A stretch of 64,000 bases of DNA from Bradyrhizobium sp. WBOS07 (GTDB lineage: Bacteria; Pseudomonadota; Alphaproteobacteria; Rhizobiales; Xanthobacteraceae): contig NZ_CP029008.1 of the NCBI RefSeq assembly GCF_024585165.1, forward strand, positions 5,599,501 through 5,663,500, given 5' to 3'. The notes under the pieces were generated by a model. That model saw only the letters and a list, made by a program, of their open reading frames with translations. It was not told the DNA's origin and did not search any database. Position 1 is the stretch's first letter. Every line of letters starts with the position of its first letter. Both the position numbers and the translations under genes were made by a program. Positions 1 through 64,000 of the stretch are shown here, piece by piece.

Positions 1-916
1 CGAACATCGCCTGCGCCGGCGGCAGCAGCACCTTGTCGCTGCGGCGGATCACGTACCATTGCCGCACGATCGGCAGGCCCGCGACGTCGAGCACGACCAG
101 CCGGCCCTCGGCGAGCTCATGCGCCACGGTGTGGGCCGAGATGAAGGCGATGCCGAGCCCGGCGATCACCGCCTGCTTGATGGTCTCGTTGCTGCTCATC
201 TCCATGCCGATGATCGGCTCGAGGTCGGACTTCTGGAACATGCCCTCCATCAGCGTCCGCGTGCCCGAGCCGGGCTCGCGGGTGAGGAAGGTCTCGTGCA
301 CGAGATCGGTCAGGCTGAGGCCGGAATCCCGCTCGAGCCAGTGCCCCTTGCGCGCGACGATGATGTGCGGATTGCGCCCGAGCTGGCGGACATCGACCGA
401 GACGTCGGCCGGTGGCCGACCCATCACCGCGAAATCGAGCTCGTAGCCGTGCATGGCCTCGCGGATCTCCTTGCGATTGCCGATGGTCAGCTTGATCTCG
501 ATCTTGGGATAGCGCTTGGAGAACGCCGCGATCGCGTGCGGCACGAAATATTTCGCGGTCGAGACGGCGCCGAGATGCACGGTGCCGCCTGTCCGCCCCG
601 CCAGCAGGTCGAGCGCGCCCTGGCAGTCCGTGATGGCGGCCTCGACCCGCTCGGCCAGCGTCAGCACCTCCTTGCCCGCCTCCGTCAGCAGCATGCCGTC
701 GCCGGTCCGCTGCACCAGCGGCAGGCCGGCGAGGTCCTGAAGCTGCCGGAGCTGCTGGGTCACGGCTGGCTGGGTCAGCCCGAGATGGCCGGACGCCGCC
801 GTCACGCTGCCCTTGGCCGAGAGCGCCGCAAGCGAGCGCAGCTGCCGGATCGTCAGATGCCGGAGCTGAGCCGCCGCATGGCTGGGGCCATTATAAGAAA
901 ATTCTTTGAGGCTCAT
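1..916 (-). CDS. cbbR: LysR-type transcriptional regulator CbbR (3' end cut by window edge)
   Basis: Activator of the divergent Calvin-cycle operon. About 305 codons are present; the last few C-terminal residues lie outside the window. The N-terminus reads as a LysR winged helix-turn-helix (residues about 18-75, including QPAVTQQLRQL), followed by a periplasmic-binding-protein-like effector domain with sequences such as FVPHAIAAF and EPGSGTR typical of CbbR. The ATG at 914-916 is preceded by an AT-rich divergent control region. CbbR proteins sense metabolites such as RuBP or NADPH and bind the cbbR-cbb intergenic region. Family and placement make the call strong; the effector is not visible in the sequence. 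Confidence 0.93.
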   Translation of the reverse strand, partial: MSLKEFSYNGPSHAAAQLRHLTIRQLRSLAALSAKGSVTAASGHLGLTQPAVTQQLRQLQDLAGLPLVQRTGDGMLLTEAGKEVLTLAERVEAAITDCQGALDLLAGRTGGTVHLGAVSTAKYFVPHAIAAFSKRYPKIEIKLTIGNRKEIREAMHGYELDFAVMGRPPADVSVDVRQLGRNPHIIVARKGHWLERDSGLSLTDLVHETFLTREPGSGTRTLMEGMFQKSDLEPIIGMEMSSNETIKQAVIAGLGIAFISAHTVAHELAEGRLVVLDVAGLPIVRQWYVIRRSDKVLLPPAQAMF

Positions 917-938
917 TATGAATAGAAATTTTCCTTAT
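893..938. promoter_or_regulatory. Inverted repeat in the cbbR-cbbF control region, candidate CbbR operator
   Basis: ATAAGAAAATTC (893-904) is mirrored by GAAATTTTCCTTAT (925-938): the arms are complementary apart from two single-base insertions, separated by 20 bases. The element is markedly AT-rich in a GC-rich window, overlaps the cbbR start codon and lies about 100 bases upstream of cbbF. LysR regulators bind interrupted dyads in such positions. Assignment to CbbR is inference from placement. Confidence 0.55.
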
Positions 939-1035
939 TAAGCCGCCCCTGTCAATCTCCTGATGCCGAGACTGACCGCACGACCTCCACCGGGGAGGCA
1001 ATCGGAGGCGGCGCCGGCACAGGGGATGGACGCAG

Positions 1036-2073
1036 ATGACCGGGCAAATCAGGCTGGACGATCACCTTCAACGGTATTCCGAGACCGCGCCGCACGCGTT
1101 GGCCGTGGCAGCCGCGGTCGATGCCATCGCGGCGGCGGCCATCGAGATCGCCGACCTCATCGCGTCCGGCGATCTCGCCGACGCCTCGGGCCTGACCACC
1201 GGCCGCAACAGCGACGGCGACCTCCAGCGCAATCTCGACGTCCAGGCGGATGCGATCCTGCGCCGCTGTCTCGGCCGGCTTCCGATCGCAGCGCTCGCCT
1301 CGGAAGAGATGCGCGAGGCTCAGATCGGCGACCGGCAGGGGCGCATCTGCATCGCGATCGATCCCCTCGACGGCTCCTCCAACATCGACATCAACATGAC
1401 CGTCGGCACGATCTTCTCGATCCTGCCGGCGCCCGATGATCTCTCGCTCGCCTTCCATCAGCGCGGCTCGGCGCAGCTCGCGGCGGGCTTCGTCACCTAC
1501 GGTCCGCAGACCTCCCTGGTGCTGACGCTCGGCGAGGGCGTCGACATCTTCACGCTCGACCGCAAGGCCGGCTGCTTCCGCCTCGCGCGCGCCGGCGCGC
1601 AGATCGCCGAGGCCGGCGAGGAGTTCGCGATCAACGCCTCGAACCGCCGGCATTGGGATCCGCCGGTGCGCGCCTTCATCGACGAATGCCTCGCCGGCGT
1701 CGAAGGGCAAGCCAACCACGATTTCAACATGCGCTGGGTCGGCTCGCTGGTCGCCGAGGCCTATCGCATCCTCACCCGCGGCGGCGTCTTCCTCTACCCG
1801 TCCGACGCGCGTCCCGGTTACGGCGACGGTCGCCTGCGCCTGGTTTACGAGGCGCACCCGATGGCCATGATCGTCGAGCAGGCCGGCGGCTCCGCCACGA
1901 CGGGACGCGAGCGCATCCTCGACCTCTCGGCGCAGAGCCTGCATCAGCGCGTGCCGCTGATCATGGGCTCGAGCAACGAGGTGCGCCGCGTCGAGGAGCT
2001 GCATTGCGATCCGCTGCTGGTCGCCAGCGTCTCCGCACCGCTGTTCGCGCGGCGCGGTTTCTTCCGGCTCTGA
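1036..2073 (+). CDS. cbbF: Fructose-1,6-bisphosphatase, class I (Calvin cycle)
   Basis: Hydrolyses fructose-1,6-bisphosphate (and in CbbF enzymes often sedoheptulose-1,7-bisphosphate) to the monophosphate in the regenerative phase of the Calvin cycle; cytosolic. The 345-residue product has the class I metal-binding and catalytic signature DPLDGSSN at residues 109-116, with upstream acidic metal ligands (SEEMREA). Length is normal for the family. It is the first gene of a co-directional operon, 12 bases upstream of cbbP, and divergent from cbbR, which presumably activates it. Confidence 0.95.
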
Positions 2074-2085
2074 GCGAGGCGCCCC

Positions 2086-2961
2086 ATGTCCAGGAAGCAT
2101 CCGATTATCTCCATCACCGGCTCCTCCGGCGCCGGCACCACCTCGGTGAAGAAGACGTTCGAGCAGATATTCTTCCGCGAGAAGGTCAACGCCGCCTATA
2201 TCGAAGGCGACGCGTTTCATCGCTACGACCGCGCCGAGATGCGCGCGCAGATGGCGAAGGAGGCCGATCGCGGCAACAAGCATTTCAGTCATTTCAGCCC
2301 CGAGACCAACCTGTTCGAGGAGCTGGAGCGCGCCTTCCGCGACTACGGCGAGACCGGCACGGCGGTGACGCGGCACTACGTCCACGACGCCGAGGAATCG
2401 GCGCTGCACGGCGCGGCGCCCGGCACCTTCACCGATTGGGAGAAGCTGCCGGAGAACTCCGACCTGTTGTTCTACGAGGGCCTGCACGGCGCCGTGGTCA
2501 CCGACAAGGTTAATGTCGCGCGCTATGCCGACCTCAAGATCGGGGTCGTGCCCGTCATCAATCTCGAATGGATCCAGAAGCTGCACCGCGATCGCAGCGC
2601 GCGCGGCTACTCCACCGAGGCGGTCACCGACACCATCCTGCGGCGGATGCCCGACTACATCCACTACATCTGCCCGCAATTCACCGAGACCGACATCAAC
2701 TTCCAGCGCGTGCCGACGGTGGACACCTCCAATCCGTTCGTCGCGCGCTGGATCCCGACGCCGGACGAATCGATGGTGGTGATCCGCTTCAAGAACCCGC
2801 GCGGCATCGACTTCCCCTATCTGCTGTCGATGCTGCCGCAGAGCTGGATGTCGCGCGCCAATTCCATCGTCTGCCCCGGCGCGAAGCTCGACCTTGCGAT
2901 GCAGCTGATCCTGACGCCGCTGATCATGCAGCTCATCGAGCGCAAGCGGAACCTGAAGTGA
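2086..2961 (+). CDS. cbbP: Phosphoribulokinase
   Basis: Phosphorylates ribulose-5-phosphate with ATP to ribulose-1,5-bisphosphate, the RuBisCO substrate. The 291-residue protein has the P-loop GSSGAGTT at residues 12-19 and a YEGLHG segment characteristic of the short bacterial octameric PRK class. Length fits that class (about 290). It sits between cbbF and cbbT with short gaps, so it is co-transcribed. Bacterial enzymes of this type are usually activated by NADH and inhibited by AMP; that is family knowledge, not visible here. Confidence 0.96.
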   Translation: MSRKHPIISITGSSGAGTTSVKKTFEQIFFREKVNAAYIEGDAFHRYDRAEMRAQMAKEADRGNKHFSHFSPETNLFEELERAFRDYGETGTAVTRHYVHDAEESALHGAAPGTFTDWEKLPENSDLLFYEGLHGAVVTDKVNVARYADLKIGVVPVINLEWIQKLHRDRSARGYSTEAVTDTILRRMPDYIHYICPQFTETDINFQRVPTVDTSNPFVARWIPTPDESMVVIRFKNPRGIDFPYLLSMLPQSWMSRANSIVCPGAKLDLAMQLILTPLIMQLIERKRNLK

Positions 2962-2989
2962 CCTAAACCAACGATAATGGGAGGATCCG

Positions 2990-5008
2990 ATGAACATCTC
3001 GGTTCATGCCGAAGCCGACCTCAATGCGGTCTCGCACAATGATCTCGCCAACGCCGTCCGCTTCCTCGCGGTCGATGCCATCGAGACGTCGCAGTCGGGT
3101 CATCCCGGCCTGCCGATGGGCATGGCCGACGTCGCAACCGTGCTGTTCTCGCGCTTCCTGAAATTCGACTCGGCGCATCCCAACTGGCCGGACCGCGATC
3201 GCTTCGTGCTGTCGGCCGGCCATGGCTCGATGCTGCTCTATGCATTGCTGCATCTGACCGGCGGCGACGTCAGCCTCGACGACATCAAGGCGTTCCGGCA
3301 ATGGGGTTCGAAGACGCCGGGCCATCCGGAATACGGCCATACGCCGGGCGTGGAGACCACGACGGGGCCGCTCGGGCAGGGGATCGCGACCGCGGTCGGC
3401 ATGGCGCTCGCCGAGCGGATGGCCAATGCGCGGCATGGCGACGGGCTCGTCGATCACTTCACCTACGTGGTCGCCGGCGATGGCTGCCTGATGGAAGGCC
3501 TCAGTCAGGAGGCGATCTCGCTCGCCGGCCATCTCGGGCTCGGCCGATTGATCGTGCTGTTCGACGACAACGGCATCTCGATCGACGGACCGACCTCGCT
3601 GGCCACGTCCGACGATCAGCTCGCGCGTTTCGCCGCCTCCGGTTGGTCGGTGCGCAGCATCGACGGGCACGATCCGGAAGCGATCGCGCAGGCCATCGCC
3701 GAGGAGCGGGAGACCGCAAGGCCGTCGCTGATCGCCTGCCGAACCATCATCGGCTACGGCGCGCCTGACAGGCAAGGCACGGAGAAGGCGCATGGCGCGC
3801 CGCTCGGCACCGAGCAGACGGCGGCGGCGCGGCGGGCTCTCGGTTGGGACTACCAACCCTTCGTGGTGCCGATGCCTGTGCTCAAGGCATGGCGGATGAT
3901 CGGGCAGCGCGGGCAGGTCGATCGGCTCGCCTGGCTCGATCGCTACGATCGCGCGACGCCGGAGCAGCGCGATCTGTTCGTCGAGGGCAAGGCGGTCGCC
4001 TTGCCGGCCGAGTACGCGCTGGCTGCGGCGAAATTGCGCGAGCGCTTCGCATCCGAGCGTCCGAAGCTCGCGACGCGGCAGGCCTCGCAACAGGTGCTCG
4101 ACGGCATCGCCGGGACCATCCCCGGCCTGGTCGGCGGCTCCGCGGACCTCACCCATTCGAACCTCACGCATGCCAAGGCGCAGGCTCCCGTCAAGCGCGG
4201 GTCGTACGCCGGCGACTACGTCCATTACGGCATTCGCGAGCACGGCATGGCCGCCGCGATGAACGGCCTCGCGCTGCATGGCGGCTTCATCCCCTATGGC
4301 GGTACCTTCCTGGCGTTCTCCGATTACAGCCGGCCGGCGATCCGCCTTGCGGCGCTGATGCGGCTGCGCGCCATCCACGTGATGACGCACGATTCCATCG
4401 GCCTCGGCGAGGATGGCCCGACGCACCAGCCCGTCGAACACCTTGCCGCGCTGCGGGTGATCCCGAACCTGCTGGTGTTCCGTCCCGCCGACGCGGTGGA
4501 GACCCTGGAGGCCTGGGACTGCGCACTCGGCTCCGAGAACCGTCCGTCGGTGCTGTGCTTGTCGCGGCAGGCGCTGCCGACCTTCCGCAGCGATGCGCGC
4601 GGCAAGAACCGCGTCTCACGCGGCGCCTATCTCGTCGTCTCGCCGGACGGCGGCCGCGACGTGACGCTGATTGCAACCGGATCGGAAGTGTCGATCGCCC
4701 TGGAAGCCGCCCGCCTGCTTGCGACCGAGCACGTCCGTGCAGCCGTGGTCTCCGCGCCCTGCTTCGCCCTGTTCGAGGAGCAGCCGGACGATTACCGCGC
4801 CACCGTGCTCGGCACCGCGCCGCGCGTCGGTGTCGAGGCAGCCGTCGCCGGCGACTGGCATCGCTGGATCGGCCCGGAGGGCGAATTCGTCGGCATGCGC
4901 GGCTTTGGCGCCTCGGCGCCGGCACCGGTCCTGTACCGGGAGTTCGGCATCACGCCGCAAAGCATCGCGGAAGCGGCCCGCCGGGCGATCGCCCGCAAGC
5001 GTCAATAA
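2990..5008 (+). CDS. cbbT: Transketolase
   Basis: Thiamine-diphosphate enzyme that transfers two-carbon ketol units between sugar phosphates during RuBP regeneration. The 672-residue protein has the usual TPP, pyrimidine-binding and C-terminal domains. The TPP motif starts at GDGCLMEG (residues 163-170) and ends about 30 residues later at the DDN segment; a catalytic [12 protein letters not shown] loop lies in the second half. A GGGAGG ribosome binding site precedes the ATG. As a cbb operon member it is likely a Calvin-specific copy, with another transketolase probably elsewhere in the genome. Confidence 0.95.
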
Positions 5009-5020
5009 GGAGGATCAATC

Positions 5021-6106
5021 GTGGCTCGTATCACCCTTCGCCAATTGCTCGATCACGCGGCCAGCCACGGCTACGCGGTGCCGGCATTCAACATCAACAA
5101 TATGGAGCAGGGCATCGCGATCATGCAGGCGGCGGCCGAGGTCGACGCGCCCGTGATCATCCAGGCCTCGCGCGGCGCGCGCAGCTATGCCGGCGATCTC
5201 ATGCTCTCGCACATGATCGATGCGCTGGAGCGGACCTATCCGGACATCCCGCTCTGCATGCACCAGGACCACGGCAATGACGAGGCAACCTGCGCGTCCG
5301 CGATCGCCCACGGCTTCACCTCCGTCATGATGGACGGCTCGCTCAAGGCCGATGCCAAGACGGCGGCCGACTACGACTACAATGTCGCGATCACCCGGCG
5401 CGTCGTCGATCTCGCCCACTGGGTCGGCGCCTCCGTCGAAGGCGAACTCGGCGTGCTCGGCTCGCTGGAGCACGGCGGCGGCGAGCAGGAAGACGGCCAC
5501 GGCGTCGAGGGCAAGGTCAGCCACGATCAGCTGTTGACCGATCCCGACCAGGCGGTCGACTTCGTCCGGGCCACCAAGGTCGATGCGCTCGCCATCGCGA
5601 TGGGCACCTCGCACGGCGCCTACAAGTTCAGCCGCAAGCCGGACGGCGACATCCTGGCGATGCGCGTGGTCGAGGAGATCCACCGCCGGCTGCCGAACAC
5701 GCATCTGGTGATGCACGGCTCCTCCTCGGTCCCCCAGCCGCTGCAGGACATGTTCAACCAGTTCGGCGGCGAGATGCCGCAGACCTGGGGCGTGCCTGTC
5801 GAGGAGATCGTCCGCGGCATCAAGAGCGGCGTGCGCAAAGTCAATATCGACACCGACTGCCGGCTGGCGATGACCGCGATATTCCGCAAGGTTGCGGCCG
5901 AGAGCCGCAATGAGTTCGATCCACGCAAATTCCTCAAGCCCGCGATGGACGCGATGCGCGAGCTCTGCCGCGAGCGGTTCGAGCAGTTCGGCACCGCGGG
6001 CCATGCCAGCAAGATCAAGGTCGTTCCCTTGAGCGAGATGGCGCGGCGCTACCGCGCCGGCGAGCTCGATCCGCGCGTCGACGCCCGAGAGCCGGTTGCG
6101 GCCTGA
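5021..6106 (+). CDS. cbbA: Fructose-bisphosphate aldolase, class II (Calvin-cycle subtype)
   Basis: Zinc-dependent aldolase condensing triose phosphates to fructose-1,6-bisphosphate, and probably erythrose-4-phosphate plus DHAP to sedoheptulose-1,7-bisphosphate. The 361-residue protein carries the zinc-ligand segment HQDHGND at residues 81-87 and a later HGSSSVPQ loop. It begins at GTG 12 bases after cbbT, behind a strong AAGGAGG. The sequence resembles the CbbA-type class II enzymes rather than E. coli FbaA in length and C-terminus. Confidence 0.95.
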
Positions 6107-6134
6107 TCAATCAGAAGAGCAGAGAAAAGAGTAG

Positions 6135-7604
<1,470 letters not shown>

Positions 7605-7615
7605 GGAGATCTGAC

Positions 7616-8023
7616 ATGAAGCTCACTCAAGGCTGCTTCTCGTTCCTGCCCGATCTCACCGACGATCAGATCACCAAGCAGGTGCAATATTGCCTGACCA
7701 AGGGTTGGGCGGTGAACATCGAGTTCACCGACGATCCGCATCCCCGCAACACCTATTGGGAGATGTGGGGATTGCCGATGTTCGACCTTCAGGACGCCGC
7801 CGGCGTGATGATGGAGCTCGCCGAATGCCGCAGGGTGTACGGCGACCGCTACATCCGCATCAGCGGCTTCGATTCCAGCCATGGCTGGGAATCGGTGCGG
7901 ATTTCCTTCCTCGTCAACCGGCCGCCGCAAGAGGCGGAGTTCGAGCTGGTGCGGCAGGAAGTCGGTGGCCGCGCGATCCGTTACACCACGGTGCGCAAGC
8001 CGGCCGCCCACGCCGCTCAATAA
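7616..8023 (+). CDS. cbbS: RuBisCO small subunit
   Basis: A 135-residue small subunit that caps the L8 core. It has the family segments [21 protein letters not shown] and the long C-terminus typical of red-type small subunits. A TAAGGAGAT site spans the cbbL stop codon and the cbbS start, so translation is tightly linked. The hairpin-rich spacer downstream separates it from cbbX. Confidence 0.97.
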
Positions 8024-8031
8024 CCGTTCTC

Positions 8032-8101
8032 CTCCGCGCGGAGCTCTCCCTGCTCCGTATCCTTGGCGGACCACTGCTTCGCCGCTCCCCCGCGGCGAAG
8101 C
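8032..8101 (+). other. Intercistronic palindrome and hairpin between cbbS and cbbX
   Basis: The 97-base cbbS-cbbX spacer contains a perfect 12-base palindrome CTCCGCGCGGAG (8032-8043) and a perfect 10-base-pair stem GCTTCGCCGC / GCGGCGAAGC (8076-8085 and 8092-8101) with a 6-base loop. No T-run follows, so this looks like an mRNA 3' stabiliser or attenuator rather than a full terminator. Such an element could keep cbbLS mRNA high relative to cbbX. The function is inference. Confidence 0.6.
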
Positions 8102-8120
8102 TCCTTTCTTCGAGGCAGCC

Positions 8121-9053
8121 ATGCTGGATGTTCCCCACGCAGTCACGACCGAGCCCGGCGAGACCCATTTCGATCTCCGCAAGGAGGCTGAAGCTGCCGG
8201 CATCACCGAGACGCTGCAACAGCTCGATCGGGAGCTGATCGGATTGAAGCCCGTCAAGAGTCGCGTGCGCCAGATCGCGTCTCTGCTGCTGATCGAGCGG
8301 ATCCGGCAGCGTGCGGGGCTGGCGTCCGCACCACCAACGCTGCACATGTCGTTCACCGGCAATCCCGGCACCGGCAAGACCACGGTGGCGCTGCGCATGG
8401 CCAAGATCCTGCACGGTCTCGGCTTCGTGCGGCGCGGGCAGGTGATCTCCGTGACGCGCGACGATCTCGTCGGCCAATATATCGGCCACACCGCGCCAAA
8501 GACCAAGGAGATCCTGAAGAAGGCGATGGGCGGCGTGCTGTTCATCGATGAAGCCTATTACCTGCATCGGCCCGACAACGAGCGCGACTACGGTCAGGAA
8601 GCCATCGAGATCCTGCTTCAGGTGATGGAGAACCAACGCGAGGACCTCGTCGTGATCCTCGCCGGCTATGGCGAGCGCATGACGAGCTTCTTCGCCTCCA
8701 ATCCCGGCTTCCGCTCCCGCATCGCCCACCACATCGAATTCCCCGACTATGCCGAGGCCGAGCTGCTCGTCATCGCCGAGCTGATGCTGAAGGAGCGGGG
8801 CTATCGCTTCTCGGCGGCGGCGCGCGAGGCGTTCGAAAGATACATCGCGCTGCGCCGGACCCAGCCGTTCTTCTCCAATGCCCGCTCGATCCGCAACGCC
8901 GTCGACCGCATCCGGCTGCGCCAGGCCGATCGCCTGGTGTCCGATCTCGACCGCATGCTCGATGTCGCTGATCTCGAAACCATCGATCCCCTGGATGTCC
9001 TGGCGAGCCGCGTCTTCAGCGGCGGCACTGAAGCGCGGAGTGCAAAGCCATGA
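8121..9053 (+). CDS. cbbX: CbbX, AAA+ RuBisCO activase (red type)
   Basis: ATP-driven remodelling protein that pulls on the C-terminal tail of red-type RuBisCO large subunits to release inhibitory sugar phosphates. The 310-residue product has Walker [10 protein letters not shown] (residues 80-88), Walker [12 protein letters not shown] and the AAA+ lid. The ATG at 8121 is chosen because of the GAGG site five bases upstream and because the protein then begins like other CbbX N-termini. Its stop overlaps the cbbE start (ATGA), indicating translational coupling. Confidence 0.95.
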
Positions 9054-9787
9054 CGGCAGAGATCGTCATCGCTCCTTCAATCCTGGCTGCGGATTTCGCG
9101 TGTCTCGGCGAGGAGGTCGCGGCAATCGACACGGCCGGGGCCGACTGGATCCATTGCGACGTCATGGATGGACACTTCGTGCCGAACATCAGCTTTGGCG
9201 CCGATGTCATCAAGGCGATCCGGCCGGCGACGAAAAAGATCTTCGACGTGCATCTCATGATCGCGCCTGTCGATCCATATCTCGAAGCGTTCGCCAAGGC
9301 CGGAGCGGATGTCATCACGGTGCACGCCGAGGCCGGCCCGCATCTCGATCGCTCACTCCAGGCGATCCGTGCGCTTGGCAAGAAGGCCGGCGTCAGCCTG
9401 TGTCCCGCGACGCCCGAGAGCGCCATCGCCTACGTGCTCGATCGGGTCGATCTCGTGCTGGTGATGACGGTCAATCCGGGATTTGGCGGCCAGTCGTTCC
9501 TGCAATCCCAGCTCGGGAAGATCGAGCGGATCAAGGCCATGATCGGCGACCGGCCGATCCGGCTCGAGGTCGACGGCGGTATCACGCGCGACAATGCCGC
9601 TGCCGTGGCGGCGGCGGGCGCCGATACGCTGGTGGCGGGTTCCGCGGTGTTTCGCGGCAAGAGCGTTGCCGACTATGCCGCAAATATCCAAGCCATTCGC
9701 ATCGCCGCCGAGACGGGAAGGGTTCCGAAACTGCGGGATCATGCCGTGCAGCCGACGCGTCTCGGCGAAAGCGTGCGCCCCCGGTAG
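9050..9787 (+). CDS. cbbE: Ribulose-phosphate 3-epimerase
   Basis: Interconverts xylulose-5-phosphate and ribulose-5-phosphate, the last regeneration step before phosphoribulokinase. The 245-residue TIM-barrel protein has the family segments [29 protein letters not shown] and VNPGFGGQ carrying the metal-binding and catalytic His and Asp residues. It is the last gene of the cbb operon, overlapping cbbX by four bases. The C-terminus is slightly longer than typical Rpe proteins. Confidence 0.95.
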
Positions 9788-9985
9788 ATTACGGGCCACC
9801 TCACCATTGCGTCGAGGCGTCGACGGCTCGGTCTCGGAACTTCCCGGAGTCTTACGGAGAATTTGGCACGAGTCTGCAACACTTTCATGCCGGAGTAACC
9901 ACCGGTGTCGAAGTCCGCATGCGATTAACGGCGGCACAATGCGCCGCCTCACAATCTGTGGTTCAAGGACTGCAGAGGGCGTGGG

Positions 9986-11137
9986 ATGCAGATTCAATAT
10001 CGTCACTGGAATGCTGCCCATGGCTGGCGCGGAGCGGAGGCCCTGCGCGAGCCGCCCCAGCTCGTGCTTTATTTCGGCAGCCGTGAGCAGTTGCTGGACG
10101 GCGAACGTTATCGCGAGCTGCGCGATCTCTATCCCGATAGCCATATCGTCGGCTGCAGCACCGGCGGACAAATCCATAGCGACGACATCTGCGATGATGA
10201 AGTGGTCGCGGTCGCCTTGCGCTTCGCGCACACGCAGGTCCGGCTGGTGCAGGACGTCGTCGAAGCTCGCGATGCGTCGCGGACCTGCGGCGCGCGCCTT
10301 GCCCGCCAAGTCCTGGCGGCGGATTTGGCGGGCTTGTTCGTCCTGTCGGACGGACTGGCGGTGAACGGGGGCGAGCTGCTTGCCGGACTCACTGAAGTCC
10401 TGGGGCCGGATTTGCCCGTCACCGGCGGGCACGCCGGCGATGGAGCCCGATTTGAACAGACGATCGTCGGAGCCGACGCGGAGCCGTCGACGAACCGCGT
10501 CGCCGCAATCGCATTCTACGGCGCCGCGTTCCGCTTCGCGCATGGTTGCGCCGGCGGCTGGGATGTGTTCGGTCCCCGCCGCAAGGTCACGAAGGCGCTG
10601 GGATCGGTGGTCGTGGAGCTCGACGGCGAGCCGTCGCTGGACCTCTACGCCCGCTATCTCGGCGAGGAGGAGGCCGAGGCGATGCCGGGTTCGGGTCTGG
10701 CATTCCCCTTGCGCATTCACGACGAGGCCGAGCCGAACCGGCAAATCGTGCGCTCGGTGTTCGCGGTGGACCGCGATGCCCGCACCCTGACTTTCGCCGC
10801 CGACATACCGGAAGGATGCACCGCGCAATTGATGCGCGCCAATTTCGACAGTCTCGCCGCCGGTGCGGGCGAGGCGGGCAGGCAGGCGCGCAGCGCATTG
10901 TCGGACGGGGTCGACGGCGACAAGCTCGCCATTCTGGTGAGCTGCACCGGCCGCCGCAGGGTGATGGGGCAGCGCACGCAGGACGAGCTGGATGCCGTTG
11001 CCGCCGAGCTCGGCGAGGACGTCGTCCGGATCGGATTCTACTCCTACGGTGAGTTCGCCCCGCCGGCCGCGTCCGGACGCTGCGAACTGCATAACCAGAC
11101 CATGACGGTCACCGTCATCGGGGAGGCGGCAGCTTGA
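9986..11137 (+). CDS. FIST N-terminal and C-terminal domain sensor protein
   Basis: A 383-residue soluble protein with a FIST_N-like first half (VLYFGSR, then GCSTGGQI around residue 50, LFVLSDGLAVNG, and TGGHAGDGARF) and a FIST_C-like second half (GKxxx-type LYARYLGEEEAE, GLAFPLRI, and a C-terminal YGEFAPP segment). FIST domains are thought to bind small ligands, perhaps amino acids, and pair with signalling outputs. The stop codon overlaps the start of the PAS-GGDEF-EAL gene, so the two are translated together and FIST is the probable input for c-di-GMP turnover. No transmembrane segment is visible. Confidence 0.85.
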   Translation: MQIQYRHWNAAHGWRGAEALREPPQLVLYFGSREQLLDGERYRELRDLYPDSHIVGCSTGGQIHSDDICDDEVVAVALRFAHTQVRLVQDVVEARDASRTCGARLARQVLAADLAGLFVLSDGLAVNGGELLAGLTEVLGPDLPVTGGHAGDGARFEQTIVGADAEPSTNRVAAIAFYGAAFRFAHGCAGGWDVFGPRRKVTKALGSVVVELDGEPSLDLYARYLGEEEAEAMPGSGLAFPLRIHDEAEPNRQIVRSVFAVDRDARTLTFAADIPEGCTAQLMRANFDSLAAGAGEAGRQARSALSDGVDGDKLAILVSCTGRRRVMGQRTQDELDAVAAELGEDVVRIGFYSYGEFAPPAASGRCELHNQTMTVTVIGEAAA

Positions 11138-13011
11138 CCACGCATCGGTTGCTCGCAAGACAGATCCGCCAGGCGACGGACGAATCCGGACAGGTCGATC
11201 TGACCAGGCTCGGTGAACTCGTCAGCGCGGCCTATGAGGAAAGCGACCGCGATCGCCGCCGCACCGACCGGGCGATCAAGCTGATGATCGAGGAACTCGA
11301 GCAGACGCATAAACGCGCCGAACAGGATCTGCTGCGGGCGCGCGAATTCCTCGACAGCATCATCGAGAACATCCCGATCGCGGTATTCGCCAAGGATGCG
11401 AAGGACTCCCGCTACATTCTGCTCAACCGCGCCGGCGAAGAATATTACGGAATGCCGCGCGAGGAGATGCTGGGCAAGACTCCGGCCGAGATCTTTCCGG
11501 AGAATGTCGCCCGCGTCGTCAACGAGCAGGATCGCCGCGTCGTCGATAGCGGCACACCGATGATCCTGGAGGGACATCTGCTCGATGTCGGCGTCAAAGG
11601 CCGCGATCGTCTCGTCAATTCGCGCAAGCTGCTGATCAGGGACGGTGGAGGCGCGCCGCAATATCTGGTCGGCGTGATCGAAGACGTCACCGAGAGGATC
11701 ACGAACGAGGCGCGGATCAGCCATCTTGCGCACCATGACGCGTTGACCGACCTGCCGAACCGCAGCGCCTTCAACGCCGCGCTCGGCGAGCGGCTGGAGC
11801 TGGCCCAGGAGGCGGCGACCAGCTTTGCCGTGCTCAGCCTCGACCTCGACCGCTTCAAGGAGGTCAACGACGTGTTCGGCCATCCCGTCGGCGACATGCT
11901 GATGCGGGCGGCGGCGGACCGGCTCGCCGCGGAAGCCGACGGCGCCTTCGTCGCCCGTATCGGCGGCGACGAGTTCATGATCCTGATGCCCGACCACGTC
12001 AGCCGAGAGGACGTTCAGGCACTCGCCGAACGGCTGGTCGAGACGATCGGCAAGGAGCTCGAGGTCGACGATTATCTCCTCCCCGTCGGTCTCAGCGTCG
12101 GCATTGCGTTTTATCCGGACGACGGCGTCAATGCCGCCACGCTGCTCGCCAACGCCGATTCAGCCCTCCATCGTGCCAAGCGCGAGGGCAGGGGGCGGGT
12201 CCGCTTCTTCGAATCCGAGATGGATCAGGAGCTGCGCGACCGCAGGCTGTTGCAGCACGATCTGCGGCAGGCGCTTGAGCAGAACCAGTTCCTGGTCTAC
12301 TTCCAGCCGCAGGCGCGGATCGATGGCGAGGTCATCGGCTTCGAGGCCCTGCTGCGCTGGAATCATCCGACGCGCGGCTTCGTGCCGCCGGACCGCTTCA
12401 TTCCGCTTGCCGAGGAGAACGGGCTGATCGTCGAGATCGGCGAATGGGTCTTGCGCGAAGCGTGCCGCGAGGCGGCGTCCTGGCCGCGGCCGCTGCAGGT
12501 CGCGGTCAATCTGTCGCCAGTCCAGTTTCAGGCCGGCGATCTCGAGCGTTCGATTCACCAGATCCTGCTGGAGACGGGGCTGACGCCGACGCGGCTCGAA
12601 GTCGAGATCACCGAGGGGGTGCTGATCGGCGATTTCACCGGCGCGCTCCACCTGCTGCGGCGGCTGAAGGCGCTCGGCATCCGCATCGCGATGGACGATT
12701 TCGGCACCGGCTATTCCTCGCTGTCCTATCTCCAGTCGTTCCCGTTCGACAAGATCAAGATCGATCGCGGTTTCATCTCCGATCTGGACGCCTCGCCGCA
12801 ATCGGCCGAGATCGTCCGCGCGGTCCTGAGCCTCGCGCACGCCCTGAACATGCCGGTCATTGCAGAGGGGGTGGAGACGGAAGCGCAGCGTGCCTTCCTG
12901 GCGCGCGAGGCCTGCGAGGAGATGCAGGGCTATCTGGTCGGCCGACCCGACCTGATCGAACGCTATCTCGTCCTGGTCGGAATGACCGTGGAGCGCCGGC
13001 ACTATGCCTAG
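11134..13011 (+). CDS. PAS-GGDEF-EAL cyclic-di-GMP signalling protein
   Basis: A 625-residue cytosolic protein with an N-terminal coiled coil (about 35-70), a PAS domain (about 71-190), a GGDEF domain with an intact GGDEF at 277-281, and an EAL domain with EAL at 404-406 and DDFGTGYSS. Both catalytic signatures look intact, so it could make and degrade c-di-GMP. No RxxD inhibitory site is seen at the expected place before GGDEF. It starts at a TTG that overlaps the FIST gene stop. A role in coupling a FIST ligand or PAS signal to c-di-GMP is inferred from this overlap. Confidence 0.92.
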   Translation: MTTHRLLARQIRQATDESGQVDLTRLGELVSAAYEESDRDRRRTDRAIKLMIEELEQTHKRAEQDLLRAREFLDSIIENIPIAVFAKDAKDSRYILLNRAGEEYYGMPREEMLGKTPAEIFPENVARVVNEQDRRVVDSGTPMILEGHLLDVGVKGRDRLVNSRKLLIRDGGGAPQYLVGVIEDVTERITNEARISHLAHHDALTDLPNRSAFNAALGERLELAQEAATSFAVLSLDLDRFKEVNDVFGHPVGDMLMRAAADRLAAEADGAFVARIGGDEFMILMPDHVSREDVQALAERLVETIGKELEVDDYLLPVGLSVGIAFYPDDGVNAATLLANADSALHRAKREGRGRVRFFESEMDQELRDRRLLQHDLRQALEQNQFLVYFQPQARIDGEVIGFEALLRWNHPTRGFVPPDRFIPLAEENGLIVEIGEWVLREACREAASWPRPLQVAVNLSPVQFQAGDLERSIHQILLETGLTPTRLEVEITEGVLIGDFTGALHLLRRLKALGIRIAMDDFGTGYSSLSYLQSFPFDKIKIDRGFISDLDASPQSAEIVRAVLSLAHALNMPVIAEGVETEAQRAFLAREACEEMQGYLVGRPDLIERYLVLVGMTVERRHYA

Positions 13012-13096
13012 AGCGCGACGTCATCGCGCTTCAGATCGCTATCTAAGGATGATTTCCTCGGAAACCCGCCTCGCACTTTTCCGGATCATGCTCTGG
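13012..13096. repeat. Dispersed intergenic repeat of Rhizobiales type
   Basis: The stretch after the GGDEF-EAL gene begins AGAGCGCGA and ends with CTTTTCCGGATCATGCTCT. The second half resembles a very common Bradyrhizobium/Rhizobiales intergenic element (its complement begins AGAGCATGATCCGGAAAAG). AGAGC and GCTCT form its borders. Recognition is from memory of the motif; copy number cannot be tested here. The rest of the gap to the next gene holds nothing I recognise. Confidence 0.5.
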
Positions 13097-13282
13097 GCCG
13101 TTAGGTCCGCGGTGCGGCTCCGGGCGTCAGCCGGCACGGTTTGGAACTTTGCCCCGGATATATATTTCCTCTCAGCGAGCCGAGGCCGGGGCGTGCGGTG
13201 CGCGCAGCAAATCTTTTGCACAACCGCCATCGGCCTGACGCAAATGAGGGCAATAAGCTCTGCAAATGCGAGGGAGGGTCTC

Positions 13283-13495
13283 ATGGAGAACGTACGTCGC
13301 TACCGGGCGCTGGCGTCCCTCTGTCGTCAGCAGGCAGCCTACCGGCCGCTTCAGAACTGGCAACTCCTCGGCCAGGCCGAGCATTTCGAACATCTCGCCG
13401 AGGTCGAGCTCAAGGCGCATTTCGACGCCTGCAATGTGCAACGCGACGAGCACGCCCCAACGCCCCCGACGTGGGAGACCCCGGTCGCGGCGTGA
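13283..13495 (+). CDS. Small hypothetical protein (70 aa)
   Basis: A 70-residue soluble protein beginning MENVRRYRALASLCRQQAAY, behind a strong AGGGAGGG ribosome binding site. The sequence is helical and His/Gln-rich, with no signal peptide or membrane segment. Similar short proteins (RxYRALAxLCRQQAAxxP, followed by xxxEHFEHLA) are common in Bradyrhizobium, but I know no function. It is a convergent neighbour of the universal stress protein gene, with only 15 bases between them. Confidence 0.7.
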   Translation: MENVRRYRALASLCRQQAAYRPLQNWQLLGQAEHFEHLAEVELKAHFDACNVQRDEHAPTPPTWETPVAA

Positions 13496-13510
13496 CGGCG
13501 GCCTGTCGTC

Positions 13511-14347
13511 TCAGTGCGACATCAGCGTCGGGACCGTCATGGCTTCCAGCATGGCGCGGGTGACGCCGCCCAGAACGCGCTCCTGCAGTCGGGAATGGCC
13601 GTAGCCGCCCATCACCAGGAGATCGAGCCCCTCGTCGGCCGCCAGCGACAGGATGGTCGGCTGGATGTCGGCGCGCGTCGCCGACAGGCCGACCGTGCGG
13701 GTCGACAGTCCACGGCGGCCGAGATGCCTTGCCAGGTTGCTCGCCGAAGCTTCGTCGGAGACCGCGTTCTGCTCGTTGATGGTGATGATCACGATCTCAT
13801 CGGCGCGCGCCAGGAACGGTGCTGCGTCGTGCACGGCGCGGGCGGCGACGCGGCTGCCGTCCCAGCAGATGCCGATCCGCCCCGCCTTGAACGCTCCATG
13901 GAACGTGTAAGGCAGGAACAGCACCGGGCCGCCCGACTGGAACAGGATCTCGCTCGGCACGTCGTTGTCGAACGAGCCTTGCGCCGGATCGGGCTGTAGC
14001 ACGACGCTGAGGTCGTGCAGCCGCGCCATCTCGCCGATCGCGCCGGCTGCGTCCGCCGGGATCGCGCCGAGCGGGCGGCAGGCGTAGGAGACGCCGGCGT
14101 TCCCCGCTTCGATCTCGAAGACTGAGAGCGCGGCCTCGGCCCGCTCCACGGCGCGCTCGCGTTCCAGCTCGAACACGGCCGCCACCGCGGCGCCGCCCTC
14201 CATCACGTAAGCCGCACTTGTCGCGACATAGCCGACCGCGACCGCGTCGAGATGGGCGTTGAACTGCGCCGCGAGCGAAACCGAGCCATCGATCGCGGCA
14301 CGCATGGGGCGTTCGGTGGGAATGTGGACGAGAATGTCTTTGTACAT
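13511..14347 (-). CDS. Universal stress protein, tandem Usp domains
   Basis: A 278-residue protein of the UspE-like double-domain type. The first Usp fold covers about residues 1-140 (starting MYKDILVHIP) and the second about 150-278. The C-terminal domain carries the ATP-binding G-x2-G-type loop GGYGHSRLQ followed by GG-V-T, typical of nucleotide-binding Usps. A FixK-type box lies 61-74 bases upstream of the ATG, in the position expected for direct activation. This suggests induction at low oxygen, as for several Bradyrhizobium Usp genes. The client or target is unknown. Confidence 0.9.
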   Translation of the reverse strand: MYKDILVHIPTERPMRAAIDGSVSLAAQFNAHLDAVAVGYVATSAAYVMEGGAAVAAVFELERERAVERAEAALSVFEIEAGNAGVSYACRPLGAIPADAAGAIGEMARLHDLSVVLQPDPAQGSFDNDVPSEILFQSGGPVLFLPYTFHGAFKAGRIGICWDGSRVAARAVHDAAPFLARADEIVIITINEQNAVSDEASASNLARHLGRRGLSTRTVGLSATRADIQPTILSLAADEGLDLLVMGGYGHSRLQERVLGGVTRAMLEAMTVPTLMSH

Positions 14348-14407
14348 GGGCGCCTCCGATGGACATCATCCGGTGGCCGCAGTCTTTCACTGCCCCGCGG
14401 ACCCGCG

Positions 14408-14421
14408 TTGAGCTGCATCAA
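14408..14421 (-). promoter_or_regulatory. FixK/FNR-type box upstream of the universal stress gene
   Basis: TTGATGCAGCTCAA on the minus strand fits the TTGA-N6-TCAA dyad of FixK2/FNR-family regulators. Its centre is about 67 bases upstream of the usp ATG, so a class II arrangement (centre at -41.5) would put the transcript start about 25 bases before the ATG. Both halves are perfect. Regulator identity is inference. Confidence 0.6.
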
Positions 14422-14498
14422 ATGCGCGGGCTTGCCGCGGCCATCGCTCGTTCTTTGCCAAGATTTAATCGGATGGACGGGACGCCGTAAGGTGACGA

Positions 14499-14540
14499 TG
14501 TCCATGTTGGACGCAAGGCGACACTCATCCAACATGGACA
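14499..14540. promoter_or_regulatory. Perfect inverted repeat in the degP leader, candidate operator
   Basis: TGTCCATGTTGGA (14499-14511) and TCCAACATGGACA (14528-14540) form a perfect 13-base inverted repeat with a 16-base spacer, ending seven bases before the protease start codon. Each arm is itself a near-palindrome, TCCA-N3-TGGA, centred 27 bases apart. It could be a two-site operator or an RNA hairpin that masks the start region. Confidence 0.6.
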
Positions 14541-14547
14541 TTCCGAC

Positions 14548-16095
14548 ATGAACGATCGCGCCAATTCCGACACCCCGACTTCCCGCAAGATTTTGAGGCC
14601 GCGCCGGCTTGCGCTGCTCGGCACCGTGGCCGCGCTCGGCGTGGCCGTGCTGGCGGCTTCACCCGGCGCCTCAAAGTTCGGCCCGATCTCCTTCGTCGCG
14701 CCGGCCCAGGCCGCCGAGACCGCCGCGACGCCGCCGGGCTTTGGCGACCTCGTCAGCAAGGTCAAGCCGGCCGTCATCTCGGTGCGGGTCAGGATCGACC
14801 AGGACAACGACAAGAGCGCCATGCTGCAACAGAACCGGATGGATTCCGACGGGGAGACGCCGTTCGACCAGTTCTCGCGGCAGTTCGGCTTCCGCTTCCC
14901 GGGCGAGCCGAACGGCATGCCGCGCCAGCGCCATCAGATGATCACCGGCGAAGGCTCCGGCTTCTTCATCTCCGCCGACGGCTATGCCGTGACCAACAAC
15001 CACGTCGTCGACCACGCCGCCTCGGTGCAGGTGACGATGGATGACGGCACCAGCTACACCGCGAAGGTCGTCGGCACCGACCCGAAGACGGATCTCGCGC
15101 TGATCAAGGTCGACGGCAAAAGGGACTTTCCGTTCGTCACATTCTCCGACCAGAAGCCGCGCATCGGCGACTGGGTGGTCGCGGTCGGCAATCCCTTCGG
15201 TCTCGGCGGCACCGTGACCGCCGGCATCGTCTCGGCCAGCGGCCGCGACATCGGCAACGGTCCCTATGACGACTTCATCCAGATCGACGCGCCCATCAAC
15301 AAGGGCAATTCCGGGGGCCCGGCCTTCGACATGAACGGCAACGTGATCGGCGTGAACACCGCGATCTTCTCGCCCTCCGGCGGCTCGGTCGGCATCGGCT
15401 TCGACATTCCGGCCTCGACCGCAAAGCTCGTCGTCGCGCAGCTCAAGGACAAGGGCGCGGTGACCCGCGGCTGGCTCGGCGTGCAGGTGCAGCCGGTGAC
15501 CGCCGACATCGCCGACAGCCTCGGCCTGAAGGAGGCGCGCGGCGCCATCGTCGACAATCCGCAGGACGGCAGCCCGGCGGCGAAGGCCGGCATCGCCGCT
15601 GGTGACGTCATCACCGCCGTCAACGGCACCGCGATCAAGGACTCCCGCGATCTCGCCCGCACCATCGCCACCCTGGCCCCGGGCAGCTCGGTGAAGCTCG
15701 ACGTCTTCCACAACGGCACGACCAAGACGTTGACGCTCGCCCTCGGCGAGTTGCCGAACGAGCGGCAGGCCAAGGCAAATGGCGGTGCCGACCAGGGTAG
15801 GGAGCAGCCGAGCGCCGGCACGCCGCGTCTCGGGCTTGGCCTTGCTCCCGCCGCCGAGGTCCAGGGCGCCGGTCAGAAGGGCGTTGTCGTCACCGAGGTC
15901 GATCCGCAAGGGCCGGCGGCGCAGCGCGGCATCCAGACCGGTGACGTCATCCTCAACGTCGGCGGCAAGGCCGTGGCCAATGTCGGCGACGTCCGCTCCG
16001 AGCTGGCGGAGGCCAAATCGTCCGGCAAGCGCAGCGTGCTGTTGCAGGTCAGAAGCGCCGAGGCGACGAGGTTCGTCGCGGTGCCGCTTGCCTGA
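14548..16095 (+). CDS. degP: Do/Deg-family periplasmic serine protease with two PDZ domains
   Basis: A 515-residue exported protease and chaperone for misfolded envelope proteins. The N-terminus has a basic stretch and hydrophobic segment (about residues 22-45, ending near AQAAE) consistent with export. The trypsin-like domain has the triad His (NNHVVDHA), Asp (KTDLALIKV) and Ser (GNSGGPAF). Two PDZ domains follow (about 280-380 and 420-515), as in DegP/DegQ/MucD. A perfect inverted repeat lies directly before its ATG and a hairpin terminator follows. Exactly which Deg paralogue it is cannot be settled from one sequence. Confidence 0.93.
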   Translation: MNDRANSDTPTSRKILRPRRLALLGTVAALGVAVLAASPGASKFGPISFVAPAQAAETAATPPGFGDLVSKVKPAVISVRVRIDQDNDKSAMLQQNRMDSDGETPFDQFSRQFGFRFPGEPNGMPRQRHQMITGEGSGFFISADGYAVTNNHVVDHAASVQVTMDDGTSYTAKVVGTDPKTDLALIKVDGKRDFPFVTFSDQKPRIGDWVVAVGNPFGLGGTVTAGIVSASGRDIGNGPYDDFIQIDAPINKGNSGGPAFDMNGNVIGVNTAIFSPSGGSVGIGFDIPASTAKLVVAQLKDKGAVTRGWLGVQVQPVTADIADSLGLKEARGAIVDNPQDGSPAAKAGIAAGDVITAVNGTAIKDSRDLARTIATLAPGSSVKLDVFHNGTTKTLTLALGELPNERQAKANGGADQGREQPSAGTPRLGLGLAPAAEVQGAGQKGVVVTEVDPQGPAAQRGIQTGDVILNVGGKAVANVGDVRSELAEAKSSGKRSVLLQVRSAEATRFVAVPLA

Positions 16096-16120
16096 GGCGA
16101 ACAGCTATCGGCAGACATCA

Positions 16121-16146
16121 AGAAGGCGGCCCTCGGGCCGCCTTCT
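16121..16146 (+). terminator. Hairpin downstream of degP
   Basis: AGAAGGCGGCCC and GGGCCGCCTTCT form a perfect 12-base-pair stem with a 2-base spacer, 25 bases after the protease stop codon. Only a short T-poor tail follows (CCGTTCG), so termination may be partial. Confidence 0.65.
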
Positions 16147-16358
16147 CCGTTCGCCGTCAGGACTTGCAACGCCAATCGATAACATTCTCGTTAACGGCAG
16201 GAATGGTGACGCGGTTCATACGAAAAAGCCGTGTTCGCCCATCACACTTCGAACTTGCCCGCCGCGGCAATGACGCCGCGAACGGGTTGCAAGCGTGGAA
16301 CTTCGCACCTCCGGCCGCTTTGTGGAACTGCCGGTGTTCGGATTTGATCGGTGCCGAC

Positions 16359-16721
16359 ATGGATCGATTGAAGCTCTCGCTGAGGGGTGCGCTGCTTGCG
16401 GCGCCGTTCGTGGTCTGGGATGGAGCAGCGCTCGGTCGTGACGACGGCCGCTACGCGAACTCGCCGCTGAAGCCGTGGTTCGACAGCCTGCGCAGCCACC
16501 TCGGTCCATGCTGCTCGGACGCCGACGGATTTGCCGTCGCTGATCCCGATTGGGAATCGCACAACGGGCGTTATCGCGTGCGTCTCGACGGCGAGTGGAT
16601 CGACGTGCCGGATGAAGCCGTCATCACCGAGCCGAACCGCGCCGGCCGCACCATGGTATGGCCGGTGAAGACCGCGTTCGGGGTCTCGATCCGCTGCTTC
16701 ATGCCGGGCAGCATGATCTGA
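16359..16721 (+). CDS. Small exported hypothetical protein (120 aa)
   Basis: Begins MDRLKLSLRGALLAAPFVVW, which resembles a signal sequence. The mature part contains WFDSLRSHLGPCCSDADGFA and a WESHNGRYRVRLDGEW segment, a pattern seen in short Bradyrhizobium secreted proteins. Three cysteines are visible, two adjacent (CC). The start is set by the signal-like N-terminus; the reading frame stays open upstream. No function is known to me. Downstream is the convergent lysine-rich gene. Confidence 0.7.
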   Translation: MDRLKLSLRGALLAAPFVVWDGAALGRDDGRYANSPLKPWFDSLRSHLGPCCSDADGFAVADPDWESHNGRYRVRLDGEWIDVPDEAVITEPNRAGRTMVWPVKTAFGVSIRCFMPGSMI

Positions 16722-16733
16722 GACGGGACAGCG

Positions 16734-17036
16734 TCAACGCTTGCTGGATTTGCGCTTCGACGATTTCTTCGATGATTTCTTGGACGTTTTCTTGGCTGTC
16801 TTCTTGGTCGTCCGCTTCTTGGACGACGTCTTCTTGGCAGCTTTCTTCGGGACCTTCTTGCCCTTCTTGCGCGCCTTCGACAGGCCGATCGCGATCGCCT
16901 GCTTGCGGCTCTTCACGCGTCCGCCGCGGCCTTTGCGACCGCTCTTGGCGGTGCCCTTCTTGTAGCGCCGCATCTCGCTTTCGACCTCGCTGCCGGAGCT
17001 GGGTGAGTAGCGACGTTTCTTTGCCTTGCGTGCCAT
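16734..17036 (-). CDS. Lysine-rich DUF6496-type, histone H1-like small protein
   Basis: A 100-residue, extremely basic protein. The N-terminal half contains RKQAIAIGLSKARKKGKKVP, the pattern of DUF6496 proteins. The C-terminal half is an almost pure K/S/T/R tail (repeats of KKTSKKSS type) resembling eukaryotic histone H1 tails or bacterial H1-like proteins. Such tails bind nucleic acid non-specifically. The gene has an EcfG-type promoter 26 bases upstream of its ATG, suggesting it coats DNA during general stress; that role is inference. Confidence 0.85.
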   Translation of the reverse strand: MARKAKKRRYSPSSGSEVESEMRRYKKGTAKSGRKGRGGRVKSRKQAIAIGLSKARKKGKKVPKKAAKKTSSKKRTTKKTAKKTSKKSSKKSSKRKSSKR

Positions 17037-17061
17037 GCATGATTCTCCATTGGCTCAGGAA

Positions 17062-17086
17062 AACCATCCGGACCCACCATGGTTCC
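17062..17086 (-). promoter_or_regulatory. EcfG-type general-stress promoter for the lysine-rich protein
   Basis: On the minus strand GGAAC (17086-17082), 17 bases, then GTT (17064-17062), with the full -10 reading GGTT. The -10 lies 26 bases from the ATG. It matches the GGAAC-N16-cGTT pattern of alphaproteobacterial EcfG/RpoE2 sigma factors except for G in place of C. Confidence 0.6.
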
Positions 17087-17131
17087 GAAACAGCAGGCCA
17101 AGGCCAAGTGTACGCCTAGCCAGGTGCACGC

Positions 17132-17326
17132 CTAGAAGGAGTTCGCCAGCTCGATCTCCGCTTCCAGCACCTGGATGCGCCGCGCGGCCTCGGTGAAGGA
17201 CAGATCGCGCGCATATTGTGCGGGTTGATAGGCCTCTTCGCTCAACCGTTTCAGCCTCAGCCCCTGCGCCCGGGTCATCTGCTCGGCGAGAAAGATCCTG
17301 GCGTCGTATTTACCTTGAACCTGCAT
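17132..17326 (-). CDS. DUF3072-like small protein (64 aa)
   Basis: A 64-residue helical protein containing MTRAQGLRLKRLSEEA and then FTEAARRIQVLEAEIEL, the arrangement of DUF3072 proteins (a short domain found across actinobacteria and rhizobia, function unknown). A GGAGACG ribosome binding site precedes the ATG. There is no membrane segment. It is divergent from the next gene, and the shared 61-base spacer carries a candidate promoter for that gene. Confidence 0.75.
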   Translation of the reverse strand: MQVQGKYDARIFLAEQMTRAQGLRLKRLSEEAYQPAQYARDLSFTEAARRIQVLEAEIELANSF

Positions 17327-17353
17327 CCGGCGTCTCCGTCTTCAAATCCTGGC

Positions 17354-17382
17354 TTGACTATATGTTCTTATTTTGTTCTAAC
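17354..17382 (+). promoter_or_regulatory. Candidate housekeeping promoter for a leaderless transcript
   Basis: TTGACT (17354-17359), a 17-base spacer, and TCTAAC (17377-17382) lie immediately before the ATG at 17388. The expected transcript start would fall at or next to that ATG, and no Shine-Dalgarno sequence is visible. Confidence 0.4.
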
Positions 17383-17387
17383 AAGCC

Positions 17388-17663
17388 ATGGACAACAGAA
17401 TTAATGAAATTCGACGTAAAATCAGCGCCTTGAGGCTGGAGATGGCCGATGTCGAGGCGTCCGTGCGGGATCGCATCAACGGGGATCGCGATTGCACCGA
17501 ACAGGCGCTGGCGCAGCTGGAGCTGCGCCGACAGATCACCTTGCTGATCGCCGAATGGAAGGCGGCCGGCGGCGGCGATGTGCTGCCCGACGTCCACGAC
17601 CGGGTGCGCCTGCGTCTCGTGAAGACAATCGGCAAGCCCGACCGCGCGGCCACCCGGCGCTGA
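17388..17663 (+). CDS. Small coiled-coil hypothetical protein (91 aa)
   Basis: A 91-residue charged protein; residues 1-55 form a likely amphipathic coiled coil (MDNRINEIRRKISALRLEM onward). The remainder is short and basic. There is no signal peptide and no ribosome binding site; the ATG sits just downstream of a good -35/-10 pair, so it may be translated from a leaderless mRNA. Comparable proteins occur in Bradyrhizobium without assigned function. Confidence 0.65.
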   Translation: MDNRINEIRRKISALRLEMADVEASVRDRINGDRDCTEQALAQLELRRQITLLIAEWKAAGGGDVLPDVHDRVRLRLVKTIGKPDRAATRR

Positions 17664-17694
17664 AATCGTTGGGGGGCGACGCCTCACGCCGGTC

Positions 17695-17952
17695 TCAAGA
17701 TTGCTTGTCCTCGGCGATGATGAACACGACGCCGGTGAGTGTCGCGCCGATCGCGAAGGTCGTCACCAATGTGAGGGCGAAGACGATCACGGTCTGGCTT
17801 CCGCCGTTGTTGAGCAGGCTGGCGACGGCCGGATTGCACAGGATCAGCGCGAGACTGAAGACGAGGCCGAGAGCGGCGCCCATCAATGCATGCGTCATCA
17901 GCTTGATGAGGCCGGTCGCAGAAATCAGGTCTGACGACTTTTTTGTGCGCAT
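17695..17952 (-). CDS. Small two-helix membrane protein (85 aa)
   Basis: An 85-residue protein beginning MRTKKSSDLI with two hydrophobic helices (about residues 22-45 and 53-78) and short charged ends, so an inner-membrane hairpin protein. An in-frame ATG exists 24 bases upstream, but it lies only four bases after the -10 of an EcfG-type promoter and would be outside the transcript, so the inner ATG is chosen. The function is unknown; stress induction is inferred from the promoter. Confidence 0.7.
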   Translation of the reverse strand: MRTKKSSDLISATGLIKLMTHALMGAALGLVFSLALILCNPAVASLLNNGGSQTVIVFALTLVTTFAIGATLTGVVFIIAEDKQS

Positions 17953-17979
17953 GGGAACTGCATCCCCATTTGGCATGCC

Positions 17980-18004
17980 AACGCGGGCGGCAAACCACTG
18001 TTCC
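17980..18004 (-). promoter_or_regulatory. EcfG-type promoter for the small membrane protein
   Basis: Minus strand GGAAC (18004-18000), N16, CGTT (17983-17980): a perfect match to the alphaproteobacterial general-stress consensus. The -10 is 28 bases upstream of the chosen start codon. Confidence 0.7.
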
Positions 18005-18093
18005 TGAGGAATGAAGGAATTGTCATCGACCGCTTCATCCGACGTTCATGCTGGTCTTGCGAGGATGAGGCCCAGCAAAACGGGAACATCGAT

Positions 18094-18315
18094 ATGGGTA
18101 AGGTGGTCTTTCTCTATCGCTCGCTGGCCTATCGCAACGCGGCCGCGGACATCCTTCACAAGGCCCGCAAGCTGCCGCGCGGGGCGGAGCGAAGCGCGGC
18201 GCGCCGCTATGCCAGGGCATTGCGCGATCTCGCCCAGACGGAAGCCTGGCTCGAGGGGCGGGTTGCACGCGACCCGCGAATGGCGCGACGCATGACGAGC
18301 GCCGCGTTTGGCTGA
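18094..18315 (+). CDS. Small basic hypothetical protein (73 aa)
   Basis: A 73-residue basic helical protein (MGKVVFLYRSLAYRNAAADI...) rich in Arg and Ala, with no signal peptide or membrane span. I do not recognise a domain. It ends 85 bases from the convergent HWE kinase gene. The coding call rests on length, a coherent amino-acid pattern and the lack of a competing frame. Confidence 0.55.
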   Translation: MGKVVFLYRSLAYRNAAADILHKARKLPRGAERSAARRYARALRDLAQTEAWLEGRVARDPRMARRMTSAAFG

Positions 18316-18400
18316 TGGTTTCCGCTCCGTCTGAAACGGAACGGACGCACTGGCTTATCGCCCTGACGTATCCACTCGATGCGAACCGGTCGCCATTCCG

Positions 18401-19891
18401 CTAACCGGATGCGCGCTGCAATTCGGCGGAGCCGGCGTCTTCGAACTTCCCGGATCGGGCCGTCGCCCCCGTCTTGCGGGTCAGCGGCACCTCCAGGCGG
18501 CACAACAGGCCCTCGGCGCGCCAATCGAACCGCGCTTGTCCACCGAGCTGGGACTCGACGCTCGCCAGCAGGCTCCGCGTGCCGAAGCCGCGCGATTTCG
18601 GAGGCATGACGAGTGGGCCGCCCGATTCCTCCCAGCTCAGCGTCAGCAATTGCTCCTCGACCTGCCAGCCGATTGTGAGCCGTCCCGATCTGGTCGAGAG
18701 GGCGCCGTACTTGGCCGAGTTGGTGAAGAGCTCGTGCAGAGCGAGCGCCAGCGTCTGGGCCGTGGTCGGCAGCAACTGGACCTCCGGACCTGCCAATACG
18801 ATCTGGCCGCCGAGCGAGTAGGGCGCCAGCTCCTCGTCGATCAGCCTGGAGAGCTCGGCGCCCTGCCAGCTCGACAGCGACAGGATGGTGTGCACGCGCG
18901 CCAGCGCATTGATGCGGCCCTCGACGGCGCTGACATAGGCCTTGACCTCGTCGGCCCGGGTCAGACGCACGATCGACTGCGCCAGGGCCAGCGCGTTCTT
19001 GGCGCGATGATCGACTTCCCGCGCCAGCAGGTTCTGCCGTTCCTCGGCACGCTTGCGTTCGGTGATATCAACGGTGACGCCGCTGACGCGGACGACGCGA
19101 CCGCTATCGTCCACCGTTGCCGCCGCCGTGCCGACGCACCAGCGCACCTCTCCGTCGGGCCGCATGATGCGGAACTCGGTCTCGTAGGCCCGCGTGCCCC
19201 TGTTGAACTCGGCGATCGCCTTGCGCAGCTGGTCGACGTCGTCGGGATGCAACAGCGCTTGAACGTTGGCGGGGTTGACCTCGAAGCTCTCGGGGCTGAC
19301 GCCGAAGATGCGATACTGGCCTTCGTCCCACATCCAATCGCCGCTGATCCAGTCCCAATCCCAGGATCCCATCTTGCCGGCCGCGATCGCCATGCTGCGC
19401 CGTTGTTCGCTCTCGCGCAGCTTCGCCGTGGAGTTTTCCAGTTCCGCCGTGCGGGCGCGGACGCGATCCTCGAGCTCCTGGTTCAGTCGTTCGAGCTCGC
19501 GGGTCTTGCGGTAGAGTTCGGCAAACACCTTGATCTTGGCGCGCAGGACTTCCGGCACGACCGGGACCGGTACGTAGTCGACCGCGCCCATTTCGTAGCC
19601 GCGCAACCGGTCGATGTCGCTGACCTGGATGGCGGAGATGAAGATCATCGCGGTCTTCTGGAAGCGTGGATGCTCGCGGATCATCGCGGCGAGCTCGAAG
19701 CCGTCGAGTTCGGGCATGCAGACGTCGACGAGGATCACCGCGATCTCGGTCTTGAGCAGGACTTCCAGCGCCTCGCGCCCCGACGAGGCGATCACGAGGT
19801 TCTCGCCGAGATCCTTCAAGATCACCTCATAGGCGAGCAGCTTGGCGGGCTGGTCGTCGACGAGGAGGATATTGACCTTTTCGTGGTCCAT
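18401..19891 (-). CDS. REC-PAS-HWE histidine kinase
   Basis: A 496-residue cytosolic kinase. The receiver domain (1-125) has its phosphoacceptor Asp56 in VDVCMPELDG. A coiled-coil linker (about 130-185) leads to a PAS_3-type domain (about 190-300) and an HWE kinase core: H-box EVDHRAKNALALAQS, N-box HELFTNSAKYGAL and the WEESGGP segment that names the family. It starts at the ATG matching a normal receiver N-terminus, 13 bases after the stop of the poly-HAMP kinase, so the two form one operon. The receiver is a likely phosphate recipient from that kinase. HWE kinases commonly phosphorylate PhyR-type regulators; the target here is inferred. Confidence 0.93.
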   Translation of the reverse strand: MDHEKVNILLVDDQPAKLLAYEVILKDLGENLVIASSGREALEVLLKTEIAVILVDVCMPELDGFELAAMIREHPRFQKTAMIFISAIQVSDIDRLRGYEMGAVDYVPVPVVPEVLRAKIKVFAELYRKTRELERLNQELEDRVRARTAELENSTAKLRESEQRRSMAIAAGKMGSWDWDWISGDWMWDEGQYRIFGVSPESFEVNPANVQALLHPDDVDQLRKAIAEFNRGTRAYETEFRIMRPDGEVRWCVGTAAATVDDSGRVVRVSGVTVDITERKRAEERQNLLAREVDHRAKNALALAQSIVRLTRADEVKAYVSAVEGRINALARVHTILSLSSWQGAELSRLIDEELAPYSLGGQIVLAGPEVQLLPTTAQTLALALHELFTNSAKYGALSTRSGRLTIGWQVEEQLLTLSWEESGGPLVMPPKSRGFGTRSLLASVESQLGGQARFDWRAEGLLCRLEVPLTRKTGATARSGKFEDAGSAELQRASG

Positions 19892-19904
19892 ACGCGCATC
19901 CAAC

Positions 19905-22900
19905 TCAGCGGTGCAGCCACATGCGGATCGCAAGTAGCAATTGATCGGTGTTGACGGGTTTGGCGAGGTAGTCGGACGCGCCGGCCTCCAGGCACTTCTC
20001 GCGGTCACCCTTCATCGCCTTGGCGGTCAGCGCGATGATCGGAAGGCGGGCGAAAGCCGGATTTTCGCGAATGACGCCGATGGTCTGATAGCCATCCATC
20101 TGCGGCATCATGATGTCCATCAGCACGATGGCGATTTCCGGATTGGATTCGACCAGCGTCACAGCCTCGCTGCCGGTCGTGGCCGTCAGCACCTTCATGC
20201 CGCGCCGTTCCAGCACGCTCGACAGCGCGAAGATGTTGCGGGCGTCGTCGTCGACGAGCAGGGCGGTCTTGCCGATCAGGTCCTCGTCGGAACTGTTCAG
20301 TTTCTCCAGCATGCGCTGCTTCTCGACCGGAAGTTCGGTGATGACGCGGTGCAGGAACAGTGCGGTCTCGTCGAGCAGCCGTTCCGGCGATTCCACGCCC
20401 TTGACCACGATGCTGCGCGCCATGGTGTGGAGTTCCGCGTCCTCCTCGGCCGAAAGCTCCCGGCCGGTGAAGACGACGACCGGAACGTTCGACAGCGTCT
20501 CGTCGTTGCGGATCTCGTCCAGCACCTCGAAGCCGCTCATGTCGGGCAGGCGAAGGTCGAGCACCACGCAGTCGCAGGGCGTCTTGCGCAGCGTCGAGAG
20601 CGCACCGGCGCCGGTGTCCGTCGTGACGATCTCGATGTCGTCGTGATGCAGCAGCTCGCGGATCGAGAGCTGCTCGGCCTCGTTGTCCTCGACGATCAAC
20701 AGCCGCTTGCGCCTGGGACGGGCATATTCCTTGATCTGCGTCAGCGCCGCGGAAACGCCTTCGGTCGTCGTCGGCTTGTTGACGAAGGAGAACGCGCCAC
20801 GCGCCAGCGCATGCTGGCGGTCCTCGTCCAGCGTGATGATCTGCACGGGGATGTGGCGGGTCAGCGGATTGTGCTTGAGCTGGCTCAGCACGGTCCAGCC
20901 GAGCATGTCGGGCAGGAACACGTCGAGCGAGACGGCTCTCGGCTGGTATTGCTTGGCGAGCTCGAGCGCCTCCGCGCCGCGGGCGGCGACAAGCACCTTG
21001 AAGCCCTTGTCGCGGGCCAGATCGACCAGTACGCGGGCGTAGTGCGGATCGTCCTCGACGATCAGGAGAATGGTGTCACCGGGCTCGATGTTGAGCCGGT
21101 CGTCGGGAAGCTGCTCGATGACGCGCGGCTGGTCGGGTGCGGCCGTCTGTAGCGCCGGCGGCTGGCTGTGTTGCTGTGGCGCAGGTGCCGTGCGCGGCGC
21201 CAGCGTCGGGCCGGAATATTTGAGCGGCAGATAGAGTGTGAACGAGGAGCCCTTGCCCGGCGAGCTGCGCAGATGGATTTCTCCACCGAGCAGGCTCGCA
21301 AGTTCGCGGCTGATCGCGAGTCCGAGGCCGGTGCCGCCGTATTTGCGGCTGGTGCCTGCGTCGGCCTGCTGGAACGCCTCGAAGATCAGCTTCTGCTTCT
21401 CCACGGGAATGCCGATGCCGGTATCGGACACTTCGAACGCGATCACGGCCGGTGCGGAGTTCAGCACCGGGTGATCCGTGCCCCAGCCGCCGATCGCGCC
21501 GGCGACCTTCAGGCGCACTTCGCCCTCGGCGGTGAACTTGAAGGCGTTGGAGAGCAGGTTCTTCAGAACCTGTTGCAAACGCTTGGAGTCAGTGACGATG
21601 CTGCGCGGCAGGTTCGGATCGACGTCGATCTTGAACGACAGGTTGCGGTTGTCCGCCTCGTGCCGGAACGGACGGCCGACCGTCTCGAGCAGGTTCGCGG
21701 TCAGGATTTCCTCGGCGTCGACCGTCACCGTGCCGGATTCGATCTTGGACAGATCCAGAATGTCGCTGATGAGGTTGAGCAGGTCGGTGCCGGCGCCGTG
21801 GATGGTGCGGGCGAATTCGACCTGCTTGGCCGAGAGGTTGCCGTCCGGATTGTCGGTGAGCTGCTGGCCCAGAATGAGGATCGAGTTCAGCGGCGTGCGC
21901 AGCTCGTGGCTCATATTGGCGAGGAATTCGGACTTGTACTTCGACGTCAGCGCAAGCTCGGTCGCCTTCTCCTCCAGCGCGCGGCGGGCCTGCTCGATCT
22001 CCTGGTTCTTGCGTTCGACCTCGACGTTGCGCTCGGCAAGCTGCTGCGCCTTCTGCTCGAGCTGGTCGTTGGTCTGCTGCAATTCGCGCTGCTGGGTCTG
22101 CAGCTCGCCGGCGAGCTGCTGCGACTGCTTGAGCAGGCCTTCGGTCTGCATCGTCGCTTCGATCGAATTGAGCACGATGCCGATGGAGTCGGTGAGCTGC
22201 TCCAGGAACGTCATCTGCGAGGTCGTAAAGGAGACGAGCGAGGCGAGCTCGATCACGGCCTTGACCTGGCCCTCGAACAGCACCGGCAGCACGACGAGGT
22301 TCTTCGGCGCGACGCGGAACAGCGCCGAGTTGATCGGCACCACGTCGGATGGAATCTCGCCGACGACGCGCGGCCGCTTGTCGAGCGCGCACTGGCCGAT
22401 CAGGCCTTCGCCGAACTGCAGCACGCGCGGATACGGATAGATGCCGTCGCTGGCGTAGGAAGCCAGCAGCAACAGCTGCGGATTGTCCTCGCTCTCGACC
22501 TGGTAGATCACGCCGGTATGCGCGTTCACCAGCGGCGACAGCTCGGTGAGCAGCAGCCGGCCGACGGTGGTGAGGTCGCGCTGGCCCTGCAGCATGTTGG
22601 TGAATTTCGCCAGATTGGTCTTCAGCCAGTCCTGCTCGGTGTTCACGTCCGTCGTGAGACGGAGGTTCGTGATCATCGTGTTGATGTTGTCTTTCAGCTC
22701 GGCCACCTCGCCGCGGGCGTCGACCTGGATCGACCGCGTCAGGTCGCCCTTGGTGACGGCGGTCGCGACCTCGGCGATCGCGCGCACCTGCGAGGTGAGG
22801 TTGGCGGCGAGCAGGTTGACGTTACCGGTGAGGTCCTTCCAGGTGCCGGCGGCGCCCGGCACGTTGGCCTGACCGCCGAGCCGGCCTTCGACGCCGACCT

Positions 22901-25900
22901 CGCGTGCCACCGATGTCACCTGGTCGGCGAAGGTCGCGAGCGTCTCGGTCATGTTGTTGATGGTGTCGGCGAGGGCCGCGACCTCGCCCTTCGATTTGAC
23001 GGTGAGGTTCTGCTTCAGATCGCCGTTGGCGACGGCCGTGACGACCTTGACGATGCCGCGCACCTGCTCGGTGAGGTTGGCCGCCATGAAGTTCACGGTG
23101 TCGGTGAGGTCCTTCCAGGTGCCGGCGACGCCGGGCACCTGGGCCTGGCCGCCGAGCTTGCCTTCGGTGCCGACCTCGCGCGCCACGCGCGTCACTTCGC
23201 CGGCGAAGGCGTTGAGCTGGTCCACCATGGTGTTGATGGTGTTCTTCAGCTCGAGGATTTCGCCCTTGACGTCGACGGTGATCTTGCGGGAGAGGTCGCC
23301 GCGCGCCACCGCCGTGGTCACTTCGGCGATGTTGCGGACCTGGGTGGTGAGGTTCGCGGCCAGCAGGTTGACGTTGTCGGTGAGGTCCTTCCAGGTGCCG
23401 CCGACGCCGGGGACGACGGCCTGGCCGCCGAGCCGGCCCTCGGTGCCGACCTCGCGCGCGACGCGCGTCACTTCGGCCGCGAAAGAGCGGAGCTGCTCGA
23501 CCATCGTGTTCAAGGTGTCCTTGAGCAGCAGGATCTCGCCGCGCACGTCCACCGTGATCTTCTTCGACAGGTCGCCGCCGGCGATCGCGGTCGCGACCTC
23601 GGCGATGTTGCGGACCTGGGCGGTGAGGTTCGAGGCCATGAAGTTGACGTTGTCGGTGAGGTCCTTCCAGGTGCCGGCGACGCCGGGCACCTCGGCCTGG
23701 CCGCCGAGCTTGCCTTCGGTGCCGACCTCGCGCGCCACGCGCGTCACTTCGCCGGCAAAGCCGTTGAGCTGGTCCACCATGGTGTTGATGGTGTTCTTCA
23801 GCTCGAGGATCTCGCCCTTCACGTCGACGGTGATCTTGCGCGACAAGTCGCCGCGCGCCACGGCCGTGGTCACCTCGGCGATGTTGCGGACCTGGGCGGT
23901 GAGGTTGCCCGCCATCGAGTTGACGCTGTCGGTGAGGTCTTTCCAGGTGCCGGCGACGCCGGGCACGTTGGCCTGACCGCCGAGGCGGCCTTCGGTGCCG
24001 ACCTCGCGCGCCACGCGCGTCACCTCGCCCGCGAAGCGGTTGAGCTGGTCGACCATCGTGTTCAGCGTGTCCTTGAGCTGAAGGATCTCGCCGCGCACGT
24101 CCACGGTGATCTTGCGCGACAGGTCGCCGCCCGCGATCGCGGTCGCGACTTCGGCGATATTGCGGACCTGGGCGGTGAGATTGCCCGCCATCGAGTTCAC
24201 GGAATCGGTCAGGTCCTTCCAGGTGCCGGCGACGCCAGGCACGCCGGCCTGGCCGCCGAGCTTGCCGTCGGTGCCGACCTCGCGGGCGACGCGCGTCACT
24301 TCGCCGGCGAAGGCGTTGAGCTGGTCCACCATCGTGTTCAGGGTTTCCTTCAGCTGAAGGATTTCGCCCGACACGTTCACCGTGATCTTCTTCGACAAAT
24401 CGCCCTTGGCGACCGCGGTCGCGACCTCGGCGATGTTGCGGACCTGGCCGGTCAGGTTCGAGGCCATCGAGTTGACGCTGTCGGTGAGATCCTTCCACGT
24501 TCCGCCGACGCCGCGCACCACCGCCTGACCGCCGAGCTTGCCTTCGGTGCCGACCTCGCGGGCGACGCGCGTCACTTCGCCTGCGAAGGCGTTGAGCTGG
24601 TCCACCATGGTGTTGATGGTGTCCTTCAGCTCCAGGATCTCGCCGCGCACGTCCACCGTGATCTTCTTCGACAGATCGCCGCCAGCGACCGCGGTCGTCA
24701 CCTCGGCGATGTTGCGCACCTGCGCGGTCAGGTTCGAGGCCATCGAGTTGACGCTCTCGGTGAGGTCCTTCCAGGTGCCGGCGACGCCGAGCACGTTGGC
24801 CTGTCCGCCGAGCCTCCCTTCGGTGCCGACCTCGCGGGCGACGCGCGTCACTTCACCTGCGAAGGCGTTGAGCTGGTCCACCATGGTGTTGAGCGTCTCC
24901 TTCAGCTGAAGGATTTCGCCCGAGACGTTCACCGTGATCTTCTTCGAGAGGTCGCCGCTCGCGATGGCCGTGGCGACGTCGGCGATGTTGCGGACCTGCG
25001 CGGTCAGGTTCGAGGCCATGAAGTTGACGTTGTCGGTGAGGTCCTTCCAGGTGCCGGCGACGCCGGGCACCTGTGCCTGGCCGCCGAGCTTGCCTTCGGT
25101 GCCGACCTCGCGCGCCACGCGCGTCACTTCCGAAGCGAACGAGTTGAGCTGGTCCACCATGGTGTTGATGGTGTCCTTCAGCTCGAGGATCTCGCCGCGC
25201 ACGTCCACCGTGATCTTGCGCGACAGGTCGCCGCGTGCCACGGCGGTGGTGACGTTGGCGATGTTGCGCACCTGCGCGGTCAAATTGCCGCACATCGCGT
25301 TGACGGAGTCGGTCAGATCCTTCCAGGTGCCGGCGACGCCGGGCACGATGGCCTGGCCGCCGAGCTTGCCGTCGGTGCCGACCTCGCGGGCGACGCGCGT
25401 CACCTCGGAGGCGAACGAGCGGAGCTGGTCCACCATCGTGTTGATGGCTTCCTTGAGCTGCAGGATCTCGCCGCGGACGTCGACCGTGATCTTCTTGGAG
25501 AGGTCGCCGTTGGCGACCGCGATCGTCACCTCGGCGATGTTGCGAACCTGGTTGGTCAGGTTGTTCGCCATCGAGTTGACGCTCTCGGTGAGGTCCTTCC
25601 AGACGCCGGTCACCTCCGGCACCTGGGCCTGGCCGCCGAGCTTGCCTTCGGTGCCGACCTCGCGAGCCACGCGCGTCACCTCGGAGGTGAACACGCCGAG
25701 CTGCTTGATCATGGTGTTGACGATGGTCGCCGACTGCAGGAACTCGCCGCGGAGCGGACGGCCGTCGACGTCGAGCTTGACGGTCTGGAGCAGGTCGCCT
25801 TGCGCGACGGCAGCGACCGCGCGCGTCACCTCGCGCGTCGGCCACAGCAAATCGTCGATCAGCGTGTTGACGGACCCTTCCATGTCGGCCCAGGACCCCG

Positions 25901-26201
25901 AGGCGAGGCCGAATTTCACGCGCTGCCGGGTCTTGCCTTCGCGGCCGACCACCTGGCCGACCAGCTCGAGCTGCTGCGCCATGCGCTGGTTGGCGGCGAT
26001 GATTTCGTTAAAAGTGTCGGCGATCTTGCCGTCGATGCCGAGGTAGTCGCCGCTCATGCGCACCGAGAAATCGCCGCTGCGCATGGCCTGCAGGGCCTGC
26101 AGCAATTCGGCCCGGGAATCCGGATCAGACGTACCGTTGGTTTTTGGCTTTGGGACGCGACGACCGGAGCGTGATGCAGTTCCGGGATCGAGGTCGCTCA
26201 T
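19905..26201 (-). CDS. Giant soluble poly-HAMP hybrid histidine kinase
   Basis: A 2098-residue protein with no transmembrane segment. Order: two divergent HAMP-like units (about 30-173), eleven tandem 92-residue HAMP repeats (174-1185), a GAF domain (about 1200-1350), a coiled coil (1355-1420), HisKA with His1432 in [11 protein letters not shown], a HATPase (about 1540-1665), and three receiver domains (about 1725-1840, 1850-1965, 1975-2098) with acceptor segments [18 protein letters not shown] and [12 protein letters not shown]. The ATG is chosen for the GGGGA site upstream. This architecture recalls fungal group III kinases (Nik1/Os-1), which also carry about 90-residue HAMP repeats but fewer. 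An EcfG-type promoter lies about 140 bases upstream. The signal is unknown; osmotic or turgor-like sensing is analogy only. Confidence 0.95.
22647..25682 (-). repeat. Eleven tandem 276-bp repeats encoding HAMP pairs
   Basis: 3036 bases = 11 x 276, in frame with no indels. Each unit encodes [19 protein letters not shown]..., a WKDLT core, an N-L-T-x-Q-V-R-x-I segment and a GDLS-K-ITV...GEI core. Units alternate between TTAV/ELK-TI and ATAI/QLK-TL versions, suggesting amplification as double units. The final two repeats are the most divergent. Confidence 0.95.
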
Positions 26202-26340
26202 ACAATTTTCCCCCGCAGGCGTCGGCCGAATCCACGGCATGACGCGATTGGTCAAAATAGAGCGTCAGCCAAATTCGAAATCAAGCGCCAAGGTTGCGGC
26301 GCGAGGAAATGGAACCTGTCTTGCTCAGCCCGATGCTAAT

Positions 26341-26365
26341 AACCGCAATCCGCTGGATTGGTTCC
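26341..26365 (-). promoter_or_regulatory. EcfG-type promoter for the poly-HAMP / HWE kinase operon
   Basis: Minus strand GGAAC (26365-26361), 17 bases, GTT (26343-26341), with the full -10 reading GGTT. It is about 140 bases upstream of the kinase ATG, longer than for the other sites, so confidence is lower. Confidence 0.5.
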
Positions 26366-26454
26366 ACACGGGATTGAAAGAAACGACGCCGGCGCCCTGC
26401 CGTCCCACCGGTCCCCAGCGCCTCCTTCGGAACGGCGCCGCGCCTCGCGGTTAG

Positions 26455-26682
26455 CCGGCGCAAAGCGGCCGCGGGGCGGTCACCGGAGATCCGGCCGCCA
26501 GCTCTGCCAACCATGGCGATTCACCGACCACGGGGACGGCGGCGCGCTCCAATCCCAGCGGAAGCGGGGCCTCATCCTCTGGCGGCAAGGACGACAATGG
26601 CGATGCAGGCCGTGACAAGATGCCGGAAAGCAGCCGCACCGTGCGGCCGGAGACCCAGCAGCATCATCCGAACAACAGATAA
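26455..26682 (+). other. Open frame without a start codon: possible decayed small gene
   Basis: Between the kinase start and the DUF4142 gene there are 494 bases without a clear gene. Within them, a plus-strand frame from just after a TAG to TAA at 26680-26682 reads as a hydrophilic Gly/Ser/Asn-rich peptide (for example SNPSGSGASSSGGKDD and a HHPNNR end), like small stress peptides of this genus. No ATG, GTG or TTG occurs in its first two thirds. It may be a frameshifted remnant or chance. Apart from the kinase promoter I see nothing else in the gap. Confidence 0.25.
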
Positions 26683-26695
26683 GGAAGTAAGGCGG

Positions 26696-27208
26696 CTACT
26701 TGTCCGCCATGGTCCGCTCGGCATCCTTGACCTGCGCGCGCAGCAGCGGAAGCTGCTCGCGCGCGAAGGCCGCGAGCGCAGCGTTGTCGGGCGCCTTCAG
26801 ATAGCTTTCGAGCAGCGTGATGGCCGATTCATATTCGGGAATCTGCGAGGCATAGAAGCTGCGGACGTAAGTTGGCCCGTCCGAGGTTTCGGGCTCGATC
26901 AGGCTGGCGGCAACGGATTCCGTTTTGCCGACGCGGGGCTCGGCGCCGATTGTCTCCTGAATCTGCTTCAGCGCCCTGTCGCGTTTGGCCGCTTCCTCGG
27001 CGCGCAGGGCGGCGAGGTTCTTGACCTCGGCGTTGCCCTTCAAATCGGTGCTCTCCAGCAGACCTTGCTGAAACCGGCTGAAATTGTAGAGGCCGGTGAT
27101 GACGTCGGTGGCGCTCGGCGGGCGGTCGAGCGGCTTGCGTTCGCCGGTGCTGTCGGCAAGCGCAATGGTGCTGATCAATGCCATCATGACGGCAACGAGA
27201 ACTCGCAT
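26696..27208 (-). CDS. DUF4142-like exported protein (short form)
   Basis: A 170-residue protein with a signal peptide (MRVLVAVMMALISTIALA, cleavage near ADS) and a helical body with the DUF4142 pattern: FVRSFYASQI-like helix, then a YxSAITLLESYLKAPDN helix and a final EQLPLLRAQVKDAE helix. DUF4142 proteins are ferritin-like four-helix periplasmic proteins often induced by stress. This copy is more diverged than the paralogue at 31.2 kb. An ATG is preferred over an upstream TTG because it gives the better signal peptide. The function is unknown. Confidence 0.75.
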   Translation of the reverse strand: MRVLVAVMMALISTIALADSTGERKPLDRPPSATDVITGLYNFSRFQQGLLESTDLKGNAEVKNLAALRAEEAAKRDRALKQIQETIGAEPRVGKTESVAASLIEPETSDGPTYVRSFYASQIPEYESAITLLESYLKAPDNAALAAFAREQLPLLRAQVKDAERTMADK

Positions 27209-27301
27209 CGATATCAATCGCGGATGGCGGGCGAAGTTCCCCGAACGTTACGATGCGGTAAGGGCATTGCAGCCCGGGAGTTCCGTCCCCACGTCTTTCC
27301 C

Positions 27302-27496
27302 ATGAAACAGTCTGACATCTTCAGAGATAACGCCGACAATTGTCTTCAGCTCGCCGAGCGCGCCGAAGGACAACCCGCGCATAAGCGCTATTCGCGCATG
27401 GCGGACGCCTGGACGGCGCTGGCCCACGAGCAGGATTGGCTCGACGGCGAGGTTCCCCCCGTTGCCGCTCGCTTCCCGCAACAACCAGATGCGTGA
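27302..27496 (+). CDS. Small hypothetical protein (64 aa)
   Basis: MKQSDIFRDNADNCLQLAERA begins a 64-residue soluble helical protein with KRYSRMADAWTALAHEQDWLDG. This is a frequent Bradyrhizobium small-protein pattern (NAxNCxxLAExA ... YxRMxxAWxALAxEQDWLDG), also reminiscent of the 70-residue protein at 13.3 kb. Function unknown. It is divergent from the DUF4142 gene. Confidence 0.75.
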   Translation: MKQSDIFRDNADNCLQLAERAEGQPAHKRYSRMADAWTALAHEQDWLDGEVPPVAARFPQQPDA

Positions 27497-27611
27497 GCAT
27501 TCTCCGCTTGGTCAATCCCGTGTGAGATTGCGCACGGAATGCGAGCGGCCCATCCGGCATGATCGGGAATAGTCAATCGCGTTGGTCTTCATTCCAGAAG
27601 GAGGTTTTGCG

Positions 27612-27743
27612 ATGGCTCCACGTCTGGCTCTGCTTTCACTCGTCTTCGCCTTTGGCGTCTCGGTCGCGTTCGCGACGGTGACGACGGTGCGCCAGGTGCA
27701 TCTGGAGAATGCATCGGCGGCGGTCCATGCGACGCGCAGCTAG
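27612..27743 (+). CDS. Short exported or membrane peptide (43 aa)
   Basis: A 43-codon reading frame begins MAPRLALLSLVFAFGVSVAF and ends with a polar tail TVRQVHLENASAAVHATRS. A strong AAGGAGG lies eight bases upstream of the ATG. The hydrophobic N-terminal helix suggests a small inner-membrane or secreted peptide. No homologue is known to me; the call rests on the ribosome binding site and the signal-like N-terminus. Confidence 0.5.
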   Translation: MAPRLALLSLVFAFGVSVAFATVTTVRQVHLENASAAVHATRS

Positions 27744-27752
27744 CGCCCCGCC

Positions 27753-27777
27753 GGAACATTCGGCCCCGCAGTGCGTA
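27753..27777 (+). promoter_or_regulatory. Weak EcfG-like promoter before the 68-aa hydrophilic protein
   Basis: GGAAC (27753-27757), N16, CGTA (27774-27777): correct spacing but the last base of the -10 differs from CGTT. It lies 36 bases before the ATG. Confidence 0.3.
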
Positions 27778-27812
27778 AGCGCTTCGACACATCATGAGAG
27801 GCGAAGCACATC

Positions 27813-28019
27813 ATGGCCCATTCCGACCACGGCATCGTCAAGGACGAGCGCGCCGAGGAGCAGCCCCGCGACAAACAGCGTGCACAGTCCGTGCACAAGG
27901 CGGATCCGAAAGGGTCCCCCTCGCGGGAAGCGACGCGCGATCCGAAGTTGAACGACAACAGCAAGACGCCGGGCTCCGGCATGACGCCGGATGATTCCGG
28001 CGGCGCACCGAGCGGCTAA
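27813..28019 (+). CDS. Small hydrophilic, probably disordered protein (68 aa)
   Basis: A 68-residue, strongly charged protein (MAHSDHGIVKDERAEEQPRD ... NDNSKTPGSGMTPDDSGGAP) with no hydrophobic segment. The composition resembles hydrophilin or other stress-linked disordered peptides common in this genus. A weak EcfG-like motif precedes it and a hairpin terminator follows at about 100 bases. Function unknown. Confidence 0.65.
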   Translation: MAHSDHGIVKDERAEEQPRDKQRAQSVHKADPKGSPSREATRDPKLNDNSKTPGSGMTPDDSGGAPSG

Positions 28020-28121
28020 ACCGAGCTCCAGCCTTCGCACAGGGAACGAATCCCCGCGCATGGAGTCGACAGGTTGCTTCCGGTTGGCATGCCCCCGGTG
28101 CGCCGGAAGCAATCTCCAAGG

Positions 28122-28152
28122 ACGGCCCTGGCACCCACCGTGCCGGGGCCGT
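28122..28152 (+). terminator. Hairpin terminator after the 68-aa protein gene
   Basis: ACGGCCCTGGCAC (28122-28134) pairs with GTGCCGGGGCCGT (28140-28152) with one mismatch and a 5-base loop, followed by TTTGCTTGT. It could serve the rightward gene; the convergent ribbon-helix-helix gene ends just beyond it. Confidence 0.6.
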
Positions 28153-28169
28153 TTGCTTGTGGCCGGCTT

Positions 28170-28424
28170 CTACGGCTCGGTCCCGGTGCCGCCCTCGGGA
28201 TCTCCGTGGGTATGCCCGTCCGGTCCCCGGCCGAATACGCCGAAGCTGCTCGACTTCACACCAGCCGCCGCCTCGACGCCCGCGGCGGCCAGTCCGAACC
28301 TGAGCAGCTCGCGGACCGCTGCCGCCCGCGTCGGCATGCGATGCTTGAACCGGAAATCGTCGAGGGCGGCCAATTCCTCCGGCGAGAGCATGACCTGAAG
28401 GCGCTCAGCGCGAAGCTCGTTCAT
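28170..28424 (-). CDS. Ribbon-helix-helix transcriptional regulator
   Basis: An 84-residue protein. Residues 1-45 have the RHH pattern: a beta strand (RLQVMLSPEELAAL), then helices around DDFRFKHRMPTRAAAVRELLRFGL. The tail is Gly-rich and unrelated (ending GDPEGGTGTEP). The ATG at 28424 is preferred to an upstream GTG. No toxin gene is adjacent, so it is not an obvious antitoxin. A tandem half-site array overlapping an EcfG-type promoter lies 15-63 bases upstream, suggesting autoregulation. Confidence 0.8.
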   Translation of the reverse strand: MNELRAERLQVMLSPEELAALDDFRFKHRMPTRAAAVRELLRFGLAAAGVEAAAGVKSSSFGVFGRGPDGHTHGDPEGGTGTEP

Positions 28425-28438
28425 GGTCCACCACACGA

Positions 28439-28465
28439 TTGAGTAGGTTGAGTAGGTTACTCAAC
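28439..28465. promoter_or_regulatory. Candidate ribbon-helix-helix operator
   Basis: TTGAGTAGG occurs twice in direct tandem (28439-28447 and 28448-28456), followed by the inverted half-site. GTTGAGTA (28447-28454), GGT, TACTCAAC (28458-28465) is a perfect 8+3+8 dyad. Its right end contains the -10 GTT of the EcfG-type promoter. Short tandem half-sites are the usual RHH target layout. Confidence 0.65.
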
Positions 28466-28487
28466 GAACCAGCGCGGCGCGGGTTCC
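28463..28487 (-). promoter_or_regulatory. EcfG-type promoter for the ribbon-helix-helix gene
   Basis: Minus strand GGAAC (28487-28483), N16, CGTT (28466-28463): a perfect consensus match, 39 bases from the ATG, with the -10 inside the dyad described for the RHH operator. Confidence 0.72.
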
Positions 28488-28626
28488 ATCGGAGGTCAGG
28501 AAGGTCCCGGATTGGTCAAAAGACTTAACATAATCAATAAGATACGGTTGAAACGAGTCGAAGATCCTGCGCGCTTGCCCGCGTCGATTGGCTTCGGAGC
28601 GCTGCGAGACGTATGGCTTCCTGATG

Positions 28627-29115
28627 CTAGGGGAGGCTGCCGCGGCGCCTCGCTGAAGGCGCGACGCGCTCGGCCTGTGCGGCGCGGGAGGTGATGCGAA
28701 GCTTTTTTCGCCTCAACCACCACGCCGAGACCGCTACCGCCGCCCATACCAGAATGGCGGCGGCGAATGCGCCGATCGCGGTCGTCGACACCATGGCGTA
28801 GAAGACCGCGGCGAACGCTGCAAGACCGATGCTGCCGAGGCCGGCACCTGCCGCATCGAGCGCCGCGGCCTGCTGCCCGCGCCTGTCTCCGCTGAGCCCG
28901 GCCTTTTCCTTGGCGCGGCGCTCATGGCTTTCGATCAGTGTGGCGCTGGCGCAGAAGACGGCGGGAAGCGCGAGGAAGAGCCCGCCGACGGAGACGCCGA
29001 AACGCGAGCTCACGACGCCGGTGAGGACTGTCGCCAGCCCACCGAGCAGAAAGCGAACGCCATACTCGTACCACCGCGTCTGCTTCAGCGCCGATGAAGA
29101 CAGCTTGACCAGCAT
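28627..29115 (-). CDS. DUF3147-type membrane protein, second copy
   Basis: A 162-residue inner-membrane protein with four hydrophobic helices (around residues 16-38, 40-58, 85-105 and 108-126) and a basic C-terminus. It contains YEYGVRFLLGGLATVLTGV and GLFLALPAVFCASATLIE, matching DUF3147. The ATG overlaps the stop of the upstream paralogue (TGATG), so this is the third gene of a coupled operon with that paralogue and a PAP2 phosphatase. The function is unknown; these proteins are found with stress and envelope genes. Confidence 0.8.
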   Translation of the reverse strand: MLVKLSSSALKQTRWYEYGVRFLLGGLATVLTGVVSSRFGVSVGGLFLALPAVFCASATLIESHERRAKEKAGLSGDRRGQQAAALDAAGAGLGSIGLAAFAAVFYAMVSTTAIGAFAAAILVWAAVAVSAWWLRRKKLRITSRAAQAERVAPSARRRGSLP

Positions 29116-29462
29116 CAGGCCGCACCTCCGAAGCCCGCGAGCAGGCTGAAGGCGACCATGAGCCACACGGCAAAAGCGGCGATGGTCGCCGGCAACGCGC
29201 CGAGACGAGACCTCATCAGGAGAAGGCAAACGGCGAGGCTGTAACAGGCAAGTGCGATCGCGCCGTAGATCATCGTCCAGCTCTCGGCGGCGGCGTATTG
29301 CGGGCCGTGCTGGACGACGGCGATGCTGAGCGTGGCCAGCGCGACCGATGGCGCCGCGCCGAGCAGCCCGGCAAAACTCTTCGGTCGGAGCATGTCGCCC
29401 AGGATCGCGAAAGCGGAGACGATCAGACCGCCGGCGATGAAGCGCACGAGAGATTCGGTCAT
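29115..29462 (-). CDS. DUF3147-type membrane protein, first copy
   Basis: A 115-residue protein with four transmembrane helices (FIAGGLIVSAFAILGDML, then GLLGAAPSVALATLSIAV, and two in the C-terminal half). It overlaps the PAP2 gene stop (ATGA) and its own stop overlaps the next paralogue. The shared pattern (F-G-G-L-hydrophobic, then a G-LL-A-PSV-A-ATL helix) shows that the two genes arose by duplication. They could form a heteromeric membrane protein. Confidence 0.8.
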   Translation of the reverse strand: MTESLVRFIAGGLIVSAFAILGDMLRPKSFAGLLGAAPSVALATLSIAVVQHGPQYAAAESWTMIYGAIALACYSLAVCLLLMRSRLGALPATIAAFAVWLMVAFSLLAGFGGAA

Positions 29463-30037
29463 GGCCGCATCCTCGAGGCTCGAGGCGGCCGCTTCGCCAG
29501 CGTGAACGGCCTCAACGCTCGCTCGACGATGACGCCAAGCGTGAAGCCTGCCACCACGTCGCTGGCCCAGTGCGCGAGCAGCGCAACGCGGGTCAACGAA
29601 AGCGCCAAGGCGAGGCCGCGCGCCAGCCGGCGCCGGAATGGCGGCAACAGGCCCGCCGCCGAGGCGAGAGCGCCCATATGCACGGCGTGACCGGACGGGA
29701 ACGCGTCGCCGGATCGTCCCGAGAAGGGCACGCCATGCCGGTGGCCTCTGATCGTCAGCCGGTCGGGCCGAGTCTGATCGAACAAGGATTTCAGAAGATG
29801 CGGCAACACGGCGCTTGCGAGCGAGACCCACAGAACGTGGTCCGAGATCGGACGCTGCTGCGGTTGCCTCAATCGCGTGTAGAGCCACCCCGCAGCGGCC
29901 AGCGCGACGAGCACGTGCTCGTCGGCACCCCAGGTCAAGATCTGGGCGGCGTGCTCGAGCCCTGCGTTGGTATGGTCCGCGATCTCATTCGCGATCGCCC
30001 TATCGATCCGGGTGGGTCTGACTGTTACGAGCGCCAT
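29459..30037 (-). CDS. PAP2-superfamily phosphatase
   Basis: A 192-residue membrane-associated acid phosphatase. The three PAP2 motifs are present in order: KSLFDQTRP (K-x6-RP), PSGHA, and TRVALLAHWASD (R-x5-H-x3-D). Several hydrophobic helices surround them. Family substrates are lipid phosphates such as undecaprenyl pyrophosphate or phosphatidic acid. It is the first gene of a three-gene overlapping operon with two DUF3147 proteins, which suggests a joint lipid or envelope function. Confidence 0.88.
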   Translation of the reverse strand: MALVTVRPTRIDRAIANEIADHTNAGLEHAAQILTWGADEHVLVALAAAGWLYTRLRQPQQRPISDHVLWVSLASAVLPHLLKSLFDQTRPDRLTIRGHRHGVPFSGRSGDAFPSGHAVHMGALASAAGLLPPFRRRLARGLALALSLTRVALLAHWASDVVAGFTLGVIVERALRPFTLAKRPPRASRMRP

Positions 30038-30127
30038 CGGTCAACCGGCGATACTTCCTCCATGACAGTTTTGTAAAACGGCGAGACAAGGATGGTTCCT
30101 GAATTCCAGCGTTCGCTCCCAGCTTTG

Positions 30128-31126
30128 CTAAGGCTGGCCTGATCCACCCGCAGCGCCGTAGACTTGGCCGGTCGCATAGCTGGCGTCGGCGGCGGCAAGC
30201 TGCACGTAGATCGAGGCGAGCTCGACCGGCTGGCCGGGGCGCCCGAGCGGCGTCATGCCGCCGAATTTTTCGAGCTTCTCCATCGTCGCCCCGCCGGACA
30301 CCTGGAGCGGCGTCCAGATCGGTCCCGGCGCGACGCCGTTGACGCGGATGCCCTTGGAGGCGAGCTGCTTGGCCAGCGACTTCACGTAGTTCATCGTCGC
30401 CGCCTTGGTCTGCGCGTAGTCATACAGATCCGGCGAGGGATCGTAAGCCTGCTCGGAGGTCGTGCCGATGATGCAGGCGCCGGGCTTGAGATGCCGGAGT
30501 GCCGCCTTGGTGATCCAGAACGGCGCGTAGATGTTGGTCTTCATGGTGGCGTCGAAATCCTCCGACGAAACGTCCAGGATGGAGGCGCGGGTCTGCTGCC
30601 GCGCTGCGTTATTGACGATGATGTCGAGGCCGCCGAGGCCTTGCACCGCCTGCTCGACCAGCCTGTTGCAGAAGGCTTCGTCCGTGAGGTCGCCGGGAAT
30701 TGCAAGTCCGATGCGTCCTTCCTTCTCGATCAGCGCGATCACCTCCCGTGCGTCGGGCTCTTCCGCCGGCAGATAGTTGATGGCGACATCGGCGCCTTCG
30801 CGGGCATAGGCAATCGCGGCGGCGCGGCCCATGCCCGAATCGCCGCCGGTGATCAGGGCTTTGCGGCCGGCGAGCCGGCCGGAGCCTTTGTAGCTGGTCT
30901 CGCCATGGTCGGGCCGCGGCTCCATCCGGCCGGCGAGGCCCGGCCAGGGCTGCGACTGCTTCTTGAACGGCGGCTTCGGATAGCGGCCGACCGGATCGAT
31001 CAAGGCGTGCTCGACCATGGCGCTCTCTCCTTTCGCTGTGGACGCCAGCGAGGCCGCTGCGAGCGTTGCGCTCGCGGCGTCCATGACGTGGCGGCGGGAC
31101 AGTGGGGTCTTGATGTGGTTCGACAT
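30128..31126 (-). CDS. SDR oxidoreductase with a Tat-like leader
   Basis: A 332-residue short-chain dehydrogenase. Residues 1-35 (LSRRHVMDAASATLAAASLA) look like a twin-arginine leader, unusual for an SDR. The Rossmann motif is TGGDSGMG and the catalytic Tyr/Lys are in YAQTK, with NNAA present. The long N-terminal extension before the Rossmann fold (including DPVGRYPKPPF) matches the YhdF / general stress protein 39 subfamily. A GGAGAGC site precedes the ATG. The substrate is unknown and export is uncertain. Confidence 0.88.
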   Translation of the reverse strand: MSNHIKTPLSRRHVMDAASATLAAASLASTAKGESAMVEHALIDPVGRYPKPPFKKQSQPWPGLAGRMEPRPDHGETSYKGSGRLAGRKALITGGDSGMGRAAAIAYAREGADVAINYLPAEEPDAREVIALIEKEGRIGLAIPGDLTDEAFCNRLVEQAVQGLGGLDIIVNNAARQQTRASILDVSSEDFDATMKTNIYAPFWITKAALRHLKPGACIIGTTSEQAYDPSPDLYDYAQTKAATMNYVKSLAKQLASKGIRVNGVAPGPIWTPLQVSGGATMEKLEKFGGMTPLGRPGQPVELASIYVQLAAADASYATGQVYGAAGGSGQP

Positions 31127-31182
31127 GATGCTCTCCGCGATGGTCGAGGCTCAATGCGCGGAGACGGTCGACGTGCCAAGCA

Positions 31183-31209
31183 AAGGACGCCGGGCAAGCC
31201 GGCGTCCTT
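31183..31209 (-). terminator. Hairpin terminator downstream of the DUF4142 gene
   Basis: AAGGACGCCGG / CCGGCGTCCTT forms a perfect 11-base-pair stem with a 5-base loop directly after the DUF4142 stop codon on the minus strand, followed by TTG and no long T-run. Confidence 0.7.
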
Positions 31210-31219
31210 CAGTAATGCG

Positions 31220-31774
31220 TTACTTGGTGGACTGGCCGACGCTCGGCGCCTTGCCGAGCTCCTTGGCCATGTCGAGATGGTGCTTCAGGGCGGGCAGCGT
31301 CTTGCCGGCCCAGTCCTTCAGCTCGGCATTGTCGCCACCCTTGGCGTAGCGCTCGAACAGCGACACGGCGTCTTCATGGGCGCTGACCTGATAGGAATTG
31401 TAGTCCGAGCTGAAGTCCTTGCCGTTCGCGTTCTTGAGCTTGTCGAGCTTGCTCTGGTGTGAGCTGTCGAGCTGCGTCGGAAGCGTGGCCTGGATCTTCT
31501 TTTCGCCGACCAGGCCCTTGAGCTCGGTGCTGGTCTTGGTGTGATCGGCGATCATCTGCTGCGCAAAGCTCTTCTCCTGCGCGTTGCCCTTCTGCTGGGC
31601 AAGCTTGCTCGACTCGATCTCGAACATGTCGCTGATCGCGACCTGCTTGACGAAGTCGGGGGTGGAAGGCGCAACGCCGAGCGCCGAATTGACGCCGGTC
31701 TTCTCGCCCAGCGATTGGGCGAGCGCAGGGCCTGCGAGTAGCACGCAGGCAAGGGCAATGATGGTGCGTTTCAT
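31220..31774 (-). CDS. DUF4142 exported ferritin-like protein
   Basis: A 184-residue protein with a clear signal peptide (MKRTIIALACVLLAGPALAQ). The DUF4142 body has FVKQVAISDMFEIESSKLA, then KSFAQQMIADHTK with the conserved His, SHQSKLDKL, and a C-terminal KTLPALKHHLDMA helix. The fold is a four-helix bundle, periplasmic; its metal or ligand is unknown. An EcfG-type promoter 54 bases upstream of the ATG and a hairpin terminator downstream make it a single-gene stress transcript. Confidence 0.92.
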   Translation of the reverse strand: MKRTIIALACVLLAGPALAQSLGEKTGVNSALGVAPSTPDFVKQVAISDMFEIESSKLAQQKGNAQEKSFAQQMIADHTKTSTELKGLVGEKKIQATLPTQLDSSHQSKLDKLKNANGKDFSSDYNSYQVSAHEDAVSLFERYAKGGDNAELKDWAGKTLPALKHHLDMAKELGKAPSVGQSTK

Positions 31775-31827
31775 GGTTAAATCCTCGATAGGTCGCACGA
31801 CCACTTGCCGGCGACATTGCGCCGACC

Positions 31828-31852
31828 AACACGCCGAGGGCGCCGAGGTTCC
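31828..31852 (-). promoter_or_regulatory. EcfG-type promoter for the DUF4142 gene
   Basis: Minus strand GGAAC (31852-31848), 17 bases, GTT (31830-31828), with the full -10 reading TGTT. It ends 54 bases before the ATG. Confidence 0.62.
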
Positions 31853-31857
31853 TAACG

Positions 31858-32085
31858 CTAATCTGCGGGATTGCGTCCGGTGCGCGGATTGATCGGATCG
31901 GTCGGCTTGCGTCGCAGCCGCTCCGGCAAGAACGGCTCGACGGCGCTGGCCGTGGCGTCGGCTCGCACGTCGGCATGGCGCTGCGCGCGCTGATGCGGCG
32001 TCGTGTTGTCGTTGAAGCTGTGTTTCACGTCGACGCCATCGACGGGATCGTTGACGCCGTGCTGGATATCGCGGAAGTCGCTCAT
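31858..32085 (-). CDS. Small hydrophilic hypothetical protein (75 aa)
   Basis: A 75-residue polar protein beginning MSDFRDIQHGVNDPVDGVDV and ending with a PTDPINPRTGRNPAD tail. There is no hydrophobic segment. Its GAGGT ribosome binding site lies in the 3' end of the upstream decayed TPP-enzyme gene, and transcription probably starts at the EcfG-type promoter before that remnant. Function unknown. Confidence 0.65.
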   Translation of the reverse strand: MSDFRDIQHGVNDPVDGVDVKHSFNDNTTPHQRAQRHADVRADATASAVEPFLPERLRRKPTDPINPRTGRNPAD

Positions 32086-32088
32086 GGT

Positions 32089-32228
32089 TCACCTCATTCC
32101 TTTACAGGCAGGATCGAGCACCTGCCGGTTCATCGCTCCGAACACGCCGTCGCCGGGATAGCCAAGGATGTGGGCGCGCCCCCTTGATGCAGACGCTGGA
32201 CGATGAAATCGGAGACGGTCTGGGACAT
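32089..32228 (-). pseudogene. 5' remnant of a thiamine-pyrophosphate-dependent enzyme gene, frameshifted
   Basis: From an ATG the minus strand reads MSQTVSDFIVQRLHQ. After a one- or two-base frame change near 32182 it reads RAHILGYPGDGVFGAMNR, ending at TGA about 28 codons later. Together these match the N-terminus of pyruvate-oxidase/acetolactate-synthase-type TPP enzymes (SDF-x-RL ... GYPGDGxxG). Only about 45 of more than 500 codons remain. An EcfG-type promoter sits 36 bases before the ATG, so this is a truncated stress gene whose promoter now probably drives the 75-aa gene. Confidence 0.75.
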
Positions 32229-32263
32229 CGCGCGAGCCCTGGGCCGAGCGTGTGAGCTCAGAG

Positions 32264-32288
32264 AACGGCTCCTTTCCTGCGATGTTCC
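32264..32288 (-). promoter_or_regulatory. EcfG-type promoter before the TPP-enzyme remnant
   Basis: Minus strand GGAAC (32288-32284), N16, CGTT (32267-32264): a perfect consensus match, 36 bases before the remnant ATG. Confidence 0.72.
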
Positions 32289-32312
32289 TCGCCAGCTCCG
32301 GGAACGCGCCTC

Positions 32313-32338
32313 GGAACGATCGCCGCCCCGTCGCGATT
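32313..32338 (+). promoter_or_regulatory. Weak EcfG-like promoter for the PRC-barrel gene
   Basis: GGAAC (32313-32317), N16, CGATT (32334-32338): one mismatch in the -10. It lies about 30 bases before the ATG, back to back with the strong minus-strand site. Confidence 0.35.
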
Positions 32339-32368
32339 GATTCAGATATGGCCGAGTGGAGAATGACG

Positions 32369-32743
32369 ATGCTGAATCAGGGCGAACTGGACCGCGACGA
32401 AATGGGCCGGCTGATCGGAAGCGACAAGGTCGAGGGAACATCGGTGTTCGGAGCCGATCGGAACAAGATCGGCTCGATCGAACGGGTGATGATCGACAAG
32501 ATCAGCGGCAATGTCTCGTACGCGGTGCTTGGTTTCGGTGGTTTCCTCGGCCTTGGCAATGATCATTATCCGTTGCCCTGGCAATCCCTGAAATACGACA
32601 CCGAGCTGGGCGGCTACATCACCGCGATCACGGCCAAGGATCTGGAAGGTGCTCCGAAATACGGCGAGAAGACCGACTGGAACTGGAGCGATGACGCGGC
32701 CGTGCGCGGCATCAATGCCTATTACGGCGTCCCATTCGCGTAG
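32369..32743 (+). CDS. PRC-barrel domain protein
   Basis: A 124-residue protein with a PRC-barrel fold: LIGSDKVEGTSVFGADRNKIGSI is the first strand pair and SYAVLGFGGFLGLGNDHYPLPW the core. The family includes photosynthetic reaction-centre H-subunit barrels and RimM tails, and short stand-alone forms in rhizobia occur near stress genes. The third in-frame ATG is chosen because GGAGA lies six bases upstream. A second small gene follows after 15 bases. Confidence 0.85.
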   Translation: MLNQGELDRDEMGRLIGSDKVEGTSVFGADRNKIGSIERVMIDKISGNVSYAVLGFGGFLGLGNDHYPLPWQSLKYDTELGGYITAITAKDLEGAPKYGEKTDWNWSDDAAVRGINAYYGVPFA

Positions 32744-32758
32744 CAGAAGGATCAACCG

Positions 32759-32917
32759 ATGAGCAAGGAACGGCCGACCGACGATCCCCGCGATCAGAAC
32801 GATTGGGGTTCGCACAGACAGACGGACAAGCCCTGGAAGGGCAACCCGGAAAAGGAGCAGGGATCGGACGAGGTGAAGCCCGATCTCGAGAAATGGCATC
32901 GGACCAATACGCACTGA
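32759..32917 (+). CDS. Very small hydrophilic protein (52 aa)
   Basis: A 52-residue charged peptide (MSKERPTDDPRDQNDWGSHR ... PDLEKWHRTNTH) in the same direction as the PRC-barrel gene and 15 bases after it. An AGAAGGA site lies eight bases upstream. The composition (Asp, Lys, Trp, Pro, no hydrophobics) resembles other small stress peptides in this cluster. Function unknown. Confidence 0.6.
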   Translation: MSKERPTDDPRDQNDWGSHRQTDKPWKGNPEKEQGSDEVKPDLEKWHRTNTH

Positions 32918-32987
32918 GACAGGTGCTGTTTCTCGGACTATCGAGACGCGCGCGACGTGGACTTGCGAGCAGGCTTGATGCCTCGAC

Positions 32988-33452
32988 TCACCCCGCCGCT
33001 GCCTGCTGCCCCGGCCCCGCATGCACGTGCACTTGCTTGGCGTGCAGCGCCTCGCCGCATTCCGAGCACACCATGATCGGGTCGAACAGCTTGCCGCAGC
33101 GCTTGTGCTGATGCAGCATCGGGCGGCCGCGCTCGTCGCCCATGTGGGTGTCGCCCCAATGCACCATCGCCATGATGATCGGGTAGAGGTCGAGACCCTT
33201 TTGCGTGAGGATGTATTCGTAGCGCTTCGGCGCCTCGGAATAGGGGACCCGACGCAGGATGCCGAACCGCACCAGCTTCTTCAGCCGCTCCGAGAGCAGG
33301 TGCCGCGTGATCTGAAGCGACGATTGAAAGCCCTCGAAGCGGCGCACGCGCAAGAAGCATTCGCGCAGGATCAGCAGCGTCCAGCGGTCGCCGACCACGG
33401 CCACGGTGCGGGAGAGCGAGCAGGGCTCTTCGTCCAGCGTGTCCCATTTCAT
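32988..33452 (-). CDS. HxlR-family transcriptional regulator
   Basis: A 154-residue winged-helix regulator. The HxlR core has CSLSRTVAVVGDRWTLLILR, the recognition region ITRHLLSERLKKLVRFGIL and a YELTxxG-type wing (YILTQKGLDLYPI). A C-terminal segment with CGKLFDPIMVCSECG could form a small metal-binding or redox site, an extension beyond minimal HxlR proteins. It is divergent from the SDR gene, with a perfect palindrome between them. It likely controls that pair in response to electrophiles or quinones (analogy to family members). Confidence 0.9.
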   Translation of the reverse strand: MKWDTLDEEPCSLSRTVAVVGDRWTLLILRECFLRVRRFEGFQSSLQITRHLLSERLKKLVRFGILRRVPYSEAPKRYEYILTQKGLDLYPIIMAMVHWGDTHMGDERGRPMLHQHKRCGKLFDPIMVCSECGEALHAKQVHVHAGPGQQAAAG

Positions 33453-33548
33453 GATGCCGTCTCCGGAGCAGGCCAGTCAGTCAGAAAAAGGAACTGACAT
33501 GAATGATCAAGGCAATTTGCAAAGAGGCCTATCATTCGGCCGCGTCGT

Positions 33549-33575
33549 TTGACAGTTCTATTTTAGAACTATAGC
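33549..33575 (+). promoter_or_regulatory. Promoter overlapped by a palindrome between hxlR and SDR genes
   Basis: A perfect dyad AGTTCTA-TTT-TAGAACT (33554-33570) lies between TTGACA (33549-33554) and TATAGC (33570-33575). Spacing of those hexamers is 15 bases, short for sigma-70. The dyad is a plausible HxlR-protein operator covering the SDR promoter. Confidence 0.6.
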
Positions 33576-33615
33576 CTCGCGCCCAATTGCACCGCTCGCA
33601 CCGGAGGAGGCGACC

Positions 33616-34353
33616 TTGCCCAAGCGAAACGCGACAGCGGCCGTGATCGGGGCCGGCGATTTCATCGGCTCCGAGATCGCCAAGAAATTTGCAGCCGAAG
33701 GCTTCACGGTTTTCGCCGGCCGCCGCAACGGCGACAAGCTGGCGCCGCTGGTGAAGGACATCGAGGCCGCCGGCGGCGAGATCCATGCGCGCTCGCTCGA
33801 CGCGCGCAAGGAGGAAGAGGTCATCTCCTTCCTCAACGACGCCGACCAGCATGCGCCGCTCGAGGTCTGCATCTTCAACGTCGGCGCCAACGTCAATTTC
33901 CCGATTCTCGACACAACCGAACGCGTGTTTCGGAAAGTGTGGGAGATGGCCTGCTATTCCGGCTTTCTCGCGGGGCGCGAGGCGGCGCGGCTGATGCTGC
34001 CGCGTGGCGGCGGCAACATCTTCTTCACCGGCGCCACCGCCTCATTGCGCGGCGGCAGCGGTTTTGCGGCATTCGCCAGTGCCAAGTTCGGCCTGCGCGC
34101 AGTGGCGCAGGCGATGGCGCGCGAGCTCGGCCCGAAGAACATCCATGTCGCCCATCTCATCATCGATTCCGGCGTCGACACCGAATGGGTGCGGCAGCGC
34201 CGGCTGGAGGCGCTCGGGCCCGACGCGCTTGATAATCCCGATCTCTTGATGCCGCCGTCCTCGGTTGCGGACGCCTATTGGCAGCTCTACCGGCAGCCGA
34301 AGAGTGCCTGGACCTTCGAAATGGAAATCCGCCCCTTCGGAGAGAAATGGTGA
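33616..34353 (+). CDS. SDR-family protein lacking the catalytic tyrosine
   Basis: A 245-residue short-chain dehydrogenase homologue starting at TTG behind GGAGGAGG. The dinucleotide motif is present as GAGDFIG and the NNAG position reads NVGANV. The Ser-containing FTGATAS strand is present, but the usual YxxxK reads FASAK, so Tyr is replaced by Phe. It may bind NAD(P) without normal SDR catalysis or use another mechanism. It is followed by a nitronate-monooxygenase-like gene in the same direction and is divergent from the HxlR regulator. Confidence 0.85.
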   Translation: MPKRNATAAVIGAGDFIGSEIAKKFAAEGFTVFAGRRNGDKLAPLVKDIEAAGGEIHARSLDARKEEEVISFLNDADQHAPLEVCIFNVGANVNFPILDTTERVFRKVWEMACYSGFLAGREAARLMLPRGGGNIFFTGATASLRGGSGFAAFASAKFGLRAVAQAMARELGPKNIHVAHLIIDSGVDTEWVRQRRLEALGPDALDNPDLLMPPSSVADAYWQLYRQPKSAWTFEMEIRPFGEKW

Positions 34354-34415
34354 CCGCGTCGCAAAAGTCCGGCTAGACTGACCCAACACAGGCGAATTCC
34401 GGGAGGAGAAACCAA

Positions 34416-35417
34416 GTGAAGACTGCGATCACCGAGCTGTTCGGCATCGAGCATCCCATCATCCAGGGCGGCATGCATTTCGTCGGCTTTGCCGAGCTGG
34501 CCGCCGCCGTCTCCAATGCCGGCGGGCTCGGCATCATCACCGGTCTCACCCAGAAGACGCCGGAGCTGCTCGCCAAGGAGATCGCGCGCTGCCGCGACAT
34601 GACCGACAAGCCGTTCGGCGTGAACCTCACCTTCCTGCCGACCTTCGCGGCGCCACCCTATCCGGAATACATCGCCGCCATCGTCGAAGGCGGCATCAAA
34701 GCCGTGGAGACCGCCGGCCGCAGTCCTGAGCAGTACATGCCGGCACTGAAGGCGGCCGGCATCAAGGTCATCCACAAATGCACCTCGGTCCGCCACTCGC
34801 TGAAGGCCGAGCGCATCGGCTGCGATGCCGTCAGCGTCGACGGCTTCGAGTGCGGCGGCCATCCCGGCGAGGACGACATTCCGAACATGATCCTGCTGCC
34901 GCGCGCAGCGGAGGAATTGAAGATCCCGTTCGTCGCCTCCGGCGGCATGGCCGACGGGCGCAGCCTGGTCGCGGCATTGTCGCTGGGCGCAGCCGGCATG
35001 AACATGGGCACGCGCTTCATCGCCACCAAGGAGGCGCCGGTGCATCAGAACGTGAAGAACGCGCTGGTCGCGGCCACCGAGCTCGACACCCGTTTGATCA
35101 TGCGCAGCTTGCGCAACACCGAGCGCGTGCTGAGAAACGCCAATGTCGACCGCCTCATCGAGATCGAGCGCGAGAAGGGCGACAGGCTGAAGATCGACGA
35201 CATCCACGATCAGGTGGCGGGCGTCTATCCCAAGATCATGCTGGAAGGCCAGATGGACGCCGGCGCCTGGAGTTGCGGCATGGTTGCAGGGTTGATCCAT
35301 GACATCCCCTCCTGCAAGGAACTCATCGATCGGATCATGGCTGAGGCGGAACAGATCATCCGCAGCCGCCTGATGGGTTTCCTGGATGGGACGGGGACGA
35401 CGCGAAAGGTCGCCTGA
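34416..35417 (+). CDS. Nitronate monooxygenase-like FMN flavoprotein
   Basis: A 333-residue TIM-barrel flavoenzyme of the NMO/2-nitropropane dioxygenase group. It has the N-terminal IIQGGMHFVGFAELAAAVSNAGGLG, a GxNL segment (GVNLTFLP), a GGHPGEDDIP loop and a phosphate-binding strand ASGGMADGRS followed by GAAGMNMGTRF. Such enzymes oxidise alkyl nitronates, and some relatives act on enoyl-type or quinone substrates. GGAGGAG precedes the start. It is likely co-regulated with the SDR-like gene by the HxlR protein. Confidence 0.88.
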   Translation: MKTAITELFGIEHPIIQGGMHFVGFAELAAAVSNAGGLGIITGLTQKTPELLAKEIARCRDMTDKPFGVNLTFLPTFAAPPYPEYIAAIVEGGIKAVETAGRSPEQYMPALKAAGIKVIHKCTSVRHSLKAERIGCDAVSVDGFECGGHPGEDDIPNMILLPRAAEELKIPFVASGGMADGRSLVAALSLGAAGMNMGTRFIATKEAPVHQNVKNALVAATELDTRLIMRSLRNTERVLRNANVDRLIEIEREKGDRLKIDDIHDQVAGVYPKIMLEGQMDAGAWSCGMVAGLIHDIPSCKELIDRIMAEAEQIIRSRLMGFLDGTGTTRKVA

Positions 35418-35526
35418 CACCGCCAAACTTCTTAACCACGGCGGCACCTGGCCGCTGGAATTCCACGCGACGCCTCCTAAATAGGGGTAAATTACCCCTT
35501 TCATAATGGAATTTCAGGAGGCGTCC

Positions 35527-35946
35527 GTGGTCCTGAAAAGCGGTTCTTTTGCAATTGCCGTTGCCCTCGTCATCGCATGGGGCGGCATCGCGCGCGCCGA
35601 CGACTACAAGCCAGGCGAATATCTCGGTCTCGATCTCTCCAAGGCCGTGCTGTCGCCAAAGCGTCTCGGGCCCGAGACGCAGTTCGCCCCGCTCGCCCTC
35701 GAGGCGCGCGGCGGCAACGAGGCGCAGGCACGCGCCGAGCCCGTCGACGTGCCGAAGAAGGTGGCGGCCGAGCGCGTCCGTGTGGCAGAGCCGAAGGCCG
35801 CGCATGCGAAGAGCGCGCAGCCGCGCGGCGCAGCCCGCGCGAAGCTGGTGCATCGTCGCGGCAACCCGCTCGACGCACAGGCGATGGACACCCGCATCCA
35901 GACCTGGCCCTGCCGCACCGGCGGCATCTGCAACTGGAAGCGCTAA
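35527..35946 (+). CDS. Exported hypothetical protein (139 aa)
   Basis: Starts at GTG because AGGAGG lies six bases upstream; an in-frame ATG further up overlaps that site. The N-terminus (KSGSFAIAVALVIAWGGIARA) is a signal peptide. The mature region has a YKPGEYLGLDLSKAVLSPKRLGP segment, then a charged Ala/Arg linker and an end with two cysteines (TWPCRTGGICNWKR). This is a frequent Bradyrhizobium secreted-protein pattern of unknown function. Confidence 0.75.
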   Translation: MVLKSGSFAIAVALVIAWGGIARADDYKPGEYLGLDLSKAVLSPKRLGPETQFAPLALEARGGNEAQARAEPVDVPKKVAAERVRVAEPKAAHAKSAQPRGAARAKLVHRRGNPLDAQAMDTRIQTWPCRTGGICNWKR

Positions 35947-35989
35947 GGCGGGATGGGATCAGATCTGATTGCTCCAAGGCAGGTGCGCT

Positions 35990-36108
35990 CCCTCTCCCGC
36001 TTGCGGGAGAGGGTCGGGGAGAGGGCTGTATCCTCAAAGGGACAATCCCCAAGAGGAGAAAGCCCTCTCCCGGCGCTCCCGCCGACCTCTCCCGCAAGCG
36101 GGAGAGGT
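35990..36108. repeat. Dispersed palindromic repeat, CCCTCTCCCGC family, copy 1
   Basis: Bounded by two perfect hairpins: CCCTCTCCCGC-TT-GCGGGAGAGGG (35990-36013) and ACCTCTCCCGC-AA-GCGGGAGAGGT (36085-36108), with inner inverted GAGAGGGCT / AGCCCTCTC segments. The same family recurs at 37.9 and 39.0 kb. The gap of about 340 bases between neighbouring genes holds nothing else I recognise. Confidence 0.85.
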
Positions 36109-36289
36109 GAACGACCCGCGGCAGTCGATTTAACCTAAACCCATTCCGCGCCAGGCAGCGGCGCTGCGGCCGCTGCATCTCGCCCCGTCATCTCCGCGTC
36201 GCAAAATCGTCGGCACGGGGTCAAGAAACCGTAAGCCGGGAGTCAAGGAGCGTAGGCACCTTCCGTCGCGATTCGACGAAGGTTTCCGA

Positions 36290-37864
36290 ATGGCAACGCT
36301 CCGCGCTTCGCGCGCATGGACCCGGCGGCAATTCCTGGTCCGTTCGACCTCGAGCCTGGCGGTTGCCTCGCTCGGCACGCTCGCAACCCCGTATCTCAGC
36401 CGCGCCGCCGATCGTCCGCAGGTCGCCGGCGGCGTTCAGTCCGGCGACGTCTGCGACGGCTCCGCGGTGGTCTGGGCGCGCGCCGACCGTCCCGCGCGAA
36501 TGCACGTGGAGTGCGCGACCGTCGAGAGCTTCAAGACCGTCCTTGCGTCGGCCTCGCGCGATGCGCTGCCGGACGCGGATTTCACCGCAAAGCTGCTGCT
36601 GAACGATCTTCCGCCGGGACAGGACGTCTTCTACCGCATCCGCTTCGACGATATCTCAACCGGCCTTCGCGGCGAGAGCCGCATCGGCCATTTCCGCACC
36701 GCGCCGGCCGCCGGCCGGTCGATCTCGTTCGTGTGGTCCGGCGACGTCGCGGGGCAGGGCTGGGGCATCGACGTCGCGCGCGGCGGCTATCGCAGCTATC
36801 GCACCATGCTCGACAACCGTCCCGATTTCTTCATCCATTCCGGCGATCACATCTACGCCGACTGCACGATCCCGTCGGAGCAGAAGCTTCCGAACGGCGA
36901 GACCTGGCGCAACCTCGTGATCGAGGAAAAGTCCGAGGTCGCGCACACGCTGGCGCAGTTTCGCGGCAATTACAAATACAACCATCTCGACGAGAACTTT
37001 CGCGCCTTCCACGCGGAAGTGCCGATGCTCGCGCAATGGGACGACCACGAGGTCACCAACGACTGGTCGCCGTCCGGCAGCTACGACGACGCAGGCTTCG
37101 AGGATGACGGCACCCCGCGCCTGGTCGCGCGCGCCCGCCGTGCCTTCTTCGACTTCATGCCGATCCGCGATATCGGCGCGCAGCAGGGCCGGGTTTATCG
37201 GAAGATCGCCTACGGCCCGCTGCTCGACATCTTCATGATCGACATGCGCAGCTATCGCGACGATAGCTGGAACAAGGGCAGTGACAGGCGCGGCTGGATT
37301 CTGGGTGCCGAGCAGCTCGCCTGGCTGAAGCGCGAGCTTATTGCTTCGCGCGCGACCTGGAAGGTGATCGCAGCCGACCTGCCGATCGGCCTGATCAGCC
37401 TGGACGCCGTCGCGCTCGGCGACGGGCCGCCCGATCGGCGCGAGCACGAGATCGCCGATCTTCTCAGCTCCATCAAGCGCGCCGGTGTGCGCAACATCGT
37501 CTGGCTCACCGCCGACATGCACTACACCGCCGCGCATCATTATGATCCGAGCCGGGCGCAGTTCCAGGAGTTCGAGCCGTTCTGGGAGTTCGTCTCCGGC
37601 CCGTTGCATGCCGGGACCTGGGGCCCGGCCGCGCTCGATGACACCTTTGGTCCGGTCGCGATGTACCAGAACGGCTGCAGCGCAGCGCAGGGTGAAAATC
37701 TGGCGCCTTGTTTCGGCCTGCAATTCTTTGGCCGTGTCGACATCGACGGCCGCAGCGGCGTCATGACCGTGACCTTGAAGGACGTCGATAATCGCAGCCT
37801 CTGGTCGGTCGACATCGCGCCGCAGCCACAAGCCCGACCGGCCATGGTGGCGCAGCATTCGTGA
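36290..37864 (+). CDS. PhoD-like alkaline phosphatase / phosphodiesterase, Tat-exported
   Basis: A 524-residue secreted metallophosphatase. Residues 1-40 contain a twin-arginine leader (TRRQFLVRSTSSLAVASL), followed by a PhoD N-terminal beta domain (QSGDVCDGSAVVWARAD) and the calcium/iron-dependent catalytic domain with HSGDHIYADC, WDDHEVTND and a later TADMHY segment. PhoD enzymes release phosphate from phosphodiesters outside the cytoplasm. It is flanked by palindromic repeats. No Pho box was identified. Confidence 0.92.
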   Translation: MATLRASRAWTRRQFLVRSTSSLAVASLGTLATPYLSRAADRPQVAGGVQSGDVCDGSAVVWARADRPARMHVECATVESFKTVLASASRDALPDADFTAKLLLNDLPPGQDVFYRIRFDDISTGLRGESRIGHFRTAPAAGRSISFVWSGDVAGQGWGIDVARGGYRSYRTMLDNRPDFFIHSGDHIYADCTIPSEQKLPNGETWRNLVIEEKSEVAHTLAQFRGNYKYNHLDENFRAFHAEVPMLAQWDDHEVTNDWSPSGSYDDAGFEDDGTPRLVARARRAFFDFMPIRDIGAQQGRVYRKIAYGPLLDIFMIDMRSYRDDSWNKGSDRRGWILGAEQLAWLKRELIASRATWKVIAADLPIGLISLDAVALGDGPPDRREHEIADLLSSIKRAGVRNIVWLTADMHYTAAHHYDPSRAQFQEFEPFWEFVSGPLHAGTWGPAALDDTFGPVAMYQNGCSAAQGENLAPCFGLQFFGRVDIDGRSGVMTVTLKDVDNRSLWSVDIAPQPQARPAMVAQHS

Positions 37865-37883
37865 GGGGCGGGCGGCTCGCTTA

Positions 37884-38014
37884 ACCTCTCCCGCTTGCGG
37901 GAGAGGTCGGCGCGAAGCGCCGGGTGAGGGCTTTCTCCTCTTGGGGATTCTCCCGTTGCGGAGGTACCCTCTCCCCAGCCCTCTCCCCAGCCCTCTCCCG
38001 CAAGCGGGAGAGGG
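37884..38014. repeat. Dispersed palindromic repeat, CCCTCTCCCGC family, copy 2
   Basis: Bounded by ACCTCTCCCGC-TT-GCGGGAGAGGT (37884-37907) and CCCTCTCCCGC-AA-GCGGGAGAGGG (37991-38014), with GAGGGCTTTCTCCTCTTGGGG shared with copy 1 in inverse. It contains a short internal duplication (CAGCCCTCTCC twice). The remaining gap to the aldo/keto reductase gene holds nothing else I recognise. Confidence 0.85.
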
Positions 38015-38185
38015 AGCGCACTTCGCCCCTGGCGACGACCTGATCACACCTAACCCGATCTTGATTGGCCGGGCTGCCCTTGCCGGACTATGCTGCTCAC
38101 TCCCGCCATCTCTTTTCCATCACCGAAGAGTCTGCTCATGCGGCAACGCGCGTCCGGCGGGATGCGATACGTCAGGAGCCTGTTC

Positions 38186-39004
38186 ATGGACAATCTGAAG
38201 ACACAGGGCATCAGCATGCCCAAGCTCGGCCTCGGCACTTTTCGCATGCAGGGCGATGCCTGCCGCGCCGCGGTCGAGAGCGCGCTGTCGGTCGGCTATC
38301 GCCACATCGACACCGCCGAGATGTATGCCAACGAGGAGCCGATCGGCTCAGCCATCGCCGCGTCCCGCCTGCCGCGCGGCGAGCTTCACGTCACGACCAA
38401 GGTCTGGCACGAGAACCTCACGCCGGATGCGATCCGGCGTGCCTTCGACGCCAGCCTGAACAAGCTCAGGCTCGACCATGTCGATCTCTATCTCGTGCAC
38501 TGGCCCTCGAAGGCTGCGGATTGGGGTGCGGTGTTCGAGACCTTGATGAAGCTCAAGGAGGAGGGACGCACGCGCGCCATCGGCGTCGCCAATTTCACCA
38601 CGGCGCTGCTCAAGCTCGCGGTCGAGGACATCAGGGCGCCGATCGCCTGCAACCAGGTCGAATATCACGCCATGCTCGATCAATCCAAGGTGCTGGCCTA
38701 TCTTGCGGCGAAGTCGATCCCGCTCGTCGCATATTGTCCGCTGGCGCAGGGGCGGGTTGCCTCGGATCCGGTGCTGGCCGAGATCGGTGCCAGGCACAAC
38801 GCGACCGCCGCGCAGGTCGCGCTGAAATGGCTGCTCGACCAGGACGGCGTCGCCGCGATCCCGAAGGCCTCGCGCCGCGAGAGCCAGCAGGCCAACCTCG
38901 ATGCGCTGAAGATCACGCTCGACGATGCCGACCGCGCAAAAATCGCCGCGCTGCCGAAGGACAGGCGCTGCGTCAATCCGGGCTTTGCGCCGGCGTGGGA
39001 TTAG
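38186..39004 (+). CDS. Aldo/keto reductase
   Basis: A 272-residue NADPH-dependent reductase with an (alpha/beta)8 barrel. The catalytic tetrad is visible: Asp and Tyr in DTAEMYANE, Lys in TTKVWHEN and His in YLVHWPS, plus the IGVANF strand. The C-terminal cofactor segment AIPKASRRES is normal. The start is set by AGGAG seven bases upstream. It resembles the 2,5-diketo-gluconate reductase / DkgB branch; the physiological substrate (aldehyde or methylglyoxal) is inferred from the family. Confidence 0.92.
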   Translation: MDNLKTQGISMPKLGLGTFRMQGDACRAAVESALSVGYRHIDTAEMYANEEPIGSAIAASRLPRGELHVTTKVWHENLTPDAIRRAFDASLNKLRLDHVDLYLVHWPSKAADWGAVFETLMKLKEEGRTRAIGVANFTTALLKLAVEDIRAPIACNQVEYHAMLDQSKVLAYLAAKSIPLVAYCPLAQGRVASDPVLAEIGARHNATAAQVALKWLLDQDGVAAIPKASRRESQQANLDALKITLDDADRAKIAALPKDRRCVNPGFAPAWD

Positions 39005-39030
39005 CGAAGCCGGCGAAGCGTACCGCTGCA

Positions 39031-39177
39031 CCCTCTCCCCTTGTGGGAGAGGGTGGCTTTGCGAAGCAAAGCCGGGTGAGGGGTTCTCTCCGCGCGCGAA
39101 TCTCTTGCGTTGGGGTGCGCTGAAGCAACCCCTCATCCGGCGCTTCGCGCCACCTTCTCCCGCAAGGGGAGAAGGAA
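39031..39177. repeat. Dispersed palindromic repeat, CCCTCTCCC family, diverged copy 3
   Basis: Left end CCCTCTCCCCTTGTGGGAGA with GGG, right end CCTTCTCCCGCAAGGGGAGA with AGG, with inner inverted segments GGGTGAGGGG and CCCCTCATCC. It is more diverged than copies 1 and 2. Confidence 0.75.
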
Positions 39178-39182
39178 GAACG

Positions 39183-39210
39183 CAAAAGAAATGGCCCCGT
39201 GAGGGGCCAC
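39183..39210 (-). terminator. Rho-independent terminator of the His-rich peptide gene
   Basis: On the minus strand TGGCCCC-TCAC-GGGGCCA is followed by TTTCTTTTG. The 7-base-pair stem is perfect and the T-rich tail is in the right place, about 20 bases after the stop codon. Confidence 0.8.
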
Positions 39211-39228
39211 TTCCGTATCTACTCTGCA

Positions 39229-39462
39229 TCAATCCCAGTGATGACGATGGCTGCGCTTGATCACCACGACCTTGTTGCGATGGTGGCCGCGGTGCCAGCC
39301 ATGGTCGCGATGCACGCGGTATTGGGCGCGGGCGCCGTACGGGCCGTGATGATGATTGTGATAGCCGCTGCGCTTGATCACGACCGTCTCCGCACTTGCG
39401 AGCGTCGGCGCCGCGATCGCGAGTGCACCCAGGGCCGCAATTGCATAACCAAGCTTCTTCAT
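39229..39462 (-). CDS. Histidine-rich exported peptide (77 aa)
   Basis: A 77-residue protein with a signal peptide (MKKLGYAIAALGALAIAAPT, cleavage near ASA). The 53-residue mature part has about 15 histidines and many arginines (GYHNHHHGPYGA, HRDHGWHRGHHRN) and two copies of VVIKRS near its ends. The composition suggests periplasmic metal binding (Cu, Zn or Ni), but this is inference. GGAGGAGG precedes the ATG, an EcfG-type promoter lies 32 bases upstream and a good terminator follows. Confidence 0.82.
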   Translation of the reverse strand: MKKLGYAIAALGALAIAAPTLASAETVVIKRSGYHNHHHGPYGARAQYRVHRDHGWHRGHHRNKVVVIKRSHRHHWD

Positions 39463-39493
39463 GACGTCCTCCTCCAATTCGAATGCACATTTA

Positions 39494-39518
39494 AACCGCG
39501 CATTCACACGATCGTTCC
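39494..39518 (-). promoter_or_regulatory. EcfG-type promoter for the His-rich peptide
   Basis: Minus strand GGAAC (39518-39514), 17 bases, GTT (39496-39494), with the full -10 reading GGTT. It is 32 bases before the ATG. Confidence 0.6.
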
Positions 39519-39558
39519 GGAGGAATCGCAGGAGAATTCTGAACAGCTGTTCAGGTGA

Positions 39559-40011
39559 CTAATCGCAACGCTGTTGTGGCGGCGTCGGTGCACCCGTCGC
39601 GACATACTTGCCGTCGCGGATCGTGTACTCGCCGCGCTCGCTGCGATTGTAGATCGCGCGCAGGCTGCCGTCCCTCAAGTGCGCCAAGCCGAACTCACGC
39701 GCCTGGTGCAGCGAAGGGAAGTACACCATCACATTGAGCAGGCCGTCGGCGCTGATCGTGGCCGACACCACCTCGTTCTCGTCCTTGGCGTCACCGAAAT
39801 TGCGCCGGTACATCACCCGGCCGTCCTTCCGGATCTCGTAGCTCAGGAGCGCGCCCTTGTCGCGGTCGGGCTTGGCGGCGCAGTCGACCGCCCACGAGCC
39901 GAGCAGGCCCCATTGCTCGATCGTCGCAGCCAGTGTCTCGGCACCGGCCGCAGGCGTCATCGCCGCCCACAGCAGCGCAGCCGGGATCCAACGGCTCAAA
40001 CAACGCGTCAT
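39559..40011 (-). CDS. Exported hypothetical protein (150 aa)
   Basis: A 150-residue protein with a signal peptide (CLSRWIPAALLWAAMTPAAGA) and a mature beta-rich domain beginning IEQWGLLGSWAVDCAAKPD and ending YVATGAPTPPQQRCD. The pattern (G-x-W-x-x-DC ... KDGRVMYRR ... ERGEYTIRDGKYV) is common in Bradyrhizobium secreted proteins of unknown function. The two mature cysteines could form a disulphide. An AAGGA site precedes the ATG. Confidence 0.75.
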   Translation of the reverse strand: MTRCLSRWIPAALLWAAMTPAAGAETLAATIEQWGLLGSWAVDCAAKPDRDKGALLSYEIRKDGRVMYRRNFGDAKDENEVVSATISADGLLNVMVYFPSLHQAREFGLAHLRDGSLRAIYNRSERGEYTIRDGKYVATGAPTPPQQRCD

Positions 40012-40170
40012 GTCCTTGAAGAACCCCGCCTCGAAGAATTCCAAAGTGTAGCATCCCGCCCGTTTGCGTCCATGGCCGCCGCCGATCACTCGCGAATTTG
40101 ATCCGCGTCAATGAGCCCGGTCTTTTCCGGGGTAGGATAGCGTTTCCCGAAGGCGAACCTGGATAGACCA

Positions 40171-40443
40171 ATGCTGAATCAAGTCATGGATTTTGCGGGC
40201 GAAGTGCTGCCGGGGAGCTGTGCCGTGCCGCCTTATTCCGAGACCGAGTTTCTGACCGAGCTGGGCGATCGCCTGCGGTCCTCGCGCATGCGCTGCGACC
40301 TGTCGCGCCGCGAGCTGGCCCGCCGTTCCGGGATCTCCGAGCGCTACATCGCCCAGATCGAGGCCGGCAAGGGCAACGTCTCGATCGTGCTTTTGCTGCG
40401 GCTTGCCTCGGCGATCCACGGCAGCCGGACCCAGGCAGCCTGA
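40171..40443 (+). CDS. XRE-family helix-turn-helix protein, BoxR-like HTH without the kinase-like domain
   Basis: A 90-residue protein, nearly all helix-turn-helix: LGDRLRSSRMRCDLSRRELA, then RSGISERYIAQIEAGKGNVS and a final ILLLRLASAI-type helix. This HTH strongly resembles the N-terminal domain of BoxR/BzdR regulators, which carry a shikimate-kinase-like ligand domain at the C-terminus. Here the protein ends right after the HTH, so it would need another ligand route. No benzoate genes are nearby in this window. Target unknown. Confidence 0.82.
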   Translation: MLNQVMDFAGEVLPGSCAVPPYSETEFLTELGDRLRSSRMRCDLSRRELARRSGISERYIAQIEAGKGNVSIVLLLRLASAIHGSRTQAA

Positions 40444-40458
40444 CCGGCTCTTGCCGGA

Positions 40459-40794
40459 TCAATAGGGCTGGAAGACCGCCTCATGCCCCACTGACCAAGC
40501 CTCCGTGTCTGACGGGAAGTACCGCGTCATCGTCACAATCTGGTCTGCGTTCGATCGGTCTTTCCACAAGAATCCGTAGGTTCGGTGAGGCGATTTGATC
40601 CTCTGAGGCCCTTCGAACCGGTCAGACGCAATCCCACGTCTCGCGCACTCCGCTTGAAAGGCAAGCACGGCGTCTTCGCGAGCACTGGCTTCGGTACTCG
40701 TCGCGAAGTCCAAGACTTCGGCGGCGGCAACGACCAAGACGAGCGCGAGCACGATCCCGCCAAGCCAGGCGAAGATGCGCGCCGCTCGCCTCAT
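40459..40794 (-). CDS. Membrane-anchored hypothetical protein (111 aa)
   Basis: An 111-residue protein with one N-terminal transmembrane helix (about residues 8-28) and a soluble C-terminal domain (AFQAECARRGIASDRFEGPQ, then a YGFLWKDRSNADQIVTMTRYF segment). The start codon abuts the stop of the aminotransferase gene (TAGATG), so the two are translationally linked. No domain is recognised. Confidence 0.7.
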   Translation of the reverse strand: MRRAARIFAWLGGIVLALVLVVAAAEVLDFATSTEASAREDAVLAFQAECARRGIASDRFEGPQRIKSPHRTYGFLWKDRSNADQIVTMTRYFPSDTEAWSVGHEAVFQPY

Positions 40795-42027
40795 CTAAGC
40801 CCGCTTCTCCACATTGGCGCTGCGGGCGGGCACGCCGAACTCCTTGCGGCAGACCTCGGCCAGCACGGCGACGCCCTCGCGAATCTGCTGATGCGTCGGA
40901 CTTGCAAAGCACAGCCGCAGCCGTGAGCTGGAATGGCCCTTGTTGGTCGACCATTCCGGCCCCGGATTGATCGAGACGCCGGCGGCGAGCGCTGCCTGAT
41001 ACAGTTTCAGCGTATCGACCTGGTCGGGCAGCTTCACCCAGAGGAAGATGCCGCCCTTGGGCTCCTCGAATTCCGCCGCCGTCCCGAACTGCTCGTTCAG
41101 CGCCTCCATCAGCGTGTCGAGCTTGGTGCGCAGGGCCTTGGTCAAGGCCGGCACGTGGGTCGAAAAATGCGGCTTGCAATAAGTGGCGAGCACCATCTGC
41201 TCGAGTGCGCCGGAGCCGGCATCCGTCTTCAGCGCCAGCATCCGCGACATCACCTCCCAGGGCGCGACGATGAATCCGACGCGCAGCGCCGGCGCGATCG
41301 ATTTCGAGAACGAGCCGATATGAATCACGCCGCCGCTCTCGCTCATCGCGTAGATCGCGGGCGGCCGCTGCCCGGACCAGACGAGGTCGGCATAGCAATC
41401 GTCCTCGAAGATCGGCACGCCATATTCGCTCGCAAGCTGGACCATCTCGGCGCGGCGGCTCTCGGGCATGATGCCGCCGGTCGGGTTCTGCACCGTCGGG
41501 ATGGTGTAGATGTATTTCGGACGGATGCCGCGGCCCTTCAGATCGGCCAGCGTCGCGGCCAGCGCGTCCATGCGCATGCCGTCCTTGTCGAGGGGGACGC
41601 CGACCACGTTGACGCCGAGCCGCGCCAGGCGGGTCAGGGAGCCCTGATAACTGTCCTGCTCGAAGATCACGGTGTCGCCGCGGGTCAACAGCGTCGCGTT
41701 GACGAGGTCGAGCGCCTGCAGCGAGCCGGAGACGATCAGGAGATCGTCGACGGTGCAGGTGATGCCGGCATCGCGCTTCAGCTTCGTCACCAGGAATTCG
41801 CGCAGGGGCAGGTAGCCTTGCGGGCCGTGCGCCAGCCCGTAAGTCGCAAGCGAGCGTCCCTCGCGCCGCAGCACCGTGTTGGTCGCCTCGATCAGCTCCT
41901 CGAGCGGCACCTGCTCGGAATCGTTATTGCCGCCGACAAAGCTGTATTTGGCAAGGCCCGTCCAGCGCGCGGACGGGGCCGGCAGCCCTGCCGGAAACAG
42001 GGGCGCGAAATCGAAGCTGGACGTCAT
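40795..42027 (-). CDS. PLP-dependent aminotransferase (class I, MocR/2-aminoadipate type)
   Basis: A 410-residue fold-type I aminotransferase. The PLP lysine lies in HIGSFSKSIAPALRVGF, and the Asp that contacts the pyridine nitrogen is in FEDDCYADL. The sequence resembles LysN / 2-aminoadipate and aromatic aminotransferases (TYGLAHGPQGYLPLREFL, PTVQNPTGG). There is no N-terminal GntR domain, so it is not a MocR regulator. The ATG is set by similarity of the N-terminus (FAPLFPAGLPAP). It is followed directly by a small membrane-protein gene. Confidence 0.92.
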   Translation of the reverse strand: MTSSFDFAPLFPAGLPAPSARWTGLAKYSFVGGNNDSEQVPLEELIEATNTVLRREGRSLATYGLAHGPQGYLPLREFLVTKLKRDAGITCTVDDLLIVSGSLQALDLVNATLLTRGDTVIFEQDSYQGSLTRLARLGVNVVGVPLDKDGMRMDALAATLADLKGRGIRPKYIYTIPTVQNPTGGIMPESRRAEMVQLASEYGVPIFEDDCYADLVWSGQRPPAIYAMSESGGVIHIGSFSKSIAPALRVGFIVAPWEVMSRMLALKTDAGSGALEQMVLATYCKPHFSTHVPALTKALRTKLDTLMEALNEQFGTAAEFEEPKGGIFLWVKLPDQVDTLKLYQAALAAGVSINPGPEWSTNKGHSSSRLRLCFASPTHQQIREGVAVLAEVCRKEFGVPARSANVEKRA

Positions 42028-42093
42028 TGGGGCGTTCCTCGTTTCTGTTCTTTTGGAGCCGGCGTTGCACCGGCCAGTCTTGTGTCTTGGCCG

Positions 42094-42112
42094 GCCGTCC
42101 GGGCCGGACGGC
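42094..42112 (-). terminator. Hairpin directly after the DUF3124 stop codon
   Basis: GCCGTCCGG-G-CCGGACGGC is a perfect 9-base-pair dyad starting one base beyond the stop codon. A second dyad, CCGGCCA / TGGCCGG, follows within 30 bases. The two together probably end the DUF3124 transcript. Confidence 0.6.
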
Positions 42113-42113
42113 G

Positions 42114-42641
42114 TTATTTCCTGGTGACCGTCCGGGTTGGACGGCCCTGGCTGATGAAAGCGTAATGCGCATTGGCGACGCCGCCAACCATCAAGGCCTC
42201 GACCACGGGCTCGGCGATCTCCCCTGTCGCGGCCCAGTCGACCAGGAAATTGGCCCCGGTCCCGCCGCGCACGTCGTCGATGGGAATGAAGACCGAGACG
42301 GTCGCCAGCGGCTTCAAGGCCACCGGCGCCTTCAGATAGTTCTCGACCTGCTTGCCTGCGGTGTCGAAATAGGCGATGCGTTTCATCACCAGCGGCTGGG
42401 TCTCGGAGGCGTTGTGAACACTCAAGGTCACCGAGAAGTCGATGCGCAGCTTGCCCCGGCTCATCGCCACGCTGGAGTAGGCGGGCACGTAGAATCCGCC
42501 GGAGACGGCGAGTTCTTCCTTCGGCATCGCGGTGAGGGAATCGGCAAAGTTCTGTTCGATATTGACTTTGGATTGTGCGGCGGCGGGCACGGCAACGGCG
42601 AGGGGGCATAGCAGCATTGCTGCGAGCAACCCCTTTCGCAT
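42114..42641 (-). CDS. DUF3124 exported protein
   Basis: A 175-residue secreted protein with a signal peptide (MRKGLLAAMLLCPLAVAVPA, cleavage near AAAQ). The DUF3124 body has YVPAYSSVAMSRGKLRIDFS, LSVHNASETQPL and the YLKAPVALKPLATVSVFIP strand, ending in GTGANFLVDWA. The function of DUF3124 is unknown; the fold appears all-beta. It is divergent from the Kef-type antiporter gene. Confidence 0.85.
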   Translation of the reverse strand: MRKGLLAAMLLCPLAVAVPAAAQSKVNIEQNFADSLTAMPKEELAVSGGFYVPAYSSVAMSRGKLRIDFSVTLSVHNASETQPLVMKRIAYFDTAGKQVENYLKAPVALKPLATVSVFIPIDDVRGGTGANFLVDWAATGEIAEPVVEALMVGGVANAHYAFISQGRPTRTVTRK

Positions 42642-42705
42642 GTGACGAATTGCTCGCTTGCCGCGCCGCAACCCGTCTCTAGGGTGCAAAACGGACCAAT
42701 TTGGT

Positions 42706-44436
42706 ATGCACGAGCTCATTCGCGACATCACTCTTTCTATCCTCTTCGCCTGGATGCTGGGCCTGCTCGCCCATTTCTCCCGGCAGCCGCTGATCCTGGC
42801 CTACCTTATCGCCGGCTTCTGCATAGGTCCATTCGGCGCCGGCTGGGTCCATTCGCAGGAATCGATCAGCGTCATCTCCGAGCTTGGCCTGATCTTCATG
42901 CTGTTCATGATCGGGCTGGAGATCGACCTGAAGAAGATCGTGCGGGCAGGGCGGGTGATCCTGTTCGCGGCGGGCAGCCAGCTGCTCGTCGGCTGCCTGC
43001 TCGGGGGTCTGTTCTTCGTCGGCATCGGCCTGGGGCTCGGCGGCGGGCACTTCGATGCGGTCTACCTCTCCGTCGCCTGCGCGCTGTCCAGCACCGTCAT
43101 CATCGTCAAGGTGCTCTACGAGAAGCGCGAGCTCGACACGCTGCCGGGGCGCATCACGCTCGGCGTGCTGGTGCTTCAGGACATCTTCGCCATCCTGTTC
43201 CTGGCGGTGCAGCCGAGCCTAGCCAATCTGCAGGTCAGCGTCATCCTGCTCTCGATCGGCCGCGTTGTGGTGCTGGTCACGGCCGCGCTGCTGGTCAGCC
43301 GCTACGTGCTGCCGAGGCTGTTCCACCAGATCGCCCGGCGGCCCGAGCTGATTCTGCTCGGCGCGCTCGCCTGGTGCTTCCTGGTCGCGGAGACCGCGTA
43401 TCAACTGTCGCTGTCGCGCGAGATGGGGGCGCTGATCGCCGGCGTCTCGCTCTCGACCTTTCCTTACGCGCTCGACGTCACCGCCAAGGTCACCACGCTG
43501 CGCGACTTCTTCATCACCCTGTTCTTCGTCGCGCTCGGCATGACCATTCCCGTGCCCGGCCTCTCGGTGATCAGCCTGGCCTTGATGATCGCGGCGTTCA
43601 CGGTGGTGAGCCGCCTCGTCACCACCTTCACCCCGCTCTACCTGATGAAGCAGGGCCTGCGCGCCAGCCTGCTGCCGGCGCTGAATCTGGCGCAGATCTC
43701 CGAGTTCTCGCTGGTCGTGATCCAGACCGGCATCACCGATCACCACATCGCAGCCGAGACGGCGAACGCGGCCTCCTTCGCCTTCGTGGTGCTGGCGGTG
43801 CTCTCGACCTTCGCGATGAGCCGCAGCGACGAGATCACCCGCTGGGCGATCGGTCCCTTGAAACGGATCGGCCTGCGCGACCTCGACCATGGCAGCGGCC
43901 ATGGCGAGGAGGGGCACGAGGGCGGCCACGGCGAGGCCCGCCGCATCGTCATTCTCGGCTTTTTCCGCGCGGCGAGCGCGCTCTTGGCCGAGATCGAACG
44001 GCAGACGCCGGTGCTGCTCGAGCAGATCACGGTAGTCGACTTCAACCCCAATGTGTACCAGACCCTGCTTTCGCGCGGCCTGCACGTGATCTACGGCGAT
44101 ATCAGCAATGTCGATACGCTGCTCCATGCCGGCATCGGCAAGTCCGAGATCATCATCCTCAGCGTGCCGGATTCGCTGCTGAAGGGCGCCACCAACGAGA
44201 AGCTGGTCCGCCACGTCCGCGCGCTCAATCCGACCGCCCTGATCGTCGCCACCGCCGACCTCCTGGCCGACGTCAGCGCCCTCTACGAGGCCGGCGCCAG
44301 CTACGTCACCGTGACCCGGCTCAGCGATGCGCACGAGCTGTTCACGGTCATCGAGGCGGCCCAGGCGGGCCTCTTGGCCGACAAGCGCGCCGAGCTCGAT
44401 CAGCGGCTCGGCGAACGGCGCGAGGTGCTGCCCTGA
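42706..44436 (+). CDS. Kef-type cation:proton antiporter with RCK/TrkA-N domain
   Basis: A 576-residue CPA2-family transporter. About 12 hydrophobic helices cover residues 8-390 (IAGFCIGPFGAGW and GLIFMLFMIGLEIDLKK are family hallmarks), a His-rich linker follows (HGSGHGEEGHEGGHGEA), then a TrkA-N-like NAD-binding domain (about 410-560: VILGFFRAAS ... VVDFNPN ... YGDISN). It likely exchanges K+ or Na+ for H+ in the inner membrane. The His-rich linker might sense metal or pH. The ATG is preferred over an upstream TTG because the first helix then begins normally. Confidence 0.9.
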   Translation: MHELIRDITLSILFAWMLGLLAHFSRQPLILAYLIAGFCIGPFGAGWVHSQESISVISELGLIFMLFMIGLEIDLKKIVRAGRVILFAAGSQLLVGCLLGGLFFVGIGLGLGGGHFDAVYLSVACALSSTVIIVKVLYEKRELDTLPGRITLGVLVLQDIFAILFLAVQPSLANLQVSVILLSIGRVVVLVTAALLVSRYVLPRLFHQIARRPELILLGALAWCFLVAETAYQLSLSREMGALIAGVSLSTFPYALDVTAKVTTLRDFFITLFFVALGMTIPVPGLSVISLALMIAAFTVVSRLVTTFTPLYLMKQGLRASLLPALNLAQISEFSLVVIQTGITDHHIAAETANAASFAFVVLAVLSTFAMSRSDEITRWAIGPLKRIGLRDLDHGSGHGEEGHEGGHGEARRIVILGFFRAASALLAEIERQTPVLLEQITVVDFNPNVYQTLLSRGLHVIYGDISNVDTLLHAGIGKSEIIILSVPDSLLKGATNEKLVRHVRALNPTALIVATADLLADVSALYEAGASYVTVTRLSDAHELFTVIEAAQAGLLADKRAELDQRLGERREVLP

Positions 44437-44605
44437 CGGCGTCCGGCCCGCTTCCGCTCCGCTGTCTGTGCCTATATCCTGGTATCTTTGGTGCAAGCCG
44501 GCCCTGCGACGGCCCGCCGCCCGGAATATGCGGTTGCGTCCAGGACACTAGCGCCCCGGTCCAAGTCCGGCTAAGCCTCCCGGCATAACCGATAGAGATT
44601 GGGAA

Positions 44606-45682
44606 ATGCCCGATAGCATTCAGGAAGTCTTGCAGGCCTTTGCCCGGGGCGAGCTCGTCGTCGTCACCGACGACGAGGACCGCGAGGGCGAGGGCGACCT
44701 GATCGTCGCCGCCTCGCTCTGCACCGCCGAGAAGATGGCGTTCATCATCCGCCACACCTCCGGCATCGTCTGCGCGCCGGTGACCAGCGAGGACGCGCGC
44801 CGCCTGCGGCTCGATCCGATGGTGGCCCACAACGACTCCGCGCACACCACCGCGTTCACGGTGTCGATCGACTACAAGCCCGATGGCGGCACCGGGATCT
44901 CCGCCGAGGAACGCGCCTCCTGCTGCCGCGCGCTGGCCAATCCCAACGTCGGCGCCAACGATTTCGCCCGGCCCGGCCACATCTTCCCGCTGATCGCCAA
45001 GGACGGCGGCGTGCTCCTGCGCTCCGGCCATACCGAGGCCGCGGTCGATCTCTGCAAGCTCTCCGGCCTGCCGCCGGTCGGCGTCATCAGCGAACTGATG
45101 AACGACGACGGCAGCGTGATGAAGGGCGAGCAGGTCGCGCAGTTCGCCGCCAGGCACAAGCTGAAGCACGTCACCATCGCGGACATGATCGCCTACCGCC
45201 AGGCGCGCGAGAAACTGATCGAGCGGGTCTCGACCTTCGTCACCGAAAGCCCGATCGGACCGTTGCAGGGCTATGCCTACCGCTCGCCGTTCGATTCCAT
45301 CGCCCATGTCGCCTTCGTCTACAACGGCGTCGGCGACGGCAAGAACGTGCTGACGCGCTTTCACAAGCCGAACATCGTCAAGGACATCTTCACCGGGCAC
45401 AAGCGCATGGCGGCGGTGCTGGAGCATTTCAAGAAGTCCGGCCGCGGCGTTCTGGTCTATTTGCGCGACGGTGCGGCCGGTGTGCCCGTCGCGGCGCTGC
45501 CGGACGAGACGGCGACGGAGGCCGACCGCAACCGCCAGTGGCGCGAGGTCGGCGTCGGTGCGCAGATCCTGCGCGATCTCGGCGTCACCTCGATCCGGCA
45601 TCTCACCTCCTCGGTGCACGACTACAAGGGCCTGTCGGGCTTCGGCATCGAGATCGTCGCCAACGAGCAGCTCGAGAGTTGA
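44606..45682 (+). CDS. ribB: 3,4-dihydroxy-2-butanone-4-phosphate synthase with degenerate GTP cyclohydrolase II domain
   Basis: A 358-residue protein for riboflavin biosynthesis. The N-terminal RibB domain (1-205) is complete: DDEDREGEGDL, IRHTSGIVCAP and FARPGHIFPL with the catalytic Glu, Asp and His residues. The C-terminal part (about 210-358) is RibA-like in fold (ESPIGPLQGYAYRS) but lacks the zinc-binding cysteine cluster and catalytic motif, so GTP cyclohydrolase II activity is not expected. This arrangement is common in alphaproteobacteria. No FMN riboswitch motif was found in the 169-base leader. Confidence 0.92.
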   Translation: MPDSIQEVLQAFARGELVVVTDDEDREGEGDLIVAASLCTAEKMAFIIRHTSGIVCAPVTSEDARRLRLDPMVAHNDSAHTTAFTVSIDYKPDGGTGISAEERASCCRALANPNVGANDFARPGHIFPLIAKDGGVLLRSGHTEAAVDLCKLSGLPPVGVISELMNDDGSVMKGEQVAQFAARHKLKHVTIADMIAYRQAREKLIERVSTFVTESPIGPLQGYAYRSPFDSIAHVAFVYNGVGDGKNVLTRFHKPNIVKDIFTGHKRMAAVLEHFKKSGRGVLVYLRDGAAGVPVAALPDETATEADRNRQWREVGVGAQILRDLGVTSIRHLTSSVHDYKGLSGFGIEIVANEQLES

Positions 45683-45821
45683 CGCGCAATGTCGTTCCGG
45701 GATGGCGCTGAAAGTGACCGCCCCCGGAACGAGCGAAAACCAGGACGCAATTGCACTTGTTGCCGCGGCGCTTTAGTTTGTCGGGCAATTGTTGACGGAA
45801 CCAGACGTGAAAGGACGTTTC

Positions 45822-47036
<1,215 letters not shown>

Positions 47037-47071
47037 ACGCCGCGTTCTTTGGTCGTGGCTAGCTTGTTCCG

Positions 47072-47192
47072 CTGTCATCGCCCGCCTTGTGCGCAGTGCG
47101 CACGGGGGCGGGCGATACAGTATTCCAGAGACCTCGCCTTCGCCTCAGCGCCGCGGCGTACTGGATACCCCGCTTTCGCGGGGTATGACGAA
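47072..47192. repeat. Dispersed palindromic element between the acyl-CoA dehydrogenase and MBL genes
   Basis: Nested dyads: CTGTCATCGCCCGCC / GGCGGGCGATACAG (47072-47120) enclosing GTGCGC/GCGCAC, and ATACCCCGC-TTTC-GCGGGGTAT (47165-47186). Such GC-rich palindrome pairs are common between Bradyrhizobium genes. Confidence 0.7.
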
Positions 47193-47220
47193 GAGTGGGT
47201 TGGTCCGTATAGGAAGTCCC

Positions 47221-48144
47221 ATGTCCGACAACGACGACGTCCCGTTCAACCGCAATTTTCCACTGCGTCCCGGCATCGTCGAGGAAGTCCGGCCCGGCGT
47301 GCGCCGCGTGCTCTGCAACAATCCGAGCCCGTTCACCTTCACCGGCACCGTCAGCTACATCGTCGGCCGAGGCAATGTCGCGATCATCGACCCCGGTCCC
47401 GACGATGAGGCGCATGCGGCTGCGCTGCTCGATGCCGTGCGCGGCGAGACGGTGAGCCATATCTTCGTCACCCACACCCATCGCGACCATTCGCCGAACA
47501 CGGCGCGGATCAAGCAGGCGACGGGGGCGCCGGTCTATGCCGAAGGCCCGCACCGCGCCTCGCGTCCGCGTTTCGAAAGCGAGAAGCACAATCCGGAATC
47601 CGGCGCCGACCGCGATTTCGCACCGGACGTCAACGTCGCGCATGGCGACGTCGTCGAGGGCGACGGCTGGCGGCTCGAGGCCGTGGCGACGCCCGGCCAC
47701 ACCGCCAATCATCTGGCATTCGCCTGGCCCGAGCGAAAGTTCAATTTCGTCGGCGATCACGTGATGGGCTGGTCGACCTCGATCGTGGCGCCGCCGGACG
47801 GCTCCATGATCGACTACATGGACTCGCTGGAGCGGCTGGCGGCACGCGAGGAGGATCTCTATTTCTCGGGCCACGGCCCTGAGATCCCCGACGGCCAGCG
47901 CTTCGTGCGCTTCCTGATCCGTCACCGCAAGGCGCGTGAGGCCTCGATCCTGCACCGCCTCGCCAAGGGCGAGACCGACATCCCGACCATGGTCCGCGCG
48001 ATCTATATCGGCATCGATCCCAGGCTGACGACCGCCGCCGGCTATTCCGTGCTGGCGCATCTGGAGGATCTGGTCGCCCGCGGCGTGGTCGCGACCGAGG
48101 GCGATCCTGTGATCACGGGGACGTATCGGATGGCGAACGCGTAG
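47221..48144 (+). CDS. Metallo-beta-lactamase-fold hydrolase
   Basis: A 307-residue protein of the MBL superfamily (LACTB2/glyoxalase-II-like). Zinc ligands: THTHRDHSPN (HxHxDH), the TPGHT His and the GDHVMGW Asp. A C-terminal winged-helix-like segment (HLEDLVARGVVATEG) follows, typical of the LACTB2 subgroup. The substrate is unknown; family members act on thioesters or single-stranded RNA. It starts exactly after the palindromic element, without a strong ribosome binding site. Confidence 0.88.
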   Translation: MSDNDDVPFNRNFPLRPGIVEEVRPGVRRVLCNNPSPFTFTGTVSYIVGRGNVAIIDPGPDDEAHAAALLDAVRGETVSHIFVTHTHRDHSPNTARIKQATGAPVYAEGPHRASRPRFESEKHNPESGADRDFAPDVNVAHGDVVEGDGWRLEAVATPGHTANHLAFAWPERKFNFVGDHVMGWSTSIVAPPDGSMIDYMDSLERLAAREEDLYFSGHGPEIPDGQRFVRFLIRHRKAREASILHRLAKGETDIPTMVRAIYIGIDPRLTTAAGYSVLAHLEDLVARGVVATEGDPVITGTYRMANA

Positions 48145-48146
48145 CT

Positions 48147-48264
48147 CTCCGCCGTCATTCCGGGGCGCGGCGAAGCGGCGAGCCCGGAATCCATTCATCC
48201 ACCAACTCTGCGGCGCGATGCATTCCGGGCTCGCGCTGACGCGCGCCCTGGAATGACGGTGGAG
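48147..48264. repeat. Long inverted repeat, GTCATTCCGGGGCGCG family
   Basis: CTCCGCCGTCATTCCGGGGC and its imperfect complement (GCCCTGGAATGACGGTGGAG) border the element, with nested CCCGGAAT / ATTCCGGG dyads inside. It fills the convergent gap between the MBL and DUF1499 genes and could act as a bidirectional terminator. The sequence is a familiar Bradyrhizobium intergenic repeat. Confidence 0.8.
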
Positions 48265-49119
48265 CTATTTCTTCACCGTCTTTGCCGGCGCCTTCGGCGG
48301 CGTCACCGGCGTCTTCTTCACCGGCTTGAGCGCGTCGGCATCGGCGGCGCTATTGAGATCGTCGATGAATTTCTTGATCCGCGCGGCGTTGCTGCCGAGA
48401 TCGCTGTCGAAATTGCGCGAGGCCGAGCGGATGTCGACGCGGGAATCGTCGCCATCCGCCACGAACCTGATCGAAATGTCCTCACGGAAACCCATGATCG
48501 GCGTGCGCGCCACCGCCTCGATGCGGCCGATGCGGCGCGGCGGCTGCGGCGCACGCTCGTCGATGACGATCCATTTGCGCTTGTGGATGAGCTGGAGTGC
48601 GATCGCATAGGCGCGGTCGACGGAAATCTCGAGCTCGACCGGCTCGACGTCGGGATAGAAGTGGCGCTGCTGCTCCGCCGAATAGAGGCCGGCATAGACC
48701 GCGGGGTTGGTGCCCTCGCCGGTGCGCAGCCTTGCCAGGGCGTCGAAGCGCGGCGGGTCGATCGGGTCGGTGGTGATGTCGTAGATCGCCGGCAGCTTGC
48801 GATATTGCAAGGCCAGATAGGCGGGATAGGCGAGGATCGCCCCGTCGATCAGGAAAGCGAGCAGGATGCGCGCCATGCCGCGCGAGCCGTTCTGCCAGAT
48901 CGCGGCAAAGCCTAAGAGCCCGAACAGGATCGAGAGACCGGATATCGCGAGCCCGCCAAGGAAGGTGGCGAGCGCCGGCTTCGGCTCCAGGAAATCGAAG
49001 CGGACGATGATGATCGACACCACTACGGCCACCACCGCGAACACGGCCAGATTGCGCGCCCAGCTCGCGAGGCTGGACACGGGCTCCGACTGGTAGGGAG
49101 CGGAAAACCTGCGGGCCAT
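48265..49119 (-). CDS. DUF1499 membrane protein
   Basis: A 284-residue inner-membrane protein with three hydrophobic helices (about residues 20-42, 50-75 and 85-105) and a soluble DUF1499 domain (about 120-265: YDITTDPIDPPRF, VELEISVDRAYAIALQL, IRSASRNFDSDLGSNAARIKKF). The C-terminus is a K/P/A tail. The function is unknown. The ATG is chosen because the reading frame upstream runs through repeat sequence. Confidence 0.85.
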   Translation of the reverse strand: MARRFSAPYQSEPVSSLASWARNLAVFAVVAVVVSIIIVRFDFLEPKPALATFLGGLAISGLSILFGLLGFAAIWQNGSRGMARILLAFLIDGAILAYPAYLALQYRKLPAIYDITTDPIDPPRFDALARLRTGEGTNPAVYAGLYSAEQQRHFYPDVEPVELEISVDRAYAIALQLIHKRKWIVIDERAPQPPRRIGRIEAVARTPIMGFREDISIRFVADGDDSRVDIRSASRNFDSDLGSNAARIKKFIDDLNSAADADALKPVKKTPVTPPKAPAKTVKK

Positions 49120-49223
49120 CGAGTGCTCTGCCGGGTTGGCGATGCCGGCCGGTAAGGCGCGACGACGAGCCCGTTGAGACCACGGTCCGGGGGCAAATTC
49201 AAGAGTTCCGCAGGTACCTCGTT

Positions 49224-49309
49224 CGTCATGTCCGGGTTTGTCCCGGGCATCCACGTTCTTTTTGCCGTGAGGTGAGGCGTGGATGGCCGGGACAAGCCCG
49301 GCCATGACG
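49224..49309. repeat. Inverted repeat, GTCATG..GTCCCGGGCATCCACG family, copy 1
   Basis: CGTCATGTCCGGGTTTGTCC and GGGACAAGCCCGGCCATGACG form long imperfect arms around a loop that includes CATCCACG / CGTGGATG. A second copy lies at 61.8 kb. The gap also contains part of a small-ORF-rich but non-coding stretch; nothing else is recognised. Confidence 0.8.
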
Positions 49310-49368
49310 TCGTGGAGGCTTCAATGCGTCAAACGCTCGCCCCCTTCAGGGGAGGGTGGCACCGCGTC

Positions 49369-50997
49369 CTATGCTGCCGCGTTCGGGAAGCGATAATCCT
49401 TGAACTGGTCGCGCAGCGCAGTCTTCAGGATCTTGCCGGTGGCCGTGTGCGGAATACCCTCGACGAAGGCGACGTCGTCGGGCATCCACCATTTGGCGAT
49501 CTTGCCGTCCATGAACTTCAGGATCTCCTCGCGGGTGGCGTGCTGGCCCTGCTTGAGCTGCACGATCAAGAGCGGCCGCTCGTCCCATTTGGGATGGAAC
49601 ACGCCGATCACGGCGGCTTCCGCCACGGCCGGATGACCGACGGCGAGGTTCTCGAGATCGATCGAGGAGATCCACTCGCCGCCGGACTTGATCACGTCCT
49701 TGGAGCGGTCGGTGATCCGCATGTAGCCGTCCTCGTCGATGGTCGAGACGTCGCCGGTGTCGAAGAAGCCGTCCTCGTCGAGGATGTTAGTGTCGACGCG
49801 GTAATAGGCCTTGGCGACGGCGGGGCCGGAGACCTTGAGGCGGCCGAAGGTCTTGCCGTCCCAGGGCAGCTCCTTGCCGGCATCGTCGGTGATCTTCATC
49901 TCGACCGCGAAGGGCGCATAGCCCTGCATCTGGAGCACGTCGAGCCTGGCATCGCCGGTGGCGTTCTGGAACGGCGGCTTCAGCGCCGCGACGCTGCCGA
50001 TCGGGCTCATCTCGGTCATGCCCCAGGCGTGACGCACGTTCGAGCCCATGTCGAGGAAGGCCTTGATCATTGAGCGCGGCATCGCCGAGCCGCCGCAGAT
50101 CACCATCTTCAGATCCGGCAGCTTGAGATTATTGGCCGACATGTGCTGGAGCAGCATCAGCCACACCGTCGGCACGCCGGCGGTGTGCGTCACCCTCTCG
50201 GTCGAGAGCAGCTCATAGACCGAGGCGCCGTCGAGCTTGGCGCCGGGCATGACCAGCTTGGTGCCCTGCGAAGGGGCGGAGAAGGCGATGCCCCAGCTGT
50301 TGGCATGGAACAGTGGAACCACCGGCAGCATTGTCTCGGACGCACTCGTGCCGAGGGCGTCGACATTGTTGGCCATCAGCGCGTGCAGCACGTTGGAGCG
50401 ATGCGAATACAGCACACCCTTGGGATCGCCGGTGGTGCCGGAGGTGTAACACATCGCGGCTGCCGTGTTCTCGTCAAAGTCCTTCCATTTGAATTTGCCG
50501 TCCGCCTGCGCGATCCAGTCCTCGTAGGCGATCACGTTCTTCAGCGTGGTCTGCGGCATGTGCGCCTTGTCGGTGAGCACGACGTAGCGCTCCACGCTCG
50601 GCAGCTTGTCGGCGATCTTCTCCAGGATCGGAATGAAGGTGAGGTCGGTCATCACGATGCGGTCTTCCGCATGGTTGATGATCCAGGCGATCTGCTCGGG
50701 GAAAAGGCGGGGATTGACCGTATGGCAGATGGCACCGATTCCCATGATGCCGTACCACACCTCGAGATGGCGCCAGGTGTTCCAGGCGATGGTGGCGACA
50801 CGGTCTCCGAGCTTGATGCCGTCGCGCTCCAGCATCTGCGAGACCTTGAGCGCGCGCTTGTGGATCTCGGCGTAAGTGGTGCGATGGATCGGTCCCTCGA
50901 CCGAGCGTGTGACCACCTCCTGCTTGCCATGAATTTTGGCGGCGTGTTCGATGATCCGGTGGCAGAGCAGGGGCCAATCTTGCATCAAACCAAGCAT
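49369..50997 (-). CDS. Fatty-acyl-CoA ligase (AMP-binding)
   Basis: A 542-residue adenylate-forming enzyme. The AMP/ATP loop is YTSGTTGDPKGV, the A4/A5 region WGMTEMSP, the hinge motif ITDRSKDVIKSGGEWIS and the C-terminal catalytic lysine in TATGKILKTALRDQ. It is the medium/long-chain acyl-CoA synthetase type (related to AlkK/FadD3) and activates carboxylic acids to CoA thioesters. The start follows GGAGGAA. It is divergent from the extensin-like gene, with only 64 bases between them. Confidence 0.92.
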   Translation of the reverse strand: MLGLMQDWPLLCHRIIEHAAKIHGKQEVVTRSVEGPIHRTTYAEIHKRALKVSQMLERDGIKLGDRVATIAWNTWRHLEVWYGIMGIGAICHTVNPRLFPEQIAWIINHAEDRIVMTDLTFIPILEKIADKLPSVERYVVLTDKAHMPQTTLKNVIAYEDWIAQADGKFKWKDFDENTAAAMCYTSGTTGDPKGVLYSHRSNVLHALMANNVDALGTSASETMLPVVPLFHANSWGIAFSAPSQGTKLVMPGAKLDGASVYELLSTERVTHTAGVPTVWLMLLQHMSANNLKLPDLKMVICGGSAMPRSMIKAFLDMGSNVRHAWGMTEMSPIGSVAALKPPFQNATGDARLDVLQMQGYAPFAVEMKITDDAGKELPWDGKTFGRLKVSGPAVAKAYYRVDTNILDEDGFFDTGDVSTIDEDGYMRITDRSKDVIKSGGEWISSIDLENLAVGHPAVAEAAVIGVFHPKWDERPLLIVQLKQGQHATREEILKFMDGKIAKWWMPDDVAFVEGIPHTATGKILKTALRDQFKDYRFPNAAA

Positions 50998-51061
50998 TCC
51001 GACGTTCCTCCGAGAAGCCGCTGGGCGCGTTGTCGCTCTCAGCGTAGGGCCAAAGATTGCC

Positions 51062-52174
51062 ATGACTTTTAGCCTGCCGGACTTTCGCCGCAAATGGTCT
51101 TGTCGCGGCTATATGTCCGCCGGCGCGGCAATGGTTACCGCTGCGCTCGGCCTGTCGCTCGTGCTCGTCGAGCAGGCAGAGGCGCGAAGGCATGCATCCC
51201 CCCTGGATATCTTCGGTATCGCCGCACCCCGGCCGCGCCCGGCGGTACATTCCGCCAAAATTCCGCTGCCGAGACCGCGCCCTGAGGAGGCCCCCAAAGC
51301 GCCGCAAGCGGCTCCGGCGGAGGCCGAGGACAGGCCCTCCCGGGACAAGCCGTCTGCCGATAAGCCAGCAGCCGACAAGCCCGCCGAGGCCGCGGCGCCG
51401 CCCGAGAAGCAGGCCTCGGCCTGCCGCCTCGCGCTGACCGAGGAGATCGCGATCGCGCCCTCCGTTCCGGACATCCGCGGCCCCGGCGCCTGCGGCGGCG
51501 AGGATCTGGTACGGCTGGAAGCCGTCGTGCTGCCGGACAAGCGCAAGGTGACGGTGAAGCCGGCCGCGATCCTTCGCTGCACCATGGCGTCCGCGATCGC
51601 CGATTGGCTGCGCAAGGACATGGTGCCGTTGGCCAGCAGCCTCGGCTCGACCATCAGCGACCTCGATAATTTCAATTCCTTCGAATGCCGCGGCCGCAAC
51701 CGCGTCGCCGGCGCGCTGCTGTCGGAGCACGGCAAGGCCAACGCCGTCGATGTGCGCGCCATCAAGCTGGCCAACGGGCAGTCGATCGGCCTCACCGACC
51801 GCACCATGCCGCGCGAGGTGCGCGAACGCGTGCTGCACTCGGTCTGCGCGCGGTTTTCCACCGTGCTCGGCCCGGGCTCGGACTGGTACCACGAGGACCA
51901 TATCCATCTCGACCTGGCGCAGCGGCGCAACGACTACCGGATCTGCCAGTGGAATGTCTGGGATCCGCTGCCACGGGTAGCCCCGCTGCTGCCGGCGGAA
52001 CGTCCCGAGGAAGCGCCACCGCGCGAGGTTGCGGCCAAACCTGAGGTCAAGCCCGAGGCGCGGCAAGGCGCTGACGAGGCGGCGGCGGAGAAGGCTCCAG
52101 CGCCGGCTGACAAGCCGGCGGCCGAGGGCAGCAAGTCCCGGCCGCACAAGCCGGCAACAAAAAAGCGCCGGTGA
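51062..52174 (+). CDS. Extensin-like C-terminal domain protein, exported
   Basis: A 370-residue envelope protein. An N-terminal hydrophobic segment (AGAAMVTAALGLSLVLVEQA) acts as signal or anchor, followed by a Pro/Lys/Ala-rich linker (about 60-150), the extensin-like domain (about 155-310) with conserved cysteines, HGKANAVDVRAI and WYHEDHIHLDL, and a second Pro/Lys/Ala tail. The His/Asp pattern resembles metal-dependent peptidoglycan amidases or VanY-like folds. A start 51 bases downstream is also possible. Its stop codon lies in the loop of a terminator hairpin. Confidence 0.85.
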   Translation: MTFSLPDFRRKWSCRGYMSAGAAMVTAALGLSLVLVEQAEARRHASPLDIFGIAAPRPRPAVHSAKIPLPRPRPEEAPKAPQAAPAEAEDRPSRDKPSADKPAADKPAEAAAPPEKQASACRLALTEEIAIAPSVPDIRGPGACGGEDLVRLEAVVLPDKRKVTVKPAAILRCTMASAIADWLRKDMVPLASSLGSTISDLDNFNSFECRGRNRVAGALLSEHGKANAVDVRAIKLANGQSIGLTDRTMPREVRERVLHSVCARFSTVLGPGSDWYHEDHIHLDLAQRRNDYRICQWNVWDPLPRVAPLLPAERPEEAPPREVAAKPEVKPEARQGADEAAAEKAPAPADKPAAEGSKSRPHKPATKKRR

Positions 52175-52187
52175 AGCCGGCGCTTTT
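52161..52187 (+). terminator. Terminator hairpin enclosing the extensin-like stop codon
   Basis: AAAAGCGCCGG (52161-52171) and CCGGCGCTTTT (52177-52187) are perfectly complementary with a 5-base loop that contains the TGA stop codon. Flanking A and T runs make it work in either direction, serving the convergent L,D-transpeptidase gene as well. Confidence 0.85.
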
Positions 52188-52212
52188 GGATGTCAGAAAG
52201 ATCAGGCGGCGA

Positions 52213-52890
52213 TCAGTAGCTGACCGCCTGGCTGTTGCCGAGCGCCAATCGCGAATTGTACGGCGAGTCGCCGTGCTTGGGCTCAAGCACCACAACGAGG
52301 GTGCCGACCTTGACCCGATCATAGAGATCGATCGCGTCCTCGTTGGTCAGGCGGATGCAGCCTGACGAGATTGAGGCGCCGATATATTCCGGCTGGTTGG
52401 TGCCGTGGATGCGGAACAGCGTGTCCTTGCCCCCCGAATAGAGGTACAGCGCGCGAGAGCCCATCGGATTGTCCGGGCCGGGGGCGACATAGGTCGGCAC
52501 GCCCAGGCGCGAAATCTCGCCGGGGGTGGGGTGCCAGGCCGGCCACTCGGTCTTGCTGCCGACCTTGGCGATGCCCGACCAGGCCATGGCCTCTTCGCCC
52601 ACGGTGATGCCGTAGCGGATCGCCTTGCCGCCCTCCAGCACGTAATAGAGGTAATGGTTGTCGGAATCGACCACGATCGAGCCCGGCGATTCCTTGCGGT
52701 GGTATTCGACGATGGCGCGGCGGAACGGCTCTGCGACCGGGGCGTTCTCGTATTTGACCTTGGCGAGCAGTTCCTTGTCCTTCGGCTTGAAGGCCTTGGT
52801 GTCGGTCGCCTCATAGCGAGTGGCCTGCATGCAGCCCGACAGCATCAGGCCGGCGGCCAAAATCCCAAACATAACTTTCAGCGACGACAT
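52213..52890 (-). CDS. L,D-transpeptidase lipoprotein (YkuD domain)
   Basis: A 225-residue peptidoglycan-crosslinking enzyme. The N-terminus has a lipoprotein signal with lipobox LMLSGC. The YkuD catalytic motif is HGTNQPEYIG...SSGCIRL, with the nucleophile Cys and its His partner. It forms 3-3 crosslinks or attaches proteins to peptidoglycan. The start is chosen for the short basic n-region before the hydrophobic core. It is convergent with the extensin-like gene; both act in the envelope. Confidence 0.93.
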   Translation of the reverse strand: MSSLKVMFGILAAGLMLSGCMQATRYEATDTKAFKPKDKELLAKVKYENAPVAEPFRRAIVEYHRKESPGSIVVDSDNHYLYYVLEGGKAIRYGITVGEEAMAWSGIAKVGSKTEWPAWHPTPGEISRLGVPTYVAPGPDNPMGSRALYLYSGGKDTLFRIHGTNQPEYIGASISSGCIRLTNEDAIDLYDRVKVGTLVVVLEPKHGDSPYNSRLALGNSQAVSY

Positions 52891-53226
52891 GGTTTGGTTC
52901 CAATCAAAACAATACCGTGCGGAATGCCTGAGCCTAACGCCCAAGTTCCTCGACTCTGTTAATCCCATTATCGTTGAAATCTGCCACAATTCCAGCACTG
53001 AAGCCCTTTTCCCGCGCTGCGAGAGCCGAGCTGTGGCTTTTCTGCCGCAAATTTTGCAGCACCGTGCAAGATTTTGGGCGGGAAATGGCCGACTGTCGTT
53101 TCCGTGCCACAGTCGAGCCGTGACGTGGCCGCAAATCCAAACGCTTCCTTAATGCAGATGTCATCGTGAACTGGCCAGAATCGCGCTAAGGGCTGGCTTT
53201 CTGTCGCAGGTCTGTCGGAGTCGTGC
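52891..53226. other. Gap of 336 bases between divergent ldt and corA genes
   Basis: No coding frame, RNA gene or strong palindrome is recognised. The stretch is less GC-rich than its surroundings and presumably holds the two divergent promoters. No EcfG-type or FixK-type motif was found. Confidence 0.5.
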
Positions 53227-54204
53227 ATGTTTTCGGTGTTTGTTCCCTCCGAGTCCGCCCTCAAGAAGGTCGTGATCGAGGATCTTTCCGCGTTACCCGA
53301 TAGCGCGGTGTGGATCGATCTCGTCAATCCGAGCGCGGCTGAGGACAAGGCGGTGGAGCAGCTCGCGGGCATCGCCATTCCGACCCGGGAAGACATGCAG
53401 GAGATCGAGATCTCCAGCCGCCTCTACATCGAGAACGGCGGCCGCTACATGACCGCGACGCTGATGTGCCACTCCGATACCGACATGCCCAGGACCACGC
53501 CGGTGACGTTCATCCTCGCCGACCACCGCCTGGTGACGGTGCGCTACGACCTCCCCAAGCCGTTCGCCCTCGTCGAGGCCAAGCTCGCCCGCTCCTGCAC
53601 GCCGTCCGTCACCGGCGAGACGGTGCTGATGGAACTGCTGGACGCCGTGATCGACCGCTGCGCCGACATCCTGGAGCGTTGCGGCGCCGAGATCGACCAG
53701 GTCAGCCACGACATCTTCGAGCCGGAGAGCGAGCGCCATGGGCAGGCCAAGAGATATTCCCAGATCCTGATCTCGATCGGTCGCAAGGGCGACCTGACCT
53801 CGAAGGTTCGCGAGAGCCTCGTCTCGATCGGCCGCGTCGTGGCGTTCCTGTCCGCGGTCGTGGAGGGCGTGAAATGGTCGAAGGACATGCGCGAGCAACT
53901 CAAGACCATGCAGCGCGACGTGGCCTCGCTGACCGATCACGCCTCCTATCTCTCCAACAAGATCACCTTCGTGCTCGACGCCATGCTCGGCGTCGTCAAT
54001 CTCGAGCAGAACAACATCATCAAGCTGTTCTCGGTCATGGCCGTCGTCCTGATGCCGCCGACGCTGATCGCCTCCGTTTACGGCATGAACTTCAAGGTCA
54101 TGCCGGAACTCGAATGGGTGCACGGCTATCCGATGGCGCTGGTGATGATGCTGATCGCCGCGATCGTTCCGTACTGGATCTTCAAGTGGAAGAAGTGGCT
54201 CTGA
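53227..54204 (+). CDS. corA: CorA-family magnesium/cobalt transporter
   Basis: A 325-residue divalent-cation channel. A large N-terminal cytosolic funnel domain (1-260) is followed by two C-terminal transmembrane helices with the signature YGMNF between them and a basic cap KWKKWL. Length and layout are normal for CorA. It forms pentamers in the inner membrane. Transcribed alone. Confidence 0.95.
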   Translation: MFSVFVPSESALKKVVIEDLSALPDSAVWIDLVNPSAAEDKAVEQLAGIAIPTREDMQEIEISSRLYIENGGRYMTATLMCHSDTDMPRTTPVTFILADHRLVTVRYDLPKPFALVEAKLARSCTPSVTGETVLMELLDAVIDRCADILERCGAEIDQVSHDIFEPESERHGQAKRYSQILISIGRKGDLTSKVRESLVSIGRVVAFLSAVVEGVKWSKDMREQLKTMQRDVASLTDHASYLSNKITFVLDAMLGVVNLEQNNIIKLFSVMAVVLMPPTLIASVYGMNFKVMPELEWVHGYPMALVMMLIAAIVPYWIFKWKKWL

Positions 54205-54410
54205 TCGCGCCGCGCTCTCGGAGAATAGCTACCGAGACCTTACGCCGGTCGCACAGAGACGATGAATCGTGTCGCAGAATAGATCGGGATTGCGGCATCG
54301 TGGTGATGGGTGCATCGTGCCGCAATTCCTCCGGTAAAATTTGAGCGGTGGGCTGAACGTTTGCGCGAAACTTGTCTGCGATAAGTAGCGCGTAGCCGCG
54401 AGGAACAACC

Positions 54411-54629
54411 ATGGTTGAAAAACACATAACGTCGCCCCGCAACGTCATCGATCTGGCGAACTATCGTCAGGTCTTGGCGAGCGGCAAGGCGTCGTCGATG
54501 TCGGTGCGCATGTGCCGGCACTGTGGTGCTCCGCTGCTCGACGGTGAGAACGACGACGACTGCTCGACCGCATTCAGCTCGGCCGCGCCGCGGCCGCGCG
54601 ACCGGTCACGTCGGATTCGAATCGATTGA
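54411..54629 (+). CDS. Small hypothetical protein with CxxC (72 aa)
   Basis: A 72-residue protein beginning MVEKHITSPRNVIDLANYR, with a single CRHCGAPLLDGENDDDCS segment that could bind zinc with three cysteines. The C-terminus is basic (RPRDRSRRIRID). It is common in Bradyrhizobium and of unknown function. A GAGGAAC site precedes the ATG. Confidence 0.72.
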   Translation: MVEKHITSPRNVIDLANYRQVLASGKASSMSVRMCRHCGAPLLDGENDDDCSTAFSSAAPRPRDRSRRIRID

Positions 54630-54707
54630 GGAACGGAAGGTAAGGGCGATCCAGGTCTTGCGGCGGCGTTGTCTGGATCGCCTTGCTTCCACTCTTCGGC
54701 AAATCTG

Positions 54708-55478
54708 CTAGGGCTTAACTATCTGCGCCGTCGAGACGATGGTCTCTTCGATCGCATAGTCGCGGCTGAACGGGACGAGATGATGCAAGACATCGCTCAG
54801 CATCGCCTCGACATTCTCGCCCAGTGCATCCCGTGACGAGGACGAATAAGTAAGCGTGCGCTTCGCCAAATCGTGCAGGCCGACCAGATGGCTGGTCTCG
54901 ACGGTGACAAGCTCGGCGAGCTGCAACGGGCTGCCGTGGAAGAACGCGGAAAGGTCGCGATGTGTCCGCGTGCCCCGTCCTGCCTCCTCCCAGAGCTGCG
55001 CAGGCGACCAGCGACGGCGAATTTCGTTGTAACCATCGAGCCATGGGTTACGGCCGTCGGTAGCCGAGAACGAAGCGCAGATCGCGATCACGCCCCCGTG
55101 TGCGACCAGCTGGCCGAGTTGGGCAACCGTCGCATCGCGATCCATCCAATGCAACGCACGGCCGATCGTGACGATGTCGAAAGTGCCGATATCGGGTGGA
55201 AGCGTCTCTGCCTTGCCTTCAATCAGCGTGACATGTCGACCCGCGCCCGAAGCGGCAAGCCGCGCGGCGTCGAGCATCGCAGGCTCCGGATCGACTCCGA
55301 CGACACGGCCGACGTAGGGGCCGAAGCCGAGCGCCAGCAGTCCGGGTCCGGTACCGAGATCGATCAGGCTGCTCTGTTTGGTGAGACCGAGTTTTTGCGC
55401 GACGCAGCGGAAGAATTCGCGCGGATACGGCGGCCGCAAATGCTCGTAGAGTGAGGCGGTGCTTGCGAACCGGCCCAT
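54708..55478 (-). CDS. SAM-dependent methyltransferase, class I
   Basis: A 256-residue methyltransferase. Motif I is LIDLGTGPGLLALGF, followed by the acidic end of strand 2 (VGVDPEPAML) and a motif IV region FDIVTIGRALHWMD. This matches the Methyltransf_11/25 group. The substrate is unknown. It lies 15 bases downstream of the SDR gene on the same strand and probably shares its transcript. Confidence 0.88.
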   Translation of the reverse strand: MGRFASTASLYEHLRPPYPREFFRCVAQKLGLTKQSSLIDLGTGPGLLALGFGPYVGRVVGVDPEPAMLDAARLAASGAGRHVTLIEGKAETLPPDIGTFDIVTIGRALHWMDRDATVAQLGQLVAHGGVIAICASFSATDGRNPWLDGYNEIRRRWSPAQLWEEAGRGTRTHRDLSAFFHGSPLQLAELVTVETSHLVGLHDLAKRTLTYSSSSRDALGENVEAMLSDVLHHLVPFSRDYAIEETIVSTAQIVKP

Positions 55479-55493
55479 CCTTTCGTGCCCTGT

Positions 55494-56252
55494 CTACACG
55501 TGCTGGCCGCCGTTGATGTGGATCTCGGCGCCGTTGACGTAAGAGCTGGTGTCCGTGCACAGCACGTAGATGATCTTGGCGACCTCGTCGGGCGTGCCGA
55601 GGCGGTGCATCGGGATCTGCTGCTCGACGATCTTCTCGGTGCCCGGCGACAGGATCGAGGTGTCGATCTCGCCCGGCGCGATGGCGTTGACGCGCACGCC
55701 GATGCGGCCGAAATCGGAGGCCATCTCGCGCGTCAGCGATGCCAGCGCGGCCTTCGAGGTGGCGTAGGCGGCGCCCGCGAACGGATGCACGCGCGAGCCC
55801 GCGATCGAGGTGACGTTCACGACCGAGCCCTTGGCCGCCTTCAATTCCTCGATCAGCCCGCGCGCGATCATGATCGGCGCGAAGAAGTTGACGTGAAAGA
55901 CATGCGTCCAAGTCTCGAGGTCGGTGTCGACCGAGCCGAGCCTCGATCCGCCCGGTCCCTTCGGCGAGATCGCGGCGTTGTTGACCAGCGCATGCAGCAT
56001 GCCGCCCTCGAGCCGGTTGCGGATCTCGGAGATCGCGCGGGACGTGTCCTTGGGATCGGCGAGGTCGACCTGGATGTGGTCCTCAGGACCCGCATCCCAC
56101 GGGCAGTCCTCGGGGAAGGGGTGCCGCGAGCAGGTGATGACGCGCCAGCCCGCCGAGGAGAAGCGGATCACGGTGGCGTGGCCGATGCCGCGGCTGGCTC
56201 CGGTCAGGAGCAGCGTGCGGCGCGGCGCATTGGACGAATGCGGCATGGACAT
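55494..56252 (-). CDS. Short-chain dehydrogenase/reductase
   Basis: A 252-residue classical SDR. Cofactor motif TGASRGIG, NNAA at the strand 4 end, catalytic Ser in VTSIAGS and YATSK for Tyr/Lys, C-terminal GGQHV. Substrate unknown. It follows pdxH (44 bases) and precedes the methyltransferase gene, so the three may be co-transcribed, but no shared pathway is obvious. Confidence 0.9.
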   Translation of the reverse strand: MSMPHSSNAPRRTLLLTGASRGIGHATVIRFSSAGWRVITCSRHPFPEDCPWDAGPEDHIQVDLADPKDTSRAISEIRNRLEGGMLHALVNNAAISPKGPGGSRLGSVDTDLETWTHVFHVNFFAPIMIARGLIEELKAAKGSVVNVTSIAGSRVHPFAGAAYATSKAALASLTREMASDFGRIGVRVNAIAPGEIDTSILSPGTEKIVEQQIPMHRLGTPDEVAKIIYVLCTDTSSYVNGAEIHINGGQHV

Positions 56253-56296
56253 CTTTCAGGTCGGCCCAAAGCTCGAGACAAGGATCAGGATGAGGC

Positions 56297-56938
56297 TCAA
56301 GGATACATCCGCGTCTTGGACCACTTCTGGCCGGCCGCGTCACGACGAAATTCGATGCGGTCGTGCAAGCGGAACGGGCGGTCGTGCCAGAACTCGATCC
56401 GGGAGGGCGTGATGCGCCAGCCGCTCCAGCCTGGCGGCCGCGGCACCTCGCCGATGACGTATCTGGCCGCGACTTTCGCGATGGCTTGCTCGAAGGCGAA
56501 GCGGCTCTCCAGCGCCTCGGACTGCTTGCTCGCCCAGGCGCCGATCTGCGCCTGCTTGGGCCGGGTGGCGAAATAGGCGTCGGCTTCGGCCTCGGTCACC
56601 GGCGTCACGTTGCCGCGGATGCGGACCTGACGGCGCAGCGACTTCCAGTGAAAAAGTAACGCTGCCTTAGGGTTTGCGGCGAGTTCGCGGCCCTTCTGGC
56701 TGGCGATGTGGCTGTAGAAGACGAAACCCTCGGTATCGAAGCCCTTCATCAGCACCATGCGCACGTCGGGCAGGCCGTCGGGATCGACGGTTGCGAGCGC
56801 CATGGCGTTCGGATCGTTCGGCTCGCTCTTGATCGCCTCGTTCAGCCAGCTCTCGAACAGCGCAAACGGCTCGTCGGCGGCGGTGAAATCACCGGATGTT
56901 AAGGGTGTCTGGTGTTTCATCGAGGTCGTGTCGGTCAT
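56297..56938 (-). CDS. pdxH: Pyridoxine/pyridoxamine 5'-phosphate oxidase
   Basis: A 213-residue FMN enzyme that oxidises PNP or PMP to pyridoxal 5'-phosphate. It has the family segments [40 protein letters not shown] and the C-terminal [12 protein letters not shown]...WSKTRMYP that binds substrate and FMN. Length is normal. It supplies the PLP cofactor for enzymes such as the aminotransferase at 41 kb. Confidence 0.95.
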
Positions 56939-57051
56939 GTCTGGAGTCCGAGTTGCGTCCCGCGGCCCAAAACGCGTTGTCGTCCGCTACCGCCCTATAT
57001 AGGGCATGGGGACGCGTTGGCCTATCGGCGATCCGGCCATCGGGCTTTGTC

Positions 57052-57459
57052 ATGACGATCGTTCTCGTCGGGCTCGGGGCCGGGGGATGCAGCTTTTCCC
57101 GCACCGACCAGGGCGCCTACGCCAAGGCTGACGACAGCGATCTCACCGGCTCGATCGTGCGACCGGCGAAGGACGCCCCCCCGACCGAGACCGATATGGC
57201 CTTCGCCCGCAACGCCGCCACCGACGTCCTCAGCAAGGGCGACAAGGATTCCAGCCAGCATTGGCAGAATCCGGAGACCGGGGCGCGCGGCTCGGTGACG
57301 CCAATCGCGCAATCCTACGCCGCCGAGGACGGCCGCAAATGCCGCGATTTCCTGGCGAGCTACGTCAACGGGACGACGGAAAGCTGGCTCCAGGGCGCCG
57401 GTTGCCAAAGCAGCCGTGGCCGTTGGGAGATTCATACGCTAAAGCCGTGGCGGAGCTAG
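57052..57459 (+). CDS. RT0821/Lpp0805-family surface lipoprotein
   Basis: About 135 residues; the N-terminus MTIVLVGLGAGGCSFSR is a lipoprotein signal with a lipobox cysteine. The mature region has HWQNPETGARGSVTPIAQ, then CRDFLASYVNGTTESW and GAGCQSSRGRWEI, the pattern of the RT0821/Lpp0805 group related to 17-kDa surface antigens. The start is uncertain: the frame is open upstream and no clear ribosome binding site is present. It is divergent from pdxH. Confidence 0.78.
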   Translation: MTIVLVGLGAGGCSFSRTDQGAYAKADDSDLTGSIVRPAKDAPPTETDMAFARNAATDVLSKGDKDSSQHWQNPETGARGSVTPIAQSYAAEDGRKCRDFLASYVNGTTESWLQGAGCQSSRGRWEIHTLKPWRS

Positions 57460-57568
57460 GAATCGGTCCGCGCCCCTAGTTGCAAAAATGCCACTCTCTC
57501 CCCACATGGATCGCAGGTGGGGCGGGGAGCCCTTTGAACAATTCGAAGTCTTGAAGGAGACGTGACGG

Positions 57569-58531
57569 ATGCGCGACCCCTATGAGGTCTTGGGGGTGCC
57601 GCGGAGCGCCAGCGCTGCCGCGATCAAGAGCGCCTATCGCAAGCTTGCCAAGAAGCACCATCCCGACAGCAACAAGGACGACCCGAAAGCCGCCGAGCGC
57701 TTCTCCGAGATCAACTCGGCGAACGAGATCATCGGCGACGAGGACAAGCGCAAGCAATTCGACCGCGGCGAGATCGACGCCGAGGGCAAGCCGCGCTTCC
57801 AGGGGTTTCCGGGCGGTGGCGGGCCGCGCGGCCGTGCCGGCCCCGGCGGGTTCGAAAGCTATACGTTCCGCTCCGGCGGCGGCCCCGGCGCGGGCGGCGG
57901 CGCGTTCGAGGATATCCTCAACAGCATGTTCGGCGGCGGCATGCGCGGCGCACGGCCGGGGGCCGGCGGCGGCGCCCAGTTCGACTTCGACACCGGCGGC
58001 ATCGGGCTCGATCTCGACGTCAACGTCGCCATGTCCGTCACGCTGGAAGAGTCGGTCAAGGGCGGCGAGAAGCGCGTCCGGCTGCCGACGGGCAAGGAGC
58101 TCAACGTCAAGATTCCGGCCGGCGTGACCGAAGGCCAGCAGATCCGGCTGCGCGGGCAGGGCGAGAGCGCGCAGGGTCATCCGCCCGGCGATCTCCTGAT
58201 CACCATCAACATCGCGCCGCACCCGTTCTTCAAGGTCGAGGGCGCCGACCTCAGGATCGACCTGCCAGTCACGCTCTACGAGGCGGTGCTCGGCGGCAAG
58301 GTCCGCGTGCCTACCCTCGGCAATGCCGTGGAGCTTTCGGTCCTGAAAAACACCTCCAGTGGCCGGACCTTCCGCCTCAAGGGCAAGGGCCTGCCGAAAT
58401 CTGGTGGAACCGGGGATCTCTTCGTCACCGTCAGGATTATGCTACCGGACGGGAACGACGCCGAGCTTGAAGCATTGATGGAGAAGTGGCGGGACCAACA
58501 CCCCTACAATCCACGTAGCGGGCTTGGCTAA
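57569..58531 (+). CDS. CbpA-like DnaJ co-chaperone
   Basis: A 320-residue J-domain protein. The J domain (1-68) has the HPD motif in KHHPDSNK. A Gly-rich linker (75-145) follows and two C-terminal beta-sandwich substrate-binding domains (about 150-310); there is no zinc-finger domain, so it is a class B (CbpA/DjlA-like) DnaJ partner of DnaK. GAAGGAGACG precedes the ATG. Confidence 0.92.
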
Positions 58532-58845
58532 ATTATCGAACTGAAGGGGTTCTCCTAGACACCGAGGGCATCGTCCCGGAGATGATGCTCATCATATGTC
58601 TGAGGCGTGGTAGCGCTTCATGAACTCGACGTATCGGCTGTCCGGCGGGGCAGCCGATAAAAAGGTGCGGCCTCGAGAGGGGGACCAGCGCGGTACCAAA
58701 AACCCCAATCGAGGCCGCCCGCGTCGATCGGCGGATCGAACGCCACTCATAATCGCGTGAACACTCGGTGCGATAATGAGACGCACCGATGTCTTGATTC
58801 CAAATTTTCAATGACGGAATCTGGGCACTGTGCTCAAGCGGTGGT
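58532..58845. other. Gap of 314 bases with three perfect hairpins, candidate structured RNA
   Basis: No convincing gene. Three perfect dyads occur within 160 bases: ATCGGCTG/CAGCCGAT (58633-58658, 10-base loop), GCGGCCTCGA/TCGAGGCCGC (58667-58718, 32-base loop with internal GGGG/CCCC pairing) and TCGGTGCG/CGCACCGA (58765-58789). The density of stems is unusual for a plain spacer. Either strand could be transcribed. It does not resemble a riboswitch or RNA family I can name. Confidence 0.4.
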
Positions 58846-59616
58846 TTACGTGCCGTTTTTCTCAGCCTGGTCATAGACCGCCTGCGCCACCTTGGTCAGC
58901 CGGTCGCGATCGCCGCCGCCGCTGACGACGTAGCCGACGCCGCGTTCGGCCCAGAACAGCGCGCCGTCCTTGTCGGTCCTGGCGTACCGCATTTGCGTCG
59001 CACCATTCTCGGTCTTGGCGGTGTAGATCGTGTAGCGCTCGCCCGAGGCGCCCTCATACATCAGGAACGACGCCGGCCCGTTCGGCCCCGGCAAGAGCCG
59101 GCCGCCGACCAGCTTCAGCCCGCTGGCCTCCAGGTTTGGGGCGAACACGGTCCAGCCGCAGCGCCGGGTCAGCCAGGCCTGGAGGTGGTCGCGCTCGTTG
59201 CCGCCGACCTCGACCGGATGGCGGACCTCGACGACATAGAGGCGGTGAGCGTCGAGCGCGTCCGCGGTGAAGCTCTGGAAGGTCGAGGGGGCGCTGGCGG
59301 CGCCATGCGCGACCCAGCCGGCCGTGCCGCCGGCGACGAAGGCAACCAGCACAGCCGCGGCGGCGCCATACAGCCATTGCCGCGGGCGGCGCTCCAGCCG
59401 CTCGAGCTCCAGCCGTGCCGGCACCGGCTCGTGGGCGATGGAATCGTAGCGGGCGTGCAGCATCTCCGCCATGGCGCGCCACGACTGCACCCGCTCGGCC
59501 TCCTCAGGATGGGCGGCCAGCCAGGCCTCGACGTCGGCGCGGCGCTCGGCCGGCAGCTCGCCGTCGACATAGGCGTGCAGTTCGTCCTCGGTCACTGGGA
59601 TCTTGCGCTCGTTCAT
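58846..59616 (-). CDS. Anti-sigma factor, membrane-anchored
   Basis: A 256-residue protein. The N-terminal cytosolic anti-sigma domain (1-85) has the pattern ELHAYVDGELPAERRADVEA without the HxxxCxxC zinc motif. One transmembrane helix (about 87-110, WLYGAAAAVLVAFVAGGTAG) and a periplasmic domain (about 120-256) follow. It lies 106 bases downstream of an ECF sigma gene, so the two form a sigma/anti-sigma pair. The periplasmic domain presumably senses an envelope signal. Confidence 0.9.
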   Translation of the reverse strand: MNERKIPVTEDELHAYVDGELPAERRADVEAWLAAHPEEAERVQSWRAMAEMLHARYDSIAHEPVPARLELERLERRPRQWLYGAAAAVLVAFVAGGTAGWVAHGAASAPSTFQSFTADALDAHRLYVVEVRHPVEVGGNERDHLQAWLTRRCGWTVFAPNLEASGLKLVGGRLLPGPNGPASFLMYEGASGERYTIYTAKTENGATQMRYARTDKDGALFWAERGVGYVVSGGGDRDRLTKVAQAVYDQAEKNGT

Positions 59617-59722
59617 CTCGATCGTCTCTGGCTCTGTGGCCCACAATGTCGTCCAAGGTTCAACTTTGCTCGCGGCGACGGCACGCTTCGGGCGGACGAT
59701 CCGCGATGCATCAACCCCGCCA

Positions 59723-60211
59723 TCATTTCACCCGCCGGAGCGTCGGGCGCTCGCCTTCCAGCGAGGCCTTGACGTGGGCGCGGGCACGGGCGAGGCGCGA
59801 CATCACGGTGCCGATCGGCACGCCCTGGATGTCGGCGACCTCGCGGTAGCTCATGCCTTCCAGCATGACCAGCAGCAGCACCGAACGCTGCTCCTCGACG
59901 AGCGTCGCCAGGGCCCTCTCGATGTCGCGCCCTTCGGCTTCGGTGCCGCTGGCATCGGGATTGTTCTCCGTCAGCTGCATGAACTGCGGCCGCCTTGCCA
60001 GCGAGCGGCGCCGGTTTTTGTTGAGGTTGGTCAGGATCGTGTAGAGCCAGCTTCTGACGTCGCCGCCGAGAAACAATCGCTCCGAGCGCAGGGCCCGCAC
60101 CAGCGTGTCCTGCACCAGATCGTCGGCCGCGTCCGCGTCGCGCGTGAGCGCGCGGGCGTAGCGGCGCAACGCCGGGATCATGGCTTCCACACTCTGGCGA
60201 AACGCACTCAT
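59723..60211 (-). CDS. ECF-family RNA polymerase sigma factor
   Basis: A 162-residue sigma factor with only regions 2 and 4. Region 2 contains DLVQDTLVRALRSERLF and region 4 MSYREVADIQGVPIGTVMSRLARAR. The start is chosen at MSAFRQSVEAMIP, which gives a normal ECF length. It is held by the downstream membrane anti-sigma factor. It is not the PhyR-NepR-associated EcfG, since no phyR or nepR gene is adjacent. Its own promoter target is not identified. Confidence 0.92.
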   Translation of the reverse strand: MSAFRQSVEAMIPALRRYARALTRDADAADDLVQDTLVRALRSERLFLGGDVRSWLYTILTNLNKNRRRSLARRPQFMQLTENNPDASGTEAEGRDIERALATLVEEQRSVLLLVMLEGMSYREVADIQGVPIGTVMSRLARARAHVKASLEGERPTLRRVK

Positions 60212-60383
60212 TGCGGTCTTGACGTCCTGGTCTCGGGCGCGAGCGCCTCGATGATCATAACACCCGAACGGAACGGCTATTCCGCGGCTCGAAACAGCGT
60301 TAACGCGGCGTATTAGGGCTGTACCGCAGGGGAGGGCTGGTGTACCTCCAGACCTCAGCAAGAGTTCGACGGGACGTTCCAAC

Positions 60384-61199
<816 letters not shown>

Positions 61200-61212
61200 T
61201 CTTCAGGCTGGA

Positions 61213-61812
61213 ATGGCCGTGCCCACGATCTACTATCTTCGCCACGGCGAGACCGAGTGGAATGCGCTCGGCAGGCTTCAGGGCACCAAGGACATTCCGC
61301 TCAACGCGCGGGGGTGCGGTCAAGCCGTCCAGGCCGGCAGCATTCTCGCCGACTTGTTCAAGCGCGAGGGGCGCGACAAGGCGGCGCTGCCTTACGTGTC
61401 GAGCCCGCTCGGCCGTGCGCGCCAGACCATGGAGCTCGCGCGCGGCAAGCTCGAACTGCCGGTCGCCGACTATGCGCTCGACGATCGGCTGCGCGAGATC
61501 GGCTATGGCAGCTGGGAAGGGCTGACGCTGGCCGAGAGCGAAGCGGCCGATCCCGAGATTTACGCCAGGCGCCTCGCCGACAAATGGAGCGTGGGCCCCG
61601 CCGGCGGCGAGACCTATGCCGATGTCCAGGTCCGCGTGCGCGCCTGGTACGATCAACTGCGGGGTGACACCGTCGCGGTCGCCCATGGCGGGACCTGCCG
61701 GGCCCTGATGGTGTGCTTGGGGCTGGAGACGCCGGCCAGCGCCGCCGAGCTCTATATCGAGCAGGGGGCAGTCTACGTGTTCCGTGAGGGACGGCTGGAG
61801 AAGTTCAGTTAG
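61213..61812 (+). CDS. Histidine phosphatase (phosphoglycerate-mutase-like)
   Basis: A 199-residue histidine-phosphatase. The RHG catalytic motif is in YYLRHGETEWN near residue 11, and the second catalytic His lies in AVAHGGTCR. Resembles cofactor-dependent phosphoglycerate mutase homologues (GpmB/CobC-like), with variable phosphatase substrates. It sits close behind fabI and is probably co-transcribed. Confidence 0.88.
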   Translation: MAVPTIYYLRHGETEWNALGRLQGTKDIPLNARGCGQAVQAGSILADLFKREGRDKAALPYVSSPLGRARQTMELARGKLELPVADYALDDRLREIGYGSWEGLTLAESEAADPEIYARRLADKWSVGPAGGETYADVQVRVRAWYDQLRGDTVAVAHGGTCRALMVCLGLETPASAAELYIEQGAVYVFREGRLEKFS

Positions 61813-61831
61813 GAGCGGCCATATCCCCCGC

Positions 61832-61921
61832 CGTCATGCCCGGGCCTGTCCCGGGCATCCACGGCGCTTTCTCGCCGGCGGGGTAGGGACGTGGATGGCC
61901 GGGACAGGCCCGGCCATGACG
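61832..61921. repeat. Inverted repeat, GTCATG..GTCCCGGGCATCCACG family, copy 2
   Basis: CGTCATGCCCGGGCCTGTCC and GGGACAGGCCCGGCCATGACG are nearly complementary long arms, with ATCCACGG / GTGGAT inside. Same family as the element at 49.2 kb. It fills most of the gap before aroC. Confidence 0.85.
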
Positions 61922-62016
61922 AATTCGGCGGGCATTTGACCACCCATCCAGATCGCGTTACGTCACGTTGACATTCAACATCGGCGTTGCGAGTCAACGT
62001 TAAGCGGCAATCCGGC

Positions 62017-63105
62017 ATGTCCTTCAACACCTTCGGCCACATGTTCCGCGTCACCACCTTCGGCGAGAGCCATGGGGTGGCCATCGGCTGCGTGGTCGAC
62101 GGCTGCCCCCCCATGATCTCGCTCACCGAGGCCGACATCCAGGGTGACCTCGACCGCCGCCGTCCCGGCCAATCGCGCTTCACCACCCAGCGTCAGGAGC
62201 CGGACCAGGTGAAGATCCTGTCCGGCGTGATGGCGCATCCGGAGACCGGCGTGCAGGTGACGACGGGCACGCCGATCGGGCTCCTGATCGAGAACACCGA
62301 TCAGCGCTCGAAGGACTATTCCGAGATCAAGGACAAGTTTCGCCCCGGCCACGCCGACTTCACCTACGAAGCCAAATACGGTCTGCGCGATTATCGCGGC
62401 GGCGGCCGCTCCTCCGCGCGCGAGACCGCGACGCGGGTTGCCGCCGGCGCCATCGCGCGAAAAGTGCTGCCCGACGTCAGGGTGCGCGGCGCCCTGGTGC
62501 AGATGGGGCCGCACAAGATCGACCGCGCGAAGTGGGATTGGGACGAGGTCGCCAACAATCCGTTCTTCTGCCCGGACAAGGACAAGGCTGCGTTCTTCGA
62601 GACCTATCTCGACGGCATCCGCAAGAGCGGCTCCTCGATCGGCGCGGTGATCGAAATCGTCGCCGAAGGCGTGCCGGCAGGTCTCGGCGCGCCGATCTAT
62701 GCCAAGCTCGATTCCGATCTGGCGGGTGCGATGATGACCATCAACGCGGTGAAAGGTGTCGAGATCGGCGCTGGCTTTGGTGCGGCGGAATTGACCGGCG
62801 AGGAGAACGCCGACGAGATGCGCACAGGCAATGACGGCACGCGCTTCCTGTCCAATCATGCCGGCGGCGTGCTGGGCGGAATCTCCACGGGCCAGCCCGT
62901 GGTGGTGCGTTTCGCAGTGAAGCCGACCTCGTCGATCCTGCAGCCGCGCCGGACCGTCGATCGCAAGGGCGCAGACACCGAGATCTTCACGAAGGGCCGC
63001 CACGATCCCTGCGTCGGCATCCGCGCGGTCCCCGTCGGCGAGGCCATGATGGCCTGCGTGCTGGCCGATCATTTCCTGCGCGATCGCGGGCAGGTGGGAC
63101 GTTGA
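62017..63105 (+). CDS. aroC: Chorismate synthase
   Basis: Converts 5-enolpyruvylshikimate-3-phosphate to chorismate with reduced FMN, the last common step of aromatic amino-acid synthesis. The 362-residue protein has the three family signatures: [17 protein letters not shown], a central [12 protein letters not shown] segment and FMN-binding [20 protein letters not shown]. The ATG giving [10 protein letters not shown] is preferred over an upstream in-frame ATG. Confidence 0.97.
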
Positions 63106-63166
63106 TGTTGCCGTGCTAGCCCACCGCGCAGCTTGACGGGCCCGCCACTTGATCCGCAAATGGGCT

Positions 63167-64000
63167 ATGGACAGTTCCGAGCTCCAGCGCGTCCGCAACT
63201 GGCTGATCAACGGCCCCCGGTCGGTTGAGCCGGTCGAGATGATCACCGAATTCTGTGAAAGTCTGGTCGCAGCCGGCCTGCCGGTGTGGCGGTTCGGCAT
63301 CTTCATCCGCACGCTGCATCCCGAAGTCTTCGGCCGCAACTTCATCTGGCGGCAAGGGCAGGAGGTCGAAATCGGCAGCGTCGCCTTCGATGTCCTGGAC
63401 TCGCCCATATTCGCCCGCAGCCCGCTCCGCATCGTGTTCGAGCAGGCGCTGGAGGTCAGAGGGCGCGCGACCGATCCCGACGATAAGCGCTTTCCGTTTC
63501 TCGACGACATGCTCGCCGAGGGGGCGACCGACTATATTGCGGTGCCAATGCCGTTCCTCGACGGCTCGGTCCATGCGACGAGCTGGGTGACGCGGCATCC
63601 CGGCGGCTTCAGCGACGACCACATCGCGGCGATCCGGGCCATCATCGCGCCGCTGGCGCGCGTCAGCGAGATCATCAGCCAGCGCCGCACCGCCGAGATG
63701 CTGCTCGATACCTATGTCGGCAACCGCGCCGGCGCGCGCATCCTCGGCGGCCAGATCCGCCGCGGTCACACCGACACCATGCAGGCGGCCATCTGGCTCT
63801 CGGATCTGCGCGGATTCACCGCGCTGTCGGACCGGCTGCCGGCCGAGACCGTGGTCGAGATCCTCAACGGCTATTTCGATTGCCAGGTCAACGCCATCCT
63901 CGCCCATGGCGGCGAGGTCTTGAAGTTCATGGGCGACGGCCTGCTCGCTGTGTTTCCGATCGACGAATATGTCGGCGATGCCGCGCATGTCTGCACGCAG
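63167..64000 (+). CDS. Class III adenylate/guanylate cyclase (3' end cut by window edge)
   Basis: 278 codons are present. Residues 1-180 form an unassigned N-terminal sensor-like domain (MDSSELQRVRNWLINGPRSV ... VWRFGIFIRTLHPEVFGRN), without membrane segments. The cyclase homology domain starts near residue 200 with AAIWLSDLRGFTALSDRL, including a metal-binding Asp; GGEVLKFMGDGLLAVFP follows with the second Asp. It makes cAMP or cGMP from NTP. This domain order is very common in Bradyrhizobium cyclases. The C-terminus is missing. Confidence 0.93.
   Translation, partial: MDSSELQRVRNWLINGPRSVEPVEMITEFCESLVAAGLPVWRFGIFIRTLHPEVFGRNFIWRQGQEVEIGSVAFDVLDSPIFARSPLRIVFEQALEVRGRATDPDDKRFPFLDDMLAEGATDYIAVPMPFLDGSVHATSWVTRHPGGFSDDHIAAIRAIIAPLARVSEIISQRRTAEMLLDTYVGNRAGARILGGQIRRGHTDTMQAAIWLSDLRGFTALSDRLPAETVVEILNGYFDCQVNAILAHGGEVLKFMGDGLLAVFPIDEYVGDAAHVCTQ

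Follow-up and report, generated by a model that had tools for sequence, protein, structure and literature searches.

Conserved EcfG-type sites as predicted general-stress promoters before small proteins and a poly-HAMP kinase operon in Bradyrhizobium

In one 64-kb stretch of Bradyrhizobium DNA (the window, here and below), the pattern GGAAC-N17-GTT recurs seven times within 22.5 kb. Are these sites promoters, and if so, which sigma factor would read them? An earlier note had taken them to reveal a hidden regulon of the general-stress sigma factor EcfG. We searched for the pattern in the window and in the genome. Every one of the seven matches exactly, at the coordinates and on the strand claimed (Table 1), and the three said to carry a CGTT -10 do so, with GGTT in three others and TGTT in one. 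For six of them the distance to a start had been given as 26–54 bases, which up to the manner of counting agrees with our 25–53 nt; for the gene behind site 2 we chose the start at 17952 over that at 17976. On the plus strand, an eighth exact match (52722-52746) falls opposite the predicted gene 52213-52872.

Table 1. Sites, genes and other features of the cluster, in window coordinates.
Feature	Position	Strand	Remarks
Site 1, GGAAC-N17-GTT, -10 GGTT	17062..17086	-	25 nt before ATG of DUF6496 gene
Small lysine-rich protein, 100 aa, DUF6496	16734..17036	-	Pfam PF20106, E 3.7e-26
Site 2, -10 CGTT	17980..18004	-	27 nt before ATG at 17952
Small protein, 85 aa, membrane protein by eye, without family	17695..17952	-	Orthologues in 10 relatives, 67-84% identity
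REC-PAS-HWE histidine kinase, HRAKN motif	18401..19891	-	Pfam; 13 nt after poly-HAMP kinase
Poly-HAMP hybrid histidine kinase, 2098 aa	19905..26201	-	Pfam
Site 3, -10 GGTT	26341..26365	-	139 nt before poly-HAMP kinase ATG
Second DUF4142 protein, 162 aa	26696..27184	-	Pfam PF13628, E 1.6e-07
Extra site GGAAC-N17-ATT, -10 GATT	27216..27240	-	31 nt before second DUF4142 gene
Extra site GGAAC-N17-GTA, -10 CGTA	27753..27777	+	35 nt before 68-aa gene
Hydrophilic protein, 68 aa	27813..28019	+	No Pfam match
Protein, 84 aa, ribbon-helix-helix regulator-like by eye	28170..28424	-	No Pfam match
Site 4, -10 CGTT	28463..28487	-	38 nt before ATG
Doubtful site before PAP2 gene (29459-30037)	30074..30099	-	Weak -10
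DUF4142 protein, 184 aa, signal-like start by eye	31220..31774	-	Pfam PF13628, E 4.4e-45
Site 5, -10 TGTT	31828..31852	-	53 nt before ATG
Protein, 75 aa, next gene after site 6	31858..32085	-	No Pfam match; orthologues in 7 relatives
Frameshifted relic, start of thiamine-pyrophosphate enzyme gene	32086..32228	-	Full-length homologues in relatives
Site 6, -10 CGTT	32264..32288	-	35 nt before relic start; 75-aa gene after relic
Extra site GGAAC-N18-ATT	32313..32338	+	30 nt before PRC-barrel gene
PRC-barrel protein, 124 aa	32369..32743	+	Pfam PF05239, E 1.4e-09
Histidine-rich protein, 77 aa, signal-like start by eye	39229..39462	-	No Pfam match
Site 7, -10 GGTT	39494..39518	-	31 nt before ATG

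We compared the regions upstream of orthologous genes in related genomes. An exact N17-GTT site precedes the DUF6496 gene in 11 of 12 rows, including all 10 syntenic relatives, the sole row without it being a distant Acidobacterium. The small membrane gene behind site 2 (whose 93-aa version has no Pfam match) and the putative regulator gene behind site 4 have the site in 11/11 rows each, the window included for the former, and the 184-aa DUF4142 gene has it at N17 in seven of eight rows and at N18 in the other. Upstream of the poly-HAMP kinase, N17-GTT is found in 10 of the 11 rows of the syntenic set, with ATT in one, and N17-18 followed by GTT, ATT or GTA in 20/23 loci of the Bradyrhizobium group. 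Site 7 is present in 28 of 29 other genus loci (29/30 with the window's own), and homologues of its 77-aa protein occur in 58 of 60 genomes of the genus, counting this one. Counting gapped 8-mers shared among orthologous upstream regions proved indecisive, the numbers of equally shared patterns being 43 for DUF6496, 52 for the kinase, 48 for DUF4142 and 5 and 1 for the remaining two sets; we therefore compared motif columns with spacer columns. Across five aligned sites, 39/40 motif columns are invariant vs 8/85 spacer columns (Fisher, 3e-23), for rows that are related by descent and were chosen by GGAAC-N17-(G/A)TT, which dropped one of 52. Upstream of eight further genes from these loci, exact N17-GTT occurs in 0/98 rows; three of the eight proved to have a softer or a doubtful site. 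The opposite strand does not give a clean control: a relaxed pattern is found there before the kinase in 5/23 loci (11/28 HWE-type loci over a wider span), at p73 in 11/11 loci, where it is site 2 of the neighbouring gene, and at the PRC gene in 9/11, site 6 accounting for seven of these, the DUF4142 site for one and a different one for the last. The motif is thus kept at the same spacing before orthologues while the spacer drifts, which argues for regarding the sites as predicted promoters.

Each site had been placed upstream of a minus-strand gene, but the start behind site 6 (32228) is that of the frameshifted relic and of no intact gene. Full-length thiamine-pyrophosphate enzyme homologues occupy the position of this relic in three relatives (L081, L082 and L110), that of L081 having TPP enzyme domains by Pfam. 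One could propose that only some of the sites are live promoters and that site 6, which adjoins the relic and is present in 6/10 syntenic relatives and absent from 4/10, is the leftover of a deleted gene, driving nothing useful. However, three relatives without the enzyme gene here retain the site, 23-38 nt upstream of the 75-aa gene, and we consider this explanation unlikely.

The count of seven was itself too low: three further units carry conserved ATT or GTA sites, two of them on the plus strand. These sites precede the second DUF4142 gene in 10/10 rows (one at N18), the 68-aa gene in 11/11 and the PRC-barrel gene in 11/11 rows of the syntenic set, where ten relatives read GTT at N17 or N18; the less related L085 has no site before its PRC-barrel gene. 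The phyR promoter, too, usually has the CGTA -10 found before the 68-aa gene. The rule that all sites lie on the minus strand is limited to exact GTT, because the conserved sites with another -10 occupy both strands. Identical spacing likewise describes all seven sites, each with exactly N17, but is not a fixed rule, because one-base-longer sites show the same genomic position bias. A promoter before the PAP2 gene was considered and left doubtful, given its weak -10 and an alignment with GGAAC in 7/9 rows, GGAAT in 2/9 and the relaxed pattern in just 2/9.

The PhyR-NepR-EcfG switch is established knowledge, and this genome encodes it, 1 Mb from the site cluster. We recognised PhyR by its sigma-like and receiver domains and EcfG as the ECF factor adjoining nepR; NepR was found in 39 of 40 genomes of the genus, this one counted. 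In each of the 30 genus loci read, the interval between phyR and nepR keeps GGAAC-N17-ATT facing nepR; most of them also have, facing phyR, GGAAC and an equally spaced CGTA, the phyR -10 being taken from the alignment for the 7/30 loci with a second GGAACTTT. The autoregulatory link rests on the shared -35 and spacing, because the genome's own phyR and nepR promoters are without exact GTT. The sites also match published EcfG consensuses, namely GGAAC-N16-CGTT in Rhizobium etli (PMC3892343), GGAAC-N17-20-GTT in Sphingomonas (PMC6599016) and GAAC-N16,17-C/GGTT in Methylobacterium (PMC4814048). Conservation, position, these consensuses and the presence of PhyR, NepR and EcfG all support the EcfG reading, and we put at roughly 90% the probability that the seven sites, and probably the three more, are promoters read by this general-stress sigma factor. 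We infer, from sequence comparison, both EcfG as the factor using them and induction by stress. Stress would give rise to phosphorylated PhyR, which would remove the anti-sigma factor NepR from EcfG; EcfG would then bring RNA polymerase to the GGAAC -35 and (C/G)GTT-like -10, so that the DUF6496, two DUF4142 and PRC-barrel proteins, the family-less small proteins, the small putative regulator and the kinase operon would be produced together.

The promoters might instead be used by another ECF sigma factor whose -35 resembles GGAAC, alone or together with EcfG. Ten other ECF-type proteins in the genome match EcfG, and two of them, the factor at 59723-60211 in the window and an EcfG-like paralogue at 4.206 Mb, are 39-40% identical to it. 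The former matches the PhyR sigma2 model, as EcfG itself does, and paralogous EcfG factors reading similar promoters are described for Methylobacterium (PMC4814048). We nevertheless find this alternative quite improbable: in the 30 genus loci read, the phyR-nepR interval carries this -35 at this spacing, and the factor at 59723-60211 adjoins its own putative zf-HC2 anti-sigma gene (20.5 bits; Pfam cut-off 22.2), not NepR.

The window holds eight exact matches vs a mean of 1.07 (sd 1.18) in 100 dinucleotide shuffles, none of which reached eight. Set against the genome rate, seven sites in 22.5 kb have a Poisson probability of 5.6e-6 for a single place; among the first 100 of the genome's 195 matches there is one other such group, at 0.52 Mb, with seven sites within 22.8 kb. 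The bare genome-wide scan that the earlier note had suggested gave no enrichment (195 vs 219 for the reversed pattern); such a scan alone would therefore not discriminate, and we rejected its counts as evidence. Among the first 30 genomic matches to GGAAC-N16-CGTT, 27 are non-coding and 15 lie <=100 nt from a same-strand start, vs 8/30 and 1/30 for the reversed control; the EcfG motif of Sphingomonas melonis is enriched <=100 bp from the start (PMC6599016). The corresponding counts in G006, where no NepR was found, were 21/30 and 4/30 and decide nothing because the assembly is 93% complete; we set this genome aside as an EcfG-less natural control, its assembly being incomplete and the gene caller having been trained on the window. 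That a GC-rich genome, full of GGAAC and GTT words, produced the cluster by chance, as raw counts no higher than the reversed control might suggest, deserves next to no credence: up to 29 loci conserve the sites with unchanged spacing while the spacers drift, and the position bias and shuffles bear out the earlier conclusion that the seven are not chance.

Least expected was a poly-HAMP kinase with a REC-PAS-HWE neighbour behind an EcfG-type promoter. Kinases of this poly-HAMP type are known from fungi (HOG osmotic pathway). In the 2098-aa protein the HAMP and HAMP_2 models each match 11 stretches, followed by GAF, HisKA, HATPase and three receiver domains, and in its >5 HAMP, HisKA, HATPase and receiver domains it is like Group III-type kinases. 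The two kinases probably form one operon. The second has an HWE domain (PF07536, E 3.4e-22) with HRxxN as HRAKN, the sequence features of a PhyR-activating HWE kinase; the genome has nine HWE matches, this kinase among them, and its best match among solved structures is 6ph4, a chain named blue-light-activated histidine kinase.

We asked how this promoter is distributed among poly-HAMP loci. Of 80 loci fetched, 66 were usable (14 were without a kinase start or without 260 nt upstream of one), and in two of the 66 the kinase gene runs off the contig. An EcfG-type site precedes the poly-HAMP gene in 26/28 loci whose next gene encodes an HWE kinase, in 1/26 whose next gene has a receiver but an otherwise different product and in 1/10 without such a neighbour; within Alphaproteobacteria the comparison is 26/28 vs 1/9. 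Sorting by any receiver match in the locus, not just in the next gene, gives 26/28 vs 2/36. Among the 26, the site is off place in L096 (232 nt) and L106 (33 nt), and L083 has a 16-base spacer. Neighbours were checked by Pfam for ten loci outside Bradyrhizobium and the window's own, the rest being sorted by alignment to the window's kinase. This association of promoter and HWE neighbour, confounded by descent because most HWE loci are Bradyrhizobium, may reflect a feedback loop on the general stress response. Tentatively, the poly-HAMP kinase would hand phosphate on to the HWE kinase's receiver; the HWE kinase would then act on PhyR, and EcfG would raise both kinases in a positive loop. If true, a fungal-type kinase would have been wired into the alphaproteobacterial stress switch, its partner and promoter changing together.

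How does this cluster compare with known systems? An EcfG regulon in Bradyrhizobium is already known, and hence so is the kind of system. Calling the regulon hidden was an overstatement, because one of >100 target genes is reported for B. diazoefficiens, in the same genus and with the same PhyR-NepR-EcfG switch, in PMC8092242, which also states that this species needs the general stress response for efficient soybean infection. In the window, the predicted promoters would tie DUF6496, two DUF4142, histidine-rich and family-less small proteins of unknown function to that response; the literature searched gave no mention of DUF6496, and DUF4142 appeared in none of the 15 listed out of 79 matching papers. 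The conserved sites form a ready list for reporters, and the kinase operon is a candidate input of the response. In Sphingomonas, too, a PRC-barrel gene is EcfG-dependent, as is an orphan hybrid kinase (PMC6599016). Unlike in the regulons of Methylobacterium extorquens, Rhizobium etli and Sphingomonas melonis, about ten sites here occupy one 22.8-kb block, and the softer -10 (ATT, GTA) is conserved gene by gene. The second kinase resembles in sequence the PhyR-activating Paks of Sphingomonas (HWE/HisKA_2), which have an HWE domain with HRxxN (PMC5898713). By domain layout, the poly-HAMP kinase resembles fungal NIK1 and Myxococcus AskA/AskB, with a long HAMP chain, HisKA, HATPase and several receivers, and partial matches of the SpoIIID and RpiR-HTH kind lie over its HAMPs, as reported for Amb07, AskA and AskB (PMC7643160). 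Unlike those Group III-type kinases, it shares a probable operon with a REC-PAS-HWE kinase, behind an EcfG-type promoter.

The pattern GGAAC-N17-GTT matches the window eight times, seven times on the minus strand within 17062–39518 and once on the plus strand, opposite a predicted gene. Dinucleotide shuffles of the window gave a mean of 1.07 matches and reached eight in 0 of 100, and the seven exact minus-strand sites described in an earlier note were confirmed at their positions (table). Their -10 reads CGTT three times, GGTT three times and TGTT once. Six lie 25–53 nt upstream of a start codon, where the note had counted 26–54 bases, and the remaining one lies at 139 nt. Of the minus-strand genes that the note placed after the sites, the one behind site 6 is a frameshifted relic.

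The decisive test is conservation: we read the sites as promoters because exact sites recur before orthologous genes in other species. Using the kinase gene as query recovered 80 named loci, of which ten come from Bradyrhizobium and carry most of the cluster. Counted over upstream regions (rows, window included), an exact site precedes the small membrane gene and the putative regulator gene in 11/11 each, the DUF6496 orthologues in 11 of 12 (only a distant Acidobacterium lacks it), the kinase gene in 10 of the 11 rows of the syntenic set, and the DUF4142 gene in 7 of 8, the eighth having an 18-base spacer. Site 7 occurs 29–33 nt upstream of the start in 29 of 30 loci examined (window's own included; the best 30 among matches found in 58 of 60 genomes), and none of the 30 carries the relaxed pattern on the opposite strand. 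Over five sites, 39 of 40 -35/-10 columns are invariant versus 8 of 85 spacer columns (Fisher 3e-23, no strict probability, since rows were chosen for GGAAC-N17-(G/A)TT, with one row dropped, and the sequences are related). Upstream of eight other genes in the same loci, the exact N17-GTT pattern was found in 0 of 98 rows; of these comparison genes, two carry conserved sites whose -10 differs and one carries a doubtful site. Accepting ATT or GTA as the -10 reveals three more conserved promoters inside the cluster (table). Opposite-strand matches at the PRC-barrel gene are the divergent site 6 in seven rows, the DUF4142 site in one and another match in one. At the PAP2 gene, the relaxed pattern occurs in 2 of 9 rows and a site is doubtful.

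Sites, genes and other features of the window (left ends for sites 1–7; aa, amino acids)
Feature	Position	Strand	Gene or content	Basis	Relaxed pattern in rows
Site 1	17062	-	DUF6496 protein	Pfam	
Site 2	17980	-	small membrane protein (by eye)		
Site 3	26341	-	2098-aa poly-HAMP kinase; HAMP and HAMP_2 models, 11 stretches each; GAF, HisKA, HATPase, three receivers	Pfam	
REC-PAS-HWE kinase gene			13 nt past poly-HAMP kinase gene; HRAKN motif		
Site 4	28463	-	84-aa protein like ribbon-helix-helix regulator	by eye	
Site 5	31828	-	DUF4142 protein (two in cluster)	Pfam	
Site 6	32264	-	relic, then 75-aa gene		
Site 7	39494	-	77-aa histidine-rich protein		
Second DUF4142 gene promoter			-10 GATT or CATT	Pfam	10/10; opposite strand 1
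68-aa gene promoter		+	-10 CGTA		11/11; opposite strand 0
PRC-barrel gene promoter		+	GTT in ten relatives, ATT in window	Pfam	11/11; opposite strand 9
Plus-strand match	52722-52746	+			
Inverted repeat	28428-28466	-	candidate operator		
Kinase leader	26202-26340	-	139 nt		
Enzyme gene relic	32086-32228	-			
Universal stress protein gene	13511-14347	-	outside cluster		
ECF sigma and putative anti-sigma genes	58846-60211	-			

The site 4 -10 runs directly into the inverted repeat GAGTA-ACC-TACTC and then a further TACTC; the element is partly kept in relatives and may be an operator for the downstream 84-aa putative regulator. The kinase leader is strongly conserved in syntenic loci and holds CTTGAT...TCTATTTT, which could be a second, housekeeping promoter. 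Upstream of the universal stress protein gene, no GGAAC-type site was found among the sites listed.

The relic behind site 6 is the frameshifted beginning of a thiamine-pyrophosphate enzyme gene. Three related loci (L081, L082, L110) hold a 595–599-aa open frame between site 6 and the 75-aa gene, and the one such frame scanned is a thiamine-pyrophosphate enzyme with three Pfam domains. In three others (L078, L107, L153), the enzyme gene is absent there and site 6 lies 23–38 nt upstream of the 75-aa gene; the site itself is absent in the other 4 of the 10 syntenic relatives. The promoter seems to have outlived the enzyme gene.

The window covers bases 5,599,501–5,663,500 of a 6.73-Mb single-contig genome, which is assigned to Bradyrhizobium because the nearest named loci belong to that genus. 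In the genome scan proposed in the earlier note, the bare motif is not over-represented relative to the reversed pattern (195 vs 219 for GGAAC-N17-GTT, 89 vs 92 for GGAAC-N16-CGTT and 41 vs 49 for GGAAC-N17-CGTT), but position separates motif from control. Among the first 30 listed places per pattern, using a custom gene caller trained on the window, 20 for GGAAC-N17-GTT were non-coding and 10 had a same-strand start at most 100 nt away; the corresponding numbers were 27 and 15 for GGAAC-N16-CGTT, whose places overlap with those of GGAAC-N17-GTT, 23 and 11 for the one-base-longer GGAAC-N17-CGTT, and 8 and 1 for the reversed control. Because both spacings show this bias relative to the control, both seem to be in use across the genome. 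Downstream genes within 160 nt numbered 38 among those listed; 12 of the 20 scanned had Pfam matches, including dodecin, pyridoxamine-oxidase-like, ATP-dependent DNA ligase, phospholipase D, DUF1236 and DUF3072. In the first 100 entries of the list of 195 places, seven exact sites fall within 22.8 kb near 0.52 Mb and, overlaps removed, four each in four stretches, one near 2.02 Mb. In these two regions (G000:C1:516000-546000 and 2018000-2034000; L267-L269), sites are partly intergenic, and near 0.52 Mb some lie inside predicted genes. A cluster of EcfG-type sites is not unique in the genome.

The genome encodes NepR at 4.628 Mb; beside it are encoded an ECF sigma factor and PhyR, the latter with sigma-like and receiver domains. 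Counting the own genome, 39 of the 40 genus genomes searched contain NepR; the sole genome in which it was not found (G006; 5.0 Mb, 93% complete) has a best EcfG match of 37% identity. The exact GGAAC-N17-GTT pattern is absent from the phyR-nepR intergenic region of the own genome (G000:C1:4626881-4629982, L077). Towards nepR, GGAAC-N17-ATT occurs in 30 of 30 genus loci examined (AATT 17, CATT 13); towards phyR, GGAAC at the same spacing is paired with CGTA in at least 21 of 30 and CGTC in 2, while the remaining 7 were read by eye as CGTA or AGTA. The cluster shows the -10 variants ATT and CGTA as well. None of the genome's ten other EcfG-like matches exceeds 40% identity to EcfG. The window carries an ECF sigma factor that matches the PhyR sigma2 model, is 39% identical to EcfG and adjoins a putative zf-HC2 anti-sigma gene.

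Relatives of the poly-HAMP kinase found in the kinase-gene search are spread over many phyla, and the next gene starts with a similar receiver in 54 of 66 usable loci (10 lack it; in 2 the kinase gene runs off the contig). Ten neighbours scanned outside Bradyrhizobium comprised four HWE kinases, all from Alphaproteobacteria, and six with other kinase parts. Where the neighbour is an HWE kinase, 26 of 28 loci have an EcfG-type site (GGAAC-N16-18-GTT, ATT or GTA) at most 260 nt upstream of the poly-HAMP kinase, against 1 of 26 where the receiver neighbour is of another kind and 1 of 10 where there is none; within Alphaproteobacteria the association is 26/28 vs 1/9, or 16/18 vs 1/9 with the ten syntenic loci removed, and it is confounded by descent. 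The opposite strand carries the pattern in 11 of the 28 HWE-neighbour loci. Long HAMP chains are described for group III-type kinases of fungi and Myxococcus (PMC7643160). In Sphingomonas, HWE/HisKA_2 kinases that carry the HRxxN motif can phosphorylate PhyR in vitro (PMC5898713); the HRAKN motif of the HWE kinase here is of this form. Because the EcfG-type site accompanies HWE neighbours and such kinases phosphorylate PhyR in Sphingomonas, a putative feedback loop of the kinase module via EcfG would be a reasonable reading. With nine HWE matches in the genome, the REC-PAS-HWE kinase is one of several candidates.

The earlier note also proposed a comparison with published EcfG systems. The consensuses are GGAAC-N16-CGTT for Rhizobium etli (PMC3892343), GAAC-N16,17-C/GGTT for Methylobacterium extorquens (PMC4814048) and GGAAC-N17-20-GTT for Sphingomonas melonis, there enriched at distances of up to 100 bp from the start (PMC6599016), and the sites here fit them. 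The proposal that the sites are EcfG (general stress) promoters is supported by their conservation and position, the genomic PhyR, NepR and ECF factor, and these consensuses. An EcfG regulon in Bradyrhizobium is of an already known kind, that of B. diazoefficiens being given as more than 100 genes (PMC8092242).
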